From an archaeon (lineage in GTDB: Archaea > Nanobdellota > Nanobdellia > Pacearchaeales > GW2011-AR1), in contig JABHWZ010000014.1 in assembly GCA_018657525.1 (NCBI GenBank), forward strand, positions 1 to 63,627: a stretch of DNA of 63,627 bases, in the 5' to 3' direction. The notes beneath the pieces were generated by a model that was not told the DNA's origin, did not search any database, and was given only the letters and a program-made list of their open reading frames with translations. Shown here one piece after another: positions 1 through 63,627 of this stretch. Numbering within the stretch: position 1 is the stretch's first letter; every line of letters starts with the position of its first letter. The translations under genes were made by a program, and so were the position numbers.

Positions 1-97
1 GCACTCCTTGAAACAAATCACTAAACCATCCAGCACTAACCAAAGAAACAGCCAAGACTCCCAAAATCATTAAACTTAATATTTTTTTATTATTCAT
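1..97 (-). CDS. Secreted/surface protein, N-terminal fragment (cut by window edge)
   Basis: The reverse strand from the ATG at 95-97 reads a classical signal peptide: MNNKK, a hydrophobic stretch (ILSLMILGVLAVSL), then VSA before GWFSDLFQGV, where the window ends. The length of the protein is unknown. The start is preceded at 8 nt by a perfect AGGAGGT Shine-Dalgarno (106-112 region), unlike most genes here, which look leaderless. The upstream leader is a tandem repeat array. The same Ala-Gly-hydrophobic start after the signal peptide occurs in the LamG protein at 38169-41051, so a surface protein is likely. The function cannot be named. Confidence 0.75.
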   Translation of the reverse strand, partial: MNNKKILSLMILGVLAVSLVSAGWFSDLFQGV

Positions 98-105
98 TTT
101 TTTAT

Positions 106-330
106 ACCTCCTTTTATATTCTATTAGTATGAGGAGGTTCTCGTGACCTTTAGGTTACCTCCTTTTATATTCTATTAGTATGAGGAGGTTCTCGTGACCT
201 TTAGGTTACCTCCTTTTATATTCTATTAGTATGAGGAGGTTCTCGCCTGGTTCACCAGGTTCTCGTGCCCTATAGGGTATGCCCTTTAGGTTACCTGTCC
301 TCAGGTTCTTGTGACCTTTAGGTTACCTCC
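106..330 (-). repeat. 51-bp tandem repeats with alternating SD and anti-SD motifs
   Basis: Units start at 106, 157 and 208 (exact period 51; first two identical, third diverging after about 245). A degenerate remainder ends with a fourth ACCTCC at 325-330. On the minus strand, which is the leader of the gene at 1-97, each unit contains AGGAGGT (SD) and ACCTCCTC (at 131-138, 182-189, 233-240), which is complementary to it. The units also contain a small GTGACC-TTTA-GGTTAC hairpin. No open frame runs through the array. Confidence 0.85.
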
Positions 331-432
331 TTTCAGTTATTTTTATTTCAGTCATAAATGACTGAGGTAGAAAATCTCGCTAGAGATGTTTTCTGCCTTA
401 TATTCTATCTTTTATATTTGTTAAACAAATAT
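246..432. promoter_or_regulatory. Cluster of short hairpins in the divergent leader region
   Basis: Consecutive inverted repeats are visible: CCTGG-TTCA-CCAGG (246-259), CCCTATAGGG (268-277), CAGTCAT-AA-ATGACTG (349-364), a bulged AGAAAATCTC/GAGATGTTTTCT stem (369-394) and ATATTTGTT/AACAAATAT (414-432). They lie between the aIF2-alpha promoter and the repeat array. If the minus-strand transcript starts near 410-430 they would be in its roughly 300-nt leader. That transcript start is inferred from AT-rich TATA-like sequence around 436-450, not shown. Confidence 0.5.
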
Positions 433-493
433 AAATATTTATAGAAGTACTTCTTTATAAAAATAACTATAAAGTAAACCCAACTCAAAACTC

Positions 494-500
494 TTTTAAA
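494..500 (+). promoter_or_regulatory. TATA-like box of aIF2-alpha
   Basis: TTTTAAA ends 22 positions before the ATG at 522, the spacing seen repeatedly in this window. It supports a leaderless transcript and the chosen start. Confidence 0.5.
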
Positions 501-521
501 CCCTTTATTTCACCTATCTAT

Positions 522-1229
522 ATGGCAAACTTAGAAGTAAATGATATTGTCCTCTGCACAGTAGATAGAATCATGGGAACAATAGTTTTTGTAAAAATCG
601 ACAACCACGGAGAAGGAAGCATAGTCTTATCTGAAATAGCTCCAGGAAGAATTAGAAACCTCAGAGATTACGTTGTCCCAAAAAAACAGATAATTTGCAA
701 AGTAATAAGAATCAAAGGAGATAGAATAGAATTATCATTAAGGAGAGTTACTCCAAAAGAACAAAAAGAATTAAAAGAAAAAATAAAACAAGAAAAAAGT
801 TACAGAGGAATTTTAAAAAGTGTCTTAGGAGAAAAGGTTGATGAAATAATCAGTAAAATTAAAGCAAAAGAGCCTTTCTACGAATTTATGCAAAATGTGA
901 AAGAAGATTCAAAAGAACTTGAAAAATTAATTGGAAAAAAAGAATCTGAAAAAATATTAGAAATACTTAAATCGCAAAAAGAGAAAAAAGTTGAATTAAA
1001 AAAAGAAATTACTTTAAAGACAACAAATCCAAATGGATTAGAATTAATAAAAGAAATTTTAGGAAACGCAAAAGAAGTAGATATTAGATATATTTCAGCA
1101 GGAAAATACAATCTCAAAACAGAAGCAGAAAATATTAAAAAAGCAGATAATAAACTTAAAGAAATAATTATTCAAATAGAAAAACAAGCCAAAGAAAATA
1201 ATTTTGAATTTAATGTCAAGGAAAAATGA
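522..1229 (+). CDS. Translation initiation factor aIF2 subunit alpha
   Basis: Subunit of the archaeal aIF2 heterotrimer that brings initiator Met-tRNA to the small ribosomal subunit. Residues about 5-80 form an S1/OB domain (VNDIVLCTVDRI, GTIVFVKID, then EGSIVLSEIAPGRIRNLRDYV), typical of the alpha subunit N-terminus. A short lysine-rich helical domain follows. The C-terminal alpha-beta domain ends with DIRYISAGKYNLKTEA and KADNKLKEII, matching the usual YRI-x-A-x-DYKxAE pattern. At 235 residues it is shorter than the usual 260-275, mainly in the middle helical domain. The nop10 gene follows at 12 nt, a classical archaeal gene pair. Confidence 0.93.
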   Translation: MANLEVNDIVLCTVDRIMGTIVFVKIDNHGEGSIVLSEIAPGRIRNLRDYVVPKKQIICKVIRIKGDRIELSLRRVTPKEQKELKEKIKQEKSYRGILKSVLGEKVDEIISKIKAKEPFYEFMQNVKEDSKELEKLIGKKESEKILEILKSQKEKKVELKKEITLKTTNPNGLELIKEILGNAKEVDIRYISAGKYNLKTEAENIKKADNKLKEIIIQIEKQAKENNFEFNVKEK

Positions 1230-1241
1230 ATATTCTTAAAA

Positions 1242-1373
1242 ATGACTAAACTAAAAAAATGCGCACAATGCAATTCTTACACATTAAAAAATAAATGTTC
1301 TAAATGCAAAAAAGAACCAAAAGACGCACACTACAAATTTATTAAAATCAGAAACGCTCCAAATTCAAAATAA
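1242..1373 (+). CDS. nop10: H/ACA ribonucleoprotein protein Nop10
   Basis: A 43-residue protein, MTKLKKCAQCNSYTLKNK, then CSKCKKEPKDAHY and KFIKIRNAPNSK. Two CxxC pairs (CAQC, CSKC) form the zinc ribbon of Nop10, followed by the conserved AH in the linker. It is part of the H/ACA guide RNP (with Cbf5, L7Ae, Gar1) that pseudouridylates rRNA. Its position directly after aIF2-alpha, 12 nt downstream, is the usual archaeal arrangement and implies co-transcription. It is slightly shorter than the usual 50-60 residues. The stop codon lies 4 nt from the convergent EndoQ stop. Confidence 0.88.
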   Translation: MTKLKKCAQCNSYTLKNKCSKCKKEPKDAHYKFIKIRNAPNSK

Positions 1374-1377
1374 CTTC

Positions 1378-2637
1378 CTACTCTTCAAAATTTTCAATCA
1401 ATGCAACTCCATATTTTCCGTCATAACCTGGCTTAACTTTTATTTTGCCTTTCCTATTTTTTAAAATTAGTTCAATCAACTTTTCTTTCACTTCCTCTTT
1501 TACCATCTCTTCTTCTGAAACATCCAATAAAATATTAAACTCTGTCTTAAACTTTTCAATTAAAAAATTATAAATCCCCCAAACTTTTTTACTATTCATT
1601 CCAACTCCAACCCATAATGAAATTATTTCATGTAAAGGTAACAAAGTATAAAACATTTTTTGACGCCCAGCATTCCGCAAATTAGGTGACACCTCCAGGT
1701 AATTTTCGCCTTCTGCCAAATCTTCGACCCTACTTTCCACACCCACAATTAAATTTTTTCCGCAGACAGGGCACTTCCCCTCCAGCTCTTTTGTTTTTTC
1801 TGGACCGCAAGAAAAATTACATTTAGCATGTCCATCCCAATGGTATTTTCCATAAGCCGGATCAGTTTCAATTGTTCCAATAAAACTTTGTTCTCTTAAT
1901 TGTTTAACTAAATCTAAATAACTCTCGCACTTTTTAAAAATAGTTGCTTCTCTCCCTAATCGATATGGCCAAAAACTATGTGCATCTGAAAAACTCACAA
2001 TTGATTTATTTTCTAAATCTTTAATTTTCCAATTCATTGGCGGATCTGAAGAAATTCCAGTCTCTATTGCATGAATATTTTCAAACTCTTTTCCAAAAGC
2101 TTTCTTCAAAGAATCAAAACCACTCTTGCTTCCAAAAACCCCAAAGTAAGGCGTCCAGATATGCGCCGGAATAATTTCAATATCCTCAGAAATTTTTCTC
2201 ATCTCTCTCACAAATTCATCGCAAGGAATTTTAAAAATTGGCCGCCCATCATAATCCCTCCTCCCTTTTGTATCTAAATAAGAATTTATTTTTTCAGCAA
2301 CTTCAATAGAAGGAATCAACAAAACCAAATGCACTCTCCTACCACGACCTCCATCAGATTTACTTGGTTGAGTGTAAATCAAAGAAATTTCCCCTGTAAT
2401 AATAAATGGAAATTTCTCTCCTCCCGTTTCAAAATAATAAAACCCTTTTCCGTTAAATTTCAAATTATCTTTAAGTTCTTGAATCCAAACCGGATGACTA
2501 AAATCTCCGGTCCCAAGTAAATGAATCCCTTTTATCTTCGCCCACTTCACCAAATTATCCAAATTCAAATTCTTACTACACACCCGAGAAAACCGAGAAT
2601 GAATATGCAAATCAGCAAACATCCAATTTTTTTCCAT
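1378..2637 (-). CDS. Endonuclease Q (PHP-domain deaminated-DNA nuclease)
   Basis: A 419-residue PHP-superfamily protein. The N-terminus FADLHIHSRFSR and the following LLGTGDFSHPVW hold metal-binding His/Asp residues, and PAHIWTPYFGVFGS and SFSDAHSFWP are later metal motifs. The C-terminal third has a zinc finger (CNFSC and CPVCGK, about residues 266-292). This order and length match archaeal EndoQ, which incises DNA 5' to hypoxanthine, uracil and abasic sites. The alternative, a generic PHP phosphoesterase, fits less well because of the zinc finger and C-terminal helical domain. A TATA-like TTTTATAA about 24 nt upstream of the ATG supports the start. It is transcribed toward nop10. Confidence 0.85.
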   Translation of the reverse strand: MEKNWMFADLHIHSRFSRVCSKNLNLDNLVKWAKIKGIHLLGTGDFSHPVWIQELKDNLKFNGKGFYYFETGGEKFPFIITGEISLIYTQPSKSDGGRGRRVHLVLLIPSIEVAEKINSYLDTKGRRDYDGRPIFKIPCDEFVREMRKISEDIEIIPAHIWTPYFGVFGSKSGFDSLKKAFGKEFENIHAIETGISSDPPMNWKIKDLENKSIVSFSDAHSFWPYRLGREATIFKKCESYLDLVKQLREQSFIGTIETDPAYGKYHWDGHAKCNFSCGPEKTKELEGKCPVCGKNLIVGVESRVEDLAEGENYLEVSPNLRNAGRQKMFYTLLPLHEIISLWVGVGMNSKKVWGIYNFLIEKFKTEFNILLDVSEEEMVKEEVKEKLIELILKNRKGKIKVKPGYDGKYGVALIENFEE

Positions 2638-2684
2638 ATTAAAAAATAACTAACTCAAGATTATAAAATTTGTTGTTAGAAATA

Positions 2685-2692
2685 TTTATAAG
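2685..2692 (+). promoter_or_regulatory. TATA box, leaderless gene
   Basis: TTTATAAG ends 22 positions before the ATG at 2714. Confidence 0.6.
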
Positions 2693-2713
2693 GTAAATTA
2701 TCTTAAATAAAAT

Positions 2714-3676
2714 ATGGCCAAGAAAAGTAAAAAAGAGAAAAGACTTTCTGCTAATGCAAGCAAATTAATTAAAGAAGCGAGAGCAAAATACGCTACAGCA
2801 CCCATTCAAGCTATAAAACATTTAACATCTATTAATCCAAGAAAATTGAATCTTTATGATCGACAAAAAATTGGTAGAGAAATCTTAAGAAGAGCAAAGG
2901 GAGAGGCAGAATCAATCCATGAGGAACGGAATAAAGTAATAAAAAAAGGCGGAGATGGTTGGCCTGAAAGTTATTCACATGCAAGGCAAATTGCAGAAGA
3001 GAGATTGCACAAAGCAGGAATAGGGGATATCTCGGTGTACAATATTAAATTTGAAGGTAGAAAGGATATGGATGATCCAGAATATCATAAAACAATGACA
3101 GAATATATCCCCCCTAAGAAAGGTGATCACGTATTCTATAAAGTTACATCTCATAAAAAACCTTATCCAGAACAAGGAGATCCAATTTCTCAAAAGCGGA
3201 TGAAAAATGTTATTGCTAGAGCAAACGCAAAAAAAGAAGCTATAAGATTAATTGACCGAGGGGGTATAATGAGAGACCCAGAAGTAGCCGCGGATGATTA
3301 TCAGTCAGCAGGAAGATGGTTTGAAGAAGCAGGTTTAGTTGATAAAGCATTAGAAGCTTATAAAAAATCCCTAGCGAAAATTAATGAAGGCGAGAGTAAT
3401 AAGAGATATCCCGGTGGATCTTATGAACAAAGGGGGAGTATTAATAAAAGAATTAAGTCCCTGCAAAAAGAAAGGGATAAAACAAAAGATATTTCTTCAA
3501 AATTAGTTCCTACAATTTTAACAATTGGAGGTTTAGCAGGAGCAGGATTTTTTTTAACTTCATCTAAAATTACTGGTAATGCAATTGGAACATTATCAAA
3601 TTCAACTTCTTCAGGGATGGGATTAGGATTACTAGTTCTTGGAATTGTAGCAGGATTCTTTCTTTTAAAGAACTAA
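2714..3676 (+). CDS. Unrecognised basic protein with TPR-like segment and C-terminal membrane pair
   Basis: 320 residues; I do not recognise a family. The N-terminal 120 residues are basic and helical (MAKKSKKEKRLS). Around residues 195-230, YQSAGRWFEEAGLVDKALEAYKKSL resembles one to two TPR helices. The last 60 residues hold two hydrophobic segments (VPTILTIGGLAGAGFFL and MGLGLLVLGIVAGFFLL) separated by SKITGNAIG. The TGN-x-x-G signature next to a membrane segment also occurs in the GLUG-repeat protein at 44858-47512 (TGNVVG). The protein is probably tail-anchored with a large cytoplasmic domain. It has its own promoter, and adenylate kinase follows 50 nt later with its own TATA box. Confidence 0.6.
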   Translation: MAKKSKKEKRLSANASKLIKEARAKYATAPIQAIKHLTSINPRKLNLYDRQKIGREILRRAKGEAESIHEERNKVIKKGGDGWPESYSHARQIAEERLHKAGIGDISVYNIKFEGRKDMDDPEYHKTMTEYIPPKKGDHVFYKVTSHKKPYPEQGDPISQKRMKNVIARANAKKEAIRLIDRGGIMRDPEVAADDYQSAGRWFEEAGLVDKALEAYKKSLAKINEGESNKRYPGGSYEQRGSINKRIKSLQKERDKTKDISSKLVPTILTIGGLAGAGFFLTSSKITGNAIGTLSNSTSSGMGLGLLVLGIVAGFFLLKN

Positions 3677-3695
3677 ATAGTTTTTGTAGCAAAAA

Positions 3696-3705
3696 GTTTT
3701 AAAAA
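3696..3705 (+). promoter_or_regulatory. TATA-like box deciding the adk start
   Basis: GTTTTAAAAA ends 22 positions before the ATG at 3727. This favours MKKIFLGPPGSGKGT as the true N-terminus over an in-frame codon 15 nt upstream. Confidence 0.55.
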
Positions 3706-3726
3706 TCAACCTTGCCTTTTTTTATT

Positions 3727-4425
3727 ATGAAAAAAATATTTTTAGGTCCACCTGGCTCGGGAAAGGGAACTTACTCCTCGAGAATTTCATCCTTCTGGAA
3801 AATCCCGCACATTTCTACTGGAGATTTATTTAGAGCACATTTAAAAAACCAAACCGAAATTGGAAAACAAATTAAAGAATTCATGAATTCAGGGAATTTA
3901 GTTCCAGACACAATAACTATTGAAATGTTAAAAAATAGAATCAGCCAAAATGATTGCAAAAAGGGATTCATTCTCGACGGATTTCCCAGAACAATTCCTC
4001 AAGCAGAAGAACTAGCAAAAATAACAGATATCGACGTCGTCATAAATCTAAATCTTTCAAACGAAATCCTCATAAAAAAAGCATGCGCAAGAAGAGTTTG
4101 CCAAGACTGCGGAGATATTTATAGTACAATAGAAATCAATCAAGGAGAAATAAAAATGCCTGGAATGTTTCCAAAAGAAGAAGGCAAATGCGACAAATGT
4201 CATGGAGAATTAATGCAAAGAAAAGACGACAATGAAGCAACAGTAAAAGAAAGATTAGAAACTTTCAAAAACCAAACTGCCCCATTAATAGACTTTTATA
4301 AAAATAATGGACTTCTAAAAGATATTCAAGTAAAGTACAATCCAACAAAAATGGTCTCAGAAATTCTACAAGCCATAAAAAGTTTAGCAGAAAAATATGA
4401 ACTATCCATTGATTACGAAAAATAA
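3727..4425 (+). CDS. adk: Adenylate kinase
   Basis: 232 residues from the chosen ATG. It catalyses ATP + AMP = 2 ADP in the cytoplasm. Visible motifs: P-loop GPPGSGKGT at residues 6-14, AMP-binding HISTGDLFR, GFILDGFPRT, and a LID domain with CQDCGDIY and CDKCHGE, a four-cysteine zinc site as in many bacterial and DPANN long-form enzymes. KDDNEATVKERL follows the LID. This is the bacterial-like long form, not the short archaeal AdkA. The start codon overlaps the P-loop strand as expected (MKKIFLGPPG). The gene is followed by a repeat element and then the NDP kinase gene. Confidence 0.95.
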   Translation: MKKIFLGPPGSGKGTYSSRISSFWKIPHISTGDLFRAHLKNQTEIGKQIKEFMNSGNLVPDTITIEMLKNRISQNDCKKGFILDGFPRTIPQAEELAKITDIDVVINLNLSNEILIKKACARRVCQDCGDIYSTIEINQGEIKMPGMFPKEEGKCDKCHGELMQRKDDNEATVKERLETFKNQTAPLIDFYKNNGLLKDIQVKYNPTKMVSEILQAIKSLAEKYELSIDYEK

Positions 4426-4452
4426 AACTTTCATTTTTTTCTATACCTGTAA

Positions 4453-4592
4453 GTTCTTTTTTTGAAAAAAGAACCCCGAGGGAATTGTTCATAAGATTGC
4501 AAGAGAAAACGATTCTCACTCAAAATTTCATCAGAAATTTTCAATATATTTTTCTTTTGCACTGTAGATTTTCTTTTTAAAAAGAAAATCCC
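4453..4592 (+). repeat. Structured dispersed element, copy A (one full, one truncated)
   Basis: The full copy spans 4480-4592. GGGAATTGTT pairs with AACGATTC through one G-T wobble, followed by an AAAATTTC-ATCA-GAAATTTT hairpin, an AT-rich spacer ending CACTGTA, and a GATTTTCTTTTT/AAAAAGAAAATC hairpin closed by CCC. Immediately before it, 4453-4476 is the terminal hairpin (GTTCTTTTTT/AAAAAAGAAC, then CCCC) of a second, otherwise missing copy. The element lies between adk and ndk, both plus strand. Confidence 0.8.
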
Positions 4593-4596
4593 AAAC

Positions 4597-4604
4597 TTTA
4601 TAAA
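4597..4604 (+). promoter_or_regulatory. TATA box of ndk
   Basis: TTTATAAA lies just after the repeat element and ends 22 positions before the ATG at 4626. Confidence 0.6.
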
Positions 4605-4625
4605 CTAAAAATTATAAAATACCTA

Positions 4626-5105
4626 ATGGAAGAAAAGACTTTAGTATTATTAAAACCCGACGCTCTAGTTAAAAGTTTAACAGGGGATATTCTAAGTATG
4701 ATTTCTGAAACCAAATTAAAAATAGTCGGAGCAAAAGTAGTAAAAATAACTCGAGAATTTGCAAAAAAACACTACTCTGAATTAGCACCCAATTTAAAGA
4801 AAAAATTTGGAGAAGAAAAAGGACAAGAAGTATTTGAGAATGTTTTAGATTATATCCAAGGAAAATATCATACAGATAGAATTTTAGCATTAGTATACAA
4901 AGGAGACAAAGCAATAAAAAAAATTAGAGATATTGCAGGGGAAACCAATCCTGAAAAAGCACATCCGATTTCAATTCGAGGAAAATACGGAAGACTACAT
5001 TCTCAAACACAAGTAATGGAAAACGTAGTTCATTGCTCAGCTGATTTAGATAGTGCAAGCAGAGAAATCAATTTGTGGTTTAATTCTAAAGAAATGGTTG
5101 AATAA
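4626..5105 (+). CDS. ndk: Nucleoside diphosphate kinase
   Basis: 159 residues. It transfers phosphate from ATP to NDPs through a phosphohistidine. The N-terminus TLVLLKPDAL is the family signature, NPEKAHPISIRGKYG corresponds to the NPxxAxPGTIRGDFG segment, and the active-site histidine is H136 in ENVVHCSAD. The canonical motif is NxxHGSDS; here Cys follows the histidine and the last Ser-Asp-Ser is altered, so activity is likely but the active-site loop is unusual. The segment around residues 52-85 is longer than in bacterial enzymes, as in other DPANN and archaeal forms. It neighbours adenylate kinase, suggesting a nucleotide-phosphate pair. Confidence 0.92.
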   Translation: MEEKTLVLLKPDALVKSLTGDILSMISETKLKIVGAKVVKITREFAKKHYSELAPNLKKKFGEEKGQEVFENVLDYIQGKYHTDRILALVYKGDKAIKKIRDIAGETNPEKAHPISIRGKYGRLHSQTQVMENVVHCSADLDSASREINLWFNSKEMVE

Positions 5106-5129
5106 AATTCTTTTTTAATAAATTCAAAA

Positions 5130-5546
5130 TCAATCTTTCAAAACCTGATAAATATCTTCTTTCATTAACCTTTCTCTAGAAATTCTACCCCCCGCAACTA
5201 AATCCATAATATCAGCTGTTTGCTTTAATTTTTGCAACTCTGAAACACTACTTGTTTCTTGATCAAGATAAACACAATAAACCATTCTACAATTATATTC
5301 ATTTCTAAAAACATCCCATCCAAAATAATTCTGACCACATCCAGGACATTTATCTGATTGCAAAAGAATCGCATTTCCACCCTCACCCTCAAAAACATCT
5401 GCTCGAGTTTTCTCTCCCAAATTAACCTGCCTTAAAACTTCTCTAGAATTTTGTAATCTTTGATTTCTTTCTTCAATAGCTTTTGATCTATCCTCTTGAC
5501 TAGGAATATTTAAAACCATTTTCATTTTTGTAATAGTAGTTCCCAT
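5130..5546 (-). CDS. Small zinc-knuckle protein, last gene of the radA operon
   Basis: 138 residues from the ATG at 5546, unrecognised. The N-terminal half is a charged helix (about residues 16-50). KCPGCGQNYFGW in the middle has a CxxC knuckle, with further cysteines in NCRMVYCVYL that could complete a zinc site. The start at 5546 is chosen because it follows the stop of the preceding gene by 1 nt, the same packing seen between the other genes of this operon. No secretion signal or membrane segment is present. A role connected to RadA is possible from context only. Confidence 0.65.
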   Translation of the reverse strand: MGTTITKMKMVLNIPSQEDRSKAIEERNQRLQNSREVLRQVNLGEKTRADVFEGEGGNAILLQSDKCPGCGQNYFGWDVFRNEYNCRMVYCVYLDQETSSVSELQKLKQTADIMDLVAGGRISRERLMKEDIYQVLKD

Positions 5547-5547
5547 T

Positions 5548-5832
5548 TTAATTATAACCACGCATTTTATTTAAGTGTTTCTTAGAAACCTCACAAATAT
5601 CTTCAAGAGGATATTCCCTTCTAACACTTTTTACCCCATAAAAACTTCCAGCCCCATCAGAATAAAAATTAAATCCATCTCCCTCAAGAGAACTTCCAGA
5701 ATTACAACACTTTAGAACTAACAACTTTAAATCAATCCCTCCCCTATTTTCCTCAGCAGAAATAACTCTTGTCAAATAAATTAAATCATTTTCTCTATGA
5801 AACACATTCTCTCCTACACTAAATTTTTCCAT
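5548..5832 (-). CDS. Small unrecognised protein in the radA operon
   Basis: 94 residues starting MEKFSVGENVFHRENDLIYL. The ATG at 5830-5832 lies 1 nt after the radA stop, so the upstream open frame inside radA is not used. The sequence looks like a small beta-rich fold (VGENVFHRE, YLTRVISAEE), with two adjacent cysteines (LKCCNSG) and a glycine-rich turn. I recognise no family. Tight packing between radA and the zinc-knuckle gene indicates one transcript. Confidence 0.65.
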   Translation of the reverse strand: MEKFSVGENVFHRENDLIYLTRVISAEENRGGIDLKLLVLKCCNSGSSLEGDGFNFYSDGAGSFYGVKSVRREYPLEDICEVSKKHLNKMRGYN

Positions 5833-5833
5833 T

Positions 5834-6868
5834 TTAAGGTTTATCGTCGCCAACACCAGCATCAGTAACCCAGAACACAGTTTCATTATCTGGAAGATTT
5901 GGAGAATCAACTAGCTTTGCAACTCTTGAACCTTGCTTCCCTCTTCTCAAATAAATTCTATAAGTTGAAGCATGTCCCACAATATTCCCTCCAATTGCAG
6001 TAGTGGGATCCCCAAACATTTGCGCTGGATTTGCCATAACTTGATTTGTAACATAAACCGCTAAATTATGTGTCTCAGCTAATTTCATTAAATCATGCAT
6101 ATAACGATTAAGTTTCTGCTGTCTATCTGCCAACTGACCTCGCCCAGCAAACTCTGCCCTAAAATGAGCAGTTAAAGAATCCACAATAACTAATTTAATT
6201 GGCTCTCCTTCTTTAATCATCTCTCCAACCTTCTCTAGAAGTAACATTTGATGGTCTGAATTAAATGCGCGAGCAACCAAAATATTTTGTAAAACCTTTT
6301 CTGGATTTGCACCAAGTTTTTCTGAAATCTGTTTTATTCTTGCCGGCCGAAAAGTTCCCTCAGTATCGATAAAAACACACTTACCATTTGCGCCTCCCTT
6401 CTCCAAGGGCATCTGAACATTAACTGCCAAAGTAGAACCTAACTGAGTTTTTCCAGAACCATAAGCCCCGTAAGCCTCAGTTATAGCTCGACTTTCTAAA
6501 CCTCTTCCTCCCAGAAGATCATCAAAAGCTTTACTTCCAGTAGTAATGAATGAAGCATTAGATCTTTTTTTTGCAAAAGACATTCCATCAGTAAATCCTA
6601 AGTCTAATAAATCCCTCGCTGCCTGAATAGCCTTTCTTGCAACACCCGCACTAACCCCTGCAGTATCACTTAAAACAGCCGGACTCATCACCGCTAAAGA
6701 CATTAAATCATAAACTCCTGCAGTCTCTAACTTCGCAGCAACAGCAGGACCAATCCCAGGCAAATCAGTTAACTCTGGTTCTTTCTCAATTTTTTTCTTA
6801 GGAATTTTTTTCTCCTCACCCTCAACAGCATCTTTAATCTTTTCTACTTCTGTTTTTTTAACCGCCAT
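5834..6868 (-). CDS. radA: DNA repair and recombination protein RadA
   Basis: 344 residues, the archaeal RecA/Rad51 recombinase that forms nucleoprotein filaments on single-stranded DNA. Residues 33-90 hold the N-terminal helix-hairpin-helix domain (LTDLPGIGPAVAAKLETAG). The Walker A motif GAYGSGKT is at 134-141, Walker B LVIVDS at 226-231, and AFNSDHQMLL and TNQVMANP belong to the core. The length is normal for archaeal RadA. The lysine-rich first 30 residues are a variable extension. The start overlaps the stop of the upstream gene by one base (TAATG), and two small genes follow with 1-nt gaps, giving a four-gene operon. Confidence 0.97.
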   Translation of the reverse strand: MAVKKTEVEKIKDAVEGEEKKIPKKKIEKEPELTDLPGIGPAVAAKLETAGVYDLMSLAVMSPAVLSDTAGVSAGVARKAIQAARDLLDLGFTDGMSFAKKRSNASFITTGSKAFDDLLGGRGLESRAITEAYGAYGSGKTQLGSTLAVNVQMPLEKGGANGKCVFIDTEGTFRPARIKQISEKLGANPEKVLQNILVARAFNSDHQMLLLEKVGEMIKEGEPIKLVIVDSLTAHFRAEFAGRGQLADRQQKLNRYMHDLMKLAETHNLAVYVTNQVMANPAQMFGDPTTAIGGNIVGHASTYRIYLRRGKQGSRVAKLVDSPNLPDNETVFWVTDAGVGDDKP

Positions 6869-7350
6869 TATTTATGTCCTCCATATTCTTCAATTTTAGA
6901 ATCTCTCCAACCCTTATAATCTTCCCAATTAGAAGTCCTCCAATCAAAACCCTCTTCCCTACAAACATTCTCTACAAAACCCCAAACAGCAGCAAGTTGA
7001 TCCTGACGATTGGCTCCAATACTATTATTTGTCTTCAATGCTTCTCTAAAACGATCCAATAAATCACAATTTAATTGAATTAAATTTCCTTCCATGAAAT
7101 CAACATCCTCTTGATTAATTTTAGCAACAGTCATATAACGAAATCCCTTGGGTGCAAGAGAAGAACCCTCATTTTTCTTGCAATCCCTAATCCAATATTC
7201 TGCATCCCAAATTCCTGCGGTCCCAACAAAAGAAGGATGAAAAAAATCAGGTGATCTAAAACATAAACTTTCACAATCTATTTTCTTATCGCCCCCTTCA
7301 AAAGAACTGCCCTGAGAATGTTTAACTAAATATAAATTTTTAACAACCAT
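6868..7350 (-). CDS. Unrecognised protein, first gene of the radA operon
   Basis: 160 residues from the ATG at 7350 (MVVKNLYLVKHSQG). It is a soluble, tryptophan- and cysteine-containing protein with motifs such as GTAGIWDAEYWIRDC, FRYMTVAKI and WRTSNWEDYKGW. There is no membrane segment and I recognise no family. An alternative in-frame codon lies 9 nt upstream, but the TATA box at 7371-7379 is 21 positions from the chosen ATG. It heads the operon with radA, so a link to recombination or to oligomer regulation is possible but only by context. Confidence 0.65.
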   Translation of the reverse strand: MVVKNLYLVKHSQGSSFEGGDKKIDCESLCFRSPDFFHPSFVGTAGIWDAEYWIRDCKKNEGSSLAPKGFRYMTVAKINQEDVDFMEGNLIQLNCDLLDRFREALKTNNSIGANRQDQLAAVWGFVENVCREEGFDWRTSNWEDYKGWRDSKIEEYGGHK

Positions 7351-7370
7351 AAAAGACAAAACTAAAATCT

Positions 7371-7379
7371 CTTTATAAG
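7371..7379 (-). promoter_or_regulatory. TATA box of the radA operon
   Basis: On the minus strand CTTATAAAG ends 21 positions before the ATG at 7350, which fixes the start of the first operon gene. Confidence 0.6.
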
Positions 7380-7430
7380 GATTTATATTGAGAAAAACAG
7401 ATTTTGGAAAATACGTTCAAAAAAAATTTG

Positions 7431-7692
7431 GGGGAATCGTTCGCAGGAAACAATTAAAAGAAACGTCTCATTCATAAATCTCATTAGAGATTAATCAACA
7501 TATTTTTCTTTTACATGGTAGATTTGCTCGAAGAGTACACCTTGCGTGCTCTTTTTGAAAAGAAAAGGGGGAGGGCCGGGAATCGTTCGCAGGAGGCAAA
7601 GAGAAAACGATTCTCACTCACAAATCTCTGACGAGATTTGTCCACATATTTTTTTCTACCACTGTAGGTTCTTTTTTTGAAAAAAGAACCCC
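7431..7692 (+). repeat. Structured dispersed element, copies B1 (decayed) and B2 (intact)
   Basis: This gene-free stretch (7380-7694) is almost wholly two tandem copies. B1 (7431-7571) starts GGGGAATCGTT but its first hairpin has lost pairing, and its last hairpin carries an insertion (GCTCGAAGAGTAC...GTGCTC). B2 (7578-7692) is intact: GAATCGTT/AACGATTC, ACAAATCTC-TGAC-GAGATTTGT and GGTTCTTTTTT/AAAAAAGAACC, closed by GGG...CCC. B2 ends 3 nt before the stop of the YdjM-like gene. Confidence 0.82.
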
Positions 7693-7694
7693 AT

Positions 7695-8153
7695 TTAGAA
7701 AATAGAAACTAACCAAACAGAAATTAAAACAAGATTAATAAGAAACAAAGAAATAAACAACGTCTTTTCAAAAACCCCTCCTGTAGCAATACCTCCTCTA
7801 GAAATATTCTTCAACGGATAAAAGGGACGAATCCCATCAATAGTAAAACTATCTGCTAATAAATGCGAAGAATAACCCACAAAAAATCCCAAACTAACAA
7901 TTGGAAAAAACAAAACTAAAATTAAAGTTATAACTAATAAAAAGGTAAAACTATGGATTACTCCCCTGTGCTTTGTGAAAAATTGTAAAACTCTCGCCAC
8001 TTTTTTATGTCCCATGCTTGAAAATCTAGAATCTACATCAGGGATATAAGTCGCAACAAAAACAAAAACTAAGAAAATTAATTTATATTCAACAAAGGGC
8101 AAAAGCAATAAAGCAAGTAACAAACTAACCATTAAATGAGTCTTAATTAACAT
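7695..8153 (-). CDS. YdjM/DUF457-family membrane metal-dependent hydrolase
   Basis: 152 residues with four to five hydrophobic segments. Conserved polar residues match the YdjM (LexA-binding inner membrane protein, PF04307) family: TH near the N-terminus, IPDVDSRFS, KHRGVIHSFTF, GYSSHLLADSFT and GIRPFYPL. The invariant HRGxxHS and SHLLxDxxTxxGxxxxxP patterns are both present, so it is probably an active metal-binding membrane enzyme of unknown substrate. A TATA-like GTTTTATAAC 22 nt upstream of the ATG supports the start. Confidence 0.8.
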   Translation of the reverse strand: MLIKTHLMVSLLLALLLLPFVEYKLIFLVFVFVATYIPDVDSRFSSMGHKKVARVLQFFTKHRGVIHSFTFLLVITLILVLFFPIVSLGFFVGYSSHLLADSFTIDGIRPFYPLKNISRGGIATGGVFEKTLFISLFLINLVLISVWLVSIF

Positions 8154-8190
8154 AAAAAAATAAAGAATTGAAAAGTTATAAAACTATCTT

Positions 8191-8478
8191 CTATCTTCTA
8201 AAGAGAGGTAAACAAATATCCATTATCCCATCTAAATCAACTATTTCTCCAAAGAAATTCGTTAAATCTGTTTTTTTACCAAAAATAAATCCACGTTTTT
8301 CTGCTTGTTGATTCAAAACATCTAAATCTGGAAAATTATGCTTAAGTTGATGAGCAGTTTCTTTTGAACCTCCTGGAGGAGTGGCATCAGTTAATGAATC
8401 GTATTGATGAGCCAACCTAATAACTTCACTCCCGATTTCAGGGCGATACTTCAACATAACAAAATACATTTGATCCAT
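8191..8478 (-). CDS. Small unrecognised protein
   Basis: 95 residues, MDQMYFVMLKYRPEIG onward. It is predicted mainly helical and soluble with no cysteine motif of note and no signal. The codon structure is normal and a TATA-like TTAAAAAC lies about 20 nt upstream, so it is likely real. It sits between the RPA-like gene and the YdjM-like gene on the same strand. No function is suggested. Confidence 0.5.
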   Translation of the reverse strand: MDQMYFVMLKYRPEIGSEVIRLAHQYDSLTDATPPGGSKETAHQLKHNFPDLDVLNQQAEKRGFIFGKKTDLTNFFGEIVDLDGIMDICLPLFRR

Positions 8479-8524
8479 TAAAAAAAAGACAATACTAAGT
8501 TTTTAAGTGTTGCTGTTCATAAAT

Positions 8525-9466
8525 CTACTTATCCAAACTAGCAAACAACTCATCTAAATTAATCTCTTGCAAATCATTAATTATAAATTCTGGATTATTA
8601 AAAAAATTGTTCATTCTCACATTTCCAGAAAAAACCATTTCCTTTCCAAGAATATTTTGTTTTTGTTGTAAAAGCAAATCTGCATTTTCTAATTCGCTTA
8701 ACCCTAATTTAGGCAAAGTATCATGAAATAAAACCGCCCGCATTGTTTCTGTTCCATCATCTAAAACAATATTTATCAAAGCTCTTTTTTCAGGAACAAC
8801 TTTCCCATGTTCATTGCAATTAAATCCATCTCCCTCAGGAACCGCCTTCTTTTTACACTCAGGACAAACATGAAAAAATCTAGGATCAAAACTCTGAACA
8901 ACAAACGCCCTTACAGAAACCGCATCACCAACATTAAAATCAACTATATTTTTTTCCTTCAACACCTTCTCCGTTTTTACCTCACTAAGTTGTTCACTAC
9001 TAACTTTAAATTCTGAAAAACTCCCCAAATGAACCTCATTATCCCTCACATTTGCATTTCTTATCTCGACAACAATTTCTTCTTTAACATGTCCCTTCTC
9101 AATTAAATCAATATGTGTCGCATCCCATAATACTACTTTAATATTTGATGTTTCGTCAGCAACAATCATATTTGCAACTTTATTTTCCTGACCATTTCTT
9201 TCAAAAGTTCTCACAGGGAATAAATTAATTACTTTTCCCACCAAATTAACTTTCCTCATTCCAGGAATTAATTCGTCTATTTTAAACATTTCATTTTCAA
9301 AATTTATTCCAAGTTCAGCAGCAATAACTTGTGCAGCACCATCTTTAGAAATCAGTCCAGAAAGTTTAGCACATTTAGCCTCAACTCTTCGTTTAATTTC
9401 ATCTAAATCCAAATTGGCCGATTGAGCAATTCGCGCCACCATCTTTTCATAATTTACATCACCCAT
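8525..9466 (-). CDS. RPA-like single-stranded DNA-binding protein (OB folds, zinc finger)
   Basis: 313 residues from the ATG at 9466. Residues about 1-55 are helical (KMVARIAQSANLDLDEIKRR), followed by an OB fold (NLVGKVINLFPVRTF, VANMIVADET, IKVVLWDA, VRDNEVHLGSFSEF). Then comes a second domain with zinc ligands CPECKKK and CNEHGK, as in the large subunit (RPA41-type) of euryarchaeal replication protein A. It protects ssDNA in replication and repair. A TTG start 48 nt further upstream is possible, but the TATA box CTTATAAAG at 9487-9495 is 21 positions from the chosen ATG. aEF-1-beta is divergent. Confidence 0.88.
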   Translation of the reverse strand: MGDVNYEKMVARIAQSANLDLDEIKRRVEAKCAKLSGLISKDGAAQVIAAELGINFENEMFKIDELIPGMRKVNLVGKVINLFPVRTFERNGQENKVANMIVADETSNIKVVLWDATHIDLIEKGHVKEEIVVEIRNANVRDNEVHLGSFSEFKVSSEQLSEVKTEKVLKEKNIVDFNVGDAVSVRAFVVQSFDPRFFHVCPECKKKAVPEGDGFNCNEHGKVVPEKRALINIVLDDGTETMRAVLFHDTLPKLGLSELENADLLLQQKQNILGKEMVFSGNVRMNNFFNNPEFIINDLQEINLDELFASLDK

Positions 9467-9486
9467 ACCAAAATTAAAATCCCTTT

Positions 9487-9495
9487 CTTTATAAG
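9487..9495 (-). promoter_or_regulatory. TATA box deciding the RPA start
   Basis: Minus-strand CTTATAAAG lies 21 positions before the ATG at 9466. If a TTG start at 9514 were used this box would be inside the gene. A second TTTATAAA at 9532-9539 would serve that alternative, less ideally (18 positions). Confidence 0.45.
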
Positions 9496-9550
9496 CATTA
9501 TTGTATTCAGACAAGCAAACTTTTATAAATCAAATTTATTATAACAAAGC

Positions 9551-9823
9551 ATGGGAACAGCACTATTAAAAATAAAAGTTATGCCAGAATCACCAGAAAC
9601 AAACTTAGAAGAACTTCAAGAAAAAGCTAAAGAAATTTTAGAAAAAAATTCAGCAAAAGGAATCAAATTTGATATAGAGCCAATTGCATTTGGACTTAAA
9701 TCTTTGATAATAGGCTTTGGAGTTGATGAATCTCAAGAATTAGAACCAATAGAAAACGCACTTAAATCAATGGAAAACATTAGTTCTTCAGAAGTCATAG
9801 ATATGCGTAGAGCAATTGAGTAA
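9551..9823 (+). CDS. Elongation factor 1-beta (aEF-1-beta)
   Basis: 90 residues, the full length of the archaeal protein, which is the guanine-nucleotide exchange factor for aEF-1-alpha. Diagnostic segments are KIKVMPESPETNLEEL at the N-terminus, IEPIAFGLKSLIIGFGVDE in the centre and a C-terminal VIDMRRAIE. The fold is the compact ferredoxin-like exchange domain. The gene is divergent from the RPA-like gene and shares its short AT-rich intergenic region. Confidence 0.93.
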   Translation: MGTALLKIKVMPESPETNLEELQEKAKEILEKNSAKGIKFDIEPIAFGLKSLIIGFGVDESQELEPIENALKSMENISSSEVIDMRRAIE

Positions 9824-9875
9824 GATTTATTTTTCCAACAGTTAAATATATTAATACAATTTATCTAAAATAATT

Positions 9876-10532
9876 ATGTTATCAGAAGAACAAGCAAAAC
9901 AAGTTAAGGAACAATTAATCCAACAAATCAAACAAACCTTTCCTCCAGAAAAACAAGCAGAATCAATTTCTCGAATGGAGGCAATGAATCCTGAACAGTT
10001 TGAAGAATTTTTAATTCAAAATAAATTAATCCAGCCAGAAGGAGGAGCTCCAACAAATCCAGAACAACAAGCTCCCACTGCCCCACAAAAATGTATCTTT
10101 TGTTCAATAATCGACGGAGAAATTCCAACAAACAAATTAGATGAAAACAAAATAGCAATTGCAACACTAGAAATCAACCCAGTTTCAAAAGGACACTCAC
10201 TAATCATTCCAAAAAAACATTTAGAACATTCAGACAAATTACCCTCTCAAGTTTTCACTCTTGCTAAAAAAATTGCTAAAAAAATAAAAACTAAATTAAA
10301 ACCAAAAGATGTCACAATTGTTTCAGCAAATGTTTTTGGTCATTCAATTTTAAATGTCTTCCCAGTTTATGAAAATGAAAATTTAGGTTCTCCACGACAA
10401 CAAACAAAACCAGAGGAACTTGAAAAATTAAAAAATTTATTAGAAACTAAACCAAAACCTAAAAGGGTAAAAAAAGCAAAAACAAAAAAAATAGAAAACA
10501 AAAAAATTTGGCTTCCAAAAAGATTTCCTTGA
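9876..10532 (+). CDS. HIT-domain protein lacking the catalytic histidine triad
   Basis: 218 residues. Residues 1-50 are a helical N-terminal domain, 51-70 a Pro/Gln linker, 71-170 a HIT fold and 190-218 a lysine-rich tail. The HIT part has KCIFCSIIDGEIP (C73, C76 zinc ligands), INPVSKGHSLIIPKKH and LEHSD. Where active enzymes have GQxVxHxHxH, this one has GHSILNVFPV (155-164): all three triad histidines are replaced by Asn, Phe and Val. Nucleotide hydrolase activity is therefore unlikely, and a binding or structural role is inferred. The basic tail could bind nucleic acid. Confidence 0.78.
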   Translation: MLSEEQAKQVKEQLIQQIKQTFPPEKQAESISRMEAMNPEQFEEFLIQNKLIQPEGGAPTNPEQQAPTAPQKCIFCSIIDGEIPTNKLDENKIAIATLEINPVSKGHSLIIPKKHLEHSDKLPSQVFTLAKKIAKKIKTKLKPKDVTIVSANVFGHSILNVFPVYENENLGSPRQQTKPEELEKLKNLLETKPKPKRVKKAKTKKIENKKIWLPKRFP

Positions 10533-10565
10533 ACAACAATTTTTCAAAAGATACATTTAAAAAAT

Positions 10566-11411
10566 CTAAAACAAAAAATAAAATTTTGTAAACCATAAAT
10601 AAATTAAAATTAAAAAACTAATTAAAAAAACAGGCACATAAACAATCCCTTGTTTTATTTTAACTTTCTTAAACTTCTTCTGAATCAAACTTATCTCCTT
10701 ATTAGAAATACCCTCCCAATCTTGTTTAACCACTTCCCCTTTTTTTATCTTGACATTTTCAGCTAACCAATCTCCCTCCCTCAACTTATTCACAGGAATT
10801 TCTACTAACATACAACAATTTTCAATGGCTTTAGCAAATAAATAAAAATAAGGCATAATAAAAATAAATATTCCTAAAACTAAAAAAAGACTATCTATAA
10901 AATAAAAGCACATTAATAAAATTCCAATAAAAATAAATAATAATGTAAAAACTTTCTTTCGGTGCCATAGTTTATAAAATTCTTTTCTAAAACTTTTATA
11001 ATTTTTAATTGCTAAAACCAAACTCCAACAAAGCCCATAACCTGCACCGACAAATAAAAACAAAATTAAAAACAATCCAAATATTTTAACATTAATCAAA
11101 AACTCTTCGCTGAATGGCAAAATAGCCCCCAAAGCAATCATTAATTTAGCGTCACCACCCCCGAACAACCTCCCATAATAAAATAAATTTCCCAAAACTA
11201 AAAAAATACCAAAACCAATTAATCCCTGATAAAAAAAGGCAAACCCATTTGCACTTTCAGAAAACAAGCTCCAAAAAAATCTAAATCCTAAAGCAAAAAC
11301 TATTAAAGAAAAATTTAACCAATTTGAAACCTCTTTTGTTTTCAAATCCTGCAAAACTGCAAAAAGAATCCAGATTAACGCAAGACAAATTAAAAACACA
11401 ACTTCAATCAC
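10566..11411 (-). CDS. Prepilin peptidase (A24 family)
   Basis: 281 residues with several membrane segments. It cleaves class III (type IV pilin-like) signal peptides at the inner face of the membrane. The two catalytic aspartates of the family are visible: D22 in LQDLKTKEVSNW and D87 in the signature GGGDAKLM. A cytoplasmic-looking loop (MLVEIPVNKLREGDWLAENV, residues about 197-216) and a C-terminal membrane helix follow. It starts at GTG (11411), with TTTAAA 22 nt upstream. It adjoins the large set of pilin-like genes that would be its substrates. Confidence 0.85.
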   Translation of the reverse strand: MIEVVFLICLALIWILFAVLQDLKTKEVSNWLNFSLIVFALGFRFFWSLFSESANGFAFFYQGLIGFGIFLVLGNLFYYGRLFGGGDAKLMIALGAILPFSEEFLINVKIFGLFLILFLFVGAGYGLCWSLVLAIKNYKSFRKEFYKLWHRKKVFTLLFIFIGILLMCFYFIDSLFLVLGIFIFIMPYFYLFAKAIENCCMLVEIPVNKLREGDWLAENVKIKKGEVVKQDWEGISNKEISLIQKKFKKVKIKQGIVYVPVFLISFLILIYLWFTKFYFLF

Positions 11412-11458
11412 TTGAATACCCTCTTCATAAAATTTAAAACAAAAAAGAATTTATTAAT

Positions 11459-11572
11459 CTATTCCTTTACTTTTGTTCCCCGATATTTTCCACCACTTTT
11501 ATAAGGATGTTTTTTCTTTTCCTTAAACTTACGCTTTTTCTTATTTCTTGTTTCTGAATCTGCTCGTGCCAT
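11459..11572 (-). CDS. Very small basic protein
   Basis: 37 residues: MARADSETRNKKKRKFKEKK, then KHPYKSGGKYRGTKVKE. It is strongly basic (over 40 percent Lys/Arg), like a small ribosomal or RNA-binding protein, but I cannot match it to a named ribosomal protein. The frame is clean from ATG to TAG and fits between the pilin gene stop (11596) and the prepilin peptidase start. Similar tiny KKR-rich frames could arise by chance in AT-rich DNA, so confidence is moderate. Confidence 0.5.
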   Translation of the reverse strand: MARADSETRNKKKRKFKEKKKHPYKSGGKYRGTKVKE

Positions 11573-11595
11573 TTTTATTTTTAAGAATTATTTAA

Positions 11596-12129
11596 TTACA
11601 AAACCCTTATAGCTAAACAAGAAGAGGGGATAATTTCTCCATCAGCATTCAGATAAGAAATGCTCTGACTATCCTCCATTTTATCACATACCTTCTTCAC
11701 ATTTTCTAAGCTTAAAATAGTTTCACATTTTTTTCCATTAACAACATCAATTATTTTCATTTCAGTTTTCAAACAAAACGCTACTTCTAATTTAGGAACA
11801 TCCACACATTTATTTGCCATCTGAGTCGCACTTGGAACAACTGCACCTAAATTTTTCTGAGCATAATTACAATTTACATATTGCTTTCCTAATTCTTTAA
11901 ATTCATTACAATAACTGGTAACCAAACCTTGCGACGCTGAAACCTCACATGACTGAGCAATCGCTTCCAAATCTCCAGGAAGAATCTCTATTTTCTCTCC
12001 GAGAAAACCATAATATCTCATAACCGCCATAGCGATAACAACTAACAGAATAACTCCTAAAACTAATAAAATCATTGCCGTAGTCGACAACTGTTGCCCT
12101 TTTTTATCCAACCTCTTTCTTACAAACAT
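11596..12129 (-). CDS. Type IV pilin-like protein 1
   Basis: 177 residues. A class III signal LDKKG is followed by QQLSTTAM and a hydrophobic helix (ILLVLGVILLVVIAMAVM) that would form the filament-core helix after cleavage behind KKG. The mature domain has about ten cysteines, suggesting disulfides outside the cell. A TATA box (TTTATAAA, 12151-12158) lies 22 nt upstream, so it has its own promoter although adjacent genes are on the same strand. Family membership is inferred from the signal and context, not from a conserved mature domain. Confidence 0.7.
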   Translation of the reverse strand: MFVRKRLDKKGQQLSTTAMILLVLGVILLVVIAMAVMRYYGFLGEKIEILPGDLEAIAQSCEVSASQGLVTSYCNEFKELGKQYVNCNYAQKNLGAVVPSATQMANKCVDVPKLEVAFCLKTEMKIIDVVNGKKCETILSLENVKKVCDKMEDSQSISYLNADGEIIPSSCLAIRVL

Positions 12130-12163
12130 ATTTTATTTAAACAAACTTTATTTATAAACCTTT

Positions 12164-12940
12164 TTAAACGAAAACAAATTTAAAATTAATCCTCTGCTTC
12201 TTCCCATTAACTGAAAAATCCCTTGCACTTTCTATTTCAAAAAAGATTTTCTCGTCCTGAGTAGAAATTTCACTCTTCAAAAAATTAGGAATTTCTATTT
12301 TATTTAAACAATCAAGTTTATCATTCAAATTTTTCTCAACACACACATTTAATATTTTAAACAATTCATCAAAACTAATTAACCGTTCATCCCCTAAAAC
12401 AATTCTCGCAGATAAATCCCCCTCGGATTCAACATTAATTGTCCCAAACATTTCATCCACTAAAACATTCTCCACTAAAATTTCTAAACTATTTATTCCG
12501 CCAACAACCTCAAATTCATCTTTCAAAATTTTAGTTTTCAAAATTAATTTCGCTCCAGAATCTTTTGAACTATAATCAAGAAATTCTTCTTTTAAGTTTT
12601 CCCTAAACAAGCTAAGAAAAATACTCTCCATCTCATTATCTTTCTTAAACTCCCCAAACTGAAGAAACCGATCTCCATTTTGAATAAAAATTTTATCTTG
12701 AATATATTGTTGAGAATTGACCAAATCAAAATAAGTCTTAGCGTATGCATTTTTACTTAAAAATTCCAAAAAATTTGAATTAGAAGCCGCCTGTTCATAA
12801 AATATTTTCAGGTGAAGATAACTTTCAACTTTCTGCGTCTCTTTATTAGACTCAGAAACAAAATAAGAAAAAGCAATAGCAACGGTAAGTAAAACTAAAA
12901 GAACCAATAACAAAATTGGCATATTTCCTCGTCTATTCAT
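12164..12940 (-). CDS. Type IV pilin-like protein 2
   Basis: 258 residues. The N-terminus MNRRG, cleavable after RRG, is followed by NMPILLLVLLVLLTVAIAF and a polar extracellular domain rich in Glu, Lys and Asn (residues 28-258). It overlaps the start of the upstream gene by 8 nt, so it is translated from the same mRNA as the three genes before it. The extracellular domain is not recognised. A minor pilin or pseudopilin is the likeliest role. Confidence 0.65.
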   Translation of the reverse strand: MNRRGNMPILLLVLLVLLTVAIAFSYFVSESNKETQKVESYLHLKIFYEQAASNSNFLEFLSKNAYAKTYFDLVNSQQYIQDKIFIQNGDRFLQFGEFKKDNEMESIFLSLFRENLKEEFLDYSSKDSGAKLILKTKILKDEFEVVGGINSLEILVENVLVDEMFGTINVESEGDLSARIVLGDERLISFDELFKILNVCVEKNLNDKLDCLNKIEIPNFLKSEISTQDEKIFFEIESARDFSVNGKKQRINFKFVFV

Positions 12941-13550
12941 CGCAAATCCTCGTATATTGAAATCCTATTGAAATAGCTTTTCCCGCATGATATATTGTCT
13001 CTGTTTGTTTTTTACTCCATATCCCTGCCGGATTTACTCCATTAGTCCCCTGAACTATTTTCCCATCAATATTAAAAAAAGTCTCAGAGGGTAAATCAAT
13101 TCTATAATTAATACATTTTGGTTTTGGCAAATGATCTTTTATAAATTGCATATTTTCATATTCCTTCTCCAAAAAAACTTTGAATTCATTAGTAAGTTCA
13201 GGATCAAAATTGGGATCGCGAATAATCTCATTCAAAATAGTTTTTAAATTATTTATATCTCCATTAAATTTAGTATCAAAAAGTGGAGAAATAAGATAAG
13301 GCTCTAACATCTCTTTTAAAATATTTTTGAAGGTCATTTTTTGTTCGGAATAAACCATCTCAGTCTCCATAATCTTATCAAATTCAGTGGTCACCTTAAA
13401 AAGGGGCACATCTTCAGGATTATCCACTTGATTATTTTTATTCTTAGCCAAACTCACACTTCCAACAACAAAAACAAGCATAATCAAAAAGACAATTACA
13501 AGTGCAGGAATCCAAGTTATTCCCGTCGCTATCTGACCGCGCTTCTTCAT
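12933..13550 (-). CDS. Type IV pilin-like protein 3
   Basis: 205 residues. MKKRG is followed by QIATGITWIPALVIVFLIML and VFVVGSV, a class III signal and membrane helix. The soluble part contains an FDKIMETEMVYSEQ helix and two cysteines near the C-terminus (PKCINYRID, RICDE). It shares a 4-nt ATGA overlap with the preceding gene and 8 nt with the next, so it sits in the middle of a tightly coupled operon. Confidence 0.65.
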   Translation of the reverse strand: MKKRGQIATGITWIPALVIVFLIMLVFVVGSVSLAKNKNNQVDNPEDVPLFKVTTEFDKIMETEMVYSEQKMTFKNILKEMLEPYLISPLFDTKFNGDINNLKTILNEIIRDPNFDPELTNEFKVFLEKEYENMQFIKDHLPKPKCINYRIDLPSETFFNIDGKIVQGTNGVNPAGIWSKKQTETIYHAGKAISIGFQYTRICDE

Positions 13551-14074
13551 TTAAAAATCTCCCCTCTCTGATTAGATGCTGCTAAAACTTTTACATAAAC
13601 CCTTTGAGAATCCAAACTTAACACCCTTCCTCTCTCCACACATTTTGGATACTCTTTTGCTTCCACTTTTCCAGTCAACTCACAAGTTTCCTCAAAAGAA
13701 TAAACTCCCCCTAGAATATCTTCTCTCAATTTTTCTTCATCTTCATTTAAAAAACTAATTCTAAAATAAAAAATTTCCTCCTCTTCAAAAATATTTTTAT
13801 CTAAATCACATTCAACAAAAACATCAAAGCTCTCATCCAAAATATTTTCATTTTCTGAAACACATCTTAACAATTTTTCACTAAGCACATTCGCTTCTAA
13901 AATCCTTACATCAGAATCAGCCCCGTAAAATGCCAAAACTCCCCACACAACTCCCAACCCCACAACTCCCAAAACAAAAAACCAATAAATAGATAAAATT
14001 TTTTCTCCTCTACAATCTTTTAAAAGATTATCACGAAAAAGTTCCAATTTTATTTTTTTACTTTTTAACAACAT
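13547..14074 (-). CDS. Pilin-like membrane-anchored protein 4
   Basis: 175 residues. A 23-residue basic cytoplasmic N-terminus ends in KDCRG, then a hydrophobic helix (KILSIYWFFVLGVVGLGVVW) and an extracellular domain with four cysteines (LLRCVSEN, FVECDLD, EETCELTG, YPKCVERG) that could make two disulfides. The RG before the helix resembles a class III site, but the leader is long. It starts 1 nt after the preceding stop and overlaps the next gene by 4 nt. Confidence 0.6.
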   Translation of the reverse strand: MLLKSKKIKLELFRDNLLKDCRGEKILSIYWFFVLGVVGLGVVWGVLAFYGADSDVRILEANVLSEKLLRCVSENENILDESFDVFVECDLDKNIFEEEEIFYFRISFLNEDEEKLREDILGGVYSFEETCELTGKVEAKEYPKCVERGRVLSLDSQRVYVKVLAASNQRGEIFK

Positions 14075-14075
14075 T

Positions 14076-14546
14076 TTATTTAATTTTTAAAACAATTTTA
14101 TCTTCATTTAATTTAAATCCCACACCCACCTCATAATCTGAAAAAAAATGAAATTTATATCCTCCACTCGAAGATAAGCTAACCATCAACAAATTGGCTT
14201 CATTATCTATCTTAACTAGTTTAGTCACCTCAAGATTTCCTTTCAAATCAACTACATTATTTTTACTAGCAATTTTATAACCCTCTGTAAAATCTATCTC
14301 TAACTCCATGCCAGGCGTTGCTCCATCAATCAAGAGTGCAATTTCTTTTGCATATAACTGTTCAGAATTCAAAGTTCCAGTAGAAACTCTAGCAATAAAA
14401 ATAATCAAAAAAGTAAAAAAAAGAATATTCCCAATAGTGTAAATAATAATTGGAGAAATCATATCATTTTTTTCTCCACGTTTATCAAATAACAACCCTC
14501 TTTTCATTTTCCGTGCTTCGCGATGCCTATGCGTAATGGCTTTCAT
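14076..14546 (-). CDS. Pilin-like protein 5, operon head
   Basis: 156 residues starting MKAITHRHREARKMKRG. A second basic site, LFDKRG, precedes EKNDMISPIIIYTIGNILFF and the rest of the membrane helix. The remaining 100 residues are a beta-rich extracellular domain without cysteine pairs. The start is supported by TTTATTAA 22 nt upstream; an internal ATG at M14 is the alternative. It heads a four-gene operon (14546 down to 12164). Its promoter region is duplicated upstream of the small pilin-like gene at 17439-17558. Confidence 0.62.
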   Translation of the reverse strand: MKAITHRHREARKMKRGLLFDKRGEKNDMISPIIIYTIGNILFFTFLIIFIARVSTGTLNSEQLYAKEIALLIDGATPGMELEIDFTEGYKIASKNNVVDLKGNLEVTKLVKIDNEANLLMVSLSSSGGYKFHFFSDYEVGVGFKLNEDKIVLKIK

Positions 14547-14740
14547 AAAATCCTAAATCAAAATTACTTTAATAAATTATCTAAAACAACAATTTTTAAA
14601 AACAAACTTTTCATTAAAATTAAATCACATTCATGGAATCACTTCCACTTGGAACACAACAGGACAGGCATGATACAAATACACCGAATTCTTTAGGAAC
14701 TCCTCGCTCAAAATTTTCAAGATTAGTTAAAATAATTGGA
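14544..14740 (+). repeat. Duplicated bidirectional promoter and gene 5' end, copy 1 (without element)
   Basis: The sequence from the start codon of the minus-strand pilin-like gene, across the intergenic region, into the first 35 codons of the plus-strand gene at 14633 is closely similar to 17556-17866. A 32-nt block (14684-14715 versus 17814-17845) is identical. Copy 1 has ACAACAA where copy 2 carries the 115-bp structured element. Confidence 0.8.
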
Positions 14741-15760
14741 ATAATCGGATTAGGAACAGGATTGATTTTTGGAGGGAAATATTTATGGAAACAAGATAAA
14801 AACCAAAAAGATACAGAAATTTCTAAAACAGAACAAATTTCAGAACAAGCACCTAAAAACCATCCTACCCCTTCTTTAATGGATTCAATACTCTGCACTA
14901 AACCACCCACAGAAGAACCAACAACTAAAGAAAAGATACTCACTCCAAAAGAAATAAATAAAATATTCGAACCAACTCCCAAACCAATAACAACACAAAA
15001 GACATTATCCACAACTCCTCCCGCAAATAAAAAAGAATATCAACCCCTTGAAATAAGGGGATATAATTCTAAATCTATAACAAAAGTAATTCCTCGCGAT
15101 TGGAATTTTGACATAAATCAAGCTACAACAAAGATTTATCCCGGAAGAGAAGACAATTTTTTAGTGGAAATTGTTTTAAATTTAAACTCCTCAGCAAATT
15201 TAAGGAAAAGAATAGATGAAAAGCAAACAAAAAATTTAACTTCAGTCATGATATTAAAAAACAATAATGCAACTTATCTTCAATGGATTGGAGAAATGTC
15301 TCAAGAAGAAAAAGAACGAGGAGAACAATATATCCAAGAAAAAATTAAACAAATAAACCCAGAAACTTATGGCCCCCTTTTTACCAACTTGCATGAATAT
15401 GAGGGAAAAGCATTCAGGTTAAGTAAAGGCATAATGGAATACCAAGAAAAAAATGAAAATTTTCCAGATGATTTAAGTCAAATTTTTTCATATATTGACC
15501 CTAAAAACTACATATTATCAGACACCGGAACTCCCTTTCCAAAAACAGCAGAAGATGTACAAAAAGGCAATTGTGATTTTTATTATTTTAAACCAGATAG
15601 AACAGTAAAACAAAATCCTAAAAATCCGCTTATAATAAAAATCCCTCGTAGAAAGGATAGATGCCTAGATAAAATATGGGTAATAACTTGGGATCTTGAT
15701 TTGATAAAAATATCTTTACCAGAAAGGGATAGAATTTTGCAAAAATATAATCTAAAATAA
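14633..15760 (+). CDS. Membrane-anchored protein with the NSLGTPRSKFSRL N-terminal signature
   Basis: 375 residues. A short cytoplasmic N-terminus with TPNSLGTPRSKFSRL is followed by one membrane helix (VKIIGIIGLGTGLIFGGKYLW, about 32-52). A Pro/Thr/Lys-rich linker of about 90 residues comes next, then a globular domain (about 150-375). The fold is not recognised; the C-terminal part has WVITWDLDLIKI and a CDFYYFKPDR segment. It is on the opposite strand to the surrounding pilin genes. The N-terminal signature and upstream DNA are shared with the gene at 17757. The outside orientation of the large domain is inferred from the basic N-terminus. Confidence 0.62.
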   Translation: MESLPLGTQQDRHDTNTPNSLGTPRSKFSRLVKIIGIIGLGTGLIFGGKYLWKQDKNQKDTEISKTEQISEQAPKNHPTPSLMDSILCTKPPTEEPTTKEKILTPKEINKIFEPTPKPITTQKTLSTTPPANKKEYQPLEIRGYNSKSITKVIPRDWNFDINQATTKIYPGREDNFLVEIVLNLNSSANLRKRIDEKQTKNLTSVMILKNNNATYLQWIGEMSQEEKERGEQYIQEKIKQINPETYGPLFTNLHEYEGKAFRLSKGIMEYQEKNENFPDDLSQIFSYIDPKNYILSDTGTPFPKTAEDVQKGNCDFYYFKPDRTVKQNPKNPLIIKIPRRKDRCLDKIWVITWDLDLIKISLPERDRILQKYNLK

Positions 15761-15764
15761 AATT

Positions 15765-16304
15765 CTAAACTCCTTGACCCTCTAAGTCTTTAAGAGCTTC
15801 AGACATCGGGTCACTTTCAGGATCCACAACATAAGGTCTAACAGTTATTTTGTCTGCTGCAGCAAAAATTGTCAACGTTTTAGGTCCATCCCCCTTAATC
15901 AAATAAATCACATGATCAGAGAGTACAATTTCAATTTTCTTTTTTGAATTTGAACAGATCCCCAATTTTGAACAACTCTCATAATTCTGAAGAGTATCCA
16001 AAATCTTGACCCCCTCTGGACAAAAACACAAAGCTTTCTCATTCTGTTTATTAAAATCCATAAGTTTCCAACCCACCGGATTTGTCAAAAGATAATCTGC
16101 CTTACCTCCATTCTCTAATTCATTTCCTTTGTTAATAATGTTTTCTAGATGAAGTGTAGCTTGCTGTAATTTATACTGCCCCATTAAAATCCCATAAAAA
16201 CTTACTGTCAAATAGAGTAAAGCTGCAATTACTAGAACTGCAATCAAAATTTTCAAAACTTCCGGCATCAAAATTCCTTTTTTATTAAATTTTTTTTTAT
16301 TCAT
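15765..16304 (-). CDS. Type IV pilin-like protein 6
   Basis: 179 residues. The class III site FNKKG is followed by ILMPEVLKILIAVLVIAALL, with Glu at position 5 of the mature helix (ILMPE), the residue typical of true type IV pilins. The extracellular domain holds four cysteines (CFCPEG, ESCSKLGIC) and a beta-rich C-terminus. The start abuts the stop of the upstream pilin-like gene, so the two are co-translated. Confidence 0.7.
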   Translation of the reverse strand: MNKKKFNKKGILMPEVLKILIAVLVIAALLYLTVSFYGILMGQYKLQQATLHLENIINKGNELENGGKADYLLTNPVGWKLMDFNKQNEKALCFCPEGVKILDTLQNYESCSKLGICSNSKKKIEIVLSDHVIYLIKGDGPKTLTIFAAADKITVRPYVVDPESDPMSEALKDLEGQGV

Positions 16305-17414
16305 TTAAGGGAACCCCTCAATAACTCCACAATACTTAGAGATATCCTTATAATCATAATTCGTAACTCTTACTACACTACAACCAGTCCGAGCCTGCTC
16401 CCCACTTAATAAAACATCTTCACATTTTGAAAGACTAACTGCCCGATTATTAATTGCAGTTCCTTGCACAACTCCTCCTGCGATTAATATAATTCCTGCA
16501 CAAAGCGGAAGGAATTTATAACAAGTAGTTCCTGCTTCCCAGATTTTTTTTGGTGCCCCCATGATAGTTTTTATTGGAGAAATAAGTAAGCTTAAAGATG
16601 CTCCAGCCAATGCAACATTCCCAAAATTTTTCCAAACAGTAGCTTTTGTAGGGGCACTAATCTGCATAAAAAATATTGCTAATTCCTCTGTATCATCCCC
16701 TGGAGTAACAGGAGCATCAATCAAATTCACATCAAATCCATCAACTTTTATTTCTTTCTCATCCTTTTTACCTTCATCTTGTTTATAGGAACCCCCTTCT
16801 AATTTAATATCATCCTTAACTGCAAACCCTCCACTAATCCCAGTCATATATTTTGTGTAACTCACCTCTGTTCCAGCAATTTTATGAGTGTTCATATAAT
16901 TAACCGGGTCTACTTTGGATAAATCAATCTTTGAATCTAAATTCTCTTTATCAAATGCAATTCGAGAACAAATTACACAAGAAGGATAAACCCCCCCTAT
17001 CCCAAACTCTGCTTTAGTCTGCTCAAATAAACTAACTTTCCCCTCCCCCATCATAGTCCAACAATCCAAAACTTTTTGAGCAATTAACTTTTCCACGTCT
17101 GCATTCTTTTCAACTTTTGCTTTATCAACTCCCTTCTCATTCTCAAAATCCTCACACTCTGAACCAACAAATTTACTAGTCACGCAAAGCTTTTCAGTAT
17201 AACAGTTCAAAGGGATATATTTATTTCCAAAAGGAGCAGTAGCTCTTAAAATTACACTTTCATGACACGCTGTAGCATCAATCACGTCGATAAAAGCAAA
17301 TCTATAAAACAAAAAAAGCACAATAGCAAAACCCGCCAGCATGATAATTATATTTACAGATTGCGAAGACATTATCTCTGCTTTTTTATTTAACCCTCTT
17401 CTTTTCATATTCAA
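16305..17414 (-). CDS. Large pilin-like protein 7
   Basis: 369 residues. The N-terminus MNMKRRGLNKKA precedes EIMSSQSVNIIIMLAGFAIV, giving a KKA-E class III-like cleavage. A second and third hydrophobic region near residues 275-320 (NVALAGASLSLLI, LCAGIILIAGGVV) is unusual for a pilin and suggests additional membrane helices. Many cysteines (CHES, NCYTEKLC, CVIC, CEDV, CSVV, YCGV) imply disulfides. The next gene follows without spacing. The function is presumed to be a structural component of the pilus-like machine. Confidence 0.6.
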   Translation of the reverse strand: MNMKRRGLNKKAEIMSSQSVNIIIMLAGFAIVLFLFYRFAFIDVIDATACHESVILRATAPFGNKYIPLNCYTEKLCVTSKFVGSECEDFENEKGVDKAKVEKNADVEKLIAQKVLDCWTMMGEGKVSLFEQTKAEFGIGGVYPSCVICSRIAFDKENLDSKIDLSKVDPVNYMNTHKIAGTEVSYTKYMTGISGGFAVKDDIKLEGGSYKQDEGKKDEKEIKVDGFDVNLIDAPVTPGDDTEELAIFFMQISAPTKATVWKNFGNVALAGASLSLLISPIKTIMGAPKKIWEAGTTCYKFLPLCAGIILIAGGVVQGTAINNRAVSLSKCEDVLLSGEQARTGCSVVRVTNYDYKDISKYCGVIEGFP

Positions 17415-17438
17415 AATAAATTTCTCTTATTTAATAAT

Positions 17439-17558
17439 TTAACTAATTAAACGATTAATCAAAAAATAAACTCCTGCCACAATAATCACAAAAAAAAGAA
17501 TCCAAACAACTCGATTAACTAAACTTTCGGAAACATCAGCAGCACCTTTTTTTTTCAT
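17439..17558 (-). CDS. Miniature pilin-like membrane peptide, 39 aa
   Basis: MKKKGAADVSESLVNRVVW is followed by ILFFVIIVAGVYFLINRLIS: a KKKG class III-like site, then one membrane helix, with essentially no extracellular domain. The ATG at 17556-17558 uses the duplicated promoter (TTTATTAA 22 nt upstream), and the gene lies 24 nt before the start of pilin-like protein 7, so it heads that operon. Its size resembles small Flp-type pilins, but no Flp motif is visible. Confidence 0.6.
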   Translation of the reverse strand: MKKKGAADVSESLVNRVVWILFFVIIVAGVYFLINRLIS

Positions 17559-17866
17559 AAAATCTTAAACAAAAATTACTTTAATAAATTATCTAAACAG
17601 GGAATCGTTCTTCGGATTGCAAGAAAAAACGATTCTCACTCACAAATCTTGGATAAGATTTGTCAATATATTTTTTTCTACCACTGTAGGTTCTTTTGTT
17701 GAAAAAAGAACCCCAAATCTTAAAAACAAACTTTCCATTAAAATTAAATCACACTCATGGAATTAATTCCCTCGGGAAACAAACCAGCACATGAGACGTA
17801 TAACACTGATACGCCGAATTCTTTAGGAACTCCTCGCTCAAAATTCTCAAGATTGTTAAAAAAAAT
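17556..17866 (+). repeat. Duplicated bidirectional promoter and gene 5' end, copy 2 (with element)
   Basis: Counterpart of 14544-14740. Left flank TAATAAATTATCTAAA and right flank TTAAAAACAAACTTTCCATT match copy 1, but 115 bp of structured element (17600-17714) lie between them. Confidence 0.8.
17600..17714 (+). repeat. Structured dispersed element, copy C (intact)
   Basis: GGGAATCGTT opens and GAACCCC closes the unit. Hairpins: GAATCGTT/AACGATTC, ACAAATCTT-GGAT-AAGATTTGT and GGTTCTTTTGTTGAAAAAAGAACC. It sits inside the duplicated intergenic region, between two divergent start codons, and therefore in the leader or promoter of the FGE-like gene. Confidence 0.85.
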
Positions 17867-20800
17867 TAAATCTTTAGCACTTCCAATTTTTGCAGCAGCC
17901 GCATTGTATCTTTCTCCTCAAACAAATGCAGGTGAAATATATAATGAAGTTCACAAAGTGAAACTAATGGGAACAATGAATTCAAATGTTTCAAAAGCCA
18001 CACCGATAACTAGAAACTTAGCAGTTGTGGCACAACTTAAAGAAAACTCTGCAACCGAAAACCCCTCAGACTATTTTTTAAATTTAAAATATAGAATAAG
18101 CGGAGAACCAAAATTTAAAAATTCGGTAATAAAAATCCCGCCTCACTTAAAAACATATATTAATTATCAACTGCACTTTTTAGGAATTGCTCACCCTCCG
18201 GCAGTCATTATCTCCCCGCCAACAAATGAAACAATTTTTTCAGAAACCTACAAGGGAAACAAAGCGACTTCTTTATCTCAAAGTTCAAAAATGAGCGAAA
18301 TAGAATTTACAATAGCCAAATCTATATTAGACAAAACTCTAAATAAGGCCCACCCCCTAGCAAAAACAACATTCCATAAACTTGTAAAATGGGAAAAAAA
18401 CAAATACCAAAAATTCTGGCAACAAGAAGCAACAACAATAAATCCTAATTGGCAATTAACTCAAATTCCCATTTATCGATTAGCAAGATTGACCGAAAAA
18501 GAAAATCCTGGAGTTGAAAAAGGAAGATCCTTTACAATCCCAATTTCAGCAGACAATGGCAAAACTCTCGAAGGAAAATTAATACTCAAATTAGATTTAT
18601 CCCAAAATGACTTATGTGGTTCTATTAATTTTACAATTCCATTATCTGAAGAAACAAAAATAAAAAAAGATCAAGAAAGATTATGGATAAACAACCAACA
18701 TTATGGGGAATATCCTGCAGCACTAGTTTCATTAGATCAGGGAAAAGTGATTCCCCTCCCTAAAGAGGGAATGTTACCAAAAAAAATTCTCGCGGATTTA
18801 TGGATTGAACCATGCGATCCAGAAATAGGAATAATAAATTCAAAAAATGAAAATGAAATTGGAATAAAAAAACTTGGAGGAAAAGTTTCAATTTTAGAGA
18901 TTCCCAAAGCAAATTATGAGTCCATTAAAGGGCCCAATTTAGAAACACTATTATCTTCCAAAGCAGATGGAATAAGAAACCCAGAAAAAGGCACTTCTTT
19001 TTTAGTGAGGTCTAGTGAAAACCAAATTTACAAAGTTAGAATAATAGGAATCACCCCAGAAAGAACCCAAAAAGGAAGAGAATCATCTATGGCATTAGAA
19101 TTTTCAAAATTAGAAAGTTCACTGATTCCATTAAATATTACCTTACCCCCAGAAAACACTACCGCAAAAAACTTTCTAATCTGTCCAGGAGAATCTCCAG
19201 CAGGAAGTCGTCTAGCCTCGAGAAAAGAAGCATTAGAAATGTTGGGGATAGAAACAAATCCAGGAAGATCAGAAATCCCAAAAGAATCTTCAGATAAATA
19301 CAGAGCAGCAGCATATTATAAATTAAAATCAGGCACAGATATGATAATTTTTAAACAAGGTCTAAGAAACACATACGAAACTCTAAAAGAAATTAAATCT
19401 TATAATCAACGTTGGATGGATGATGATTTAATGGCAATATTATTAAATGGGCAAAATGCATTATACGTAAAAATTGATGGGAAAAAAGCAACATCTAAAG
19501 ACATTCAATCTATGGGATTACCTATTTCAGCAATAAGAAAAGAATTTGCTCCAGAACACTTCGCAATAAATCCTCTTATTAAAAAACTTGAAAATATTAA
19601 ATTGTTGGGCAAAGAAATACAAATTGAAAAAATTCCAACATGGTTTAAAGGCAATCAAGATCAAATTTCTCAAGCAAAAAAATTAGGTATCCCTGTAGCA
19701 AAGGAATATGAATTAGGCGGAGCAAAAATGAAGTTAGTTTTAATTCCAGGTAACCAAGAGATCAATCCTTTTTATCTCTCAATCTACGAAACAACAAATC
19801 AAGAGTATAAAACTTTCTATCCGAATCACACCACATTTAATATTATTGAATATGTAGATAATAGGGGAAAGAAAATCTTTCGCACAGGCACCTCAGATAA
19901 AGACAATCAACCAGCGACCCTTCTTTCAGTTAAAGAAGCAGAAGGATTTTGCGAACAAACCAGCTTAGCATTAAAAAGAAAAATTAGGCTTCCGACATCA
20001 AGAGAATGGAAACATGCTAACAAAACAACCCCTCGAAAAGGTAACTTTAAGGGAAATCTCCGCAAAACATTTTTATCGCCTAAAGCAGTAAATCCATGGG
20101 CAATAGATAACATTGATTTCACTTGCGAGGGAGGAAGATTTAACCCCAATGAATTTGGACTATATGATATGGTGGGTAATGCCTCAGAATTAACCAGCAC
20201 AAATAAAAATCAACTAGAAAGAGTTTGTGAAGGGAGTAGCTTTAAAGATGATGTGGAGTATAAAACAAAAACTCTCCCCTTAGATAAAAAAGTAAGGGGT
20301 ATGGACGTAGGCATAAGAATTGTAGAAGAACTTACCCCAGAACAATTAGCAATGCATCCGTCTCTTCAACAAAACACTTCTATTTCAAAAGAAAAAGGTT
20401 TTGTAATCCCAGAAGGAATCTCGCGCCCATATTTAATCTGCCCAGAAGAAGTTCCAGAAGGAAGTCGATTAAGAACTCCCCTAAAATATCTTAAGGAAAC
20501 CCAAGGGGATAGACAAGTAATGTACTCCTTAAATAGATCAACATTCTTCAAAATTACCCATGAACATCCTTCTGAAATAAAAATAGATACGATGAAAATT
20601 TGTCTTAAAGTAGGAAAAGCAAGCCTTAGTGCAGGAGCAATATTCTTTCTAGAAGATAATAGTATATTAACTCTACAAAAATCGAAAAAATCTTCATCTA
20701 CTAGAGAAACTGAAGCAGTAAAAGAAGCCATCAATAGAACTCTACAAAAAGTAAATCCTCCAGAATATTATGTGGAAAAAGAAGTTAGTTTAAAAGATAT

Positions 20801-21218
20801 GGATGAAAAAAATATTTTCAAAAAAGGTTTAGAAGGAGTAGCTTTAGCTCTACTGCCCAACGAAATTAATTCAATAATGGATCCGCGAAAAGATGGAACA
20901 CAAAAACTAATTTTGAATCCAAAAATGGATAATGCCCACCTATATTATTTTGCAGTTGATATGGACGGAATAAAGGAGAGAAGAATTTTCATTAATGAAC
21001 ACGAATATAACCCAGGCAATTTACAACCAAGACTTGGGTGGACTACACTCTCCCCAAACCAAGATGGAACTTTCAAACCAATAAGACGCTATTATGAAGG
21101 AGAGGGAATAATTATTCATAGAAACAGTTTAAGACAAGGACCAAATACAATTGAGATGAGAATTAAAGATACAACCGGCCAAAAAAGAACAAGTTCAGTT
21201 AGCATAATAAAAAATTAA
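17757..21218 (+). CDS. Large membrane-anchored protein with an FGE/SUMF1-like domain
   Basis: 1153 residues. The N-terminus carries TPNSLGTPRSKFSRLLKKI, then a hydrophobic segment (LPIFAAAALYLSP). Residues about 650-860 match the formylglycine-generating-enzyme-sulfatase fold: FYLSIYETTNQEYKTF, ATLLSVKEAEGFC, RKIRLPTSREWKHA, NEFGLYDMVGNASELTS, CEGSSF and VRGMDVGIRIV. Two related ICP-(G/E)ExP-xGSRL segments (about 472 and 895) flank it, suggesting an internal duplication. True FGE activity cannot be claimed, since many family members only use this fold for binding or scaffolding. It stops 1 nt before the convergent pilin-like gene. Confidence 0.75.
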   Translation: MELIPSGNKPAHETYNTDTPNSLGTPRSKFSRLLKKIKSLALPIFAAAALYLSPQTNAGEIYNEVHKVKLMGTMNSNVSKATPITRNLAVVAQLKENSATENPSDYFLNLKYRISGEPKFKNSVIKIPPHLKTYINYQLHFLGIAHPPAVIISPPTNETIFSETYKGNKATSLSQSSKMSEIEFTIAKSILDKTLNKAHPLAKTTFHKLVKWEKNKYQKFWQQEATTINPNWQLTQIPIYRLARLTEKENPGVEKGRSFTIPISADNGKTLEGKLILKLDLSQNDLCGSINFTIPLSEETKIKKDQERLWINNQHYGEYPAALVSLDQGKVIPLPKEGMLPKKILADLWIEPCDPEIGIINSKNENEIGIKKLGGKVSILEIPKANYESIKGPNLETLLSSKADGIRNPEKGTSFLVRSSENQIYKVRIIGITPERTQKGRESSMALEFSKLESSLIPLNITLPPENTTAKNFLICPGESPAGSRLASRKEALEMLGIETNPGRSEIPKESSDKYRAAAYYKLKSGTDMIIFKQGLRNTYETLKEIKSYNQRWMDDDLMAILLNGQNALYVKIDGKKATSKDIQSMGLPISAIRKEFAPEHFAINPLIKKLENIKLLGKEIQIEKIPTWFKGNQDQISQAKKLGIPVAKEYELGGAKMKLVLIPGNQEINPFYLSIYETTNQEYKTFYPNHTTFNIIEYVDNRGKKIFRTGTSDKDNQPATLLSVKEAEGFCEQTSLALKRKIRLPTSREWKHANKTTPRKGNFKGNLRKTFLSPKAVNPWAIDNIDFTCEGGRFNPNEFGLYDMVGNASELTSTNKNQLERVCEGSSFKDDVEYKTKTLPLDKKVRGMDVGIRIVEELTPEQLAMHPSLQQNTSISKEKGFVIPEGISRPYLICPEEVPEGSRLRTPLKYLKETQGDRQVMYSLNRSTFFKITHEHPSEIKIDTMKICLKVGKASLSAGAIFFLEDNSILTLQKSKKSSSTRETEAVKEAINRTLQKVNPPEYYVEKEVSLKDMDEKNIFKKGLEGVALALLPNEINSIMDPRKDGTQKLILNPKMDNAHLYYFAVDMDGIKERRIFINEHEYNPGNLQPRLGWTTLSPNQDGTFKPIRRYYEGEGIIIHRNSLRQGPNTIEMRIKDTTGQKRTSSVSIIKN

Positions 21219-21219
21219 T

Positions 21220-22512
21220 TTAACCCTTACAACAATCCTCTGGAACTCTCACACTCACCTTCCCCTTAGAAGATTTTATAACCCCATCCGGATATAATTT
21301 AAAAATCCATTCTTGGTCTCCAATAGGGAAAACCAAATTATTTGATTTATAATTCTCTAAACAAAAACAAGTTTTTCCACAAACTTTTTCTTCATCATTT
21401 AAACAAAATTGATAATTTTCATAAATACAATTCTTCCATTTTTCCATACCAAAAAATTTACATTCATGTGCAGCAAGCAAAGAGTTAACAAAACAAAATG
21501 CATTCGGATTGCCCCATTTTTCATAATAATCTGGAAAAGGGGAAATTTTATTTTTAATTGCCAAATGAGGTATGCTCCCAACCCCCGTTAACTTTGATCC
21601 AGCCTTTGCTACATTCCCCATCCTTTCAATAAAATCCAAAAAAGTAGATGAATATAAAATATTCAAAACATGCTTAAATTCAGAATCACAATTCATTTTA
21701 TTAAAATAATCTTGACACTGAGATTTTTTATTAGACATATAAAACTTATTGTAAACTTTATCCGTTCCAGTCAACCGAACAAAGGCTCTTTGTTTCCTTG
21801 CATCCCAAATAAAATCTGCAGTAGCACCAGATTTAAAAATAATCTCCAAAGGTTTTGTTCTAGGATAAAAACAATCCTCATAATCCACCCGATAAGTGAT
21901 AATTGTTTCTGTACCCTCCAAAATTCTCAACGGCAATCCATAACTATCTAACAATTCCTTAGCCACAGTATGCTCAACTTTCAATTCTTTTTCACGACAA
22001 ATCATATTCTGTTCCACGGCTAATTTTGCCCCATCTAAATTTAAAAGATTTTTTTGGCCTTGTGGATTTTTTGCCATTTTTTTGTAAGTTTCACTCGTAG
22101 TAATAAAAACAACATCATTTAATTTAAATTCTAAATTACTCAAAACGCCAATCTGAAAATTATTATTCCACTCTGTTTTATATTTATCAAACATTATCTT
22201 ATTATCCTTCAAAAAAAGTCTACTCTCAACCAGTTTAGTGCAATCTCCACCTGTACAAAAAGAAATTTTATCTGCTCTTACCAATCCAACACGATACCCA
22301 GTACTACAAAGAAGATTTATTTCAGTATTATCTCCAACATAAACTTCCTCTTCTCCTCCTGTTGGACCCTCATAACTCGGGAGCAATTTTAAATATCGGG
22401 TAAGATCCCCTTTTGTAAATAAAAAAATCATAACCACAACGAGGAGTAAGACTACCAAAGTATACTTAATAAATTTGCTTGTATGCAAGGCCTGTCCTTT
22501 TTTGTTTTTCAT
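21220..22512 (-). CDS. Large pilin-like protein 8
   Basis: 430 residues. The class III site KNKKG is followed by QALHTSKFIKYTLVVLLLVV and the remainder of the helix. The extracellular part is about 390 residues with at least 16 cysteines, several in a dense C-terminal cluster (CLNDEEKVCGKTCFC, EDCCKG). It overlaps the upstream small pilin gene by 4 nt (ATGA). A disulfide-rich tip or adhesin-like minor pilin is a reasonable inference; no named domain is recognised. Confidence 0.65.
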   Translation of the reverse strand: MKNKKGQALHTSKFIKYTLVVLLLVVVMIFLFTKGDLTRYLKLLPSYEGPTGGEEEVYVGDNTEINLLCSTGYRVGLVRADKISFCTGGDCTKLVESRLFLKDNKIMFDKYKTEWNNNFQIGVLSNLEFKLNDVVFITTSETYKKMAKNPQGQKNLLNLDGAKLAVEQNMICREKELKVEHTVAKELLDSYGLPLRILEGTETIITYRVDYEDCFYPRTKPLEIIFKSGATADFIWDARKQRAFVRLTGTDKVYNKFYMSNKKSQCQDYFNKMNCDSEFKHVLNILYSSTFLDFIERMGNVAKAGSKLTGVGSIPHLAIKNKISPFPDYYEKWGNPNAFCFVNSLLAAHECKFFGMEKWKNCIYENYQFCLNDEEKVCGKTCFCLENYKSNNLVFPIGDQEWIFKLYPDGVIKSSKGKVSVRVPEDCCKG

Positions 22513-22661
22513 CCTTTTAATCTAAATAAATTTTTTAAAAAATCTAATGCCCCCTCCCCTTTTCCTTTCAACACAAAAAAACCAACCAAAATAATCACCA
22601 AAACAACAATGGCAATAATACTCCATCCCACCATCTCAGATTCCATACCTCTCTTTTTCAT
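22509..22661 (-). CDS. Small pilin-like protein 9, 50 aa
   Basis: MKKRGMESEMVGWSIIAIVV is followed by LVIILVGFFVLKGKGEGAL and a short basic tail (DFLKNLFRLKG). A KKRG class III-like site with Glu early in the mature helix (MESE) is typical of pilins. The frame ends inside the ATG of the next gene (4-nt overlap), strong evidence that it is translated. A TATA-like ATTTATTAAT lies about 20 nt upstream. Confidence 0.65.
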   Translation of the reverse strand: MKKRGMESEMVGWSIIAIVVLVIILVGFFVLKGKGEGALDFLKNLFRLKG

Positions 22662-22696
22662 AATTCAAAAAGAGAAAACTAATTAATAAATCTATC

Positions 22697-22879
22697 GGGG
22701 AATCGTCTTCTTGTATAATTCTAAAACGACTTGGTCGCTACTTTTTTTGAAAAAAGAACCCCGGGGGAATCGTTCTTCGGATTGCAAGAAAAAACGATTC
22801 TCACTCACAAATCTTGAATAAGATTTGTCAACATATTTTTCTTTTGCACTGTAGATTTTCTTTTTGAAAAGAAAATCCC
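22697..22879 (+). repeat. Structured dispersed element, copies D1 (shortened) and D2 (intact)
   Basis: D1 (22697-22762) starts GGGGAATCGTC and ends in the TTTTTTTGAAAAAAGAACCCC arm, with the central hairpin missing. D2 (22765-22879) is complete: GAATCGTT/AACGATTC, ACAAATCTT-GAAT-AAGATTTGT and GATTTTCTTTTT/AAAAGAAAATC then CCC. D2 ends 3 nt from the stop of the FlaJ-like gene. The tandem arrangement of a damaged and an intact copy recalls copies A and B. Confidence 0.83.
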
Positions 22880-22881
22880 AT

Positions 22882-25047
22882 CTATAACAATCCGCCGATA
22901 ACAACCGACGCTAAAACAAACAAGCCTATTATTGCAAAAAGAGCCACAACAAAATAAAGCAACATTCCTTTCTTCAAATTTTTCCCAACCTGATAAGTCT
23001 GTTCTAATTTATCCTCTCCAGAATTTATTGTCACTAATGCCAAAGTTAAAATAAAAATTATTTGAATCAAATAAATTCCAATTGCTAATTGTAAAAAGTA
23101 GGGAGGAACCATTTGTTCTATCTGGAATATATCTAAAACAGCATCGAGATTCCCCAATCCTGGAATACCTTCTTGCCCCGAAAGTTGATTAATCAAACTC
23201 AACTTTCCTAAAATAGAAGTAATCATCGCTGCCAATCCAATCACCACTCCTGAAAGTAAAGGCGCCAAAAAATTCATATTACTTTTCATATCAGAAATAA
23301 TCTCTGCTAACATATCTCCTAACCTATCACTAATTTTTTGAATATTTTTAACATATTGCGAGATACTCATCAAACTAACAGCTGCTATTTTCAATCCTTT
23401 TTTAGAAGACTCAATCAAAACTCTCATGCTGGTCGCAATTAATTCAGAAGGATATAAAGCCAATGCTCCCCGCCTCTTATCAAAAAGCGCATTCTCGACA
23501 CTCATTCCCATCTGATAAATATTATAACTTACCCTTCGAAAAAAATCCTCTGTTTTCAATCCTCGAGAAGACTCTGCCACTTTCCCAAAAGCGATTTCCG
23601 GAGGCATACCATTCCCAATTCTATTTCCCAACTGAAACAAAGAATTATTAAATTCTTTTTCTAAAGATTTTGTTTTATTTCTTTCAACAATTAAATTTTT
23701 AGTTCTAGAATTGAAAGTTAGAATAAAAAACAAAGCAAAACTCAAGGGAATAAGTAAACTCAAAATTAAAGCAAAAACCCCATAAGGTCCAACAACCCCA
23801 GTTCCGCTTTCAATAAAATTAAAAATTTTCTCATCACCAAAAATACTCAGTCCGAGTTCAGCATAAGTATAATCTGACTGTAAACCCAACCAACTCGGAA
23901 TAGGAGTAAATTGAAAAATAAACGGCATCAATCCAAGAATCAAAATAGGCAAACAAATAATCCCTGCACTAAAATAAGATTTCTTGCTTTTAAATTCATG
24001 ATAAAGGGGATTCCTCGCCAACAATTCTGTCTCCCCATAACCTCCCGGCCTCAATAGCAAAACATTATCCACTAAATAAAAAACAAAAAAAGGAATTATT
24101 AAATTAAAAACAATTAAAATATGATACCATTTCAAATAATCCCCCACCATTGCAGAAGCTAAAGGTAACAAAGCTAATCCCAGCGTCGGCAAAACAACCC
24201 CTAACATATAAACATTAGTCAAAGGACTCCGAACATTATGAGTAAATTTTAGCATCTTATCATAAACTCCATCCAAAACAACTTGCAAAGATTTTTCAAG
24301 AGTCACAATTCTCCGTCCATTATCCGGCTCAAACAAACTAGATTCAATCAAATGAAAACTTTCTATAAACTCTGAAGAATAATCTCTCCAAATATCAAGA
24401 TAATTATCTAAACTCTCTTTAATTGTAGAAAACTTACCAATCTCCATATCATAAAACACTTTCCTAAAATCAAGCGACAAAGGATACTGCAAATGTTCTG
24501 ACGCAAACGCAATTGCTTTTTCAAGATTCGGAGTATGCCGCATATAAACTACAATATACAAAATAGCCGGCACCATCTGACTCGACGCCTTCAACCTCCA
24601 TTGATTGGCCAACCTCTGCGGATAAGCTTTAATATAATAAAACAAAAAAACAGCAACCAAAAGAATTAAAACAAAAAACAAAAATGGAAACTGAGAAAAA
24701 CTTCCCTTAATTAATGCAACAGCTACGGATAAAAACAAACCAATTAAAAAAACTGAAATAAAAACCATCACACTCAAGGTCAAAGCTTGCCAAGGTTCTA
24801 TTTCTAAATGCGCAATTCGGATATGTTTTTCAACTTCTTTTTGTTCTTTCTCTGAAACTTTTAACTTAATAATATTCCCCAAGCTATGGCACCATTTCTC
24901 ATAGCGAGTCAACTGCGGAGCCATCTCTGCTTTAAACCTGGTGTACTCACGACTATAATTAGAATTAGAAGGAACATCAGTTTTCATCTGAGACTCAATC
25001 TTACTTCCGTATTTCTTTAAGATATCTCGCGTTGTAAGCTTCACCAT
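22882..25047 (-). CDS. FlaJ/TadC-type pilus assembly membrane platform protein
   Basis: 721 residues from the ATG at 25047 (MVKLTTRDILKKYG); 24 nt of upstream frame is ignored. About eight to nine hydrophobic helices are visible, with two cytoplasmic T2SSF-like domains: one around residues 155-300 (MVPAILYIVVYMRHTPNLEK) and one around 470-620 (LGNRIGNGMPPEIAFGKVAE, YVKNIQKISDRLGDML). This is the inner-membrane core on which the ATPase acts in archaella, archaeal pili and type II/IV systems. It is longer than usual archaeal FlaJ proteins (about 550). The ATPase gene lies upstream on the same strand with one unknown gene between them. Confidence 0.85.
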   Translation of the reverse strand: MVKLTTRDILKKYGSKIESQMKTDVPSNSNYSREYTRFKAEMAPQLTRYEKWCHSLGNIIKLKVSEKEQKEVEKHIRIAHLEIEPWQALTLSVMVFISVFLIGLFLSVAVALIKGSFSQFPFLFFVLILLVAVFLFYYIKAYPQRLANQWRLKASSQMVPAILYIVVYMRHTPNLEKAIAFASEHLQYPLSLDFRKVFYDMEIGKFSTIKESLDNYLDIWRDYSSEFIESFHLIESSLFEPDNGRRIVTLEKSLQVVLDGVYDKMLKFTHNVRSPLTNVYMLGVVLPTLGLALLPLASAMVGDYLKWYHILIVFNLIIPFFVFYLVDNVLLLRPGGYGETELLARNPLYHEFKSKKSYFSAGIICLPILILGLMPFIFQFTPIPSWLGLQSDYTYAELGLSIFGDEKIFNFIESGTGVVGPYGVFALILSLLIPLSFALFFILTFNSRTKNLIVERNKTKSLEKEFNNSLFQLGNRIGNGMPPEIAFGKVAESSRGLKTEDFFRRVSYNIYQMGMSVENALFDKRRGALALYPSELIATSMRVLIESSKKGLKIAAVSLMSISQYVKNIQKISDRLGDMLAEIISDMKSNMNFLAPLLSGVVIGLAAMITSILGKLSLINQLSGQEGIPGLGNLDAVLDIFQIEQMVPPYFLQLAIGIYLIQIIFILTLALVTINSGEDKLEQTYQVGKNLKKGMLLYFVVALFAIIGLFVLASVVIGGLL

Positions 25048-25099
25048 CTTTATAATAAAAATAACAAACATTAATTAATAAATGTTGTGAAGAAAGAAA

Positions 25100-25852
25100 T
25101 TACTCACTCAATAATCTCTTAGCCAACCCAGAATCTAACTCTCCTATTGTAGGTTTAACAAATCTTATCAAACCTTGCGAAATTTCAATATGAAGAACAT
25201 TTCCAAACTCATAATCCGGAGACAAAATTTCAATTAAAGAATCTCTTAAAACATTATCCTTTGCAGGACCCGGATAACTTCTTAAACTTTGCGAACCATA
25301 TAAACTTTTATTTAAATTATTTAAATGGGTATTCCCACTAAAATTAGAATCTTCTCGGACTTGCATCATCATCTGAAAAGATGGAAGATCAATTGAAAAT
25401 TCATCAGGACTAAGATAAAAATTACCCCCTTTAAAAGCAGTTATTGTTCCAAGAGAAACCTCCCTTTTTTGAGGCAAAAGAATTTCCCCTCTCTCTACTT
25501 CAATTTTTTTAAAAGCATCAAAAACCATCTCCCCAAATCCATCCACCTTTGGATCGCGAATAAAATACAAACCATCCCTCCCAAAAAATTCACTTAATCT
25601 CCAATAATTAGTAAAAATAATATGTAAATCATCTCTCAAATCTAAAGGATCAAAAACAGGAGTAACAAAATTAAAATTTCCAGCCTCATAAACTAAAACC
25701 GATTCTGGATCAATTAAACCCTCTGCCCCTTCTTCAACAGAAATACCTAAATCAACTCCTGGATTATACCGCTTAAATAAATTAACCATTCTCAAAGGTC
25801 CTGCAAATTTCCTTAATCGTTCCTTATGATCTACTTGGGTTGAATATTTCAT
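25100..25852 (-). CDS. Unrecognised soluble protein between the pilus ATPase and platform genes
   Basis: 250 residues starting MKYSTQVDHKERLRKFAG. It has no signal or membrane helix, and alternating strands and charged loops (VLVYEAGNFNFVTPVFDPLD, LYFIRDPKVDGFGE). I know no family. The ATG at 25852 is chosen because minus-strand TTTATAAG at 25874-25881 ends 22 positions before it; an upstream in-frame codon at 25891 would lie within the promoter. Its location suggests a cytoplasmic accessory factor of the machine, by context only. Confidence 0.6.
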   Translation of the reverse strand: MKYSTQVDHKERLRKFAGPLRMVNLFKRYNPGVDLGISVEEGAEGLIDPESVLVYEAGNFNFVTPVFDPLDLRDDLHIIFTNYWRLSEFFGRDGLYFIRDPKVDGFGEMVFDAFKKIEVERGEILLPQKREVSLGTITAFKGGNFYLSPDEFSIDLPSFQMMMQVREDSNFSGNTHLNNLNKSLYGSQSLRSYPGPAKDNVLRDSLIEILSPDYEFGNVLHIEISQGLIRFVKPTIGELDSGLAKRLLSE

Positions 25853-25892
25853 AAAAAAAGAACCTCTGATTAACTTATAAATATTATGCAAC

Positions 25893-26018
25893 TCAAATTT
25901 TTCTTTTCTTTATTTTATCGTTGAGCCATTTCTGCCACTCATTGAATTGTTCCAACCAAATATTAAAGAACGAGATTTGACGAGCGAGGAACTTGTTTCC
26001 GACGTCTCTGATGGAAAG
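25893..26018 (-). pseudogene. Start-less remnant resembling the C-terminus of the secretion ATPase
   Basis: Directly after the ATPase stop, in another frame, a 41-codon stretch without any Met ends NEWQKWLNDKIKKRKI-stop. The ATPase itself ends PEWKDWLSKKIKGRKI: 10 of the last 15 residues agree and the DNA is visibly similar. The upstream part (RDVGNKFLARQISFFNIW) does not match the ATPase. It looks like a duplicated or displaced gene end, now non-coding. A readthrough or frameshift product cannot be excluded. Confidence 0.5.
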
Positions 26019-26022
26019 TTAG

Positions 26023-28308
26023 TTATATCTTTCTTCCTTTAATTTTTTTAGATAACCAATCTTTCCACTCTGGGAAAACCCTTTCAGAAACAGGCAACCC
26101 AACTTCTTCTCTCACTTTTTCAGAAATTTTATGGAATGAATTATTAGACAAAGAATTAAATTGCGATTCCAACAAACCCAAATCCCCACTTTTATTTGCA
26201 ACATCAACTAATTCTTTTTTTATCTTAGTTCTTAGCATAATATTATCATAGACCGCGTCCCAATTTCCAGCCCATCCCTTCACATTTCCTGCAATTTCCT
26301 TAATGATTTCCGAGTCCCCATTTATTAAATCCTCTGTTGGTTTCAATTCATCTTCTTCCACATTATATTTTAATAAATCAACAAACCCCTTCTCAAGCAA
26401 AGGATCTTTTGTCCAATGTTTTCTAACTTCTGCCACTTGCAAAACCCTTTTCCAAGATTTTAATCCATCTGGAGATTTAATTGGATTCGCAACAGTGATG
26501 ACATCTGTTGCTTTAAATGAAGTTGCAGGCACACCCAAATCATTTACCACTCTATCAAAAACAGCATAAGGAGAACCACCATGAATTGTTCCTGCCACGA
26601 CATTTGCCAAAGCTCCCACCCGCATAGCCTCGTAAAGCGCCTTAGCCTCCACACTCCTTACTTCACCAATTATCAAACTTGAATCCCCCAACCTCAAACT
26701 TGTCCGAATCCCATCATCAGCAGAAACCTCAGTAGTAGTTTTTAATAAAGCACTTCGCACTTTCATTCGAATAATATCATAATTTAATTTTCTCAAACCC
26801 TCCACCGGCAACTCTAAAGAATCTTCAATAACAATAATTCTATGCTTAGGGATAATTTCCAACATCAAACTGCCCAACAACGACGTCTTACCAGAACTTC
26901 TTGTTCCCGCAACTAAAATCGTTCTTGCACCGTCAATTAAAAAACTATAAAGTCCAGCAGCAAAAGGATTAATCATCTTATTATTAATAAATAAAGGCAA
27001 AGTCCACGGACTATCTCTATGTCTTCTCAAAGCATAAGCCAATCCATCTGGAGAAAGCGGCGGTTGAATAATCGCTACTCTGGCCCTAAGATTCCCAATA
27101 TTCATTTGAGTATCTAAAATCGGATTTGCCTCATCAAGAGGCCTTCCTGAAATCAATCTAAATTTCGCAGCCCAAGAATCAACATCTTGCTGACTTGGTA
27201 AAATATTCGTAGAACACTCATCAAAGCTCTGATGCCGAACAAAAACATTTGTTTTTGGAATTGGAGCGTTCAACATAATATCTTGTAATTTATCATCCTG
27301 CAACAAAACTTCCACCAAACCAAATCCAATTGTATGTCTTACCAAAATTGTAGAAAGCTTATTCAAATCAGCATAACTTAAATTTATCCCTTGATTATTA
27401 GATAAATCCTGCAACAAATCTCTAGAAATATTAAAAAAAACCTGCCGCGTTCTTTCAGTATCGACAAACTCTTCTGCTTTTGGTTGATGTTCAATTAACA
27501 CTCCTCTTGCCATATTTAATAACATATCTTGATCCTCACTCAACGAATTCTCTGGAGGATTCAAATGGTAAATCAATTTAGCTTCATCTTCTTTTTTCAA
27601 AATCGTTACCAAAGATTGATCATGATCTTTACCAATTTTATACTGGCCGATAATTTCCGCATCATCAGGCAGATCCATAACTAAACGAGTAAAAGTAAAA
27701 TTGGGCAAAGTATCTGGTTTGAAAAATTTACGATATATCTCCCGGTCTCCCTTAACATACCCCTCCAAATATTGCCCAACTTCTTTTATTAAAATAGTCT
27801 CTTCAAACAAACTCAACAATTTATTCAAAAGATTAATATAATTTTGCTGATCAATTCTACAACTAACCTCCACCTTCTCAAAATATATCTTAGCTTCAAT
27901 GATTAATTTCTTTAATTCTGAATGGGCTGAAATCGGATCTTGTTTTAATAAAATTAAAAATCCAAAAAGATCATTATAGCGTTGTGGAAAAAATTCTTCA
28001 CAGTTAGTAATCAATTTTACTTGAGAAAGAATTTTTTCTTGTTTAGTAAAATAAACATATAACTGCGCAATTTCCAAAAGAGCTGACGTCTCCTTAAAAT
28101 CATAATTATAATTTTTCTGTTGTACCAAAACAATTCTAGAAACATTTGGATTTTCAATTAATGCATCAATCACTCGGCCCATAACTTGAGGCGATTCAGC
28201 AACATCTGCAACAAACAAAGCCCCCAAGTAATTAATATAAATCACATCTTCACCCCCCTCTCGTCTCACCTCGTAAGAATATAACGGAGTTTTTTTATCG
28301 AACTGCAT
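26023..28308 (-). CDS. FlaI/GspE-type secretion and pilus assembly ATPase
   Basis: 761 residues. Walker A GTRSSGKTS is at 468-476, IIVIEDSLELP at 491-501 (Asp box), Walker B SLIIGEVRS at 544-552 and the His box TIHGGSP at 574-580, in the order of the FlaI/GspE/VirB11 family. Residues about 1-270 are an N-terminal domain larger than in archaellum FlaI, and 640-761 a helical C-terminal extension. As a hexamer it would power pilin insertion at the membrane through the FlaJ-like protein. TTTTAAAT 21 nt upstream of the ATG supports the start. The coiled-coil gene at 28408 is divergent. Confidence 0.92.
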   Translation of the reverse strand: MQFDKKTPLYSYEVRREGGEDVIYINYLGALFVADVAESPQVMGRVIDALIENPNVSRIVLVQQKNYNYDFKETSALLEIAQLYVYFTKQEKILSQVKLITNCEEFFPQRYNDLFGFLILLKQDPISAHSELKKLIIEAKIYFEKVEVSCRIDQQNYINLLNKLLSLFEETILIKEVGQYLEGYVKGDREIYRKFFKPDTLPNFTFTRLVMDLPDDAEIIGQYKIGKDHDQSLVTILKKEDEAKLIYHLNPPENSLSEDQDMLLNMARGVLIEHQPKAEEFVDTERTRQVFFNISRDLLQDLSNNQGINLSYADLNKLSTILVRHTIGFGLVEVLLQDDKLQDIMLNAPIPKTNVFVRHQSFDECSTNILPSQQDVDSWAAKFRLISGRPLDEANPILDTQMNIGNLRARVAIIQPPLSPDGLAYALRRHRDSPWTLPLFINNKMINPFAAGLYSFLIDGARTILVAGTRSSGKTSLLGSLMLEIIPKHRIIVIEDSLELPVEGLRKLNYDIIRMKVRSALLKTTTEVSADDGIRTSLRLGDSSLIIGEVRSVEAKALYEAMRVGALANVVAGTIHGGSPYAVFDRVVNDLGVPATSFKATDVITVANPIKSPDGLKSWKRVLQVAEVRKHWTKDPLLEKGFVDLLKYNVEEDELKPTEDLINGDSEIIKEIAGNVKGWAGNWDAVYDNIMLRTKIKKELVDVANKSGDLGLLESQFNSLSNNSFHKISEKVREEVGLPVSERVFPEWKDWLSKKIKGRKI

Positions 28309-28407
28309 AATAAAACATACTAAACATAATTTAAAATGTTTTGTATCTTAAATATAAATGAAAAAGAATATCACAACAAATTTAAACCCCTCTAACCTTT
28401 AATAAAA

Positions 28408-28749
28408 ATGGATGGTGACACACAATACACTCCTCGGAATTATGATTTATCAGCTGTAAAAATCAGAGACCTCGAAGAGAAACAAAGAATTATCAAGAAC
28501 CGGCTTCTATTAATTGGAGAAAATCTCATTGAAACAAAAGAAGAAACAAATAGTCAGATAACTGAAATAAAAAAAGAATTAGAATTATTAAAACAAACTA
28601 TGAAAAAAGTCTCGTCTTTTTTAGAAAATATCTCAGAAGAATTTTCCAAGTTCGCAAAAAAAGAAGATATAGAAATTTTAGCTAAACAAGCAAAAATGTT
28701 CCAACCAATGGAGTTTGCAACTAAAGCCGACTTGGAGAAATTAAAATGA
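28408..28749 (+). CDS. Coiled-coil protein next to the pilus ATPase
   Basis: 113 residues. Two heptad-rich stretches (about 18-75) such as LEEKQRIIKNRLLLIGENLI and ITEIKKELELLKQTM are followed by a helical tail ending in MEFATKADLEKLK. It has no membrane segment. Its position, divergent from the ATPase and upstream of another coiled-coil protein, is reminiscent of archaellum FlaC/D/E accessory proteins, but sequence alone does not prove this. TTTAAAC 22 nt upstream of the ATG fits a leaderless start. Confidence 0.65.
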   Translation: MDGDTQYTPRNYDLSAVKIRDLEEKQRIIKNRLLLIGENLIETKEETNSQITEIKKELELLKQTMKKVSSFLENISEEFSKFAKKEDIEILAKQAKMFQPMEFATKADLEKLK

Positions 28750-28798
28750 GAAGAAGTTGCAAACACAAAGTATCTATAAACATCGTCAAAACAAACAA

Positions 28799-28893
28799 TT
28801 TAAATTTTAGTATATATTTAGGCGAACGAAGCGAGTTGTCGGGGGGGTGTTCGGAGGAACCTACGAGCTTTAGTGGGAATCCTAAAATTTAAA
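28799..28893. other. Long inverted-repeat element, possible structured RNA
   Basis: The 210-nt gap 28750-28959 holds a perfect 12-bp inverted repeat, TTTAAATTTTAG at 28799-28810 and CTAAAATTTAAA at 28882-28893. It encloses a GC-rich 71-nt interior with GGCGAACGAAGCGAG, a GGGGGGG run and GTTCGGAGGAACC. The interior is strikingly GC-rich against the AT-rich surroundings. Orientation is unknown because the ends are symmetrical. The rest of the gap is plain AT-rich sequence. Confidence 0.6.
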
Positions 28894-28959
28894 CCCCTCC
28901 AAACCAATTTAAAAAATTAGAAATATTAAAAAAGGAGTAAAACTAAATAAAAATATAAA

Positions 28960-29625
28960 ATGACAGTCTTAGAACAAATAACCCAAATGAAAAGCCAAGG
29001 AATACCTGAAGCTCAAATAACTGGGAGCCTGAGAGAACAAGGCGTATCTCCGAAACAAATTACTGATGCGTTAGCACAATCACAAATTAAAAGTGCAGTT
29101 GCAGGAGAAACACCTATCCCGACAGCAGATGGAATGCAACCTTCAATAATGGGCGGAGAAACACCTCCAATTTCTGGAGAACAAGCTTACACCCCTCAAA
29201 CACAAGAAGTCGCAGGAGGCCAAATGCCCACTCAAGATGCTTACGCTCAACAACCCGCACAAGCAGGAGAATATTACGAGGGAGGATACGATTACAATTC
29301 ACAACCGGCCGGAGGAACAGACACAATGATTGAAATAGCTGCACAAGTCTTCTCTGAAAAAATAAAAAAACTTCAAAAACAAATTACTGGAGTTGCAGAA
29401 TTTAAAACAATCGCAGAAACAAAATTAGAAAACATCGAGGACAGATTAAAAAGAATAGAAAATTCATTCGACAAACTCCAAATAGAAATATTAAACAAAG
29501 TCGGCTCTTACGGAAATACTTTACAAAGCATAAAGAAAGAAATGTCAATGATGCAAGATTCATTTGGTAAAACAATGAAAAAGATTTCAACTCCTACAAA
29601 AAAGAAAACTTCTAAGAAAAAATAA
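28960..29625 (+). CDS. Coiled-coil accessory protein, FlaC/D-like by context
   Basis: 221 residues. The N-terminal 45 residues contain two short helical repeats (ITQMKSQGIPEAQITGSL, REQGVSPKQITDALAQ). Residues 50-125 are a low-complexity Gly/Pro/Gln/Tyr linker, 125-200 a coiled coil (KLENIEDRLKRIENSFDKLQ) and the end is a Lys-rich tail (TPTKKKTSKKK). Helical DRLxRIE-type coiled coils occur in archaellum FlaC/FlaD/E ring components, so an accessory role is inferred. GGAG lies 24 nt upstream, too far to act as a normal Shine-Dalgarno. Confidence 0.65.
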   Translation: MTVLEQITQMKSQGIPEAQITGSLREQGVSPKQITDALAQSQIKSAVAGETPIPTADGMQPSIMGGETPPISGEQAYTPQTQEVAGGQMPTQDAYAQQPAQAGEYYEGGYDYNSQPAGGTDTMIEIAAQVFSEKIKKLQKQITGVAEFKTIAETKLENIEDRLKRIENSFDKLQIEILNKVGSYGNTLQSIKKEMSMMQDSFGKTMKKISTPTKKKTSKKK

Positions 29626-29643
29626 TTATTCTTTAAATTAATT

Positions 29644-30204
29644 TTATTCAATCTTCTTCAATATCTTAGAAAGTCCAGAACTAAACGGTTTAGATTCACT
29701 TGAACTAAACATAATTCCAATTATAATTACTAAAACAACTAAAAACACAACTAACCCCACATTATCCCTCAACCAAAACGCAATACCTGAGCCAAACACC
29801 AATCCTGTCTGAGCTAAAATCACTACTAAAATAACAACTGCAATTCCTAAGAAAACCACCATCACCGGCTTGTTATCTGGATCTACAAATAAACTAGCTA
29901 AAATTAAAATTACTAAAATAATCGAAAGACCAATTCCAAATCGAGGAAACAATTCTGCAAAAAACCTCGGAACCAAATCAAATTGCAAAGCCATCAATCC
30001 AATAGACAAAGCAATAATCCCATTTATTCCTTTATTATTAAAAATCTTTGTTCTATCTAAAACCCCAAAAACTAACGAGAATAAAATCAAAAACGGAAGC
30101 ACATAACTAAAAAATCCAAACTGCTCTAACTGAGCCAATAAACTCCCGACTTCTCCGCCAAAGACATAACCATACGAAGCAAGCATCACCAAATTTTCTA
30201 TCAT
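29644..30204 (-). CDS. Multi-pass membrane protein, paralogue of the next gene
   Basis: 186 residues with five to six hydrophobic segments. The block FFSYVLPFLILFSLVFGVLD, then RTKIF, aligns with NFALPFLLIFFIVFAILE-KTKVL in the neighbouring protein, as do the following ALSIGL/AFVLGL helices, so the two are paralogues. No catalytic residues are apparent. TATTTAAA about 20 nt upstream supports the start. A membrane component linked to the pilus-like locus is inferred from position. Confidence 0.68.
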   Translation of the reverse strand: MIENLVMLASYGYVFGGEVGSLLAQLEQFGFFSYVLPFLILFSLVFGVLDRTKIFNNKGINGIIALSIGLMALQFDLVPRFFAELFPRFGIGLSIILVILILASLFVDPDNKPVMVVFLGIAVVILVVILAQTGLVFGSGIAFWLRDNVGLVVFLVVLVIIIGIMFSSSESKPFSSGLSKILKKIE

Positions 30205-30238
30205 ATTAATCTTTCTCTTTTATATTTTAAATACCTTC

Positions 30239-30733
30239 TTATTTACTGCTTTTAATTGCAATTGCTAAAGCTCCTGCAATTACCACAATAAACACAACAT
30301 TAGTCCAAAGAGCTGAACTCCAATCTTGTTTAAATAATAAATCCCAAACCCCTGAATCAACTCCTGTTGCCCAAAGGACTGCAATAATTACTGCAATAAA
30401 TATAACTGCTCCAATCACATATTTCATCCAACCCGCACTAACAAAAGATTCTTTCAATTCTCCCCCAGTTGCAAATCCCCAAAGCAATAAAGTTACAAAA
30501 ACTACCACCATTGCTACTGTTAAAAATAAAACCATATTATTCACAACTTCTTTTGGAAAAACTGCTCCAACAAAAACTAAACCAAGAACAAAAGCAGTTA
30601 AAGCATTCAATTGAGTTTTACCTTCGCCAAGCACTTTTGTTTTTTCTAGAATAGCAAATACAATAAAAAAAATCAATAAAAAAGGAAGTGCAAAATTAGC
30701 TAAAATCGGATGCTGTAAAATTGTCTCAACCAT
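30239..30733 (-). CDS. Multi-pass membrane protein, paralogue
   Basis: 164 residues, about five hydrophobic helices, with the same PFLLIFFIVFAILEKTKV signature as its neighbour at 29644-30204. The start lies 1 nt after the stop of the PRC-barrel gene, so both are on one mRNA. The C-terminal half has WMKYVIGAVIFIAVIIAVLW and a WSSALW loop. No enzyme motif is visible. Confidence 0.68.
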   Translation of the reverse strand: MVETILQHPILANFALPFLLIFFIVFAILEKTKVLGEGKTQLNALTAFVLGLVFVGAVFPKEVVNNMVLFLTVAMVVVFVTLLLWGFATGGELKESFVSAGWMKYVIGAVIFIAVIIAVLWATGVDSGVWDLLFKQDWSSALWTNVVFIVVIAGALAIAIKSSK

Positions 30734-30734
30734 C

Positions 30735-31010
30735 TTAGATTAAATCTTCTGCCAAATCTTCATCTGAATTAGAACTTGGAAGGGCAGCTTTATTTATAAT
30801 GAATATATCACTAATTGCTTTCACAAATCTGTGTGGAATTATTACTCCTCTAGCTCCACCGATTAAAGACATAACTCCGCCCCCAACTTTAATTCTCCAT
30901 CCCTCAATTTTGTTCTCAAAAAGATTAGCTTCCTCAATTTCTCCGAAAAAATCTCCAGAGTCAGTATAAACTTTCGAGCCCACAACCTCAGTAACTTTTT
31001 TTATTCTCAT
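30735..31010 (-). CDS. PRC-barrel domain protein
   Basis: 91 residues. The PRC-barrel pattern is clear: IKKVTEVVGSKVYTDSGDFF-G-EIEEANL, IEGWRIKVGGG, then IIPHRFVKAISDIFII. These small beta-barrels bind RNA (RimM-type) or photosynthetic and other partners; archaeal stand-alone versions are often associated with membrane or cell-division proteins. The acidic C-terminal tail (NSDEDLAEDLI) is variable. A TATA box (TATTTAAAG) lies 21 nt upstream. It is co-transcribed with the membrane protein that follows at 1 nt. Confidence 0.85.
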   Translation of the reverse strand: MRIKKVTEVVGSKVYTDSGDFFGEIEEANLFENKIEGWRIKVGGGVMSLIGGARGVIIPHRFVKAISDIFIINKAALPSSNSDEDLAEDLI

Positions 31011-31073
31011 ACAAAAATAAACTTAATTCTCTTTAAATACTTTTCTTTTTTAAATCATATATATTAAGAAAAA

Positions 31074-31081
31074 TTTATAAG
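31074..31081 (+). promoter_or_regulatory. TATA box
   Basis: TTTATAAG ends 22 positions before the ATG at 31103 of the M50-like gene. It is divergent from the PRC-barrel promoter. Confidence 0.6.
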
Positions 31082-31102
31082 AAGAGAATCTCTTAAAATT
31101 AC

Positions 31103-31777
31103 ATGTTTAAAACAAAAGAATTAGCATTAATCATTGTAATTTCCCTAATTTTGGCTTTCAGTATAACTCTTGTAGAAACTCAACAAATTTTCCTTTGGAC
31201 TCTTTTATCAGTTTTTTTAGTCATCATGGTTAATTTAATCGCCAAAAAAATAACTGCATATAATTTAGATTCAGAAATTGAAGCCAAACTTTGGCAATTA
31301 GAAAGATGGGGACTTTCAGGAATTATATTAACAGGCGGAATAAAAAATCCAAATAAAAAATTCAGAACTCCAATCCCTGTCGGAGCAATTTTCCCAATAG
31401 TTTCCAAATTAATTTTCTTATCTTTAAGCAATCTTGTTTGGATGGCATCATTAGTCTTCGACGTTAAAACAAAAGTTTACAAAGCCGCAAAAAGACACAA
31501 CCCAATTTATAGTTTTTCAGAAATCACAGACTATCAAATCGGACTCATTGCAGCATCAGGAATTATAGCAAACTTGGTTTTCGCAGTCATTGGTTATTTA
31601 ATTGGCTTACCACCCCAAATGAATTTTGCACAACTTAGTATTTTTTACGCCTTCTGGAATGTTCTCCCACTATCAAACCTCGACGGCAACAGAATATATT
31701 GGGGAAATAATCTAATGTGGTACACAATCGCAGCAATAACCCTAATGGCTTTTGGTTACGCACTATTTGTAATTTAA
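31103..31777 (+). CDS. M50/site-2-protease-like membrane protein without the HExxH motif
   Basis: 224 residues with about five membrane helices. The C-terminal motif FWNVLPLSNLDGNRIYWG (184-201) corresponds to the NxxPxxxLDGxR motif of archaeal M50 site-2 proteases. At the place of HExxH, in the second helix, it has NLIAK (44-48), followed by KITAYNLDSEIEAKLW, similar in layout to the region after HExxH in active relatives. Both zinc histidines and the glutamate are absent, so it is probably a pseudoprotease or membrane-protein chaperone. The Asp of LDG remains. Confidence 0.72.
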   Translation: MFKTKELALIIVISLILAFSITLVETQQIFLWTLLSVFLVIMVNLIAKKITAYNLDSEIEAKLWQLERWGLSGIILTGGIKNPNKKFRTPIPVGAIFPIVSKLIFLSLSNLVWMASLVFDVKTKVYKAAKRHNPIYSFSEITDYQIGLIAASGIIANLVFAVIGYLIGLPPQMNFAQLSIFYAFWNVLPLSNLDGNRIYWGNNLMWYTIAAITLMAFGYALFVI

Positions 31778-31801
31778 ATAAAAAAATTTTCTAGTAATAA
31801 A

Positions 31802-32584
31802 TTATAATTTATCCAACAAAGAACCCTCTCCAATTCTTATTTTCATTGGATCTAATTCAATGTGACCATCTTCTCTTCCCGACGCTGCATATAATAATCC
31901 TTTAACATTTCCTGGATTAACTCCTCCAGAAATTTTAACTCCCTTAGAAAAATTATCTCGCATAATTTTCACGTCCTCTGCTCTTGCTCCATAAGCTCCA
32001 TAACCAGTTGAAGTTTTAACAAAATCAACCTCCAGTTCATCTGCCATTTGACAAGCTCTTTTAATCTGATCTGGATTCAATTCACAAGTTTCTAAAATTA
32101 ATTTAGTTAACAGATTCTTTTCATGAACACATCTAGAAACTTTTTCTATCCCTCTCATAGCAAAAACCTCTCCCATTTTTAATTCTTTATTTTTTAATGA
32201 ATCATAATCCAAAACCATATCTATTTCATCTGCTCCAAGATATGCTGCCAATTCAGTTTCACCTTTCTTAAATTCCCATGGACAAAAACCCTCTGGAAAT
32301 CCAACAACTGAAACAAGACGAATGTATGGCCAAGTAGTACCACTAGCTAAACATAAGTCTCTAGGACGAACACAAACAGCATAGGGAAGTTTATTTACAT
32401 TTGAAACAGTATTTCTTAAAAAATCCCCAAATCTTTCCTCCCTTAATCTTACAGAACTTATTCCTAATTCTTTTGCTTCTTCTAAATAATAATCTTCAGT
32501 TTTCAAAAAAGTATGATCACAAATAGAAGCAAGCTGCGGAATTGTAATTTCATCAATTTTCACGAGAGGATAACATGGAACCAT
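31802..32584 (-). CDS. deoC: Deoxyribose-phosphate aldolase
   Basis: 260 residues. It cleaves 2-deoxyribose 5-phosphate to acetaldehyde and glyceraldehyde 3-phosphate. Motifs in order: ICDHTFLKT, YAVCVRPRDL, VVGFPEGF, ADEIDMVLDYDSL, LILETCELN, and FVKTSTGYGAYGA with the Schiff-base lysine, then VKISGGVN. The ATG at 32584 is preferred to a GTG 9 nt upstream because TTTAAATAG ends 22 positions before it. It neighbours a deoxyribosyltransferase-like gene 2 kb away, consistent with deoxynucleoside salvage. Confidence 0.93.
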   Translation of the reverse strand: MVPCYPLVKIDEITIPQLASICDHTFLKTEDYYLEEAKELGISSVRLREERFGDFLRNTVSNVNKLPYAVCVRPRDLCLASGTTWPYIRLVSVVGFPEGFCPWEFKKGETELAAYLGADEIDMVLDYDSLKNKELKMGEVFAMRGIEKVSRCVHEKNLLTKLILETCELNPDQIKRACQMADELEVDFVKTSTGYGAYGARAEDVKIMRDNFSKGVKISGGVNPGNVKGLLYAASGREDGHIELDPMKIRIGEGSLLDKL

Positions 32585-32669
32585 AAAAACCACAAACCAA
32601 AACCCTATTTAAACATTATTACGCTATAAAACCCGATAATCTTATAATAGAGTGTTCTTTTTATCTAAA

Positions 32670-34235
32670 ATGAAATTTCTACAAAACATAACTCCTCGAG
32701 ACTATCAACAAAAAATTTTTGAAACTTGTGTTAAAAAAAACTGCCTTGTTGTTCTTCCCACAGGTTTAGGAAAAACCCTAATTGCAATAATGTTAACGAT
32801 AGAAAGAATGACTCAGTTCCCTGGAGAAAAAGTTGTTTTACTTGCTCCCACAAAACCCCTCGCTGAACAACAATTTAACGCATTTCAAAAACACCTGCCA
32901 GAACTTTTTGGAGACATGCAACTTTTCACAGGAGCAATAAACGCACAAAAAAGAAAAAAAATCTGGCAAACCGCAGACATAATTTTCTCAACACCTCAAT
33001 GCGTAGCTAACGATCTAAAAAAAATGTTATATTCTTTAGAAGATGTTTGCCTTTTAATTGAAGATGAAGCTCATCGTTGTACAAAAAATTATGATTACAA
33101 TTTCATAGCTCAAAAATACAAATCTCAAGCAATTAACCAAAGATTAATGGGACTAACAGCCTCACCAGGTTCAGATCCAAGGAAAATAAAAGAAATTTGC
33201 AGAAATTTAAATATCGAAGAAGTTGAACTAAGAACAAGAGAAAGCCCTGACGTAAAAGAATACCTTCAAGAATTAAAAACAGAACAAATCAAAGTTGATT
33301 TCCCTGCAGAAATGGAAGAAATTAGACACGTTCTAAAAAAATTATTCAATAGTTATGTTGAAGAACTAAAACGAAGAAGAGTATTATTCGGTCCGGTTTC
33401 AAAAGTAGCTCTAATCAAATTACAAAAAAGCATCATGGGAACAATCTCTAGAGGTAATAAAAATTTTAATTATCTTTTGGGAGCATCTGCTTGCGCTCAA
33501 GCAATAAAACTTCAACACGCACTAGAGCTTTTAGAAACTCAAACAATAATAGGATTACATTCTTATTTCAAAAAATTATTTGATCAAGCGGCTAAAAAAC
33601 AATCAAGAGGAGTAATGAAACTTGTAGCCAAACCAGGATTTAACTTCATTTATTCGCAAGCAAATGAACTTCTTGTTAAAAACAAAGAGCATCCAAAAGT
33701 AGACAAACTAATGGAGATAATTCAACAAGAAAAAAATAACAAAGAAAAAATAAGAATCATAGTTTTCACACAATTTAGAGATACAGCGACAGCAATTTCA
33801 AAAAGATTAAACAATTTAGGGGGAATTAATTCCAAAGTGTTTGTTGGTCAAGCAAAAAAATCTTCCTCAACCGGAACAACAGGATTAAATCAAAAAGAAC
33901 AAAAAAAAATAATCGAAGAATTTTCTGAAGGAAAAATAAATATTCTTTGTGCCACTTGCATTGCAGAAGAAGGATTAGACATTCCAGAAGTTGATGCAGT
34001 AATCTTCTATGAACCTATCCCATCCGCAATCCGTTCAATTCAGCGTCGTGGAAGGACAGCAAGACTAATGCCTGGAAAACTTATCACCCTCATAACAAAA
34101 GATACACGCGATGAAACATTTTACTACGTTGCAAGAAGCAGAGAAAAGAAAATGCATAAATCAATAAGTGATATCAAAGAGAAACTAAAAACTGGGACCC
34201 TTTATAGAAAAAAAGAAGTTCAAGATAAACTATAA
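32670..34235 (+). CDS. Hef/FANCM-type DNA helicase (helicase half)
   Basis: 521 residues from the ATG at 32670. An SF2 helicase that remodels stalled forks and branched DNA. Motif I TGLGKT is at 31-36, Ia LAPTKPLAEQ, motif II DEAH at 132-135, motif III TASPG, an inserted helical domain typical of Hef (about 190-330), then IIVFTQFRDTA, IAEEGLDIP and motif VI IQRRGRTAR. Euryarchaeal Hef continues into an XPF nuclease, but here the protein ends and the nuclease is a separate gene at 36131. TTATAATA ends 21 positions before this ATG, excluding a GTG 18 nt upstream. Confidence 0.92.
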   Translation: MKFLQNITPRDYQQKIFETCVKKNCLVVLPTGLGKTLIAIMLTIERMTQFPGEKVVLLAPTKPLAEQQFNAFQKHLPELFGDMQLFTGAINAQKRKKIWQTADIIFSTPQCVANDLKKMLYSLEDVCLLIEDEAHRCTKNYDYNFIAQKYKSQAINQRLMGLTASPGSDPRKIKEICRNLNIEEVELRTRESPDVKEYLQELKTEQIKVDFPAEMEEIRHVLKKLFNSYVEELKRRRVLFGPVSKVALIKLQKSIMGTISRGNKNFNYLLGASACAQAIKLQHALELLETQTIIGLHSYFKKLFDQAAKKQSRGVMKLVAKPGFNFIYSQANELLVKNKEHPKVDKLMEIIQQEKNNKEKIRIIVFTQFRDTATAISKRLNNLGGINSKVFVGQAKKSSSTGTTGLNQKEQKKIIEEFSEGKINILCATCIAEEGLDIPEVDAVIFYEPIPSAIRSIQRRGRTARLMPGKLITLITKDTRDETFYYVARSREKKMHKSISDIKEKLKTGTLYRKKEVQDKL

Positions 34236-34272
34236 AATTGAACTGGATTATATACAAAGCACAACATAAATC

Positions 34273-34280
34273 TTTATAAA
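34273..34280 (+). promoter_or_regulatory. TATA box
   Basis: TTTATAAA ends 22 positions before the ATG at 34302. Confidence 0.6.
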
Positions 34281-34301
34281 AAAAATTTAATATCAATTTT
34301 T

Positions 34302-34967
34302 ATGAAAAGAGTTGAACTTCCTAAAATTAATATCCCTAAAAAAGATCTAACAATATATGTTCTTGGAAGTTTAAAAAACAGAGAATTAATTATTCCCTTA
34401 GCTAAAGAATTAAGAAAATTAAAATTTAAAGAAGTTTTTGATTCTTGGATTTCTCCCGGACCAGAAGCAGATGACTTCTGGAGAGATTGGGCAAAAGAAA
34501 GAGGTTTAAATTATAAAGAAGCATTAGCTGAATATGCTGCAACTCATGTTTTTGAATTTGATAATTTTCATATTAATAGAGCGGACATTGGAGTAATGTG
34601 TATGCCTTGTGGAAAATCCGGACATCTAGAATTAGGCACAATGCTAAGAGCAGGAAAAAGAGGATATATCTTATTTGATAAAGAGCCCGAAAGATGGGAT
34701 GTAATGCATCAATTTGCAGATAAGATTTTTACAGACAAAAAAGACCTAATAAAAGAACTAAAGACAAATGCAGGTAAGCCTTCAGAAAGAGATGATTTTT
34801 GCCATGCAACAACATTTTTTAATTTAGCCAGAAGAAGTGGATTAGATGAGGGAGATTCAAAAACATATGTAAGAGAAAGGATGCAATATTATTGGGAAGG
34901 TCTTTCTAGAAAAGAAAGAGGAGAATTAGAGCATCAATATACCAGTTTAATGGAATTGATTAAATAA
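34302..34967 (+). CDS. Nucleoside 2-deoxyribosyltransferase-like protein
   Basis: 221 residues. The core has a Rossmann-like start (TIYVLGSLKNRELI), FDSWISPGPEADDFW, and INRADIGVMCMPCGKSGHLE, which corresponds to the D-x-x-V-x-x-LPCGxSxHLE pattern of the nucleoside 2-deoxyribosyltransferase superfamily, including many phage members. The Glu of GHLE would be the nucleophile position. The C-terminal 70 residues (FCHATTFFNLARRSG to the end) are an extra helical domain. The substrate is unknown. With deoC nearby, deoxynucleoside metabolism is plausible. Confidence 0.75.
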   Translation: MKRVELPKINIPKKDLTIYVLGSLKNRELIIPLAKELRKLKFKEVFDSWISPGPEADDFWRDWAKERGLNYKEALAEYAATHVFEFDNFHINRADIGVMCMPCGKSGHLELGTMLRAGKRGYILFDKEPERWDVMHQFADKIFTDKKDLIKELKTNAGKPSERDDFCHATTFFNLARRSGLDEGDSKTYVRERMQYYWEGLSRKERGELEHQYTSLMELIK

Positions 34968-35033
34968 TTATAAATTATAGTTTCTACAACAATTAAATAT
35001 TTATATCCAATTAAAAAATAAGAAATATAATAA

Positions 35034-36077
35034 TTAATTTTTTCTAAGTCCATGAGCAGTACTTTCTAATAATCCTGATGAAGAAATCTCCATAAAATCT
35101 GCTTTTCCCCTTAAAGCATCAATCTTATCCACTCCATGATAAGTCATTCCAGAAGCAAGACCTCCCAAAAATTTTCGAATAATCTTTTCTATAGGACCTT
35201 TATATTCTACAGTAGTTTTTTCACCCTCTACACTTATGACCTCTCTATGTTTTTGACCATCTAATTGCAATTTCTCCATAGAAGCAGAATAACTCGCCAT
35301 CCCCCGATACTCTTTATATTTTTTCCCTCCTTCATCAATAATCTCCCCAGGAGTTTCTTCAGTTCCTGACAAAATACTCCCTAGCATCACTGTGTCTGCC
35401 CCAGCCCCAATTGCTTTAACTAAATCTCCCGGCTTTTTTATTCCTCCATCTGCACAAATAGGAATTCTTCCTTGAGTCGCTTCATAAACATCCATAATTG
35501 CAGTAATCTGAGGCACTCCTGCACCAGTCATTTCACGAGTAGTACACATTGAGCCCGGACCAATACCTACTTTCACTGCATCAGCCCCCTTACTAATAAA
35601 ATATTCTGCAGCATCTTTTGTAGCAATGTTTCCTACCATGACATCTACTAAAGGAAAATTTTCTTTAATCCAATCCAATGTTTTGCCCACTCTTTTGGAA
35701 TGTCCATGTGCAACATCCAAAACAATAATTTCTAATCCCGCTTCAAGAAGAATTGGAACTCTCAATTCATAATCCTTCACTCCTACTGCAGCTGCAGAAA
35801 TAAGTCCTTCATTTTTAACTTTTCTAATTTCTTCAGCTTCTTGTTGCATAGTTAAAAATCTATGAATAACTCCTAACCCCCCCATTCGTCCTAAAGCAAT
35901 AGCCATCTTACTATCACAAACAGTGTCCATATTAGCTGCAAGGAGAGGATTATCCAAAGAATAATTTCTAGTAACCTGAGTTCCAAAATTTACATCTTTT
36001 CTAGAATAAATCTTATTATACTTAGGAACAATCAAAACATCATCAAAGGAATATCCTTTACCAATTACTCTTGCCAT
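35034..36077 (-). CDS. IMP dehydrogenase / GMP reductase family enzyme without CBS domains
   Basis: 347 residues from the ATG at 36077. TIM-barrel motifs: FDDVLIVPKYN, LAANMDTVCD, IIVLDVAHGHS, and GIGPGSMCTTREMTGAGVPQ with catalytic C178, ADGGIKKPGD, MLGSILSGTEETPGE and YRGMASYS. No CBS pair is inserted after VIHRFLTMQQ, so it is much shorter than the usual 480-residue IMPDH. The flap (EGEKTTVEYKG) resembles GMP reductase, while the C-terminus (DFMEISSSGLLESTAHGL) resembles IMPDH, so the reaction direction is undecided. Upstream in-frame sequence is rejected because it crosses the shared promoter. Confidence 0.85.
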   Translation of the reverse strand: MARVIGKGYSFDDVLIVPKYNKIYSRKDVNFGTQVTRNYSLDNPLLAANMDTVCDSKMAIALGRMGGLGVIHRFLTMQQEAEEIRKVKNEGLISAAAVGVKDYELRVPILLEAGLEIIVLDVAHGHSKRVGKTLDWIKENFPLVDVMVGNIATKDAAEYFISKGADAVKVGIGPGSMCTTREMTGAGVPQITAIMDVYEATQGRIPICADGGIKKPGDLVKAIGAGADTVMLGSILSGTEETPGEIIDEGGKKYKEYRGMASYSASMEKLQLDGQKHREVISVEGEKTTVEYKGPIEKIIRKFLGGLASGMTYHGVDKIDALRGKADFMEISSSGLLESTAHGLRKN

Positions 36078-36100
36078 AACTATCAGTGGAGAAAAGATTT

Positions 36101-36110
36101 CTTTAAAAAG
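36101..36110. promoter_or_regulatory. Symmetrical TATA element serving two divergent genes
   Basis: CTTTAAAAAG reads nearly the same on both strands. Its plus-strand end is 21 positions before the Hef-nuclease ATG (36131), and its other end is 24 positions from the IMPDH/GMPR ATG (36077). One TATA element may therefore drive both. Confidence 0.55.
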
Positions 36111-36130
36111 ATTATTACAATAGAATACAT

Positions 36131-36889
36131 ATGAAAACAATAATCCACAAACCAGTTCTAGACATTTTTTCGACATCCAAAAAGAAAACTTCTTCAAACA
36201 TTCCTCAAAAAGATGCTCAAGCACTCCGCAATAAGGAGGGCACTGAACAGTGTCCAAAAGAAAAAATAATTATGGATTACAGAGAGAAAAATTCTTTAGT
36301 TTATTTTAATTTATTAAAAGAAGGTTTTGACGTTGAAGTCAGAGAATTAAAAGTAGCAGATTTTTTAGTCAAAGAAGTTGCAATTGAAAGAAAAACCGTT
36401 TCTGATTTTATCTCTTCTATGATAAATAAAAGATTAACAAAACAATTAGAAGAACTGCAACAGTATCAAAAAAGAATTTTAATAATAGAGGGCCTCGAGG
36501 AACAAGAACTTTACACTGAAGAATTTTCTGAAAAAAAAGGAGTTCATCCAAATGCTATTAGAGGTTTTCTACTTTCAATAATCCTGAAATACAATGTTCC
36601 AATTATCTTCACTAAAAATTCTCAAGACACCGCAAAATTTATTTCAGTCCTTTCAAAAAAACAACAAAAAGAAAGTTCATTAAACGTAACAAAAAAATCC
36701 TTGACCAAAAAAGAAAGAAAACAATTCATTTTAGAGAGTTTTCCAAACATTGGTCCAAAGACAGCAAAGAAATTGCTTCAAAAATTTAAAACCATTAATA
36801 ATATTTTTAATGCTTCAATCAAAGAACTTCAAGAAATTTTAGGAAAAAGAGCAATAATTTTTAAAGAAATTATTCTCTCTCACTACTAA
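36131..36889 (+). CDS. Hef/XPF-type structure-specific nuclease (nuclease half)
   Basis: 252 residues. After a 45-residue basic leader, an ERCC4 nuclease domain has IIMDYREKNS, VADFLVKEVAIERKTVSDF (catalytic ERK at 86-88 with following D92) and LIIEGLEE. The C-terminus is a tandem helix-hairpin-helix (FPNIGPKTAKKLLQKF, about 205-250) for DNA binding. It would cut the branched DNA unwound by the helicase at 32670, the two being one polypeptide in Euryarchaeota. The 3' end overlaps the convergent small gene by 20 nt. Confidence 0.92.
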   Translation: MKTIIHKPVLDIFSTSKKKTSSNIPQKDAQALRNKEGTEQCPKEKIIMDYREKNSLVYFNLLKEGFDVEVRELKVADFLVKEVAIERKTVSDFISSMINKRLTKQLEELQQYQKRILIIEGLEEQELYTEEFSEKKGVHPNAIRGFLLSIILKYNVPIIFTKNSQDTAKFISVLSKKQQKESSLNVTKKSLTKKERKQFILESFPNIGPKTAKKLLQKFKTINNIFNASIKELQEILGKRAIIFKEIILSHY

Positions 36890-37124
36890 CTCTTTCACAC
36901 TCTTGAACCAAATAATCCACATGGTCTTTTAAACTCCAAACTCTTGTACTTGCCTTCGCCCTTCTTTTTTTTAAAAACCCCTCGACAACCTCATAAACTA
37001 AACCATAATTTTCTCCAAACTCTTCCTCCAAATTAGTCCGACTCCAAAGACCAGATGCCCCTATTTCTGGCAAAGAATAAAGTTTAGCCACTCTCCCAAT
37101 CAAAGGCGCATAATTAGTAACCAT
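36870..37124 (-). CDS. Small unrecognised protein
   Basis: 84 residues (MVTNYAPLIGRVAKLYSLPE onward), helical and soluble. SGLWSRTNLEEEFGENYGLV and a C-terminal WSLKDHVDYLVQECE are the only notable segments. It overlaps the nuclease gene tail by 20 nt on the other strand. The frame has normal codon character and a TATATATTTAAG box about 25 nt upstream. No function is suggested. Confidence 0.5.
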   Translation of the reverse strand: MVTNYAPLIGRVAKLYSLPEIGASGLWSRTNLEEEFGENYGLVYEVVEGFLKKRRAKASTRVWSLKDHVDYLVQECERVSSERE

Positions 37125-37229
37125 GAAATTTTAAACAAACCCCCCCTCTTAAATATATACTTTCTAAAATATATATTACAGTAAACAATAGTTATATAAA
37201 ACTTCTAACTCTTTTTAAATTATATTTTC

Positions 37230-38066
37230 TCAAAGCAATTCACTTAAAATTTTAGCACCAACCTTTGTTGTCAAATTATCGCACTTCAAATCTTTAAAAG
37301 AATTAATCTCAACTAAATCCATTGCCCTCAAAGTTTTTACTTTACTCAATCTTTGTAAAATATAAATCAACTGCCTTGAAGTTAATCCTCCTGACTCTGC
37401 ATAAAAAGTTGCAGGTGCAAAAACTGGATCTAAAACATCAATATCAATTGAAATGTAAACTTCTTTTCCATAACAAAATTCCATTAAAGTATCTGCAATA
37501 TTATCAATATCTTCCTCGATAGAATTAATATTTATTTGTTTAATTTTATTTTCATTTAAAAATTTCATTTCATTTTCATGAAATTTTCTCGCACCAACAA
37601 TCATAATCTCTTCAGCAGGGAAACCTGATTTAACCAAAAAACTTAACCATTCTTCATGATCTGGAGTTTTATTCTCTTTCCATAAATCCATACAATCTGC
37701 ATGTGCATCAAATACAATTAAGATAGGTTTCTTCCCCTCCATTTTACAATAATCTAAAAAAGCCCGAGAAGTCGAATAACTAATTGAATGATCCCCCCCT
37801 AAAAAGATAACTTTAGGATTATGCTTAAAAAAATTTAATGAATTTTTATAAATTAATTGCTCTGCTTCTTGAAGATTAGAATTATCAACATGAATCTCTT
37901 CTATGTTCATTTTACCCACATCAATCTTCCTGCCGGTTTCATTAGAGAAACAATTCTTTAATTCAGACAAAATCGCATTTCCAGAATCCCTACACCCATG
38001 AGTATCTGCCAGAGCAGAATTTATTCCTGGAACTTTTACAATCAATGGATATTTAATATTTGCCAT
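37230..38066 (-). CDS. Arginase/agmatinase family ureohydrolase
   Basis: 278 residues. The binuclear manganese site is complete: GGDHS, IVFDAHADCMD and ISIDIDVLDP (the SxDxDxxDP motif). The stretch after it is FAPATFYAESGGLTSRQL, where the classical form is AFAPGTGTPxPGG, so the substrate loop differs. In archaea such enzymes are usually agmatinases in polyamine synthesis; arginase or guanidinobutyrase activity cannot be excluded. A CTTAAATG box lies about 22 nt upstream. It is monocistronic. Confidence 0.88.
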   Translation of the reverse strand: MANIKYPLIVKVPGINSALADTHGCRDSGNAILSELKNCFSNETGRKIDVGKMNIEEIHVDNSNLQEAEQLIYKNSLNFFKHNPKVIFLGGDHSISYSTSRAFLDYCKMEGKKPILIVFDAHADCMDLWKENKTPDHEEWLSFLVKSGFPAEEIMIVGARKFHENEMKFLNENKIKQININSIEEDIDNIADTLMEFCYGKEVYISIDIDVLDPVFAPATFYAESGGLTSRQLIYILQRLSKVKTLRAMDLVEINSFKDLKCDNLTTKVGAKILSELL

Positions 38067-38168
38067 ATAAATAAGGAATAACCTTCATTTAAGAAAGTTT
38101 TGGAAACAATAAAAAGATTCACTAAACTTTTATAAGAAAAATATTTTAATCTCTTTAAAAAAACCTAT

Positions 38169-41051
38169 TTAATTCTTATTTACCGCCACTTCTGAAGAAC
38201 TTCCCCCTCCCCCTCCAGAGCCCCCTGAACTAACCCCTGAATCATTTGATTCCCCTTCACCAATTAAATCATAAACACATTGATTATACTCATTACTACT
38301 AAAAATATTTGTAAACCTACACCAAAATTTAATCGCGACTCGCTTAAATATATTAGCATTCGCAATCATATCTACGACCTCAATGCACTCCCCAGAAGAA
38401 CAAACATTACTAGCACATTCATAATTATTCTGGCAATTAGCCCAATTACCTTTTGAATTCTTTGTTCTTTGTTCCTTAACTCTGCCGTCGATATCACAAT
38501 AAGCATTCATAATTACTGGCACATTCCTAACTCCAGAATACCCTACAATTATGCCAACAATACTCTTCTCAGGAAATTCTCCATCAAAATTAATCTCTCC
38601 TATTGCAATCGATAAAGTCTCTTCTTTTGCCCCTGCAAATTCTTTAAAACTAATATCTGCTTTATCCCCCGCAGAAAGATTATAGATATCATAATCTCCT
38701 TCAATTACATCTGGAGCAATAGTCACTGAATACTCCACAGATTCTCCCTCTAAGAACTCCCTATTAACTTTCAAAATTAATTCATCTTCTCCAGTCACTT
38801 CTGCGGTAATAAAATCTTCTCCAGAAAAATCTCTATTAAATTCTGCAACACTAATTAACTCATAATCTTCATCGTAATACTGCTCTTCAAAAGAATCAAA
38901 TTGTTGCTCAAATCTGAACCCATATGGAATACAATTATTCTCCCGAACATTGCCAAACCATTTTGGAACATAACAACCAGAACATATTCCTGGATTACAT
39001 TCTATTTCAGAAACAACTGCATTATCCTCTCCATTACAATATTGATTGCAAGTTTGAGTTTGAAATCCATGAGGAGGACAAATAACCGGCTCAAGTTTAC
39101 AACTCCAACTACTTGAACATTTATTTTCCTCACTAAAATCTAAATCTGATTTACAATGATTAATTAAATTGCTTATAACTTTTTCAACATTCCAATCAAG
39201 ATAAAACTGAGAAATATAATCAAAATCATTATCATAAAGATCTTCCAAATAATCAATAATATTCTCTTGTTTCTGATTATGAATTTCCCTCTCCCTATCT
39301 TCACAAGAATCTTCATCCCAACAATTCCAATAATAATCAGAAGAATAAGTATTGATTCTAAAAAACTTATTTCCACTTATCCAAAAAGCAATTTTACTTT
39401 TATAACTAGAATCTATGTCCGCTAAATTAACTTTCTCCCGATATACATCCCAAGGATTAATACAAATATAAACATTCTGCCCATTAATTGATTTTTGAGT
39501 ACACAAATCATAACTCAAACTATTTTCTAATTCTGAGAGAATCTCTTCTTCCAAAGCATTGTTGAACTCTGAAACATGAATATCTAAATGACTATAATCA
39601 TCCCTAGAATTTAAAGTAAAAGAAGAGTAATAAAAAGCTCGATCTTCCCAAGTATAATTGTCAGCATAAGACAATTTCCATTTATCATTTTCTAAATAAA
39701 AATCTTCTGGATTTTTTAAAAAATCAGTTACATCAGAACAAGAATCCAATATCTCTAGGTTCAATTTACTTAAATTAATTTCTAAAGCCAAACATCCCTC
39801 TTTAGATAAATCCAAATCAAACTCTTCCCTCTCCCCTTTCCATTCAGATAATCTATCACATCTTCTTTCTGAAACAAATTCAGTTTCATCCCATAAAATA
39901 CAACACCCCTCATTACAATAATAATCACTTTCTTCACTTACACATTGAGTATCATTCACAAGCCAATCCGCATTTTCCATTAAAAAACAATCCTCCGAGG
40001 CATACTCTGAATAACAAAAACCCTCCTGGTAGTTAACACAGCATCCCAAAACTTCAGGTAGCTCAACACAAGCCCCATCTTGACAAATCTTCCCTTCAGA
40101 AGAGCAATCATAATCTTGGGCCTCCATAGTTCCATCTGATTTACAAATAGCCTCTGAAATAATATCTGTCTGTGTAGTTGAATCATAATACAGAGTTCCA
40201 TCATCTCCACGGCACATATCCCTAGTTCTACTATCTCCGGAAAGAGCTTCTCCCTTCTCCTCATAATTCAACCCCCCGTCGCTATCAGTACAAATTATTA
40301 CCAGATCTTCCGGTTCAATAGGACTAGTTGACATCTCATACAACACAGCTACATCTTCTTCATTCAATGCTTTATCATAAATTCTCACCTCATCTAACAT
40401 TCCATTAAAATATTTTGGGGAATTCAAAGTAGGCATATAACCAATAGTTAAATCTTTAAGACTCCTTATTTTAAAGTTGGAATCATCTGCTTTCCCAACT
40501 AAAGAACCATCTTGATAAATTTTAAAATAAGTCCCATCATAAACCCCTACCACATGAGACCAAACACCTGTTTCCACATTCCCTGCACGATAATAATCAT
40601 CAGACCCAAAGGAGATTTCTTTATTAGAATCTGTCCTTAAATATAAATAAAGAGGATTTGCCCAATAAGACCCTAAATGACCCACAATAGAATATTGTTT
40701 ATTTACTCGATTTGAAACTCTAGAAGAATCATTTAAAAAATACCAAGCCGCAATAGATAATTCATCTAGAGGCAAATCAAAATCTTCTGGAATGTTTAAA
40801 TAACTCTGCCCATCTAAAATTAAAACTTTCCCCCGAGAAAAATCCTCAATAATTAAAGGATTACCTTCAAGAACTGCATCATTACCTGTAACTGCATTTT
40901 CAAAATTATCTTCAAAATTATAATAAGCCACTAACCCCTCATCTGGACTAAAACTCGGAGAACCAAAAAGCCAATCAAATGCTCCCGCACTAACCCCTGA
41001 CAAAGATAAAACTAATAATCCCATAAAAAATAAACTTAACCCTCTTTTCAT
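38169..41051 (-). CDS. Secreted cysteine-rich surface protein with LamG domain
   Basis: 960 residues. A signal peptide (MKRGLSLFFMGLLVLSLSG, then VSAGAFDW) is followed by a LamG/concanavalin-like domain at about 40-245 (GLVAYYNFEDNFENAVTG, LSIAAWYFLND, VGVYDGTYFKIYQDGSLV, YFNGMLDEVRIYDKALNEE). A long cysteine-rich region follows (about 255-700, with patterns such as CNEGCCILWDETEFVSERRC), a beta domain (about 735-880), and a C-terminal Gly/Ser-rich tail (GGSGGGGGSSS). It probably sits in or on the S-layer. No C-terminal membrane helix is visible. Confidence 0.8.
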   Translation of the reverse strand: MKRGLSLFFMGLLVLSLSGVSAGAFDWLFGSPSFSPDEGLVAYYNFEDNFENAVTGNDAVLEGNPLIIEDFSRGKVLILDGQSYLNIPEDFDLPLDELSIAAWYFLNDSSRVSNRVNKQYSIVGHLGSYWANPLYLYLRTDSNKEISFGSDDYYRAGNVETGVWSHVVGVYDGTYFKIYQDGSLVGKADDSNFKIRSLKDLTIGYMPTLNSPKYFNGMLDEVRIYDKALNEEDVAVLYEMSTSPIEPEDLVIICTDSDGGLNYEEKGEALSGDSRTRDMCRGDDGTLYYDSTTQTDIISEAICKSDGTMEAQDYDCSSEGKICQDGACVELPEVLGCCVNYQEGFCYSEYASEDCFLMENADWLVNDTQCVSEESDYYCNEGCCILWDETEFVSERRCDRLSEWKGEREEFDLDLSKEGCLALEINLSKLNLEILDSCSDVTDFLKNPEDFYLENDKWKLSYADNYTWEDRAFYYSSFTLNSRDDYSHLDIHVSEFNNALEEEILSELENSLSYDLCTQKSINGQNVYICINPWDVYREKVNLADIDSSYKSKIAFWISGNKFFRINTYSSDYYWNCWDEDSCEDREREIHNQKQENIIDYLEDLYDNDFDYISQFYLDWNVEKVISNLINHCKSDLDFSEENKCSSSWSCKLEPVICPPHGFQTQTCNQYCNGEDNAVVSEIECNPGICSGCYVPKWFGNVRENNCIPYGFRFEQQFDSFEEQYYDEDYELISVAEFNRDFSGEDFITAEVTGEDELILKVNREFLEGESVEYSVTIAPDVIEGDYDIYNLSAGDKADISFKEFAGAKEETLSIAIGEINFDGEFPEKSIVGIIVGYSGVRNVPVIMNAYCDIDGRVKEQRTKNSKGNWANCQNNYECASNVCSSGECIEVVDMIANANIFKRVAIKFWCRFTNIFSSNEYNQCVYDLIGEGESNDSGVSSGGSGGGGGSSSEVAVNKN

Positions 41052-41071
41052 ATACTCTTTAAAAAAAACAT

Positions 41072-41080
41072 CTTTATAAG
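41072..41080 (-). promoter_or_regulatory. TATA box of the LamG protein gene
   Basis: Minus-strand CTTATAAAG ends 21 positions before the ATG at 41051. Confidence 0.6.
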
Positions 41081-41171
41081 TTTATTCCTAAAATAATAAA
41101 TTTTTAAAATAAAAACAATTAATCGCCCAACAAATCAAGAACAATAGATTTTTAATTAGTTTTCTCTTAAA

Positions 41172-41867
41172 ATGAATATGGAAAAAAGAGTGGTTATTTT
41201 AATCTCAGCAATTGTGTTCCTCTCTATCCTAATCCCTTTCGTCTTCTATTACCAAGTCTATCTCTCTTATTCTCCAGATTTAAATTGCGAAAAAATAATC
41301 ACAAACCCCAATACCCCGAATGCGATTAATATTGTCTTTATAACAACCCAAAATAATTCTGCTTTGGAAAAATATATTCAAACTTTTTTAGAGACAGTTC
41401 CATTTTCACAAAACAAAGAAAAATTCAATTTCTATAAAATTGACCACGACCCAGAATGTAAAATAATCCAAAACACTGCAGTTTATTGTTACTCAAAAAA
41501 ATTAATTAAAGAATCCTCTAACTGTCCAAATGATTTCATTGTGGCAATATCTGATCAAGAACCTAAAATAAGAAGCTCTGCATACTCTAATGTAATCAGT
41601 ATCAATTCTAAGCACTCGCCGACAGTATTTATCCACGAATTCGGGCATGTTTTTGCAAATTTAGCAGATGAATATATTCCTGCAAAAATTCCATCAGGTG
41701 CAACAAACTGCAATCAAGAACCAATTTATGAAACAAGTTTTAAAGGATGTTCCACAACAAAACATTTTAGACCTTCAATAGCATCCATAATGAAAACACT
41801 CCAAAGTACAAGTTATGACCTCTTCAATGAAAATTTAATTAACAAAATAATAGAAAAATACAAATGA
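41172..41867 (+). CDS. Membrane-anchored M64-type zinc metallopeptidase
   Basis: 231 residues. An N-terminal membrane anchor (VVILISAIVFLSILIPFVF, about 7-25) precedes an extracellular domain. Residues 152-169 read VFIHEFGHVFANLADEYI: an HExxH motif (155-159) followed at the right distance by LADEY, as in the IgA-peptidase M64 family (HEFGHxxxGLADEY). Cysteines at about 39, 96, 106 and 118 could form disulfides. Its stop overlaps the next start (ATGA). Together with the following secreted protein and pilin-like gene it forms a three-gene operon, suggesting surface processing. Confidence 0.8.
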   Translation: MNMEKRVVILISAIVFLSILIPFVFYYQVYLSYSPDLNCEKIITNPNTPNAINIVFITTQNNSALEKYIQTFLETVPFSQNKEKFNFYKIDHDPECKIIQNTAVYCYSKKLIKESSNCPNDFIVAISDQEPKIRSSAYSNVISINSKHSPTVFIHEFGHVFANLADEYIPAKIPSGATNCNQEPIYETSFKGCSTTKHFRPSIASIMKTLQSTSYDLFNENLINKIIEKYK

Positions 41868-42328
41868 AAAAAATAATCTCTCTCTTATCACTATTAGGAC
41901 TAATCTTCTTAGCAACTTTAACAATAACCCAAAGCCAAGAAAACCAAATCTGTGAAAGCAAATACATTTTAGTAGAATTAGAATACAATTCAAATTCCAT
42001 TTCCCAATTTACTTTAATAAATAAAACTCTTGAAACAGGATGCTACTCTGAAATAATCTACAACTCCCAAGTGGAATACAATTACCAACTAACCACAAAT
42101 AAAAATAGTTTATACCAATCAAGTTTCAACCCTTCTTTAATTTTTATCGACGGCCAAGAAGAAGGAGAAACAGAACTAACAGGGGGCACAATTGAACCTG
42201 GAACAGCACGTATTTTTTTAACCCTCCCTCCTGAAAGTGGAGAAGTTTTAGAGATATATAATCAAACCGACAAAATATTTGAAACAAATATTTTTGACAC
42301 CGGAGCAACATCATGCAGAATAAAATAA
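41864..42328 (+). CDS. Small secreted protein in the metallopeptidase operon
   Basis: 154 residues. Signal peptide MKKIISLLSLLGLIFLATLT, then a beta-rich domain with three cysteines (NQICESKY, TGCYSEII, TSCRIK) and a GTARIFLTLPPESGEVLEI stretch like an Ig-type sandwich. I recognise no named family. It is translationally coupled on both sides: 4-nt overlap upstream and 16-nt overlap with the next gene. Confidence 0.65.
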   Translation: MKKIISLLSLLGLIFLATLTITQSQENQICESKYILVELEYNSNSISQFTLINKTLETGCYSEIIYNSQVEYNYQLTTNKNSLYQSSFNPSLIFIDGQEEGETELTGGTIEPGTARIFLTLPPESGEVLEIYNQTDKIFETNIFDTGATSCRIK

Positions 42329-42804
42329 ATAAAAAAGGCGTAACCCAAGTAATTTCTATAGTTCTACTAATTTCTCTAGCATTGGTTCTAATCGGAATAT
42401 TTTGGTTTTCATTCAAAAACATTATTCAACTATCTCCTGAAACAACAATTTGCAAAGATTTAGAATTTAAATCGCCAATCTCAATTATAAAATCATGTAA
42501 CCTAAATCAAAATGAAACACAAATATTAATCAAAAGAGAGATAGATAATCTAGAAATAAATTCAATAAATTTCATATTCTCAAATGGCGCAATATTTCAA
42601 CTCAAACAAGAATCAAAATGTTTAGATCTTAAAGAAGCAAATTCAAAATACGGACAAAAATGTTCAATCCCAAATCAAAGAGAACAAAAAGAATACCTTT
42701 TTGATTTAACAGGAGAAACTCCTCCAACCCAAATTGGCATAGAAATTGAAACCAAAAAAATTACTTGTTTAATCGACGTAAAAGAAATTAAGAATAATTG
42801 TTAA
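42313..42804 (+). CDS. Archaeal type IV pilin-like protein 10
   Basis: 163 residues. The class III site INKKG is followed by VTQVISIVLLISLALVLIGI, the arrangement (GVxxVIxxVLLIxLAVxL) seen in archaeal pilins. The extracellular domain has six cysteines. It is the last gene of the metallopeptidase operon and overlaps the convergent TSP1-like gene by 17 nt. It is distant from the main pilus locus, so it may be an additional filament or an adhesin. Confidence 0.7.
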   Translation: MQNKINKKGVTQVISIVLLISLALVLIGIFWFSFKNIIQLSPETTICKDLEFKSPISIIKSCNLNQNETQILIKREIDNLEINSINFIFSNGAIFQLKQESKCLDLKEANSKYGQKCSIPNQREQKEYLFDLTGETPPTQIGIEIETKKITCLIDVKEIKNNC

Positions 42805-43867
42805 AATTAGAAACTTGTTTCTGAGGAATATTTAAAGATGAATCTTCTCTATTTCTATATCTTAAGTATAACCAAACCAAAAGAGCAATTATTACTGCTA
42901 CAATAAAAATAAATATAATTAGGAAAATAAGTTTCCCTCCTTCTAAAGCTTGTTCAGAATCTGTGGAACCAGTACCAATTGGAGGAAGAGTATTACTACT
43001 TGAAGTTTGACATACACGAGTAACTGGAGAAGGTTTACCAACAAGAGTACCACATTTATTTAAATCACTATAAGAATAAATTTGAATTTCATTTTGACAG
43101 CTTCCCCATGACCCTGTCCACACCGGAATACAAGAGGTGCCTGTAGAAGAATCTCCGCTAGTACTTTCATCTTCACAAATATCTCCCCTAACATCTGATC
43201 TATTTTGCTCCACAACGTAATAATCATAATTACGATCGCAAGTATCCCCTGCCAAACAATTCCATCCAGTATCTTTTGAAGTCTGATTAGGATATCTAAT
43301 TCTAATACTTTTATCGTCGGTTCCACAATAATATTTATAATCATTATCATGAGACTCACAATCCTGCACTTCTACTGGTTTATTTTCAATTGTTCCACAA
43401 CCATTCAACTCAGTACAATTACGCTCTTGAGAATCATTAGCACATTCAGTCCAACTTTCACAAGTCCAATTTTCAAAACAAGGACCCAAAACAGTTATAT
43501 TAAAATCCCCAAAAATTTCATCATACCCTTGATAAGCATTATCACTTTCAAAATTAAATGTTCCAGCATTAGAAAAATTAATAGAATAAATTAAAGTTAA
43601 ATTTGATCCCCCCTGCGCAGTTCCTTGCCATCGAATATCATCTCCACTTACACTTCCTCCACCCTCACTGATTATCATTGCCTGAATTGGAACTCCTTCC
43701 TGTAAAAAATAAGACAAAGTATTTGGTTCAAAAACAACAAACAAAGAAACATTAACAACCTCTCCAATCTCAATATTATTTGAAGAAATTTCTCTTGTAA
43801 CATTTCCAGCTAAAACCAGACTCATCATCCCACAAAACATAACTAAAATTAAAATTATTTTTTTCAT
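42788..43867 (-). CDS. Cell-surface protein with TSP1-like repeats and C-terminal anchor
   Basis: 359 residues. Signal peptide MKKIILILVMFCGMMSLVLA, a beta domain (20-130), then two thrombospondin-type-1-like segments: FENWTCESWTECANDSQERN with C-GCGT, and PVWTGSWGSCQNEIQIYS with KCGTLVGKP. A membrane helix (LIFLIIFIFIVAVIIALLVW, about 315-335) and a short basic tail follow. Thus it is type I membrane-anchored with its disulfide-rich part outside. It starts 1 nt after the stop of the gene at 43869, so it is the second gene of a two-gene operon. Confidence 0.78.
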   Translation of the reverse strand: MKKIILILVMFCGMMSLVLAGNVTREISSNNIEIGEVVNVSLFVVFEPNTLSYFLQEGVPIQAMIISEGGGSVSGDDIRWQGTAQGGSNLTLIYSINFSNAGTFNFESDNAYQGYDEIFGDFNITVLGPCFENWTCESWTECANDSQERNCTELNGCGTIENKPVEVQDCESHDNDYKYYCGTDDKSIRIRYPNQTSKDTGWNCLAGDTCDRNYDYYVVEQNRSDVRGDICEDESTSGDSSTGTSCIPVWTGSWGSCQNEIQIYSYSDLNKCGTLVGKPSPVTRVCQTSSSNTLPPIGTGSTDSEQALEGGKLIFLIIFIFIVAVIIALLVWLYLRYRNREDSSLNIPQKQVSNFNNYS

Positions 43868-43868
43868 T

Positions 43869-44816
43869 TTATGAACAACTACTTAAACCCACCAACCAAT
43901 TATTAACTTCATTAGCTACTGCAGCAGTATTTTCGGGGGTGTCATCTAACCCTCCTGCTAAAAATTTATCTTTATACTTCAATATTTCCAAAGCACCAAC
44001 ACATCCGTCACAACTACCCACATTATCATTATCTGAATTATCTGGATCATCCAAAACCCATTGAGTTTCATCACAAATATTATCACAATTACCTTGTGCA
44101 TCTAAATCCAAAATAGTTTCAGCATCGTCACAAACCCCATCACAATTTCCCCCATTAACAATTTTATCATTTACCAAATCAGAAACACAATCACAAGAAG
44201 TCACCTGAGCGCTAATATTCACTGAACATAAATTTAATACTCCTCCGCATAAATCATCTCCTCCCTCATCAATTTCATGATTACAATCATTGTCTACCCC
44301 ATCGCAAACTTCTATTCCTCCACCAGCACATAGAGTTGAAGTTATGGAAACCTCTCCATTAATATCTCTTACATCTTGAGCAGACTCATTTCCAAAAACA
44401 TATGTTCCTGAAAAAATATACTCTTGAGCAATTAAAGGTTTAATAGTATAAACTAAAGAAACATCTTCTAACCCTGATACGTCATCTAAAATCCATCTAA
44501 TTTTTCTTTGTGATTCAGTGTAAGTTCCAGTCCCAGAATCTAATACCTCAACCCCTTGTGGAATATTCTCAACAATAACTGCTGAAACCTCCAAAAGCTG
44601 AATTGCAAAAGTCACATCTAGAGTAACATCTAAAGTTTCATTAATGAATGTATCCACTCTTTCAAAGGATCTGACAATAATATCTCCTGGTGCAAAGAGA
44701 GGTGCCTCTGGAGTAAATTTAAAATAAAAAAACAAAGCAATTAAAAATACAACGACAATTATTCCAATAATCAAAAAAGTATTCTGTTTACTAATTCCCC
44801 TTTTTTTATTAATCAT
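43869..44816 (-). CDS. Membrane-anchored surface protein with MopE-like Asp/Cys motif
   Basis: 315 residues. The N-terminus MINKKRG-ISKQNTFLIIGI with a hydrophobic helix resembles a class III signal or an N-terminal anchor. A conserved-repeat beta domain (about 40-165: FINETLDVTLDVTFAI, VIVENIPQGVEVLDSGTG) is followed by EVCDGVDNDCNHEIDEG, the Cys/Asp motif of MopE-type metal- or calcium-binding proteins, and further Asp-rich loops with CDGVCDDAE and CDNICDE. The C-terminus resembles a dockerin-like helix. TTTAAAAA lies 22 nt upstream. Confidence 0.75.
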   Translation of the reverse strand: MINKKRGISKQNTFLIIGIIVVVFLIALFFYFKFTPEAPLFAPGDIIVRSFERVDTFINETLDVTLDVTFAIQLLEVSAVIVENIPQGVEVLDSGTGTYTESQRKIRWILDDVSGLEDVSLVYTIKPLIAQEYIFSGTYVFGNESAQDVRDINGEVSITSTLCAGGGIEVCDGVDNDCNHEIDEGGDDLCGGVLNLCSVNISAQVTSCDCVSDLVNDKIVNGGNCDGVCDDAETILDLDAQGNCDNICDETQWVLDDPDNSDNDNVGSCDGCVGALEILKYKDKFLAGGLDDTPENTAAVANEVNNWLVGLSSCS

Positions 44817-44857
44817 ATTTTATTTAACTCTTTTTAGTTTTTAAACATTTCTAGATT

Positions 44858-47512
44858 TTATTCCCTTGACATCTTATCTTTTTTATTCCAACGATGAACT
44901 GCCTTTGCTATTTTTTGAATAGGCATATTATCTTTTAAACCATTTAACCATTTATTTTTAAGATCTTCAATCTCATTCAAGGTAACATATCCATCATGGT
45001 TCTCATCTTCCTCAGCGTCGTCCTTTTCTTCTTCTTCTAATTTATAATGCTCTTCATTGGGAGGTTCAATATCTGGAGAAATAAAAAAAGGAGCCCCTAG
45101 CAAAAAAGGATAACCCTCATTTAAATTTGAATTAATTTCCCAAACATTATTAAAATCCCAGTTAACATAAGTTGCAGAACTTTTCATTTCCGCAGTAGTT
45201 TTTCCAACTCCCCCCGCACTAGTAGTTAAACCTGAAACATTAACATCCCAATAAGAATTAGAAATATTTCCTCCAAAAAAATCATTCGCAACTAAACCTC
45301 CCACAACATTATCTCCTTCAATACTTCCGCTAAAATAAGAATTTAAAACAATTCCCCTATTGTCTCCAACAAACCCTCCCACATTATTCATCCCAGAAAC
45401 CTTCCCCCTAACAAATGAATTAGAAACATTCCCATTATTCTGTCCAATTAATCCTCCTGTAGAATAAACATATTCAGAATTTAAAACAGTCAAGTTCAAT
45501 AATCCAACATTTTTAATTTCAGCAGATTCACCAACCTTTGAAAATAAAGCCACCGGAGAATCAATCCTCCTGCCCAAACCACTTCTATTAATAAATAAAC
45601 CGCTAATAATATATCCATTCCCATTAAAACTTCCAGCAAAAATAGAATAATAACCTCTATAAGCAATAGGAACAAATCCTTTGCCTTCATTCCAATTAAT
45701 AGTGTCAGAACAATCAATGTTATTAACTAATTTATAACTTGCATACAAATTATCTTTTATTCCCTGAAGTTCCAAACACGTACTGATAGGAATAAAATCT
45801 AAAACCTCTGGAAGACTGATAAAGGGTTCGGACTGCCAAGTAAAAAAAGGATAAGAAGATCCTTCATCAATTTGCCAAATAGAATTAAAATTCCAATTAG
45901 AATATGTACTTTTCCTATACATTTCTTCACTGATTTTACTTGTTCCAAAAGTAGAAGAAGAGAGATTTGAAGTAGTAGAATCTATATAAGAAGAACTTGT
46001 AATAACCACTTCTGCGGCTGTTTTTCCGATTAATCCTCCAGACTCTAAACCCCGATAATTGATAATTTTTCCTCCTCCAAAATAAGAATTTTTGATCTTA
46101 GGTCCAAGTTTAATAATACGACTGTCCCCAAAAATACGGTAGTAGTCTATATGATCTGAAAAACCAATAAAACCTCCAGAAGTTGCAATACCCATAATAT
46201 TTCCATAGACATAAGAATTCGAAATTTCTAAAAGACCACTCCCTACAAATCCCCCTGCGTTATAACCTTCAACATTTCCAACAAAGGAAGAATAACTTAT
46301 CTTTGTTGAAAGAATATAGTCATTTTCATTGGGTGGTGAGACAGCAAAACCAATGAATCCCCCCACGTCCGTTGGTCCTTTAACATTCCCTTTAAAAGAA
46401 ACCTTTGTGACATCAAATCCCTGAGCAAAACCACATAAACCCCCGACCAATTCAACACCAGAAACATTGGCAATTACAATAGTATTAGAAAGATAAATCT
46501 GAAGCCCTCCCGCAACATTTTCACTTCCAACAAACACTCCCACACCATTTCCACTTCCAATTAGTCCTCCCACCTGAACCTCGCCCGAAACTTCTCCGCT
46601 AAAAAAAGAAGAATCAATTTTTGCCTGATTAGGAAAAAATCCAAAAAAACCTCCAACAAGAACGTCTCCCATAACATTACCCTCAAAAAATAAATTCTTA
46701 TAAATCATTTGATTTGGCCTAACTGCATGCATACTAAAATCGGCTCTACCAATAATACCACCAACAGTAACTTTTCCTGTTACGTTACCTCTAAAGGACA
46801 AATTAGAAGAGGTAGAATCAAAGAAATTATATCCCACAATTCCCCCGACATCATCACTACCATTAATATTCCCATTAACAGAAGAATAAGAAATATCCCC
46901 ATAATTATATCCCACAAGACCTCCTACAGAAATATTCCCACTAAGATCCCCATAAAAAACAGAAGAAATAGCTGAAGACCCAATGGCACCAAAACCAACC
47001 AATCCTCCCGTGCAATTATCTCCTTTAACCTCCCCCTTAACAGAAGAATTAATAATTTCCCCTTCATTCAACCCAGCAATTGATCCAACAGCATACTCCC
47101 CTTGCAAAAAAGAATCTTCTAAAACTAAATTCGTAACCTTAGCAACAGAACCCAAGTAGCTAAACAATCCAACATAATCTTCACTACGATTAATGAATAG
47201 ATTGGAAATCTTATTCCCATCCCCTAAGAGACTCCCCCTAAAAAAGGAACTTTGGCTCCCTAAGGGTTCGAATCCCTCTCCATTATGCCAATTAATTGTA
47301 TCTGAACAATCAATATTATTTAACAATTCATAATCAGCGTTTAAATTATTATTAATATCTTGCAATTCTTGACAGTTTGAAATCCCAATAAATCCGTCAC
47401 CAACAACATTTCCTGTTTTAAAAGACACCCCAAAAGAATAAATTAAGAAAAAGAAAACTACAAAAAGCATAGATAAGATAAACCACTTAGAACTATTTTC
47501 CCCTCTTTTCAT
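44858..47512 (-). CDS. GLUG-repeat surface protein with dockerin-like EF-hand end
   Basis: 884 residues from the ATG at 47512 (MKRGENSSKWFILSMLF). A membrane helix is followed by FKTGNVVGDGFIGISNCQEL. Most of the protein is about 15 to 20 copies of a repeat with the core GG(L/I/F)VG, such as VGGLVGYNYGDISYSSV and VGGIIGRADF, the GLUG motif of surface proteins. Two ISxCxELQxIxxNLxxxYxLxNNIDC blocks mark the start of each of two repeat arrays (about 50 and 570). The C-terminus has an EF-hand loop (DENHDGYVTLNEI) and a KWLNGL...AVHRW dockerin-like pair. Confidence 0.85.
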   Translation of the reverse strand: MKRGENSSKWFILSMLFVVFFFLIYSFGVSFKTGNVVGDGFIGISNCQELQDINNNLNADYELLNNIDCSDTINWHNGEGFEPLGSQSSFFRGSLLGDGNKISNLFINRSEDYVGLFSYLGSVAKVTNLVLEDSFLQGEYAVGSIAGLNEGEIINSSVKGEVKGDNCTGGLVGFGAIGSSAISSVFYGDLSGNISVGGLVGYNYGDISYSSVNGNINGSDDVGGIVGYNFFDSTSSNLSFRGNVTGKVTVGGIIGRADFSMHAVRPNQMIYKNLFFEGNVMGDVLVGGFFGFFPNQAKIDSSFFSGEVSGEVQVGGLIGSGNGVGVFVGSENVAGGLQIYLSNTIVIANVSGVELVGGLCGFAQGFDVTKVSFKGNVKGPTDVGGFIGFAVSPPNENDYILSTKISYSSFVGNVEGYNAGGFVGSGLLEISNSYVYGNIMGIATSGGFIGFSDHIDYYRIFGDSRIIKLGPKIKNSYFGGGKIINYRGLESGGLIGKTAAEVVITSSSYIDSTTSNLSSSTFGTSKISEEMYRKSTYSNWNFNSIWQIDEGSSYPFFTWQSEPFISLPEVLDFIPISTCLELQGIKDNLYASYKLVNNIDCSDTINWNEGKGFVPIAYRGYYSIFAGSFNGNGYIISGLFINRSGLGRRIDSPVALFSKVGESAEIKNVGLLNLTVLNSEYVYSTGGLIGQNNGNVSNSFVRGKVSGMNNVGGFVGDNRGIVLNSYFSGSIEGDNVVGGLVANDFFGGNISNSYWDVNVSGLTTSAGGVGKTTAEMKSSATYVNWDFNNVWEINSNLNEGYPFLLGAPFFISPDIEPPNEEHYKLEEEEKDDAEEDENHDGYVTLNEIEDLKNKWLNGLKDNMPIQKIAKAVHRWNKKDKMSRE

Positions 47513-47532
47513 AAAAAAATTAATTAAAACTT

Positions 47533-47541
47533 CTTTATAAA
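47533..47541 (-). promoter_or_regulatory. TATA box deciding the GLUG protein start
   Basis: Minus-strand TTTATAAAG ends 21 positions before the ATG at 47512, which excludes 22 in-frame codons further upstream. Confidence 0.6.
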
Positions 47542-47650
47542 TATTCTGAAAAAAATCAACTTTTAAAAAATCCAGCATTAACCTCTTCGAAATTCAGAAT
47601 CATCTAAAACCACATTATCTTTTAAACCATTTATTATTGTAAAGATTTCT

Positions 47651-48970
47651 TTAGTCAGGAATCAAAGAAAAAGAACTATTTTTTTCTGCAACTCGAGCAG
47701 CCAAATCTTTCACATCTTCCAATTCAACTTTCAAAATATTTTTTTCAAATTCATAATATTCTTTAGCATCACCATCAATTTCAGCCATTAATAAATTAAC
47801 CATTTGAGTTTGTGAATCCTCCATTGAAATCTGATAGTTTCCAACTAATTGTTTTTTAATCTGATTTAGCTCTTCCTCACTTAAACTCTCGGCCACATTT
47901 TTAAATTCATTTAAGATTAATTTTTTGACTTTATCTAATTTTTCACTAGTAGTTCCAACATAAATAAAATTATAAGCAAATTTAAAATTAATATCTGAAC
48001 CCCCCTTAACTGCATAAGCTAAATTTCTCTTTTCCCGAATCTCACTAAACAATCTTGAAGACATCCCCTCCGCCATAAGAGTTGATAAAACTTGAGCAGC
48101 GTATGCTTTTTTCTGCCCAGCCAACGGAACATCATAAGCAAAAATAAAATTCGCTTGATCAATCCCTTTTCTTTTTTCAATTTTATTTTCATTTTTTAAA
48201 CTAACTTTGATATCCAAAACTTGCCCCTTTGATTTACTGAAATTTTTTTCAGCAAATTTAACAACTTCTTCAAATTCTGCATCACCCACTATACAAAGAA
48301 TCATATTATTTGGATTATAAATTTTATTAAATTTATTTAAAATCTTTTTCTTATCAATTGAATTCATTGTTTCTTCAGTTCCAATTAAACTAGTTCCAAG
48401 AGGTTTTTCGTAAAGACATCCCGGAATTTTATCAAAGACACAAATCATCGGAGTATCATTCCTCATTTTAATTTCTTCAAAAATAACTTTTCTTTCTTTT
48501 TCTAATTCTTTTTCATCAAATAATGGATTTTTAACCATATCGCTCAAAACCTCAAGAGCAACATTTAAATGATCCGCAGGCATTTTACACCAATAAGCAG
48601 TCACTAATTCTCCAGTGAAACCATTTAGCTCACCCCCATTTTTCTCAATTTCTTCAGCAATCTGTTTAGAATTTCGAGTAGCAGTCCCTTTGTATAACAT
48701 ATGTTCAATATAATGTGAAATTCCCTTCTCTTTCTCTGTCTCATTTATCCCGCCATTCCTAACAGCAAAAGCTACACTTACCACTGGAATATCTCTCTTC
48801 TCAAAAAGCAAAGTCATTCCATTAGACAAAACTTTTCTTTGGAAGTTTTGGCTTTGTAAATGTTCTTTTGAACTTTGCTTAGACAAAACTTTTCTTTGAA
48901 AGTTTTGGATTTGTAGGACTTCTTTAGAATCCTGCTTAGACAAAACTTTTCTTTGGAAATCAAATTTCAT
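47651..48970 (-). CDS. M16-family zinc peptidase with repeated N-terminus
   Basis: 439 residues. The inverted zinc motif HYIEH (in KGISHYIEHMLYKGT) and the downstream Glu-containing segment GELVTAYWCKMPADHL identify an M16 (pitrilysin/processing-peptidase-like) enzyme. ANFIFAYDVPLAG and EGMSSRLFSEIREKRNLAYAV complete the second half. Before the normal start of the family (KVLSNGMTLLFEKRD) there are two extra copies of a 19-residue unit, each containing NFQRKVLSK or DFQRKVLSK. No signal peptide is visible. The ATG at 48970 is supported by a TATA box. A single 420-residue M16 subunit is usual in DPANN and bacteria. Confidence 0.9.
   Translation of the reverse strand: MKFDFQRKVLSKQDSKEVLQIQNFQRKVLSKQSSKEHLQSQNFQRKVLSNGMTLLFEKRDIPVVSVAFAVRNGGINETEKEKGISHYIEHMLYKGTATRNSKQIAEEIEKNGGELNGFTGELVTAYWCKMPADHLNVALEVLSDMVKNPLFDEKELEKERKVIFEEIKMRNDTPMICVFDKIPGCLYEKPLGTSLIGTEETMNSIDKKKILNKFNKIYNPNNMILCIVGDAEFEEVVKFAEKNFSKSKGQVLDIKVSLKNENKIEKRKGIDQANFIFAYDVPLAGQKKAYAAQVLSTLMAEGMSSRLFSEIREKRNLAYAVKGGSDINFKFAYNFIYVGTTSEKLDKVKKLILNEFKNVAESLSEEELNQIKKQLVGNYQISMEDSQTQMVNLLMAEIDGDAKEYYEFEKNILKVELEDVKDLAARVAEKNSSFSLIPD
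48822..48959 (-). repeat. In-frame 57-bp tandem repeat at the M16 peptidase N-terminus
   Basis: Units begin at 48822, 48879 and 48936 (exact period 57, 19 codons). Each contains TTAGACAAAACTTTTCTTT on the plus strand. The first encoded copy is partial and the last runs into the peptidase domain. Two full extra units precede the family start. Confidence 0.85.
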
Positions 48971-48990
48971 ATCAATTTGAATAAGAAAGT

Positions 48991-49000
48991 CTATTTAAAT
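48991..49000 (-). promoter_or_regulatory. TATA box of the M16 peptidase gene
   Basis: Minus-strand ATTTAAATAG ends 21 positions before the ATG at 48970, indicating that the repeated N-terminus is translated. Confidence 0.6.
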
Positions 49001-49021
49001 ATATCGCGAAGAATCTTATAA

Positions 49022-49942
49022 TTAAGGGATTCTTCTATAAATTGTATCTCCAAGTAACCAATCTGAAACTAATAAAACTAATGCCAAAATCAAAAGAATA
49101 AATGAAAGATCCCAAGGAATATTTGAAGTCTTAGTCCCATTTCCAATTTCTAAATAAATTTCCTCTAATTCTTCAGGAGTCGTTGCAATATAACTTGTTC
49201 CCAAAGTAAAATCAGATAAATCTTTTAATTCTTCCTGATTAATTCCCAAATTAAATTCATTATCTTCCAAATTCCCAATACCAACAGTATTTACTACCAC
49301 ATGGCTATCTATCGCGTAAGCAATAGCAGTGTCCTCTGAAACACCAATATTTGATCTACCATCAGTCAGTAAAATAATAACTTTTGCTTTTTTAGAAGAT
49401 AACAATAAATTAGAGGAGGTAATTACTGCATTACCAATATCTGTTCCACCCACAGAATTAGAAGTTAAATTTTTAATTGCATTAACAACCAAATTCTTTT
49501 CTAGAGTTAGAGGTTGATCCACAAAACTAGTTCCAGAAAAAGTTAAAAGAGCAACACGTGAAGTAAAAGGAATAGATTCTACAAAATTTATAGCAGCCTC
49601 CTTAGCCGCATCTAACCGATTAGGAAAAAAATCTGCTTGCATCATACTTGAAGAAACATCTATTGCCAAAACATAATCTTTGTTATCAGTTTCTCCAACA
49701 TACCAAAGAGTCATACCTGAAATAGAAAGAATAATACATATCAAGGCCACGGTTCGAATAATTAAAACATAAACAATAGAGGGCTCATTAACTCCTCCCG
49801 AAACTCTTGACAAAGCAACAAAGTTCGCGAATTTAAGAGAAAATGATTTAGAATATTTTAAAGAAAGAAAATAAAAAAATACTAAAAATGGAACAATAAT
49901 CAAATTCCAAAGATAAGTGGGATGGGTAAACGAAACTTGCAT
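49022..49942 (-). CDS. BatA-like VWA-domain membrane protein
   Basis: 306 residues. An N-terminal helix (THPTYLWNLIIVPFLVFFYF) and a second one (IVYVLIIRTVALICIILSIS) precede a von Willebrand A domain with an intact metal-ion adhesion site: DVSSSM, the Thr in GGTDIG and LLTDGRSNIG. A C-terminal helix (LSFILLILALVLLVSDWLLG) follows. This three-helix plus VWA layout is that of BatA/BatB proteins that work with MoxR ATPases. The ATG at 49942 shares one base with the DUF58 stop (TAATG); a GTG 9 nt upstream is the alternative start. Confidence 0.85.
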   Translation of the reverse strand: MQVSFTHPTYLWNLIIVPFLVFFYFLSLKYSKSFSLKFANFVALSRVSGGVNEPSIVYVLIIRTVALICIILSISGMTLWYVGETDNKDYVLAIDVSSSMMQADFFPNRLDAAKEAAINFVESIPFTSRVALLTFSGTSFVDQPLTLEKNLVVNAIKNLTSNSVGGTDIGNAVITSSNLLLSSKKAKVIILLTDGRSNIGVSEDTAIAYAIDSHVVVNTVGIGNLEDNEFNLGINQEELKDLSDFTLGTSYIATTPEELEEIYLEIGNGTKTSNIPWDLSFILLILALVLLVSDWLLGDTIYRRIP

Positions 49943-50826
49943 TATTTCCACTCAAGTTTCCTCTTATGAAAAAAAGAAACTAATTCCTCCACAAAAGATT
50001 TATTTGTATAAAGTTCTAAAAAATCCGCTCCTTTAATTTTGAATTCTTTTTTCAAATCAGCAACTTGTTTTTTTGCAAATCTTGAATAATTAGATTTTAA
50101 TTTACGAGGAGAAATCAAAAGCCTCTCTCCAGTAGCAGGATCCTCGACCATCACTTGCCCCATTCCATCAGGCAGAGAAATATCAATTGGATCTCTAACC
50201 ATAATTCCAATTAAATCAAATTTCTTAGAGGTATACTTCAAAGCATCGGCAATATTTTTAGTATTAACAAAATCAGAAATAATTATCACCAATGAACCCT
50301 CATCAAAAAATTTCAGAGCATAAGCAAAAACCTCGGAAAAATTATTTTCTCCTCCATAAAACGAAAGATTACTCAAAGCCTCTGAAATAATATGGAATTG
50401 TTTCATTCCATTTGTAGGTAAGATATTTTTAATAACCTTATCTGAAAACATTGTAAGTCCAACAAAATCTCCTGCCCTCAAAATAGTATTTGAAAAAGAA
50501 GAAACTAATTCTGCAGCATATTCTGCTTTTAATTTTTTAGTAGAACCCAATAACATTTTAGATGAAACATCTACTACAAAATGAACATTCAAATTTCTTT
50601 CTTCAACATATTCTTTTACTAAAAGTTTCCGAGATCGATTACTCGCTACCCAATCAATAACTCCTGCATCATCACTAGGAGAATAAGATCTAAAATCTGA
50701 AAATTCTAAACCCTGTCCTTTAAATGCACTAGCATAATTGCCCATAAATTTAGTGTTAACTAATCCATTAACAACTAAATCAAGCTTCTGAAGAGAAGGG
50801 GTTATGTCTATTTTTAACTTAGGCAT
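49942..50826 (-). CDS. DUF58 protein of the MoxR system
   Basis: 294 residues. The DUF58 signature DFRSYSPSDDAGVIDWVASN is at about 43-62, followed by RSRKLLVKEYVEER and a VWA-like region (VHFVVDVSSKML, LVIIISDFVNTKN). It is soluble. DUF58 proteins occur with MoxR ATPases and VWA membrane proteins in systems thought to mature or activate metal-dependent or envelope proteins. It follows the MoxR gene by 9 nt and overlaps the VWA gene by one base. Confidence 0.9.
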   Translation of the reverse strand: MPKLKIDITPSLQKLDLVVNGLVNTKFMGNYASAFKGQGLEFSDFRSYSPSDDAGVIDWVASNRSRKLLVKEYVEERNLNVHFVVDVSSKMLLGSTKKLKAEYAAELVSSFSNTILRAGDFVGLTMFSDKVIKNILPTNGMKQFHIISEALSNLSFYGGENNFSEVFAYALKFFDEGSLVIIISDFVNTKNIADALKYTSKKFDLIGIMVRDPIDISLPDGMGQVMVEDPATGERLLISPRKLKSNYSRFAKKQVADLKKEFKIKGADFLELYTNKSFVEELVSFFHKRKLEWK

Positions 50827-50835
50827 TTAAAACTC

Positions 50836-51918
50836 CTAAGGAAGGGGTACCTTTTTTAAAATTTCTTCAATGATAATATCTGATTTAATATTTTCTGCCT
50901 GCCCTTGGTAATTTAAAATAAGTCTATGTCTCAAAACATCGAAGATTACATTTTTTACATTTTGAGGAGTCACATAACAACTACCTTTTAACAAAGCATC
51001 TGCTTTTGCTGCAATTGTTAGACCAATTGAAGCACGAGGAGAAGCTCCCCACTCAATATATTTACCTAATTTTAAATCATATTTTTTTGAATTTCTTGTA
51101 GAATCAACAATTCGTACAATATATTTTTTTATTTTATCTGATGCAAAAATCTTTTTTGTAGCTCTTTGCATTTTCAAAATTTTAGAGGGAGAAATTGCAG
51201 GTTTAATATTATATTCCTCAAATTTTGAAGTAGTAATATTTTTATCAATAATTTTTGATTCATCCTCTAAAGAAGTATAATCCATCAAGACTTTAAATAA
51301 AAAACGATCAATCTGTGCCTCAGGGAGAGGATAAGTTCCAGAACTTTCTAAAGGATTATTATTAGCCATAACAAAAAAAGGGGAAGGTAACTTATGAGTA
51401 TGTTTACCAATTGTAACTTGCTTTTCCTGCATTGCCTCTAACAAAGCAGACTGAGATTTTGGAGGTGCACGATTAACTTCATCTGCAATAATAAAATTCG
51501 AGAAAATAGGACCTTTTATGGTAGTAAAAGCATTTGCTGCCTGATCGTAAGTTGTAACTCCAGTAATATCTGTAGGAAGCAAATCAACTGTAAACTGTAT
51601 TCTTGAAAATTGACAACCACTAGCATTTGCAAGAGTTCTAATCAAAAGAGTTTTTGCAATACCCGGAACACCCTCAATCAGAACATGTCCATTAGCCAAA
51701 AATCCACGAAGAATCGACTGAACAACCTCCGCATGTCCGATAACAACTTTTGAAATCTCGTCCTGAATAGCTATCAAATCTTTTGAATACGAATTTATTT
51801 CTTCTTGAAACTTTGCATTTGCCAAAGGACATTCACCAGTTTTAAAAAAAACTTTTTTTTTAGAAATCTTCCCTCTCTTAAAATTCTCTTTATCTTTCAC
51901 TCCCTTTTTTCTTTTCAT
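50836..51918 (-). CDS. MoxR-family AAA+ ATPase
   Basis: 360 residues. Walker A GVPGIAKT is at 83-90, TVDLLPTDITGV, Walker B IIADEVNRAPPKSQ at 143-156, sensor ANNNPLESSGTYPLPEAQID and a C-terminal lid (ASPRASIGLTIAAKA). MoxR ATPases act as chaperones with DUF58 and VWA partners, both encoded next. The first 30 residues are a basic extension beyond the usual family start, and an internal start cannot be excluded. No standard TATA box is found at 21-22 nt; TTTAAAAAC is about 36 nt upstream. Confidence 0.92.
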   Translation of the reverse strand: MKRKKGVKDKENFKRGKISKKKVFFKTGECPLANAKFQEEINSYSKDLIAIQDEISKVVIGHAEVVQSILRGFLANGHVLIEGVPGIAKTLLIRTLANASGCQFSRIQFTVDLLPTDITGVTTYDQAANAFTTIKGPIFSNFIIADEVNRAPPKSQSALLEAMQEKQVTIGKHTHKLPSPFFVMANNNPLESSGTYPLPEAQIDRFLFKVLMDYTSLEDESKIIDKNITTSKFEEYNIKPAISPSKILKMQRATKKIFASDKIKKYIVRIVDSTRNSKKYDLKLGKYIEWGASPRASIGLTIAAKADALLKGSCYVTPQNVKNVIFDVLRHRLILNYQGQAENIKSDIIIEEILKKVPLP

Positions 51919-52047
51919 CTTAACTTTTTCTAAAGAAATAAAGCTAAATTAGTTTTTAAACTTACCCATTAAACAAAAATATTTTAAAAAATTATTTGAA
52001 TAATTTATTAAAATTTCTAATTTTTAAATAACCCTTAATTAAAAAAG

Positions 52048-52055
52048 TTTATAAA
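52048..52055 (+). promoter_or_regulatory. TATA box
   Basis: TTTATAAA ends 21 positions before the ATG at 52076. Confidence 0.6.
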
Positions 52056-52075
52056 TTAGAAAAAGATATAATAAT

Positions 52076-52438
52076 ATGAATTTTTTAGGATTATTTAAAA
52101 AAAAGAAAGTGCCATCAAAAAAACAAGAACTTAAAAATCTTGCATTAAAAAAATTAACTAAGTTAAAACTAAAAAGATTTTCTCCAAAAAAAACAGAAGA
52201 ATTCATAAGAGTCTTTAGAATTTATATGCAAAAAAAATTTAATTTTAAAGATCAAGCAACTCACCAAAATTTATTAAAAAATATTCAACAAAAAAGAATT
52301 AAAAAAAATCTAAAAAAGAAAATTGAAGAAATTTCACTTAGAATAGATCAAAATGAATATCAAGGAATGTTAATCAGCGGTCAAGAACTAAACATAATCA
52401 TAGAAGAACTAAAAAAATTAATAGAAGAAATTAACTAA
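52076..52438 (+). CDS. Small lysine-rich helical protein, divergent from MoxR
   Basis: 120 residues, MNFLGLFKKKKVPSKKQEL onward, very rich in Lys (about 25 percent), with a helical segment FIRVFRIYMQKKFNFKDQATH and an acidic C-terminal helix (ELNIIIEELKKLIEEIN). No membrane helix or cysteine. The FIRVFRIYMQKKF pattern resembles helical regions in proteins coupled to MoxR systems, but this is only a suggestion. The stop overlaps the convergent giant gene by 8 nt. Confidence 0.6.
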   Translation: MNFLGLFKKKKVPSKKQELKNLALKKLTKLKLKRFSPKKTEEFIRVFRIYMQKKFNFKDQATHQNLLKNIQQKRIKKNLKKKIEEISLRIDQNEYQGMLISGQELNIIIEELKKLIEEIN

Positions 52439-55400
52439 AAATATCTTTTTTCTTAGAAGTTTTTGCTTTCTTTTTTTTACCAAAACTAAATGCTGAAAAA
52501 AATCCTTTTGAAGATTTTGAAATCCCTTTCATATTATTTTGTTTCTTTTTCATTCTAAATAAAATCATTAGACCAATCATAGATAATGCAAATAATACTG
52601 AAGTCACTGCAACAGGAATCTGCCATCTTCCTTGTGAAACAAGTGAGCTTACTCTTTTAATGAGTGATTCTTTTGTGGTGATTAAATCTCTGCACTCTTT
52701 TATTGCATACTCTACTAGCTCCTTTGCTTGTTCTGGATTCTCTTCCATAGTTTGTTCTGCTTCAATAAGATAATCATTAAACTCTAAACACTGAGGGTTC
52801 TGTCTAAATAAATCCTCTACTAAAACAATCCTCTCACTAACAAAATCAGAATTTAAATCTTCAACTAATTTAATGAAAATTTTTGCAGTCTGATAAATTT
52901 TTGGATTTTCAACACTCACATTTAAATCTATTTCATACTCTCCAGGGAAAGAATGAGAATTAATAATCATGTTAACTACTTCTGATTTTCCTACACCAAT
53001 TGAGTCAACTTCCTCTCTATCAAATTCTGTTGAAAGATCTCCAGTATTTGGTGTTGCATTCAATTTAACATTTGAAAGTGTAGAACTATCTAATGGGTTT
53101 CTCAAAGTAAGGGGCATAATAATCTGGTCAGCCAACTCCATTGTTGCTTTACCAGGCGTCACAATTTCCAAATTTGCATAAACTGTTGTTGTTCCTCCTC
53201 CGCCACTCGAAGAAACTGTAACAGTATTTGTTGTAACTGCATCTTCCACAATTAAAAACCTTGACATCCCAATCATTGTCGACGACAAAATATTTGTAGT
53301 AATATTTGGAGTAGAAGATTGTAAAACCAAACTACAATTTGAAGCATTAGAACATTTGTAAACATCTAAATCATCCTCATCATTAATTGAATATTCCAAA
53401 TCTGAATAATTATAGTAAATAGTATAATTTGAAAAATTCAAGTTATCATCTTTTTCTAAATCAAATATATCTACAACTCTTTTTTCAGAAGGAGGACTTA
53501 TTTCTACGCTCCTCCTCAAAGTATAATTTAAGAATTCAGAAATATTTTCTGAAGTAATATTCGCATAAGTTAGATAAATAGTTTTAGGCTCGCTCTCCAT
53601 TGAAAGGTTTATATTAAATAAAGCAGCTTGAGGAAGAGAGCCAATAATTGAACTCCCATTCATAATTAATTCTCCTGATTTAATGTCAGTAATTGTGAAA
53701 TTTGTTACATCAGAACCTGACCAATTAACAGTTCTCGCTTCGCTCGAACTTACATTCAGCGACGAATAAAGTGACTGTGCCTCAACATCTGTAATAGTTA
53801 AAATAAACTCATAAATTCCTGAAACATTCGAAGCATAAGTATAATTAAAACTGCTAATATAATCATTAGTTCCGTTATTATCTGTAAAATTTTCAAATGA
53901 ATTAATTCTATAATAATTTCCATCCGGATGTTTAACTGTTAAATTCTCTGATTGTAAAATAGTGTCTAAATCAAAGTTTGCACTCAACAGCACATTATCC
54001 CCATTAATTAAATATGAAAGATTAGAATTAAAAGAATTAATTTGAGGATTGTCAGTATCTCCCGCTCCAATTGGCCGAACTAAAAGTAAAATTCTACTGC
54101 TAGTAACATTAATTGCACTTCCAATAGCGTTATTAAAACCATATGCAGTTAGAGTGATATATCTTGGGCTTAATATAGGGACAGTATAATTAGATTCATA
54201 TTCTGTCGAAGACAAATTTGAAATTGGAAGCTCTGAAGTTGAATTAAAATCGTCCACAATTAAAGTAATATTATCTACGTAATCTGAACCATACACAATA
54301 GAAAGATTCACCTCAATAAAATTTCCTGCTCGCACTAATTCTGATTCTTCGGGAGTTGTGAAATTTATCAAACCAACAGTATATGTTCGAATCTCTGAAA
54401 TGTTTGAATTATTTGCGTCGTCGTAACATCTCATATAATAATTATGCATTCCCCCCTCCATTGAAAGAGTTTGAGTTGTATACGAGGCATTTACTGAATA
54501 TGTTCTGTTAATTTCTATATCATCAACAACTGAATAACAACTTAAGTTTGTATCCAGATTATCTTGAACAGTCCAATTCAGAGTTACACTATATGTTCCC
54601 GCAGTCAAATTAGTAGGAGTAGGGTCATAAAGAGTGATATTCCACGGTGCTATAAAATCAGTAGTAAAATTTCGCGTCTCAGAATAAAAGACATTATCTG
54701 CAAGATCATAAGCAGTAACATTATACTTATATGTCTGCCCACCCTCTAAGTTTGTGAAATTTGCTTTATGCAGGTTGTATAAGTTAGTTATTTCGGTTTG
54801 GGTTAGGGCTTTATTAAAGATTCTTACTTCATCTATTGAGCCATTAAAATACGAACCACATCCTGTAACTCCTCCACCAATGTTCCAGTTTGCTGCAGTA
54901 CTTAAATTAACTTCAGTGCCATATGCTACACCTAATCCTTCTTCAACACCATTTATATATACTTTAGTGTTTGCGGTATTCAACCCATCACCAGCATAAG
55001 TTACAGTTATAAATTGCCATTCATTAAGAGAAGTACTATTTGCTGTTCTCAAATCATGCCCATAAGCTGAGATATATAATCTTAATCCTGAATCAGTACT
55101 TATTCCTAAATGCTGCTCACCATAAGCACAGACTCCTTGCGAATATAAAGGACCATAACTTTCACCATTAACCCACATTGTAATTGTTCGGGAACTATCC
55201 CCCGTCGGTAGTCCTGAAGTAGCAGTAGAATTAACTATATAATCCCCCTCCCCATCAAACACAGCAGCATTCCCATAATAACCAGTATCTAAATAAGTAT
55301 CAGAATAATTAGTTCCATCATTTCCTATATCAGAATAATCTTGATAATCATTATCAAAACTCCAGTAACCCACCTGATATTGTGACAAATTAAAAAGACT

Positions 55401-58400
55401 ATAATTTGAATCAAAAAGTCCTGTCGAATTGTAAAGGTTAACTGTTGTATTTTTCTCGTGCGTTTCATTAACTGAAAATTTAACTTCAAACCATGACCGA
55501 TTCCAAAATCCACCGTCGGAAAGCATATCTGAAGTAAAATTAATTGTTCCAGCAGTCTGATCTAAATGATAAGTTTGATTACTCGAAGCAAAACCGCAAT
55601 TGCTTGAATTATCACACGCATAACAACTCCAGTCAAAAGTTTTCTCCTCGAGCCCAGTCAAGGTAAAAGTAGTTGAATTTGTCAAACCACTAACTGAACT
55701 ACTTTCATTTGCAATCCAGCTTCCAGAATAATTTGTATAAAGTGTTATATTAGCAAGTTCATTCACATCTGTTACAGAACAATTAAATGTAATATTCTCA
55801 TAACTAACTTCATGATTAATCGGCGAGTTTAAAGTTATTGTAGGAGCAGTTGTATCGACGGTAATCTCCTGCGAAGTCAAGTTAACATTCCCCGCCCCAT
55901 CCTGAGCATAAGCCTTGAAAGTATGCGCACCATCAGCCAAGTCCGTAAAATTAACGTCTAAATATTTCGAACTAATATTCGCATAAAGCCCAACAATCTC
56001 ATCAGCAGATAAGGAACGATTGAATATCATAACGTCATCTATTGAGCCGTTAGGGCTCCATGCACCGTTTCCTCTACCAATATGTAAATCCCCCGAATTA
56101 CTTGATATATTTCCAGTAGCAGGTGTATTTTTATTTAATACTCCATCTACATACACTGATATTGTTGTTCCATTATAGGTTGAAACAACATGAATCCATC
56201 TTCCTGTAATTTCTGATATCGCATTAGAAGTACCGTATTGAGGAGTCAACCCAGTATAGCCAGTATAGATCTTTGAGTCACCTTCGCTAAGAATTATCGA
56301 GTAACCAGCTGTCCAATCTGCCCCCCTTGACAACAATGCCGCGTTAGAAGGGAAGGAATCAAGGAATATCCAACCAGACAATGTTGCGAAAGTTGTTAGG
56401 TGTGTATCATTCCCAACTTCCACCCAATCATCATCCCCATCAAAACTAAACGCATCCCCAATCTTCCCATCACTTGTCAAAACCGCATCACCAACAGCTG
56501 TCCCATTATTCAATCCCAAATAATCCGTCGGATCCCCAGAACCATTCACATCATCCATCCTCCACCAAGCAACTAAACTATTATCAAAATCAATAAACGT
56601 CGAAACATTATCTCCGACATCTGATGAACTAACATTAACATAAATATTATCATTTGGTGTAACACTTCCATTTGCGAGGGTTGGGTCTTCAAAATCAACT
56701 GATGGAGCAGGGTCCACAAGTTCAAGATTCATCTGTATACTTGACGTTAAATTTATACTCGAATTATAGTAAGAATTTAATCCTAATTTAGATGCATTAA
56801 GTGAATGAGGGGTGTAATATGTTTTTCCAGATGAATTTTCAGTGTATGATAATAAAGTTTGTCTTTCAATATTTCCGTCTGTTCCTGTAAGTACTGAAAA
56901 TACTTTTTCAGAATTATTATTCCATGAAGTTACATTTACTCCTGATTTAGAATTGTCTAATGTATCATTAACATAAACATCTAAGTAGTATGAGACATTT
57001 AAATCTAACACATCGTTTATTGAAGTTTCTGATTGATTAAAAGTAACATTAACAAAATTAATCCATGAACCTGCATCTGTATCTGTGCTAGTATAGAAGT
57101 CAATTGCCCCAGTTGCATCTAATACTGTATTAGTAACTGTTGCTGTAATAACATCCACATTAGCAATTAAAGCATAAGTACCTGCCGCTTGGGTTGTTAT
57201 ATTGCCCCCAATTACAGTTGTATTAAGCGAATCATCATAAAGATAAATACCATGACCTCCCCCTTTTGTTGTTAATATGTTATTATTTGATAGATAGTTA
57301 GAATTTGAACTACTGATATAAACACCCCTATTATTCCATTCTGTTATAGTTATGTTGTTTGAATCTATGGTGTTATTATTAGATGATAAGAGATAAATCC
57401 CCTCTTTTTGCTGGCTTGTAGATGTCAATATTGTGTTGCTTAATAAATTATTAAAATTTGAGGATGAAAGAGAAATACTATCTCCTGAACCACCAGATGT
57501 CGAAATATTGTTTGAGGTTATATTATTATAATCTGAAGATGTACGAAGATAAATTCCATGACCGTACCCTCCAGAAGTTGTTATATTATTATTTAATAGA
57601 TTATTATAATTTGAAGATGTAAAAAGATAAATTCCATAACCGTACCCTCCAGAAGTTGTTATAGTATTATCAGTAACATTATTAGAATCTGAACTATAAT
57701 ATAATGAGACACCATAACCATATGATTTGGTTATACTTATATTATTATTACTAACTGTAGAATTTTCAGTATAATATAAGCTAATACCATTATCTGTAAG
57801 ATTAAAATTCTTTATTGTTATGTTATTACAATAAGCAAATATTATCTGTCCATACTGAGTTGAACTAATTCCATCAAATACTATATTCTCATAATTATAG
57901 GTGTAATTTAATGGCTTTCCGTCTGCCAGATTATCTGGTCCAATTGTATTGTTGTAATCTGTAATTGTTGTCCCATATATATAGTAAGGATATGCAGCTA
58001 ATGCCGTAACATTATTGTTTGTAAAGTTATTGTTTTGGGAAGAAGCATGATAGATTCCATGAGCAAGACCACCTGAAGTATTGATTTTGTTATTGATTAT
58101 AATATTATTGTTTGAGGAATCAAACCAAATTCCATATGAGGCCCCTCCAAGTGTTGTTAATATATTATTATTCGATATAGTATTTGAGTTTGAATTAGTA
58201 CCAAAATAAATACCTCTAGTATTCCATTCTGTAGCAGTTATGTTGTTTGAATCTAGGGTGTTATTACTAGATGATGTGAGTTTAATTCCCCTTGTTTGCT
58301 GTGCCACAGAGGATATCATAGTATTACTTGACACATTATTAAAATTTGATGATGAAATAACGATATTATCTCCATCTTTGCCAGATTCAGAAAGATTATT

Positions 58401-61400
58401 TGAGATAACTTTATTATAATTCGATGAGGAAGCAAGATAGATTCCATAACCATATTGCCCTAAATTAATTATTGTATTATTCTCGATTGTTCCATTACTA
58501 GCACCTGAAAAATAAATACCATATTTATATCTTGTAGTACCTATTCCTTCTTTAATAACACAATTCTTGATAGTAGTGAAATTATAACCATCAGAATTAT
58601 CAATACCACGTCCATAAGTTCCACTGTAAGAATAATTTATTTCATAACCTTGACAATCTAAAGTTATGTTGTTTGCTAAGATATTTATACAAGTTCCACT
58701 TGAACTAACATTACTGCTTAGATAATATGTTGCACCTTCAGAAGTTAAATTATCACAATCAGTCAAGTCTTCACCTATTACCCAATTTGTATTATTTCCT
58801 GAATCAACCGAATGTTCTGCATATATTTGACTACCATAACTAGCATTAGAATCCATCACATCTGTATAATCAACATCACCTGTTCCTGAAAGGTTCAAAT
58901 ACCACTGCTCCCCGTCAACCGTACTTCTCAAATAAACATCATCACTACTATTTCCCTGAACAATAAACTCGTTCGTAACGTTTATAATACTTCCAGTAGT
59001 AAAAAGCACCGACCCTATTTTCTTAGTAATATTCAAATTGTAAAACGACTCATTATTATGAATTGTTATATTGTCCGAAGAATCCCCAAAGAAATTTATC
59101 GTACTAATATTCTCATCAAAAGTTCCAGTATTATTCCAATCACCATAAACCATCAGTGAAGTGTTGACCTCCAAAATACCCGAGTTTCTTATTGTAACTT
59201 TTCCTACTGTTGTACCTGTTACATTCTCCCAGATTAAAGTACTTGTGCCATCACAAATTGCACGATTATCTGGATTGTCAATAATTAATTCTCCATAATC
59301 CTCATCAACTTTTTCTATATATATTGTACCTGCTGCTCCATCTGTATTTCCAGCATTACCTCCATATGTTTTTATAGTTCCTATAAATTCATTATAATCA
59401 TTTGAGCTAGTTAAGATAATTGCAATTCTCCCTCCGCCTCCACCAGTACAGCACCCGCCTCCATCATCATCACCCCCTATTGAGCTTATTGTTCCGTTAC
59501 CTGTCAAATTCCCTGTAATTAGATAAATACTTCCACCAGAACCTCCACCAGCATTATAGGTCCCCTCTGCTGAAATTGTACCACTTACATTTGTTATTCC
59601 AGTTACATTAAGCTTTATTGCTCCACCCCCAACACCAATACCCCCACTTCCACTTCCTAACTTTGTTGGAACTGTAATTGAGCCATAAGTCTTTCTCGAA
59701 GAATCTCCATTACAAGCATAATCTCCCCCAACACCCCCATAACTTGCTCCATTACTGCTTCCACCAGGAGTACCAGGACCTTGGCCACTATCATAACCCT
59801 TTCCATCAACATCAATTGTACCTCCCGGTTCTATTGTTAAATTTCCATCAATTGTTAGATTAATCTTATATGTTTCTGCATTTGAATTATCGCTATGAGT
59901 AATTCCTCCATCGCTTTTTATTATCCAGTTTCCAGTAGTCGAAATATAATCATCAAGAATCAAAGTATAGCCTGAAATATTAAACTCGCCTGGAAAACTA
60001 ACCCCTGTAGAGTTCATTATAACAATAAAAGAATCATCTGGCCCTTCTCCAGTAATATTGAGATTTGTGAAATTTAATGTATCATTCCCATCAACAGCCA
60101 AATATCCATTGTTTAGTATAGTAATGTTTGAAAATTGATGAACTGTTTCATTTACCATTAAGGTATAGACTCCAAGAACCATAGTCCTATCATTATTATC
60201 AATAATTAATGTTCCAGTTTCTGGTGCTTGAGAAGCTGTTTCTTTATATATTGTTCCAGCAGCAGCATCAGAAGCTGTATTACCTCCAAAAGCTGTTATT
60301 GTACCAGTAAATGAGACAAAATCTGTTGCGTTTGTTAAAATAATTGAGACCCTTCCACCTCCACCGGCACTGGAACTACCCGAACCAGTACCACCACCAT
60401 TTGCTGTTATTGTTCCGTTACCTGTTATATTTCTTGTAGTTATATAGATACTTCCTCCTGAACCTCCGCCACCATTAACATATATTCCATTTGAATTGAG
60501 TGAACCATTAAAATTAAATTCTCCAGTTACATTAAGTATAATTGCTCCACCACCATTATTGCTTCCACCACTTGCACTTCCAATGTCTGTAGGAGCAGTT
60601 ATTGAACCATAAGTAGTGCCCCCCGCCGGTGCTAGCCCCCCATAACATCCAGGATAACCAGGCCCATTACCTGCTTTCCAACCCAACCCCTCACTATTTA
60701 TCAAACTTCCATTCTCCAAACTAAAATTCCCAGCCGAGATCGTCACATTCCCCCCAGTAACATTCGCCCCATTTTGTATTGTCAAATTCCCACTCACCGT
60801 AATCGTCAACGAAGCACCATGATTACTCGACAACATTGTATCATTAATTATCGAACCATTCGAACCAATTATCAATCCTTCAAGCACAATCTCTTGCCCG
60901 TCTGTATATTGATAAGTATGATTCAAAATACAAACAGTTCCCTCAAAAGAGTCACAGAATCCAGAATAAATTTCCCATCCAGTATTATTTCCTGAATCTA
61001 TAGAAGTATAAGAGGATATTGTAGTTCCAGTATTATTTGAATCCATTATATCCGCAAAATTAACACTATAACTAGAACCAGAATAATTAAGATACCACTG
61101 AACTCCATCGGTTGTACTTCTCAAATATGAATAATCACTCGAGTTACCCTGAACATCAAACAAATTAGTTACATTAGTAACACCACCGACGGGGAAAAAC
61201 ACATACCCACCTTTCTTTGTAATATTTAAGCTATAGAAAGTTTCGTTATTATGGATCGTCGAGTTATCTGTTCCCACAAAATTTATCGTACTAACATTTT
61301 CATCAAAAGTTCCAGTATTATTCCAATCACCATAAACTGTTAGCGAAGTATTAACCTCTAATATTCCTGAATTTCTTATTGTTACATTTCCCACCGTTGT

Positions 61401-63627
61401 ACCCGTAACGTTTTCACGAATTAGAGTTGTTACATAAGAACAAGTACTTCGTCCAAGATTATCAATAATCAACTCTCCATAGGTGTCATCGGATTCTTCC
61501 AAATAAACTGTCCCTGCTGCGCCATCGTTGTTTTCAGTAGTAGCATCTCCACCATAAGCAACAATTGTTCCATCATAGCTTGAAAAAACAGCTCCTGTTT
61601 GTGTCAAATAAACCGCAACTCTGCCTCCACCCCCTGCTCCAAAACTAGTGCTGGGTCCACCCTTAGCAGAAATTACACCATTCCCAGTTAAATTTTTAGT
61701 TATGAGATATATACTTCCTCCTGATCCACTTCCAGAATTAGATATTGCTCCTGAACTAATGTTACCATTAACAATTGTCGCCCCGGTTACATTTAATATA
61801 ACAATTCCCCCACCCTTGCCTCGGGCGCCACCACTACCTTGATTAATTGGAACTGTAATCGAACCATAAGTAGTCGAAGCTATAACGCTATCACAAGAAT
61901 CATCCCCTCCTATACCTCCATATCCTCCACCATTATAAAGAACACTATCGCTACCAGGACCAACATCATCCTTATAGCCTTTTCCGTCAACATCAATTAC
62001 TCCCCCGGCTTCTATTGTCAAATCTCCATCAATAGTTAGATTAATTTTATATGTTTCAGCAACTGTATTATCACTATGACTAATTGCTCCATCACTTTTT
62101 ACAGTCCAGTTACTGGTTACACCTTTTAATCCATCAACGAATAAAGTATAACCAGAAATATTAAACTGGCTTGGGAAATTAACACCTGTAGAATTTTCTA
62201 TGACAATAAAAGATTCGTCCACCCCTTCTCCACTAATATTAAGATTTGTAAAATCTAGTGTGTCATTTCCATCAACAGATAAATAGCCCATATTACGAAT
62301 AGTAATATTTGAAAACTTAGAAACATTTTCGCTAGGCATTAAAGTATAAATTTGCAAATTTTCAACAATACTCAAATCATTATTATCAATAATTAAAGTA
62401 CCCGCTCCACTCGCTTGGTTAGCTGTTTCTTCGTATATTGTTCCTGCTGCAGAATTATCACCTTCATCACTTCCATAAGCAGTTATATTTCCTGTAAATC
62501 CTGAGAAATCAGTTGCATTTGTTAAAATAACTGCAACTCTTCCACCGCCTCCCGCAGTATAAGATGTTGACCCTCCACCATTAGCTTGTATTGTTCCATT
62601 GCCTGTTAAATTTCCAGTAGTTACGAAGATACTTCCTCCTGAGCCACCACCCTGTGAACCAGTCGTTCCTTCTACTGTGACTGTTCCATTTATTGATGTT
62701 ATCTCGGTAACATTAAATGTCACTGCCCCTCCCCCACTTCTAAACCGACCACCACTACCTAGATCAGTTGGAGCTATAATTGAACCATAAACATTTCGAT
62801 TACCATTTCCTCCAATACCCCCATAGCTAGCTGCACTACTGCCACTCCCTCCTGGCCCATAACTCCCTTCCCACCCCAACCCTTCACTCGTCACCGTCGA
62901 ATTATCCTCAGCAACAAAATTCTCAGCATAAATACTAATATTACCACCAGTAATATTTCCCCCTGATTGTATAGTTAAATTCCCACTAACATTTATTACA
63001 ACAGATAAGCCATGATTACTGGTAAAGCTATTATTAAAAATACTTCCATTACTTCCTATGATTAAATTGTTAGCATTTATCCATTCTCCGTCGGTAAAAG
63101 TATAAGTATGATTCAAAGTACATGTTGTATCTAAATCCCCTTCATCACATGTTGCAGATTCAAACGGATCAATAACAAAATCAAAATCCACATTCCCTTC
63201 AACAATTTTCAAATCAAAAGTATCCTGCGGTTCTCCAGTTAAATTAGTCAAATAAATCTGATACTTTTTATCTTCAGAAATAATTCCAAAACCAGCAATT
63301 AACTCAGTTCCATCTTTTTCGTAAACTTCAACACTCGCATTCTCTGAACTCCTTGCATAAATTGTAATATCATTTATCAAAGTCAGATTCTGTTCAAAAC
63401 TAACTCTCAAATAATCCAACGCTGGAATCGTCATAAACACTCCATCCCTCACTGAAACTTCCGCATAAACATCCTCTACAAAAGTCCGATTAGAATCTAA
63501 ATGTTCTGCTTTTGTAATTAAAATAATCTCAAAAGTCTGATTCGACAAATGCGGCACAATCCATTCAAGATAATCTAAAATCCCGTCACTGTCCAAATCA
63601 AAAGCATCAAAATCCATATAACTTGAA
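52431..63627 (-). CDS. Giant multi-domain surface protein (5' end beyond window)
   Basis: At least 3,731 codons; the frame stays open to the window edge. Numbering from the Met at 63617: a DxDxDGILDYLEW calcium-type loop and VPHLSNQTFEI start; residues about 150-885 and 887-1617 are two related Gly-rich super-repeats; about 1620-2150 is a NosD-like right-handed beta-helix (NNNIxTSGGYGYGIYL units); LamG domains lie at about 2340-2550 and 2745-2950 (VAWWRMDDVNGSG, VGYWSFDNDYQDYSD). Ig-like and CARDB/NEW-type beta domains follow, then a membrane helix (IPVAVTSVLFALSMIGLMIL, about 3665-3685) and a Lys-rich tail. NxS/T sequons are very dense, implying heavy N-glycosylation. It is probably an S-layer-associated adhesin or interaction protein. 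Confidence 0.88.
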   Translation of the reverse strand, partial: SSYMDFDAFDLDSDGILDYLEWIVPHLSNQTFEIILITKAEHLDSNRTFVEDVYAEVSVRDGVFMTIPALDYLRVSFEQNLTLINDITIYARSSENASVEVYEKDGTELIAGFGIISEDKKYQIYLTNLTGEPQDTFDLKIVEGNVDFDFVIDPFESATCDEGDLDTTCTLNHTYTFTDGEWINANNLIIGSNGSIFNNSFTSNHGLSVVINVSGNLTIQSGGNITGGNISIYAENFVAEDNSTVTSEGLGWEGSYGPGGSGSSAASYGGIGGNGNRNVYGSIIAPTDLGSGGRFRSGGGAVTFNVTEITSINGTVTVEGTTGSQGGGSGGSIFVTTGNLTGNGTIQANGGGSTSYTAGGGGRVAVILTNATDFSGFTGNITAYGSDEGDNSAAGTIYEETANQASGAGTLIIDNNDLSIVENLQIYTLMPSENVSKFSNITIRNMGYLSVDGNDTLDFTNLNISGEGVDESFIVIENSTGVNFPSQFNISGYTLFVDGLKGVTSNWTVKSDGAISHSDNTVAETYKINLTIDGDLTIEAGGVIDVDGKGYKDDVGPGSDSVLYNGGGYGGIGGDDSCDSVIASTTYGSITVPINQGSGGARGKGGGIVILNVTGATIVNGNISSGAISNSGSGSGGSIYLITKNLTGNGVISAKGGPSTSFGAGGGGRVAVYLTQTGAVFSSYDGTIVAYGGDATTENNDGAAGTVYLEESDDTYGELIIDNLGRSTCSYVTTLIRENVTGTTVGNVTIRNSGILEVNTSLTVYGDWNNTGTFDENVSTINFVGTDNSTIHNNETFYSLNITKKGGYVFFPVGGVTNVTNLFDVQGNSSDYSYLRSTTDGVQWYLNYSGSSYSVNFADIMDSNNTGTTISSYTSIDSGNNTGWEIYSGFCDSFEGTVCILNHTYQYTDGQEIVLEGLIIGSNGSIINDTMLSSNHGASLTITVSGNLTIQNGANVTGGNVTISAGNFSLENGSLINSEGLGWKAGNGPGYPGCYGGLAPAGGTTYGSITAPTDIGSASGGSNNGGGAIILNVTGEFNFNGSLNSNGIYVNGGGGSGGSIYITTRNITGNGTITANGGGTGSGSSSAGGGGRVSIILTNATDFVSFTGTITAFGGNTASDAAAGTIYKETASQAPETGTLIIDNNDRTMVLGVYTLMVNETVHQFSNITILNNGYLAVDGNDTLNFTNLNITGEGPDDSFIVIMNSTGVSFPGEFNISGYTLILDDYISTTGNWIIKSDGGITHSDNSNAETYKINLTIDGNLTIEPGGTIDVDGKGYDSGQGPGTPGGSSNGASYGGVGGDYACNGDSSRKTYGSITVPTKLGSGSGGIGVGGGAIKLNVTGITNVSGTISAEGTYNAGGGSGGSIYLITGNLTGNGTISSIGGDDDGGGCCTGGGGGRIAIILTSSNDYNEFIGTIKTYGGNAGNTDGAAGTIYIEKVDEDYGELIIDNPDNRAICDGTSTLIWENVTGTTVGKVTIRNSGILEVNTSLMVYGDWNNTGTFDENISTINFFGDSSDNITIHNNESFYNLNITKKIGSVLFTTGSIINVTNEFIVQGNSSDDVYLRSTVDGEQWYLNLSGTGDVDYTDVMDSNASYGSQIYAEHSVDSGNNTNWVIGEDLTDCDNLTSEGATYYLSSNVSSSGTCINILANNITLDCQGYEINYSYSGTYGRGIDNSDGYNFTTIKNCVIKEGIGTTRYKYGIYFSGASNGTIENNTIINLGQYGYGIYLASSSNYNKVISNNLSESGKDGDNIVISSSNFNNVSSNTMISSVAQQTRGIKLTSSSNNTLDSNNITATEWNTRGIYFGTNSNSNTISNNNILTTLGGASYGIWFDSSNNNIIINNKINTSGGLAHGIYHASSQNNNFTNNNVTALAAYPYYIYGTTITDYNNTIGPDNLADGKPLNYTYNYENIVFDGISSTQYGQIIFAYCNNITIKNFNLTDNGISLYYTENSTVSNNNISITKSYGYGVSLYYSSDSNNVTDNTITTSGGYGYGIYLFTSSNYNNLLNNNITTSGGYGHGIYLRTSSDYNNITSNNISTSGGSGDSISLSSSNFNNLLSNTILTSTSQQKEGIYLLSSNNNTIDSNNITITEWNNRGVYISSSNSNYLSNNNILTTKGGGHGIYLYDDSLNTTVIGGNITTQAAGTYALIANVDVITATVTNTVLDATGAIDFYTSTDTDAGSWINFVNVTFNQSETSINDVLDLNVSYYLDVYVNDTLDNSKSGVNVTSWNNNSEKVFSVLTGTDGNIERQTLLSYTENSSGKTYYTPHSLNASKLGLNSYYNSSINLTSSIQMNLELVDPAPSVDFEDPTLANGSVTPNDNIYVNVSSSDVGDNVSTFIDFDNSLVAWWRMDDVNGSGDPTDYLGLNNGTAVGDAVLTSDGKIGDAFSFDGDDDWVEVGNDTHLTTFATLSGWIFLDSFPSNAALLSRGADWTAGYSIILSEGDSKIYTGYTGLTPQYGTSNAISEITGRWIHVVSTYNGTTISVYVDGVLNKNTPATGNISSNSGDLHIGRGNGAWSPNGSIDDVMIFNRSLSADEIVGLYANISSKYLDVNFTDLADGAHTFKAYAQDGAGNVNLTSQEITVDTTAPTITLNSPINHEVSYENITFNCSVTDVNELANITLYTNYSGSWIANESSSVSGLTNSTTFTLTGLEEKTFDWSCYACDNSSNCGFASSNQTYHLDQTAGTINFTSDMLSDGGFWNRSWFEVKFSVNETHEKNTTVNLYNSTGLFDSNYSLFNLSQYQVGYWSFDNDYQDYSDIGNDGTNYSDTYLDTGYYGNAAVFDGEGDYIVNSTATSGLPTGDSSRTITMWVNGESYGPLYSQGVCAYGEQHLGISTDSGLRLYISAYGHDLRTANSTSLNEWQFITVTYAGDGLNTANTKVYINGVEEGLGVAYGTEVNLSTAANWNIGGGVTGCGSYFNGSIDEVRIFNKALTQTEITNLYNLHKANFTNLEGGQTYKYNVTAYDLADNVFYSETRNFTTDFIAPWNITLYDPTPTNLTAGTYSVTLNWTVQDNLDTNLSCYSVVDDIEINRTYSVNASYTTQTLSMEGGMHNYYMRCYDDANNSNISEIRTYTVGLINFTTPEESELVRAGNFIEVNLSIVYGSDYVDNITLIVDDFNSTSELPISNLSSTEYESNYTVPILSPRYITLTAYGFNNAIGSAINVTSSRILLLVRPIGAGDTDNPQINSFNSNLSYLINGDNVLLSANFDLDTILQSENLTVKHPDGNYYRINSFENFTDNNGTNDYISSFNYTYASNVSGIYEFILTITDVEAQSLYSSLNVSSSEARTVNWSGSDVTNFTITDIKSGELIMNGSSIIGSLPQAALFNINLSMESEPKTIYLTYANITSENISEFLNYTLRRSVEISPPSEKRVVDIFDLEKDDNLNFSNYTIYYNYSDLEYSINDEDDLDVYKCSNASNCSLVLQSSTPNITTNILSSTMIGMSRFLIVEDAVTTNTVTVSSSGGGGTTTVYANLEIVTPGKATMELADQIIMPLTLRNPLDSSTLSNVKLNATPNTGDLSTEFDREEVDSIGVGKSEVVNMIINSHSFPGEYEIDLNVSVENPKIYQTAKIFIKLVEDLNSDFVSERIVLVEDLFRQNPQCLEFNDYLIEAEQTMEENPEQAKELVEYAIKECRDLITTKESLIKRVSSLVSQGRWQIPVAVTSVLFALSMIGLMILFRMKKKQNNMKGISKSSKGFFSAFSFGKKKKAKTSKKKDIFS
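58765..60957 (-). repeat. Intragenic super-repeat, second copy (about 730 codons)
   Basis: Runs from CDSFEGTVCILNHTYQYTDG to DSGNNTNWVIG. Contains two Gly-rich modules, each with SGGSIYxxTxNLTGNGTI and GGGGRxxIILT, and ends with the LIIDN, ENVTGTTVGKVTIRNSGILE, YGDWNNTGTFDEN and QWYLNLSG blocks. Confidence 0.85.
60960..63165 (-). repeat. Intragenic super-repeat, first copy (about 735 codons)
   Basis: Runs from CDEGDLDTTCTLNHTYTFTDG to DSGNNTGWEIYSG with the same internal order as the copy at 58765-60957 (module A with APTDLGSGG, module B with IDVDGKGY and TYGSITVP, then the NSGILEVNTSL and VQGNSSDYSYLRST blocks). Confidence 0.85.

Follow-up and report, generated by a model that had tools for sequence, protein, structure and literature searches.

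A probable non-autonomous mobile palindromic repeat in one archaeal family

Palindromic elements of the REP and RPE types have so far been described mainly in bacteria, and the GTAG kind is known with a Y1 transposase partner. GTAG-tagged REPs and REPINs are bacterial repetitive extragenic palindromes, and the survey paper on REPs deals with bacterial phyla only (PMC3733652, PMC3116915). For Archaea, PMC6006769 reports no subclass of Y1 transposases other than IS200, and the CGTC repeats of the RPE type have no identified transposase (PMC3733652). Here we describe a dispersed repeat, about 115 nt long, from one archaeal family of Pacearchaeota and Nanoarchaeota metagenome-assembled genomes (MAGs). 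It is probably a mobile palindromic element of the non-autonomous type, and thus resembles a small genomic parasite that hops more than an RNA gene with a function.

The genome comprises 828 kb in 14 contigs and is 84% complete; the stretch analysed (63,627 nt, hereafter the window) forms its contig C7. The window holds four full copies and three decayed copies. The full copies were found exactly where the preliminary description had placed them, and so were the decayed ones, except that the unit it gave as 4453-4476 proved wider. The copies and the neighbouring genes that matter below are as follows.

4433-4477, + strand: unit with hairpin 3 (H3) only, that is, the core, preceding copy 1 and directly after the adk gene
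4480-4592, + strand: full copy 1; hairpin 1 (H1) 4480-4517, hairpin 2 (H2, AAAATTTC/GAAATTTT) 4522-4541, H3 4567-4590 with the last G of GTAG as its closing base, CCCA end at 4593
4626-5105, + strand: ndk; start 33 nt downstream of the end of copy 1, adjoining the TATA-like TTTATAAA
7432-7566 (to 7571), + strand: decayed copy preceding copy 2, with an additional 26-nt hairpin within its H3
7578-7692, + strand: full copy 2; H1 7578-7615, H2 7620-7641, CTACCACTGTAG 7656-7667, H3 7667-7690, CCCCA end at 7693
7695-8153, - strand: gene for a YdjM-like membrane protein (PF04307); stop codon 2 nt from the CCCC end of copy 2
17600-17714, + strand: full copy 3; H1 17600-17637, H2 17642-17663, CTACCACTGTAG 17678-17689, H3 17689-17712, CCCCA end at 17715
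22697-22762, + strand: decayed copy preceding copy 4; H1 start and H3 end retained, middle gone
22765-22879, + strand: full copy 4; H1 22765-22802, H2 22807-22828, H3 22854-22877, CCCA end at 22880
22882-25071, - strand: 729-aa gene; stop codon 2 nt from the CCC end of copy 4

The element is a composite in which H1 (GGGAATCGTT...AACGATTCTC and variants) and H2 (ACAAATCTT...AAGATTTGT and variants) precede a core unit, TTTTCTACCANTGTAG-hairpin-CCCA. The core itself consists of a T-run, CTACCACTGTAG or CTTTTGCACTGTAG, H3 and CCCA. It includes CTACCANTGTAG, which ends in the GTAG tag and is itself able to form a small hairpin; the core hairpin that follows is perfect, with the final G of the tag as its closing base. 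Minimum free energy folding predicted H2 and H3 in all four full window copies and H1 in three of them, the 5' half of the copy at 4480 preferring an alternative fold; fold z-scores of the window copies ranged from -2.5 to -3.4. The copies had been likened to a cloverleaf closed by GGG and CCC. In the predicted folds the leading GGG pairs with CTC within H1 and not with the terminal CCC, so that a closed three-arm shape is not predicted; the hairpins of each copy instead follow one another in an open chain. We therefore dropped the cloverleaf.

With nhmmer and blastn, 27 full or near-full copies were found in 19 clusters on both strands of the 828-kb genome, all intergenic and none within a confident gene; head-to-tail neighbours and tandem arrays were frequent. 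A single copy used as a blastn query retrieved others genome-wide with E-values down to 1e-42. These results indicate that the repeat is not due to chance.

The stems vary in a way that preserves pairing. Among 16 clean copies, both sides had changed at 8 pairs (shuffled mean 5.1, slid controls 0-2), with 31 double-change cells (shuffled mean 9.0, slid controls 0-4), and 25 copies gave 9 pairs and 52 cells compared with 6.2 and 18.0 after shuffling. The claim of a dispersed element with pairing-preserving stem variation thus stands, paired double changes exceeding the controls in both sets. The further step, from covariation to selection on RNA, is not supported. The H2 loops are exact reverse complements of each other in two pairs (chance 0.003): TGAATA (6 copies) and TATTCA (7), and CTGACG (2) and CGTCAG (2). 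Hairpin-3 types have been exchanged as blocks together with the sequence upstream of them, the flanks of the copies are not conserved, and the copies occupy every type of intergenic region. Such swapped blocks, flipped loops, unconserved flanks and mixed contexts are how a palindromic DNA repeat that is mobile behaves. Loop inversion is expected from the folding of a DNA strand and a polymerase template switch, not from RNA selection, and the flipped H2 loops point to processing as single-stranded DNA. Since template switching across hairpins can by itself yield paired changes, the covariation is evidence of real hairpins and no proof of selection at the RNA level.

The preliminary description had hung its case on further copies elsewhere in the genome or in relatives, and the core unit was indeed found in related genomes. 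When GTDB species genomes were searched with the pattern TTCTACCANTGTAGNTTCTTTT, 60 stretches matched, almost all in Nanoarchaeota or Pacearchaeota MAGs; a few matches fell within unrelated bacterial genes. Searched across the order, the core alone was present in 15 of the 200 genomes, which represent 9 of the 104 genera and a single family, at 1-15 copies each, and the reversed control pattern gave no match in these 200 genomes. The distribution is patchy: in genus g59, for example, 3 of 11 members carry the core. A stricter pattern run on 378 genomes of the class found the core in no family other than the window's own. The covariance model of the full H1-H2-H3 element scored above 65 bits in the window's genome only; other genomes matched it weakly, through the core, and we therefore rejected the presence of the full element in relatives. 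In two other genera, a AAAATTTC/GAAATTTT hairpin precedes the core, with the same arms as H2 of the window copy at 4480-4592. Outside the window's genome the left end of the core is fuzzy, and the CCCA end is fixed. One IMG/VR contig carries the core together with terminase, portal and major head genes of a tailed virus, while searches of viral contigs for H1/H2 and hairpin-3-variant patterns found none. The preliminary description knew of no named archaeal family with this plan; in agreement, the element had no match in Rfam at the curated gathering thresholds. Plasmid and phage collections likewise gave no match, and no paper on palindromic repeats of Pacearchaeota or DPANN archaea was found in the literature collection searched.

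Evidence of insertion came from the sequences next to the core. In 17 of 60 cases the sequence directly following CCCA had a second copy upstream of the element, compared with 2.7 expected from swapped pairs; because two of the 17 are contig-end artefacts (L139 and L153) and a few are of low complexity, about a dozen are convincing. At the loci examined, these direct repeats start at the CCCA end and are 11-18 bp long. In the window's genome one copy only has a clear target duplication (C5:7339-7453, about 47 exact bp), and the four window copies have none above controls. At 5 of 11 direct-repeat loci, 8-11 nt of the target also occur in inverted form across the core from it. L126 and L163 show the order flank-T-E-rc(T)-rc(flank)-T, where T is the target and E the element, which is the order of a snapped-back strand.

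The sites used by the core include tRNA ends, tRNA introns, positions flush with stop codons and positions just upstream of promoters. Of the 59 unique core copies found outside the window's genome, about 18 lie at tRNA genes (our count). Where the core lies at a tRNA 5' end, its target comprises the initial ~14-17 nt of that tRNA, which is thereby left intact. Three loci (L123, L136 and L150), and probably a fourth (L166), have core units inside tRNA introns. In the protein gene at L116, one extra 45-nt core unit is present in frame, the orthologues at L112 and L114 having one unit.

Placement relative to genes in the window's genome is sharp at one end of the element. In seven clusters a stop codon is found 1-3 nt from the CCC end. 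In four, that end precedes a start codon by exactly 33 nt (42 nt in a fifth) and adjoins a BRE/TATA-like sequence; gene starts came from a simple codon-usage caller, and single distances may shift. The opposite end has no comparable regularity. Among the copies listed, one of which is from the window's genome, eight follow the stop codon of a long ORF by 0-2 nt. The placement of the CCCA end is too regular for random insertion, which argues for a target preference, for selection or a host function, or for both.

Candidate enzymes were sought in the carrier genomes, within the limits that MAG incompleteness sets on such searches. Y1_Tnp (PF01797) had no match in the window's genome or in most high-copy carriers, and Y1 genes above the cut-off in other carriers had no core unit within the fetched flanks. 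TnpB exceeded the cut-off in one carrier only, and not in the window's genome. The window's genome has one clear tyrosine recombinase, which we take to be of the common Xer type. A PF00078 reverse transcriptase was found in 4 of 13 carriers, whose MAGs are incomplete; the nine others include G183 (93% complete) and G185 (15 copies). The window's genome has one reverse transcriptase, with no core unit near it. On these grounds a reverse transcriptase is an unlikely mover.

Among known systems, the element resembles the GTAG-tagged REPs and the Rickettsia palindromic elements. A GTAG (or GTRG) tag directly 5' of a perfect hairpin is their sequence definition (PMC3733652), and the core has this arrangement, CTACCANTGTAG followed by its short hairpin with GTAG at the 5' foot. 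Like these REPs, the element has many dispersed, mostly extragenic copies (27 in the window's genome, intergenic), arrays, stop-codon adjacency, occasional in-frame copies, a patchy distribution and complementary stem variants. In contrast to them, it has an archaeal host, two extra hairpins, target duplications and tRNA insertions, and no associated Y1 transposase (RAYT) was found. The core thus works like a REP/RPE-type mobile palindrome, and we do not claim RAYT-dependent REP membership. With the Rickettsia palindromic elements the core shares a short palindrome, in-frame insertion within protein genes (L116 versus L112/L114) and the lack of an identified transposase, whereas those elements have a CGTC tag and the core has GTAG, another sequence and size, an archaeal host and many copies at tRNA genes. 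IS200/IS605 ends, the hairpins of TnpA, resemble the core in a subterminal hairpin with a tetranucleotide by its foot. IS200/IS605 is not known to make target duplications, while our element has them, and neither tnpA nor tnpB was above cut-off in the window's genome; we therefore rejected an IS200/IS605 derivative. MITEs are likewise short, non-autonomous and numerous, but the terminal inverted repeats here are no more than GGG/CCC and a parent transposon was not found. LINE- and SINE-type retroposons share with the core a fixed 3' end, a variable 5' end and target duplications of variable length; they differ in that no reverse transcriptase was found consistently in the carriers and in the DNA-type loop inversion.

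The last likeness raises the question of whether an RNA form is copied at the target, the nicked strand priming from the CCA end of the hairpin. Such SINE-like retroposition would fix one end, duplicate the target over varying lengths and leave inverted target copies by snap-back, and the fixed CCCA with a variable opposite end, the duplications of 11-18 bp and once 47 bp, the order at L126 and L163 and the one reverse transcriptase of the window's genome all agree with it. We nevertheless regard it as doubtful, given the nine carriers without a PF00078 match and the flipped loops, which point to DNA. Somewhat more doubtful is its fuller form, an archaeal SINE-like element whose CCA-ended hairpin RNA is target-primed into gene ends, promoters and tRNA genes or introns and moved between cells by tailed viruses. 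A conserved structured RNA, either a small RNA or a UTR element, selected on its fold and amplified as a gene family, would explain the real covariation, the tolerance of G-U pairs and the copies within transcripts such as tRNA introns. That reading is very unlikely when set against the absence of flank or promoter conservation, the patchy distribution, the lack of H1 and H2 in most relatives, the flipped H2 loops and the missing Rfam match; copies also lie in both orientations relative to their neighbours, several of them in divergent promoter regions.

These divergent sites bear equally on the idea of a transcription terminator or insulator, spread because it is useful for separating transcription units. 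Its T-rich strand with hairpins and the regular distances to stops and starts fit, but several copies separate divergent genes, which need no terminator between them, and others lie within a coding frame or a tRNA intron, or have duplicated their target. We consider this reading unlikely, and rejected it as the main explanation because of the several divergent sites. A peptide-coding element is hardly credible. On the opposite strand many units start ATGGG right after a stop, at TAA|ATGGG, TAATGGG and TGATGGG junctions, as if translationally coupled; hairpin length, however, varies across copies from 13 to 23 nt, so that the reading frame is not kept, and these frame shifts refute it.

The mobile palindromic repeat that we prefer has its own difficulties: no dedicated transposase was found, the placement of CCCA is non-random, a single copy in the window's genome and none in the window has a clear target duplication, and the left end is fuzzy outside the window's genome. 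In its favour, the element is multiplied and patchily distributed, a subset of copies has target duplications, one of three orthologous genes has an extra in-frame unit, and a tailed virus carries a copy. In the mechanism we propose, the spreading part would be the core, with its T-run, CTACCANTGTAG, perfect hairpin and CCCA end. In the window's genome two further hairpins stand before the core, and the 115-nt composite has multiplied to about 27 copies, many of them arranged head to tail. An enzyme supplied in trans would recognise the folded single strand and cut exactly at CCCA, and the cut element would be joined to a staggered break in a tRNA gene, in a promoter or where a gene ends. If the strand folds back and the polymerase switches template there, inverted target copies and flipped loops would result.

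The results carry a caution for the study of repeats in general, since clean covariation in them can arise from the processing of DNA hairpins and not from RNA selection alone. A second puzzle, and a testable one, is why the element lies so sharply beside core promoters and stop codons. An archaeal GTAG-tagged family without a Y1 transposase, with target duplications, entry into tRNA genes and introns and a viral copy, would offer a new setting for studying how such elements move.

A 26-nt hairpin, GCTCGAAGAGTACACCTTGCGTGCTC, was found within the hairpin-3 loop of three copies of the element, on the window and on two other contigs of its genome (C9 and C11):

Window 7526-7551: nested hairpin in hairpin-3 loop
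C9 near 73,100: nested hairpin in hairpin-3 loop
C11 near 34,030: nested hairpin in hairpin-3 loop

A second nested hairpin, CGAAGCGACTCGTTCGCTAC, was located in loops at C2, C8 and C11. Both are nested small palindromes. Two further loci were recorded in this genome (G000):

Window 17757-21218, plus strand: 1153-aa protein with FGE-sulfatase domain (PF03781)
L201, G000:C8 about 207,700-208,700: reverse transcriptase, 333 aa

A block of small membrane-anchored ORFs lies near the former gene. At L201, a 252-aa protein is encoded upstream of the reverse transcriptase, and we take this locus to resemble a diversity-generating retroelement, as a candidate only.

The core unit makes up most of the tRNA-Val introns at loci L123 and L150, and most of the intron of the L136 tRNA, which has TCG in its anticodon loop. 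It is also present on a contig (L118) of a bacterial MAG labelled Bdellovibrio sp. CG10; this contig is probably archaeal and misbinned. Finally, a tailed-virus contig with terminase, portal and major head protein genes carries the core unit:

L168 (IMGVR_UViG_3300013138_000223) 7930-7963, minus strand: core unit

Its form is the same in L168 and the MAG RA.bin101, which suggests a virus-host link, with the tailed virus as a possible vehicle for the core unit.

What the first reader, a model, noticed from the sequence alone, without database searches (positions are those of the whole stretch)
14544..17866. Occupied and empty site reveal insertion of the structured element
Two paralogous intergenic regions align closely on both sides (TAATAAATTATCTAAA left, TTAAAAACAAACTTT right). 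The 14.5-kb copy has about 6 nt (ACAACA) between them; the 17.6-kb copy has the 115-bp element. This is the pattern expected when a small element inserts cleanly, or is lost precisely, after the region was duplicated. It supports mobility of a MITE-like unit with no transposase in the window.
Basis: seen in the sequence. Interest (0 to 1): 0.8.

Follow-up and report, generated by a model that had tools for sequence, protein, structure and literature searches.

The report
Small hairpin jumping element in archaea
The 116-letter insert is one copy of an apparently undescribed family of tiny hairpin-forming mobile DNA pieces in Pacearchaeota-type archaea; related genomes with and without a copy show that these pieces insert into tRNA and protein genes and duplicate 14 to 23 letters of the target, yet the enzyme that moves them is unknown.

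Summary
Two divergent-promoter regions 3.1 kb apart align on both sides. One holds 11 nt (14586-14596); the other holds a 116-nt element (17600-17715) with three hairpins. The element lies at about 19 sites in this genome. Shorter relatives occur patchily in 17 other genomes of the same archaeal family. Its 3' module (TTTCTACCANxGTAG, stem-loop, CCCy) ends exactly at a covarying terminal base pair x:y.

Insertion is shown best elsewhere. Orthologous occupied and empty sites reveal target duplications of 14-16 bp (tRNA-Arg), 15 bp (tRNA gene) and 23 bp (a GTPase gene start). At many tRNA sites an inverted piece of the target abuts the element's 5' side. Copies also sit in tRNA introns and in frame in a methyltransferase gene.

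At the window's own site no target duplication is visible. Insertion there is likely, but precise loss is not excluded.

It is not a classical MITE: no terminal inverted repeats and no fixed duplication. It resembles REP (GTAG plus palindrome), but Y1 transposase, Cas1 and reverse transcriptase do not track with it. The most likely mechanism is target-primed copying from the 3' hairpin by an enzyme supplied in trans; that step is inferred (about 0.35).

The parts
17600..17715 (+). full-length element (occupied site), 116 nt
17600..17637 (+). hairpin 1 (stem 17600-17609 with 17628-17637)
   Evidence: 3 of 10 pairs changed on both sides among 18 copies
17642..17663 (+). hairpin 2 (stem 17642-17650 with 17655-17663); its loop occurs in both orientations among copies
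17676..17715 (+). 3' module: TTCTACCAC-T-GTAG (x=17685, GTAG 17686-17689), stem-loop 17690-17711, CCCA end (y=17715)
   Evidence: shared with 17 other genomes; x:y covariation
14586..14596 (+). empty counterpart: 11 nt ACAACAATTTT between the paralogous flanks
14541..14585 (+). left flank of the empty site (divergent promoter), 93% identical to 17553-17597
14597..14737 (+). right flank of the empty site (promoter plus leader codons), about 81% identical to 17716-17867
17553..17597 (+). left flank of the occupied site
17716..17867 (+). right flank of the occupied site (promoter plus leader codons)
7578..7693 (+). second full-length copy, 116 nt
7432..7577 (+). divergent upstream copy with an insert in hairpin 3, head-to-tail with 7578-7693
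4480..4593 (+). full-length copy, 114 nt
4433..4477 (+). 5'-truncated copy (3' module only), head-to-tail with 4480-4593; AAACTTT on both sides of the pair
22765..22880 (+). full-length copy, 116 nt
22697..22762 (+). internally deleted copy, head-to-tail with 22765-22880; ATCTAT on both sides of the pair

Best explanation
The 17.6-kb insert is a copy of a dispersed, non-autonomous, hairpin-built mobile element of Pacearchaeota-type archaea that landed in one of two duplicated promoter regions. SHOWN in the family: the element ends at its 3' side exactly at the closing base pair of a GTAG-footed hairpin (CCCy); its 5' extent varies (about 35 to 116 nt); at orthologous sites it appears together with a duplication of 14-23 bp of the target; and at many tRNA sites an inverted piece of the target abuts its 5' side. 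INFERRED: an enzyme supplied in trans recognises the 3' hairpin, nicks the target, and copies the element onto the exposed 3' end of the target starting at CCCy (target-primed copying, as for SINE/LINE elements). Copying runs out at a variable 5' point and sometimes snaps back onto the target strand, which leaves the inverted piece. A second cut 8-24 nt away, once filled in, gives the duplication. The confidence below is for the insertion of a mobile element; the target-primed copying step alone I put at about 0.35.
For: About 19 sites in the own genome, singly and in head-to-tail arrays. 18 of 181 genomes of the family, 9 of 87 genera, hold the 3' module; it is patchy inside genera and the reversed-pattern control gave no hit. 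A scan of 84,980 species found it only in records titled Pacearchaeota, Nanoarchaeota/Nanoarchaeia, Woesearchaeota (one contig) and archaeon GW2011_AR19. Occupied/empty orthologs: G217 L150 vs G218 (TSD TGAGCTACGGGCGC, 14-16 bp) and G044 L154 vs G218 (TGAGCTACGGAGCCA, 15 bp); G213 L190 vs G212, same genus, 51 nt inserted plus 23-bp TSD at a GTPase gene start. 19 of 110 non-array sites have a flanking direct repeat starting at the 3' junction with p<=0.01, about 1 expected. Terminal pair x:y: 97 of 107 Watson-Crick against 0 of 20000 permutations, and inspection adds about five G:C cases that the script could not score. Structure on 18 copies: 96.8% of cells paired, 40 doubly changed cells against 12.9 in shuffles, at most 4 in slid structures. 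In-frame insertion in a methyltransferase gene, absent from the orthologs in G218 and G165.
Against: No target duplication is visible at the window's own site. Only 6 of 18 element-bearing genomes have an RVT_1 reverse transcriptase; it is absent from near-complete G218, and the one in this genome looks like a diversity-generating retroelement. No autonomous copy was found next to the elements. In a general alignment test the inverted target piece is individually significant at only three tRNA sites.
Confidence: 0.65

Rival explanations
1. REP/IS200-IS605-type single-strand transposition: a Y1 HUH transposase in trans recognises GTAG plus palindrome and cuts after CCCy, with xG acting as the guide that selects the cut; TSDs and inverted pieces come from repair.
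For: GTAG at the foot of a palindrome with the end at CA, CT, CG or CC matched by x follows the type of guide rule described for TnpA_REP and IS608 (PMC8266576). Loops occur inverted, so hairpins form at the DNA level. Copies are non-autonomous, as REPs are.
Against: Y1_Tnp (PF01797) is above cut-off in 5 of 18 element genomes and 5 of 20 element-free ones, so there is no association; it is absent from this genome. No modules flank the Y1 genes examined in G007, G014, G015, G046 and G048. IS200/605 insertion makes no TSD and needs a fixed target motif at the left; neither fits.
Confidence: 0.22
2. Capture at staggered breaks: a discrete hairpin DNA or cDNA with a defined 3' end is joined into breaks in transcribed genes by host end joining; fill-in gives the TSD and templated repair gives the inverted pieces. 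No dedicated transposase.
For: Inverted target pieces at the 5' junction, variable 5' ends, no enzyme family in common.
Against: A constant 3' junction and one orientation relative to tRNA genes are not expected of random capture; the source of the discrete molecule is unexplained.
Confidence: 0.15
3. At this one site the element is ancestral and was lost precisely from the 14.5-kb copy after the promoter region was duplicated.
For: No target duplication at the site; flanks differ by about 4 nt.
Against: The element is a dispersed family with shown insertions elsewhere; no remnant of the hairpins remains in the 11-nt counterpart.
Confidence: 0.2
4. A conserved regulatory RNA or terminator module kept by selection rather than a mobile element.
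For: Compensatory changes; G217 and G218 share one tRNA-linked copy whose closing pair differs (T:A vs C:G); many copies lie next to gene ends.
Against: Orientation and position relative to genes vary; copies occur inside tRNA introns and in frame in a coding sequence; patchy within genera.
Confidence: 0.1

Closest known systems
REP sequences / REPtrons (GTAG-tagged palindromes mobilised by RAYT, TnpA_REP)
   Same: short extragenic palindrome with an invariant GTAG at its 5' foot, an end at CA or CT, non-autonomous, arrays and patchy spread (PMC3733652, PMC8266576)
   Different: no RAYT associated; the terminal pair x:y lies outside GTAG; 14-23 bp target duplications; archaeal; up to 116 nt with three hairpins
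SINE/LINE-type retroposition by target-primed reverse transcription
   Same: constant 3' end in a hairpin, variable 5' end, variable-length TSDs, foldback at the 5' junction (mechanistic likeness, from general knowledge)
   Different: archaeal; no tail; no associated reverse transcriptase found; RNA intermediate not shown
Rickettsial palindromic elements
   Same: hairpin repeats found in non-coding DNA, next to RNA genes and in frame inside proteins (likeness from general knowledge)
   Different: unrelated sequence; target duplications and tRNA-intron copies seen here
MITEs
   Same: small, non-autonomous, dispersed, occupied/empty sites
   Different: no terminal inverted repeats; TSD not of fixed length
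Casposons / Cas1 integration
   Same: target duplication of about 15 bp at tRNA genes
   Different: cas1 absent from all 18 element genomes; TSD length varies

Membership tests
MITE | terminal inverted repeats | tested here: not met
   ends GGGAATCG and GAACCCCA are not inverted repeats beyond GGG/CCC
MITE | target-site duplication of fixed length | tested here: not met
   14-16, 15 and 23 bp at orthologous empty sites; none at the window site
REP / REPtron | GTAG (or GGAG) at the foot of a short palindrome | tested here: met
   GTAG at columns 87-90 in 17 of 18 full-length copies (GTGG in one) and in the clean modules of relatives
REP / REPtron | RAYT (Y1 HUH transposase) gene in the genome, flanked by the repeats | tested here: not met
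   PF01797 absent from this genome; no association over 38 genomes; no flanking modules at the Y1 genes examined
IS200/IS605 derivative | insertion without target duplication, 3' of a fixed tetra/pentanucleotide | tested here: not met
   TSDs at tRNA and gene-start sites; left flanks not conserved in this genome
Target-primed retroposon | constant 3' end, variable 5' end, variable TSD | tested here: met
Target-primed retroposon | reverse transcriptase available | tested here: inconclusive
   RVT_1 in 6 of 18 element genomes; several are drafts
Target-primed retroposon | RNA intermediate | not testable with these tools
   needs RNA data
Casposon / Cas1 integration | Cas1-type integrase | tested here: not met
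   no PF01867 hit above cut-off in any element genome
Known RNA family | match to an Rfam model | tested here: not met
   no Rfam 15 match in the window at gathering scores
CRISPR-Cas12a repeat (solitary or mimic) | resident Cas12a | tested here: not met
   TIGR04330 found in 1 of 181 genomes, G164, which lacks the element

The most novel reading that the evidence does not exclude
An archaeal counterpart of SINEs: a structured RNA of 35-116 nt that is copied into DNA by target-primed synthesis from its 3' hairpin, preferentially into transcribed genes such as tRNAs, thereby creating tRNA introns, long tRNA leaders and in-frame protein inserts, driven by an unidentified enzyme.
Probability: 0.22. 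Interest if true: 0.9.

Novelty: new variant of a known kind. Interest (0 to 1): 0.62.

Why it matters
Very small mobile repeats are well studied in bacteria. In the minimal genomes of DPANN archaea I found no description of them (open-access papers only). This family gives occupied/empty pairs, an exact 3' end with natural covariation, and targets inside tRNA genes. That makes two questions testable: where some archaeal tRNA introns come from, and how a 35-116-nt hairpin can move when no known transposase tracks with it.

Tried and rejected
Rfam: no match. Y1 transposase, RVT_1 and Cas1 as drivers: no association or absent. Cas12a repeat mimic: the 15-nt core of the Cas12a repeat of G164 (TTTCTACTATTGTAG) matches the module at 14 of 15, but Cas12a exists in only one genome of 181 and that genome has no element. 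Viral source: no hit in IMG/VR. Recurrent neighbour gene (autonomous copy): shared neighbours were orthologous housekeeping loci only. A target duplication at the window site (AAATCTTAAA on both sides, p about 0.03) was rejected because the empty paralog holds the sequence lying between the two copies. A general alignment test for the inverted target piece was underpowered at most sites. The exact-match genome scan for the window's own 40-mer found nothing.

Full report
OBSERVATION. The two regions align as described. The shared sequence runs from the start codon of the leftward gene, through a divergent promoter, into the first codons of the rightward gene. The two rightward genes share only a leader (TPNSLGTPRSKFSRL); one of them has a sulfatase-modifying-factor domain. 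The left 45 nt are 93% identical and the right about 150 nt about 81%. The empty copy has 11 nt in between. The occupied copy has the 116-nt element 17600-17715, with CA on its left and AATCT on its right. The genome holds no third comparable copy of this promoter region.

THE ELEMENT. In the host genome (828 kb, 14 contigs) it occurs at about 19 sites, often as head-to-tail composites and with truncated or nested copies. Full-length copies are 114-116 nt with three hairpins. On 18 copies 96.8% of the paired cells hold. Eight pairs show changes on both sides, with 40 doubly changed cells against 12.9 in shuffles and at most 4 in slid structures. Loops occur in both orientations (TTGAATAA/TTATTCAA, TCTGACGA/TCGTCAGA), as expected if the palindromes fold at the DNA level. 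Paired changes can therefore also arise by hairpin correction and do not by themselves prove an RNA function.

THE FAMILY. Related genomes hold mainly the 3' module: TTTCTACCANxGTAG, a stem-loop, then CCCy. The base x before GTAG and the last base y covary: T:A 85, C:G 9, A:T 3, and by inspection about five G:C, of 107 modules; 97 were Watson-Crick as scored, and no permutation in 20000 reached that. The element therefore ends exactly at its terminal base pair. The pattern is in 18 of 181 genomes of the family and 9 of 87 genera, patchily inside genera, with no control hit. Named records with the module are titled Pacearchaeota, Nanoarchaeota/Nanoarchaeia, archaeon GW2011_AR19 and one Woesearchaeota contig. 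None was found in viral contigs.

INSERTION. Three orthologous occupied/empty pairs exist. (1) G217 against G218 at tRNA-Arg: TGAGCTACGGGCGC(TT), 14-16 bp, is duplicated. (2) G044 against G218 at a tRNA gene: TGAGCTACGGAGCCA, 15 bp, is duplicated and the next bases AAGCC are shared with the empty site. (3) G213 against G212, the same genus, at the start of a GTPase gene: 51 nt inserted with a 23-bp duplication, so the gene keeps an intact start. In a scan of 110 non-array sites, 19 have a direct repeat beginning at the 3' junction with p<=0.01, about one expected. They include 19 bp at G075 L032, 19 bp at G168 L156, and 17 and 48 bp at L003 and L004 of the host genome.

TARGETS. About 21 of 106 loci are at tRNA genes, always with the element antisense to the tRNA. 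They lie at the D-arm with nt 1-14 duplicated (tRNA-Thr, Lys, Asn, Arg, Glu and others), inside the anticodon intron (tRNA-Val GAC in two genera, and ARAGORN calls at L049, L091 and L147), or directly after the 3' end (tRNA-Trp at L012). At the D-arm sites an inverted piece of the same tRNA sits at the element's 5' side: CCCGATAGTTC at the GAACTATCGGG tRNA, TATAGC at the GCTATA tRNA, CGTAGC at the GCTACG tRNAs. In a general alignment test only three of these are significant alone, so the rule rests on their fixed register. In G168 and G211 a module is read in frame inside a methyltransferase (WGSFTKRTYNGRK). G211 has a second module next to it. The orthologs in G218 and G165 have none.

MECHANISM. 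Shown: an exact 3' junction at CCCy, variable 5' extent, duplications of variable length, inverted target pieces, and one orientation relative to tRNA genes. Inferred: synthesis begins at the 3' hairpin on a nicked target strand, with occasional snap-back (about 0.35). The REP/IS200-like alternative explains GTAG, the end at CA and the x:y guide-like rule (PMC8266576) but not the duplications. Neither enzyme tracks with the family: Y1 is above cut-off in 5 of 18 element genomes against 5 of 20 element-free ones, RVT_1 is in 6 of 18, and Cas1 in none. The host's only RVT_1 gene follows a protein with a variable-domain-like C-terminus, as in diversity-generating retroelements.

THE WINDOW'S SITE. 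No target duplication is visible. Joining the occupied flanks gives TCTAAACA|AATCTTAAAAAC, against TCTAAAACAACAATTTTTAAAAAC in the empty copy. Given the family's behaviour, insertion is the better reading, but this pair alone does not show direction. No transposase, integrase or reverse transcriptase was found among the 38 window ORFs scanned.

VERDICT. The finding is a real occupied/empty pair of a mobile hairpin family. It is not a classical MITE, and it lacks the RAYT that would make it a REPtron. Novelty: new variant of a known kind. A literature search of open-access papers found no description of such an element in this group.

Noticed in passing
L161 (G168), L187 (G211), L175 (G210): Element modules inside a methyltransferase gene, read in frame as WGSFTKRTYNGRK (G168, G211; in G210 the reading frame around the module is short); G211 carries a second adjacent module; orthologs in G218 and G165 lack the insert.
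   Followed up: partly
L113, L158, L049, L091, L147: Elements inside tRNA introns at the canonical position 37/38; in tRNA-Val(GAC) of two genera the sequence next to the element forms a TTGA/TCAA helix like a bulge-helix-bulge motif.
   Followed up: partly
L296 / L306 (G164:C1:58777-64016): Complete cas12a-cas4-cas1-cas2 system with CRISPR array, the only one among 181 genomes of the family; its repeat core TTTCTACTATTGTAG resembles the element's TTTCTACCATTGTAG.
   Followed up: partly
L099 (G000:C8:207909-208511): Reverse transcriptase preceded by a protein with a C-terminal variable-domain-like region: probably a diversity-generating retroelement.
   Followed up: partly
L018, L029, L011, L109-L111: Unrelated hairpin-like inserts (e.g. 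CCGACGAAGAAGGAAAACTCGAAGCGACTCGTTCGCTAC) sit in the loop of the 3' hairpin in copies of G000 and G075: hairpin loops seem to be insertion hot spots.
   Followed up: no
window 105-257: Three tandem 51-nt units TACCTCC...GGAGGTTCTCG..., two identical and the third 82% identical.
   Followed up: no
window 48822-48935: In-frame 57-nt tandem duplication of the N-terminus of an M16 peptidase gene (FQRKVLSKQ...).
   Followed up: no
window 52431-63617: A 3,728-aa predicted surface protein with many internal repeats.
   Followed up: no
window 14633-14740 and 17757-17867: Two otherwise different ORFs share promoter, 5' UTR and a leader TPNSLGTPRSKFSRL, suggesting that a promoter-plus-leader cassette was duplicated within the pilus gene cluster.
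   Followed up: partly
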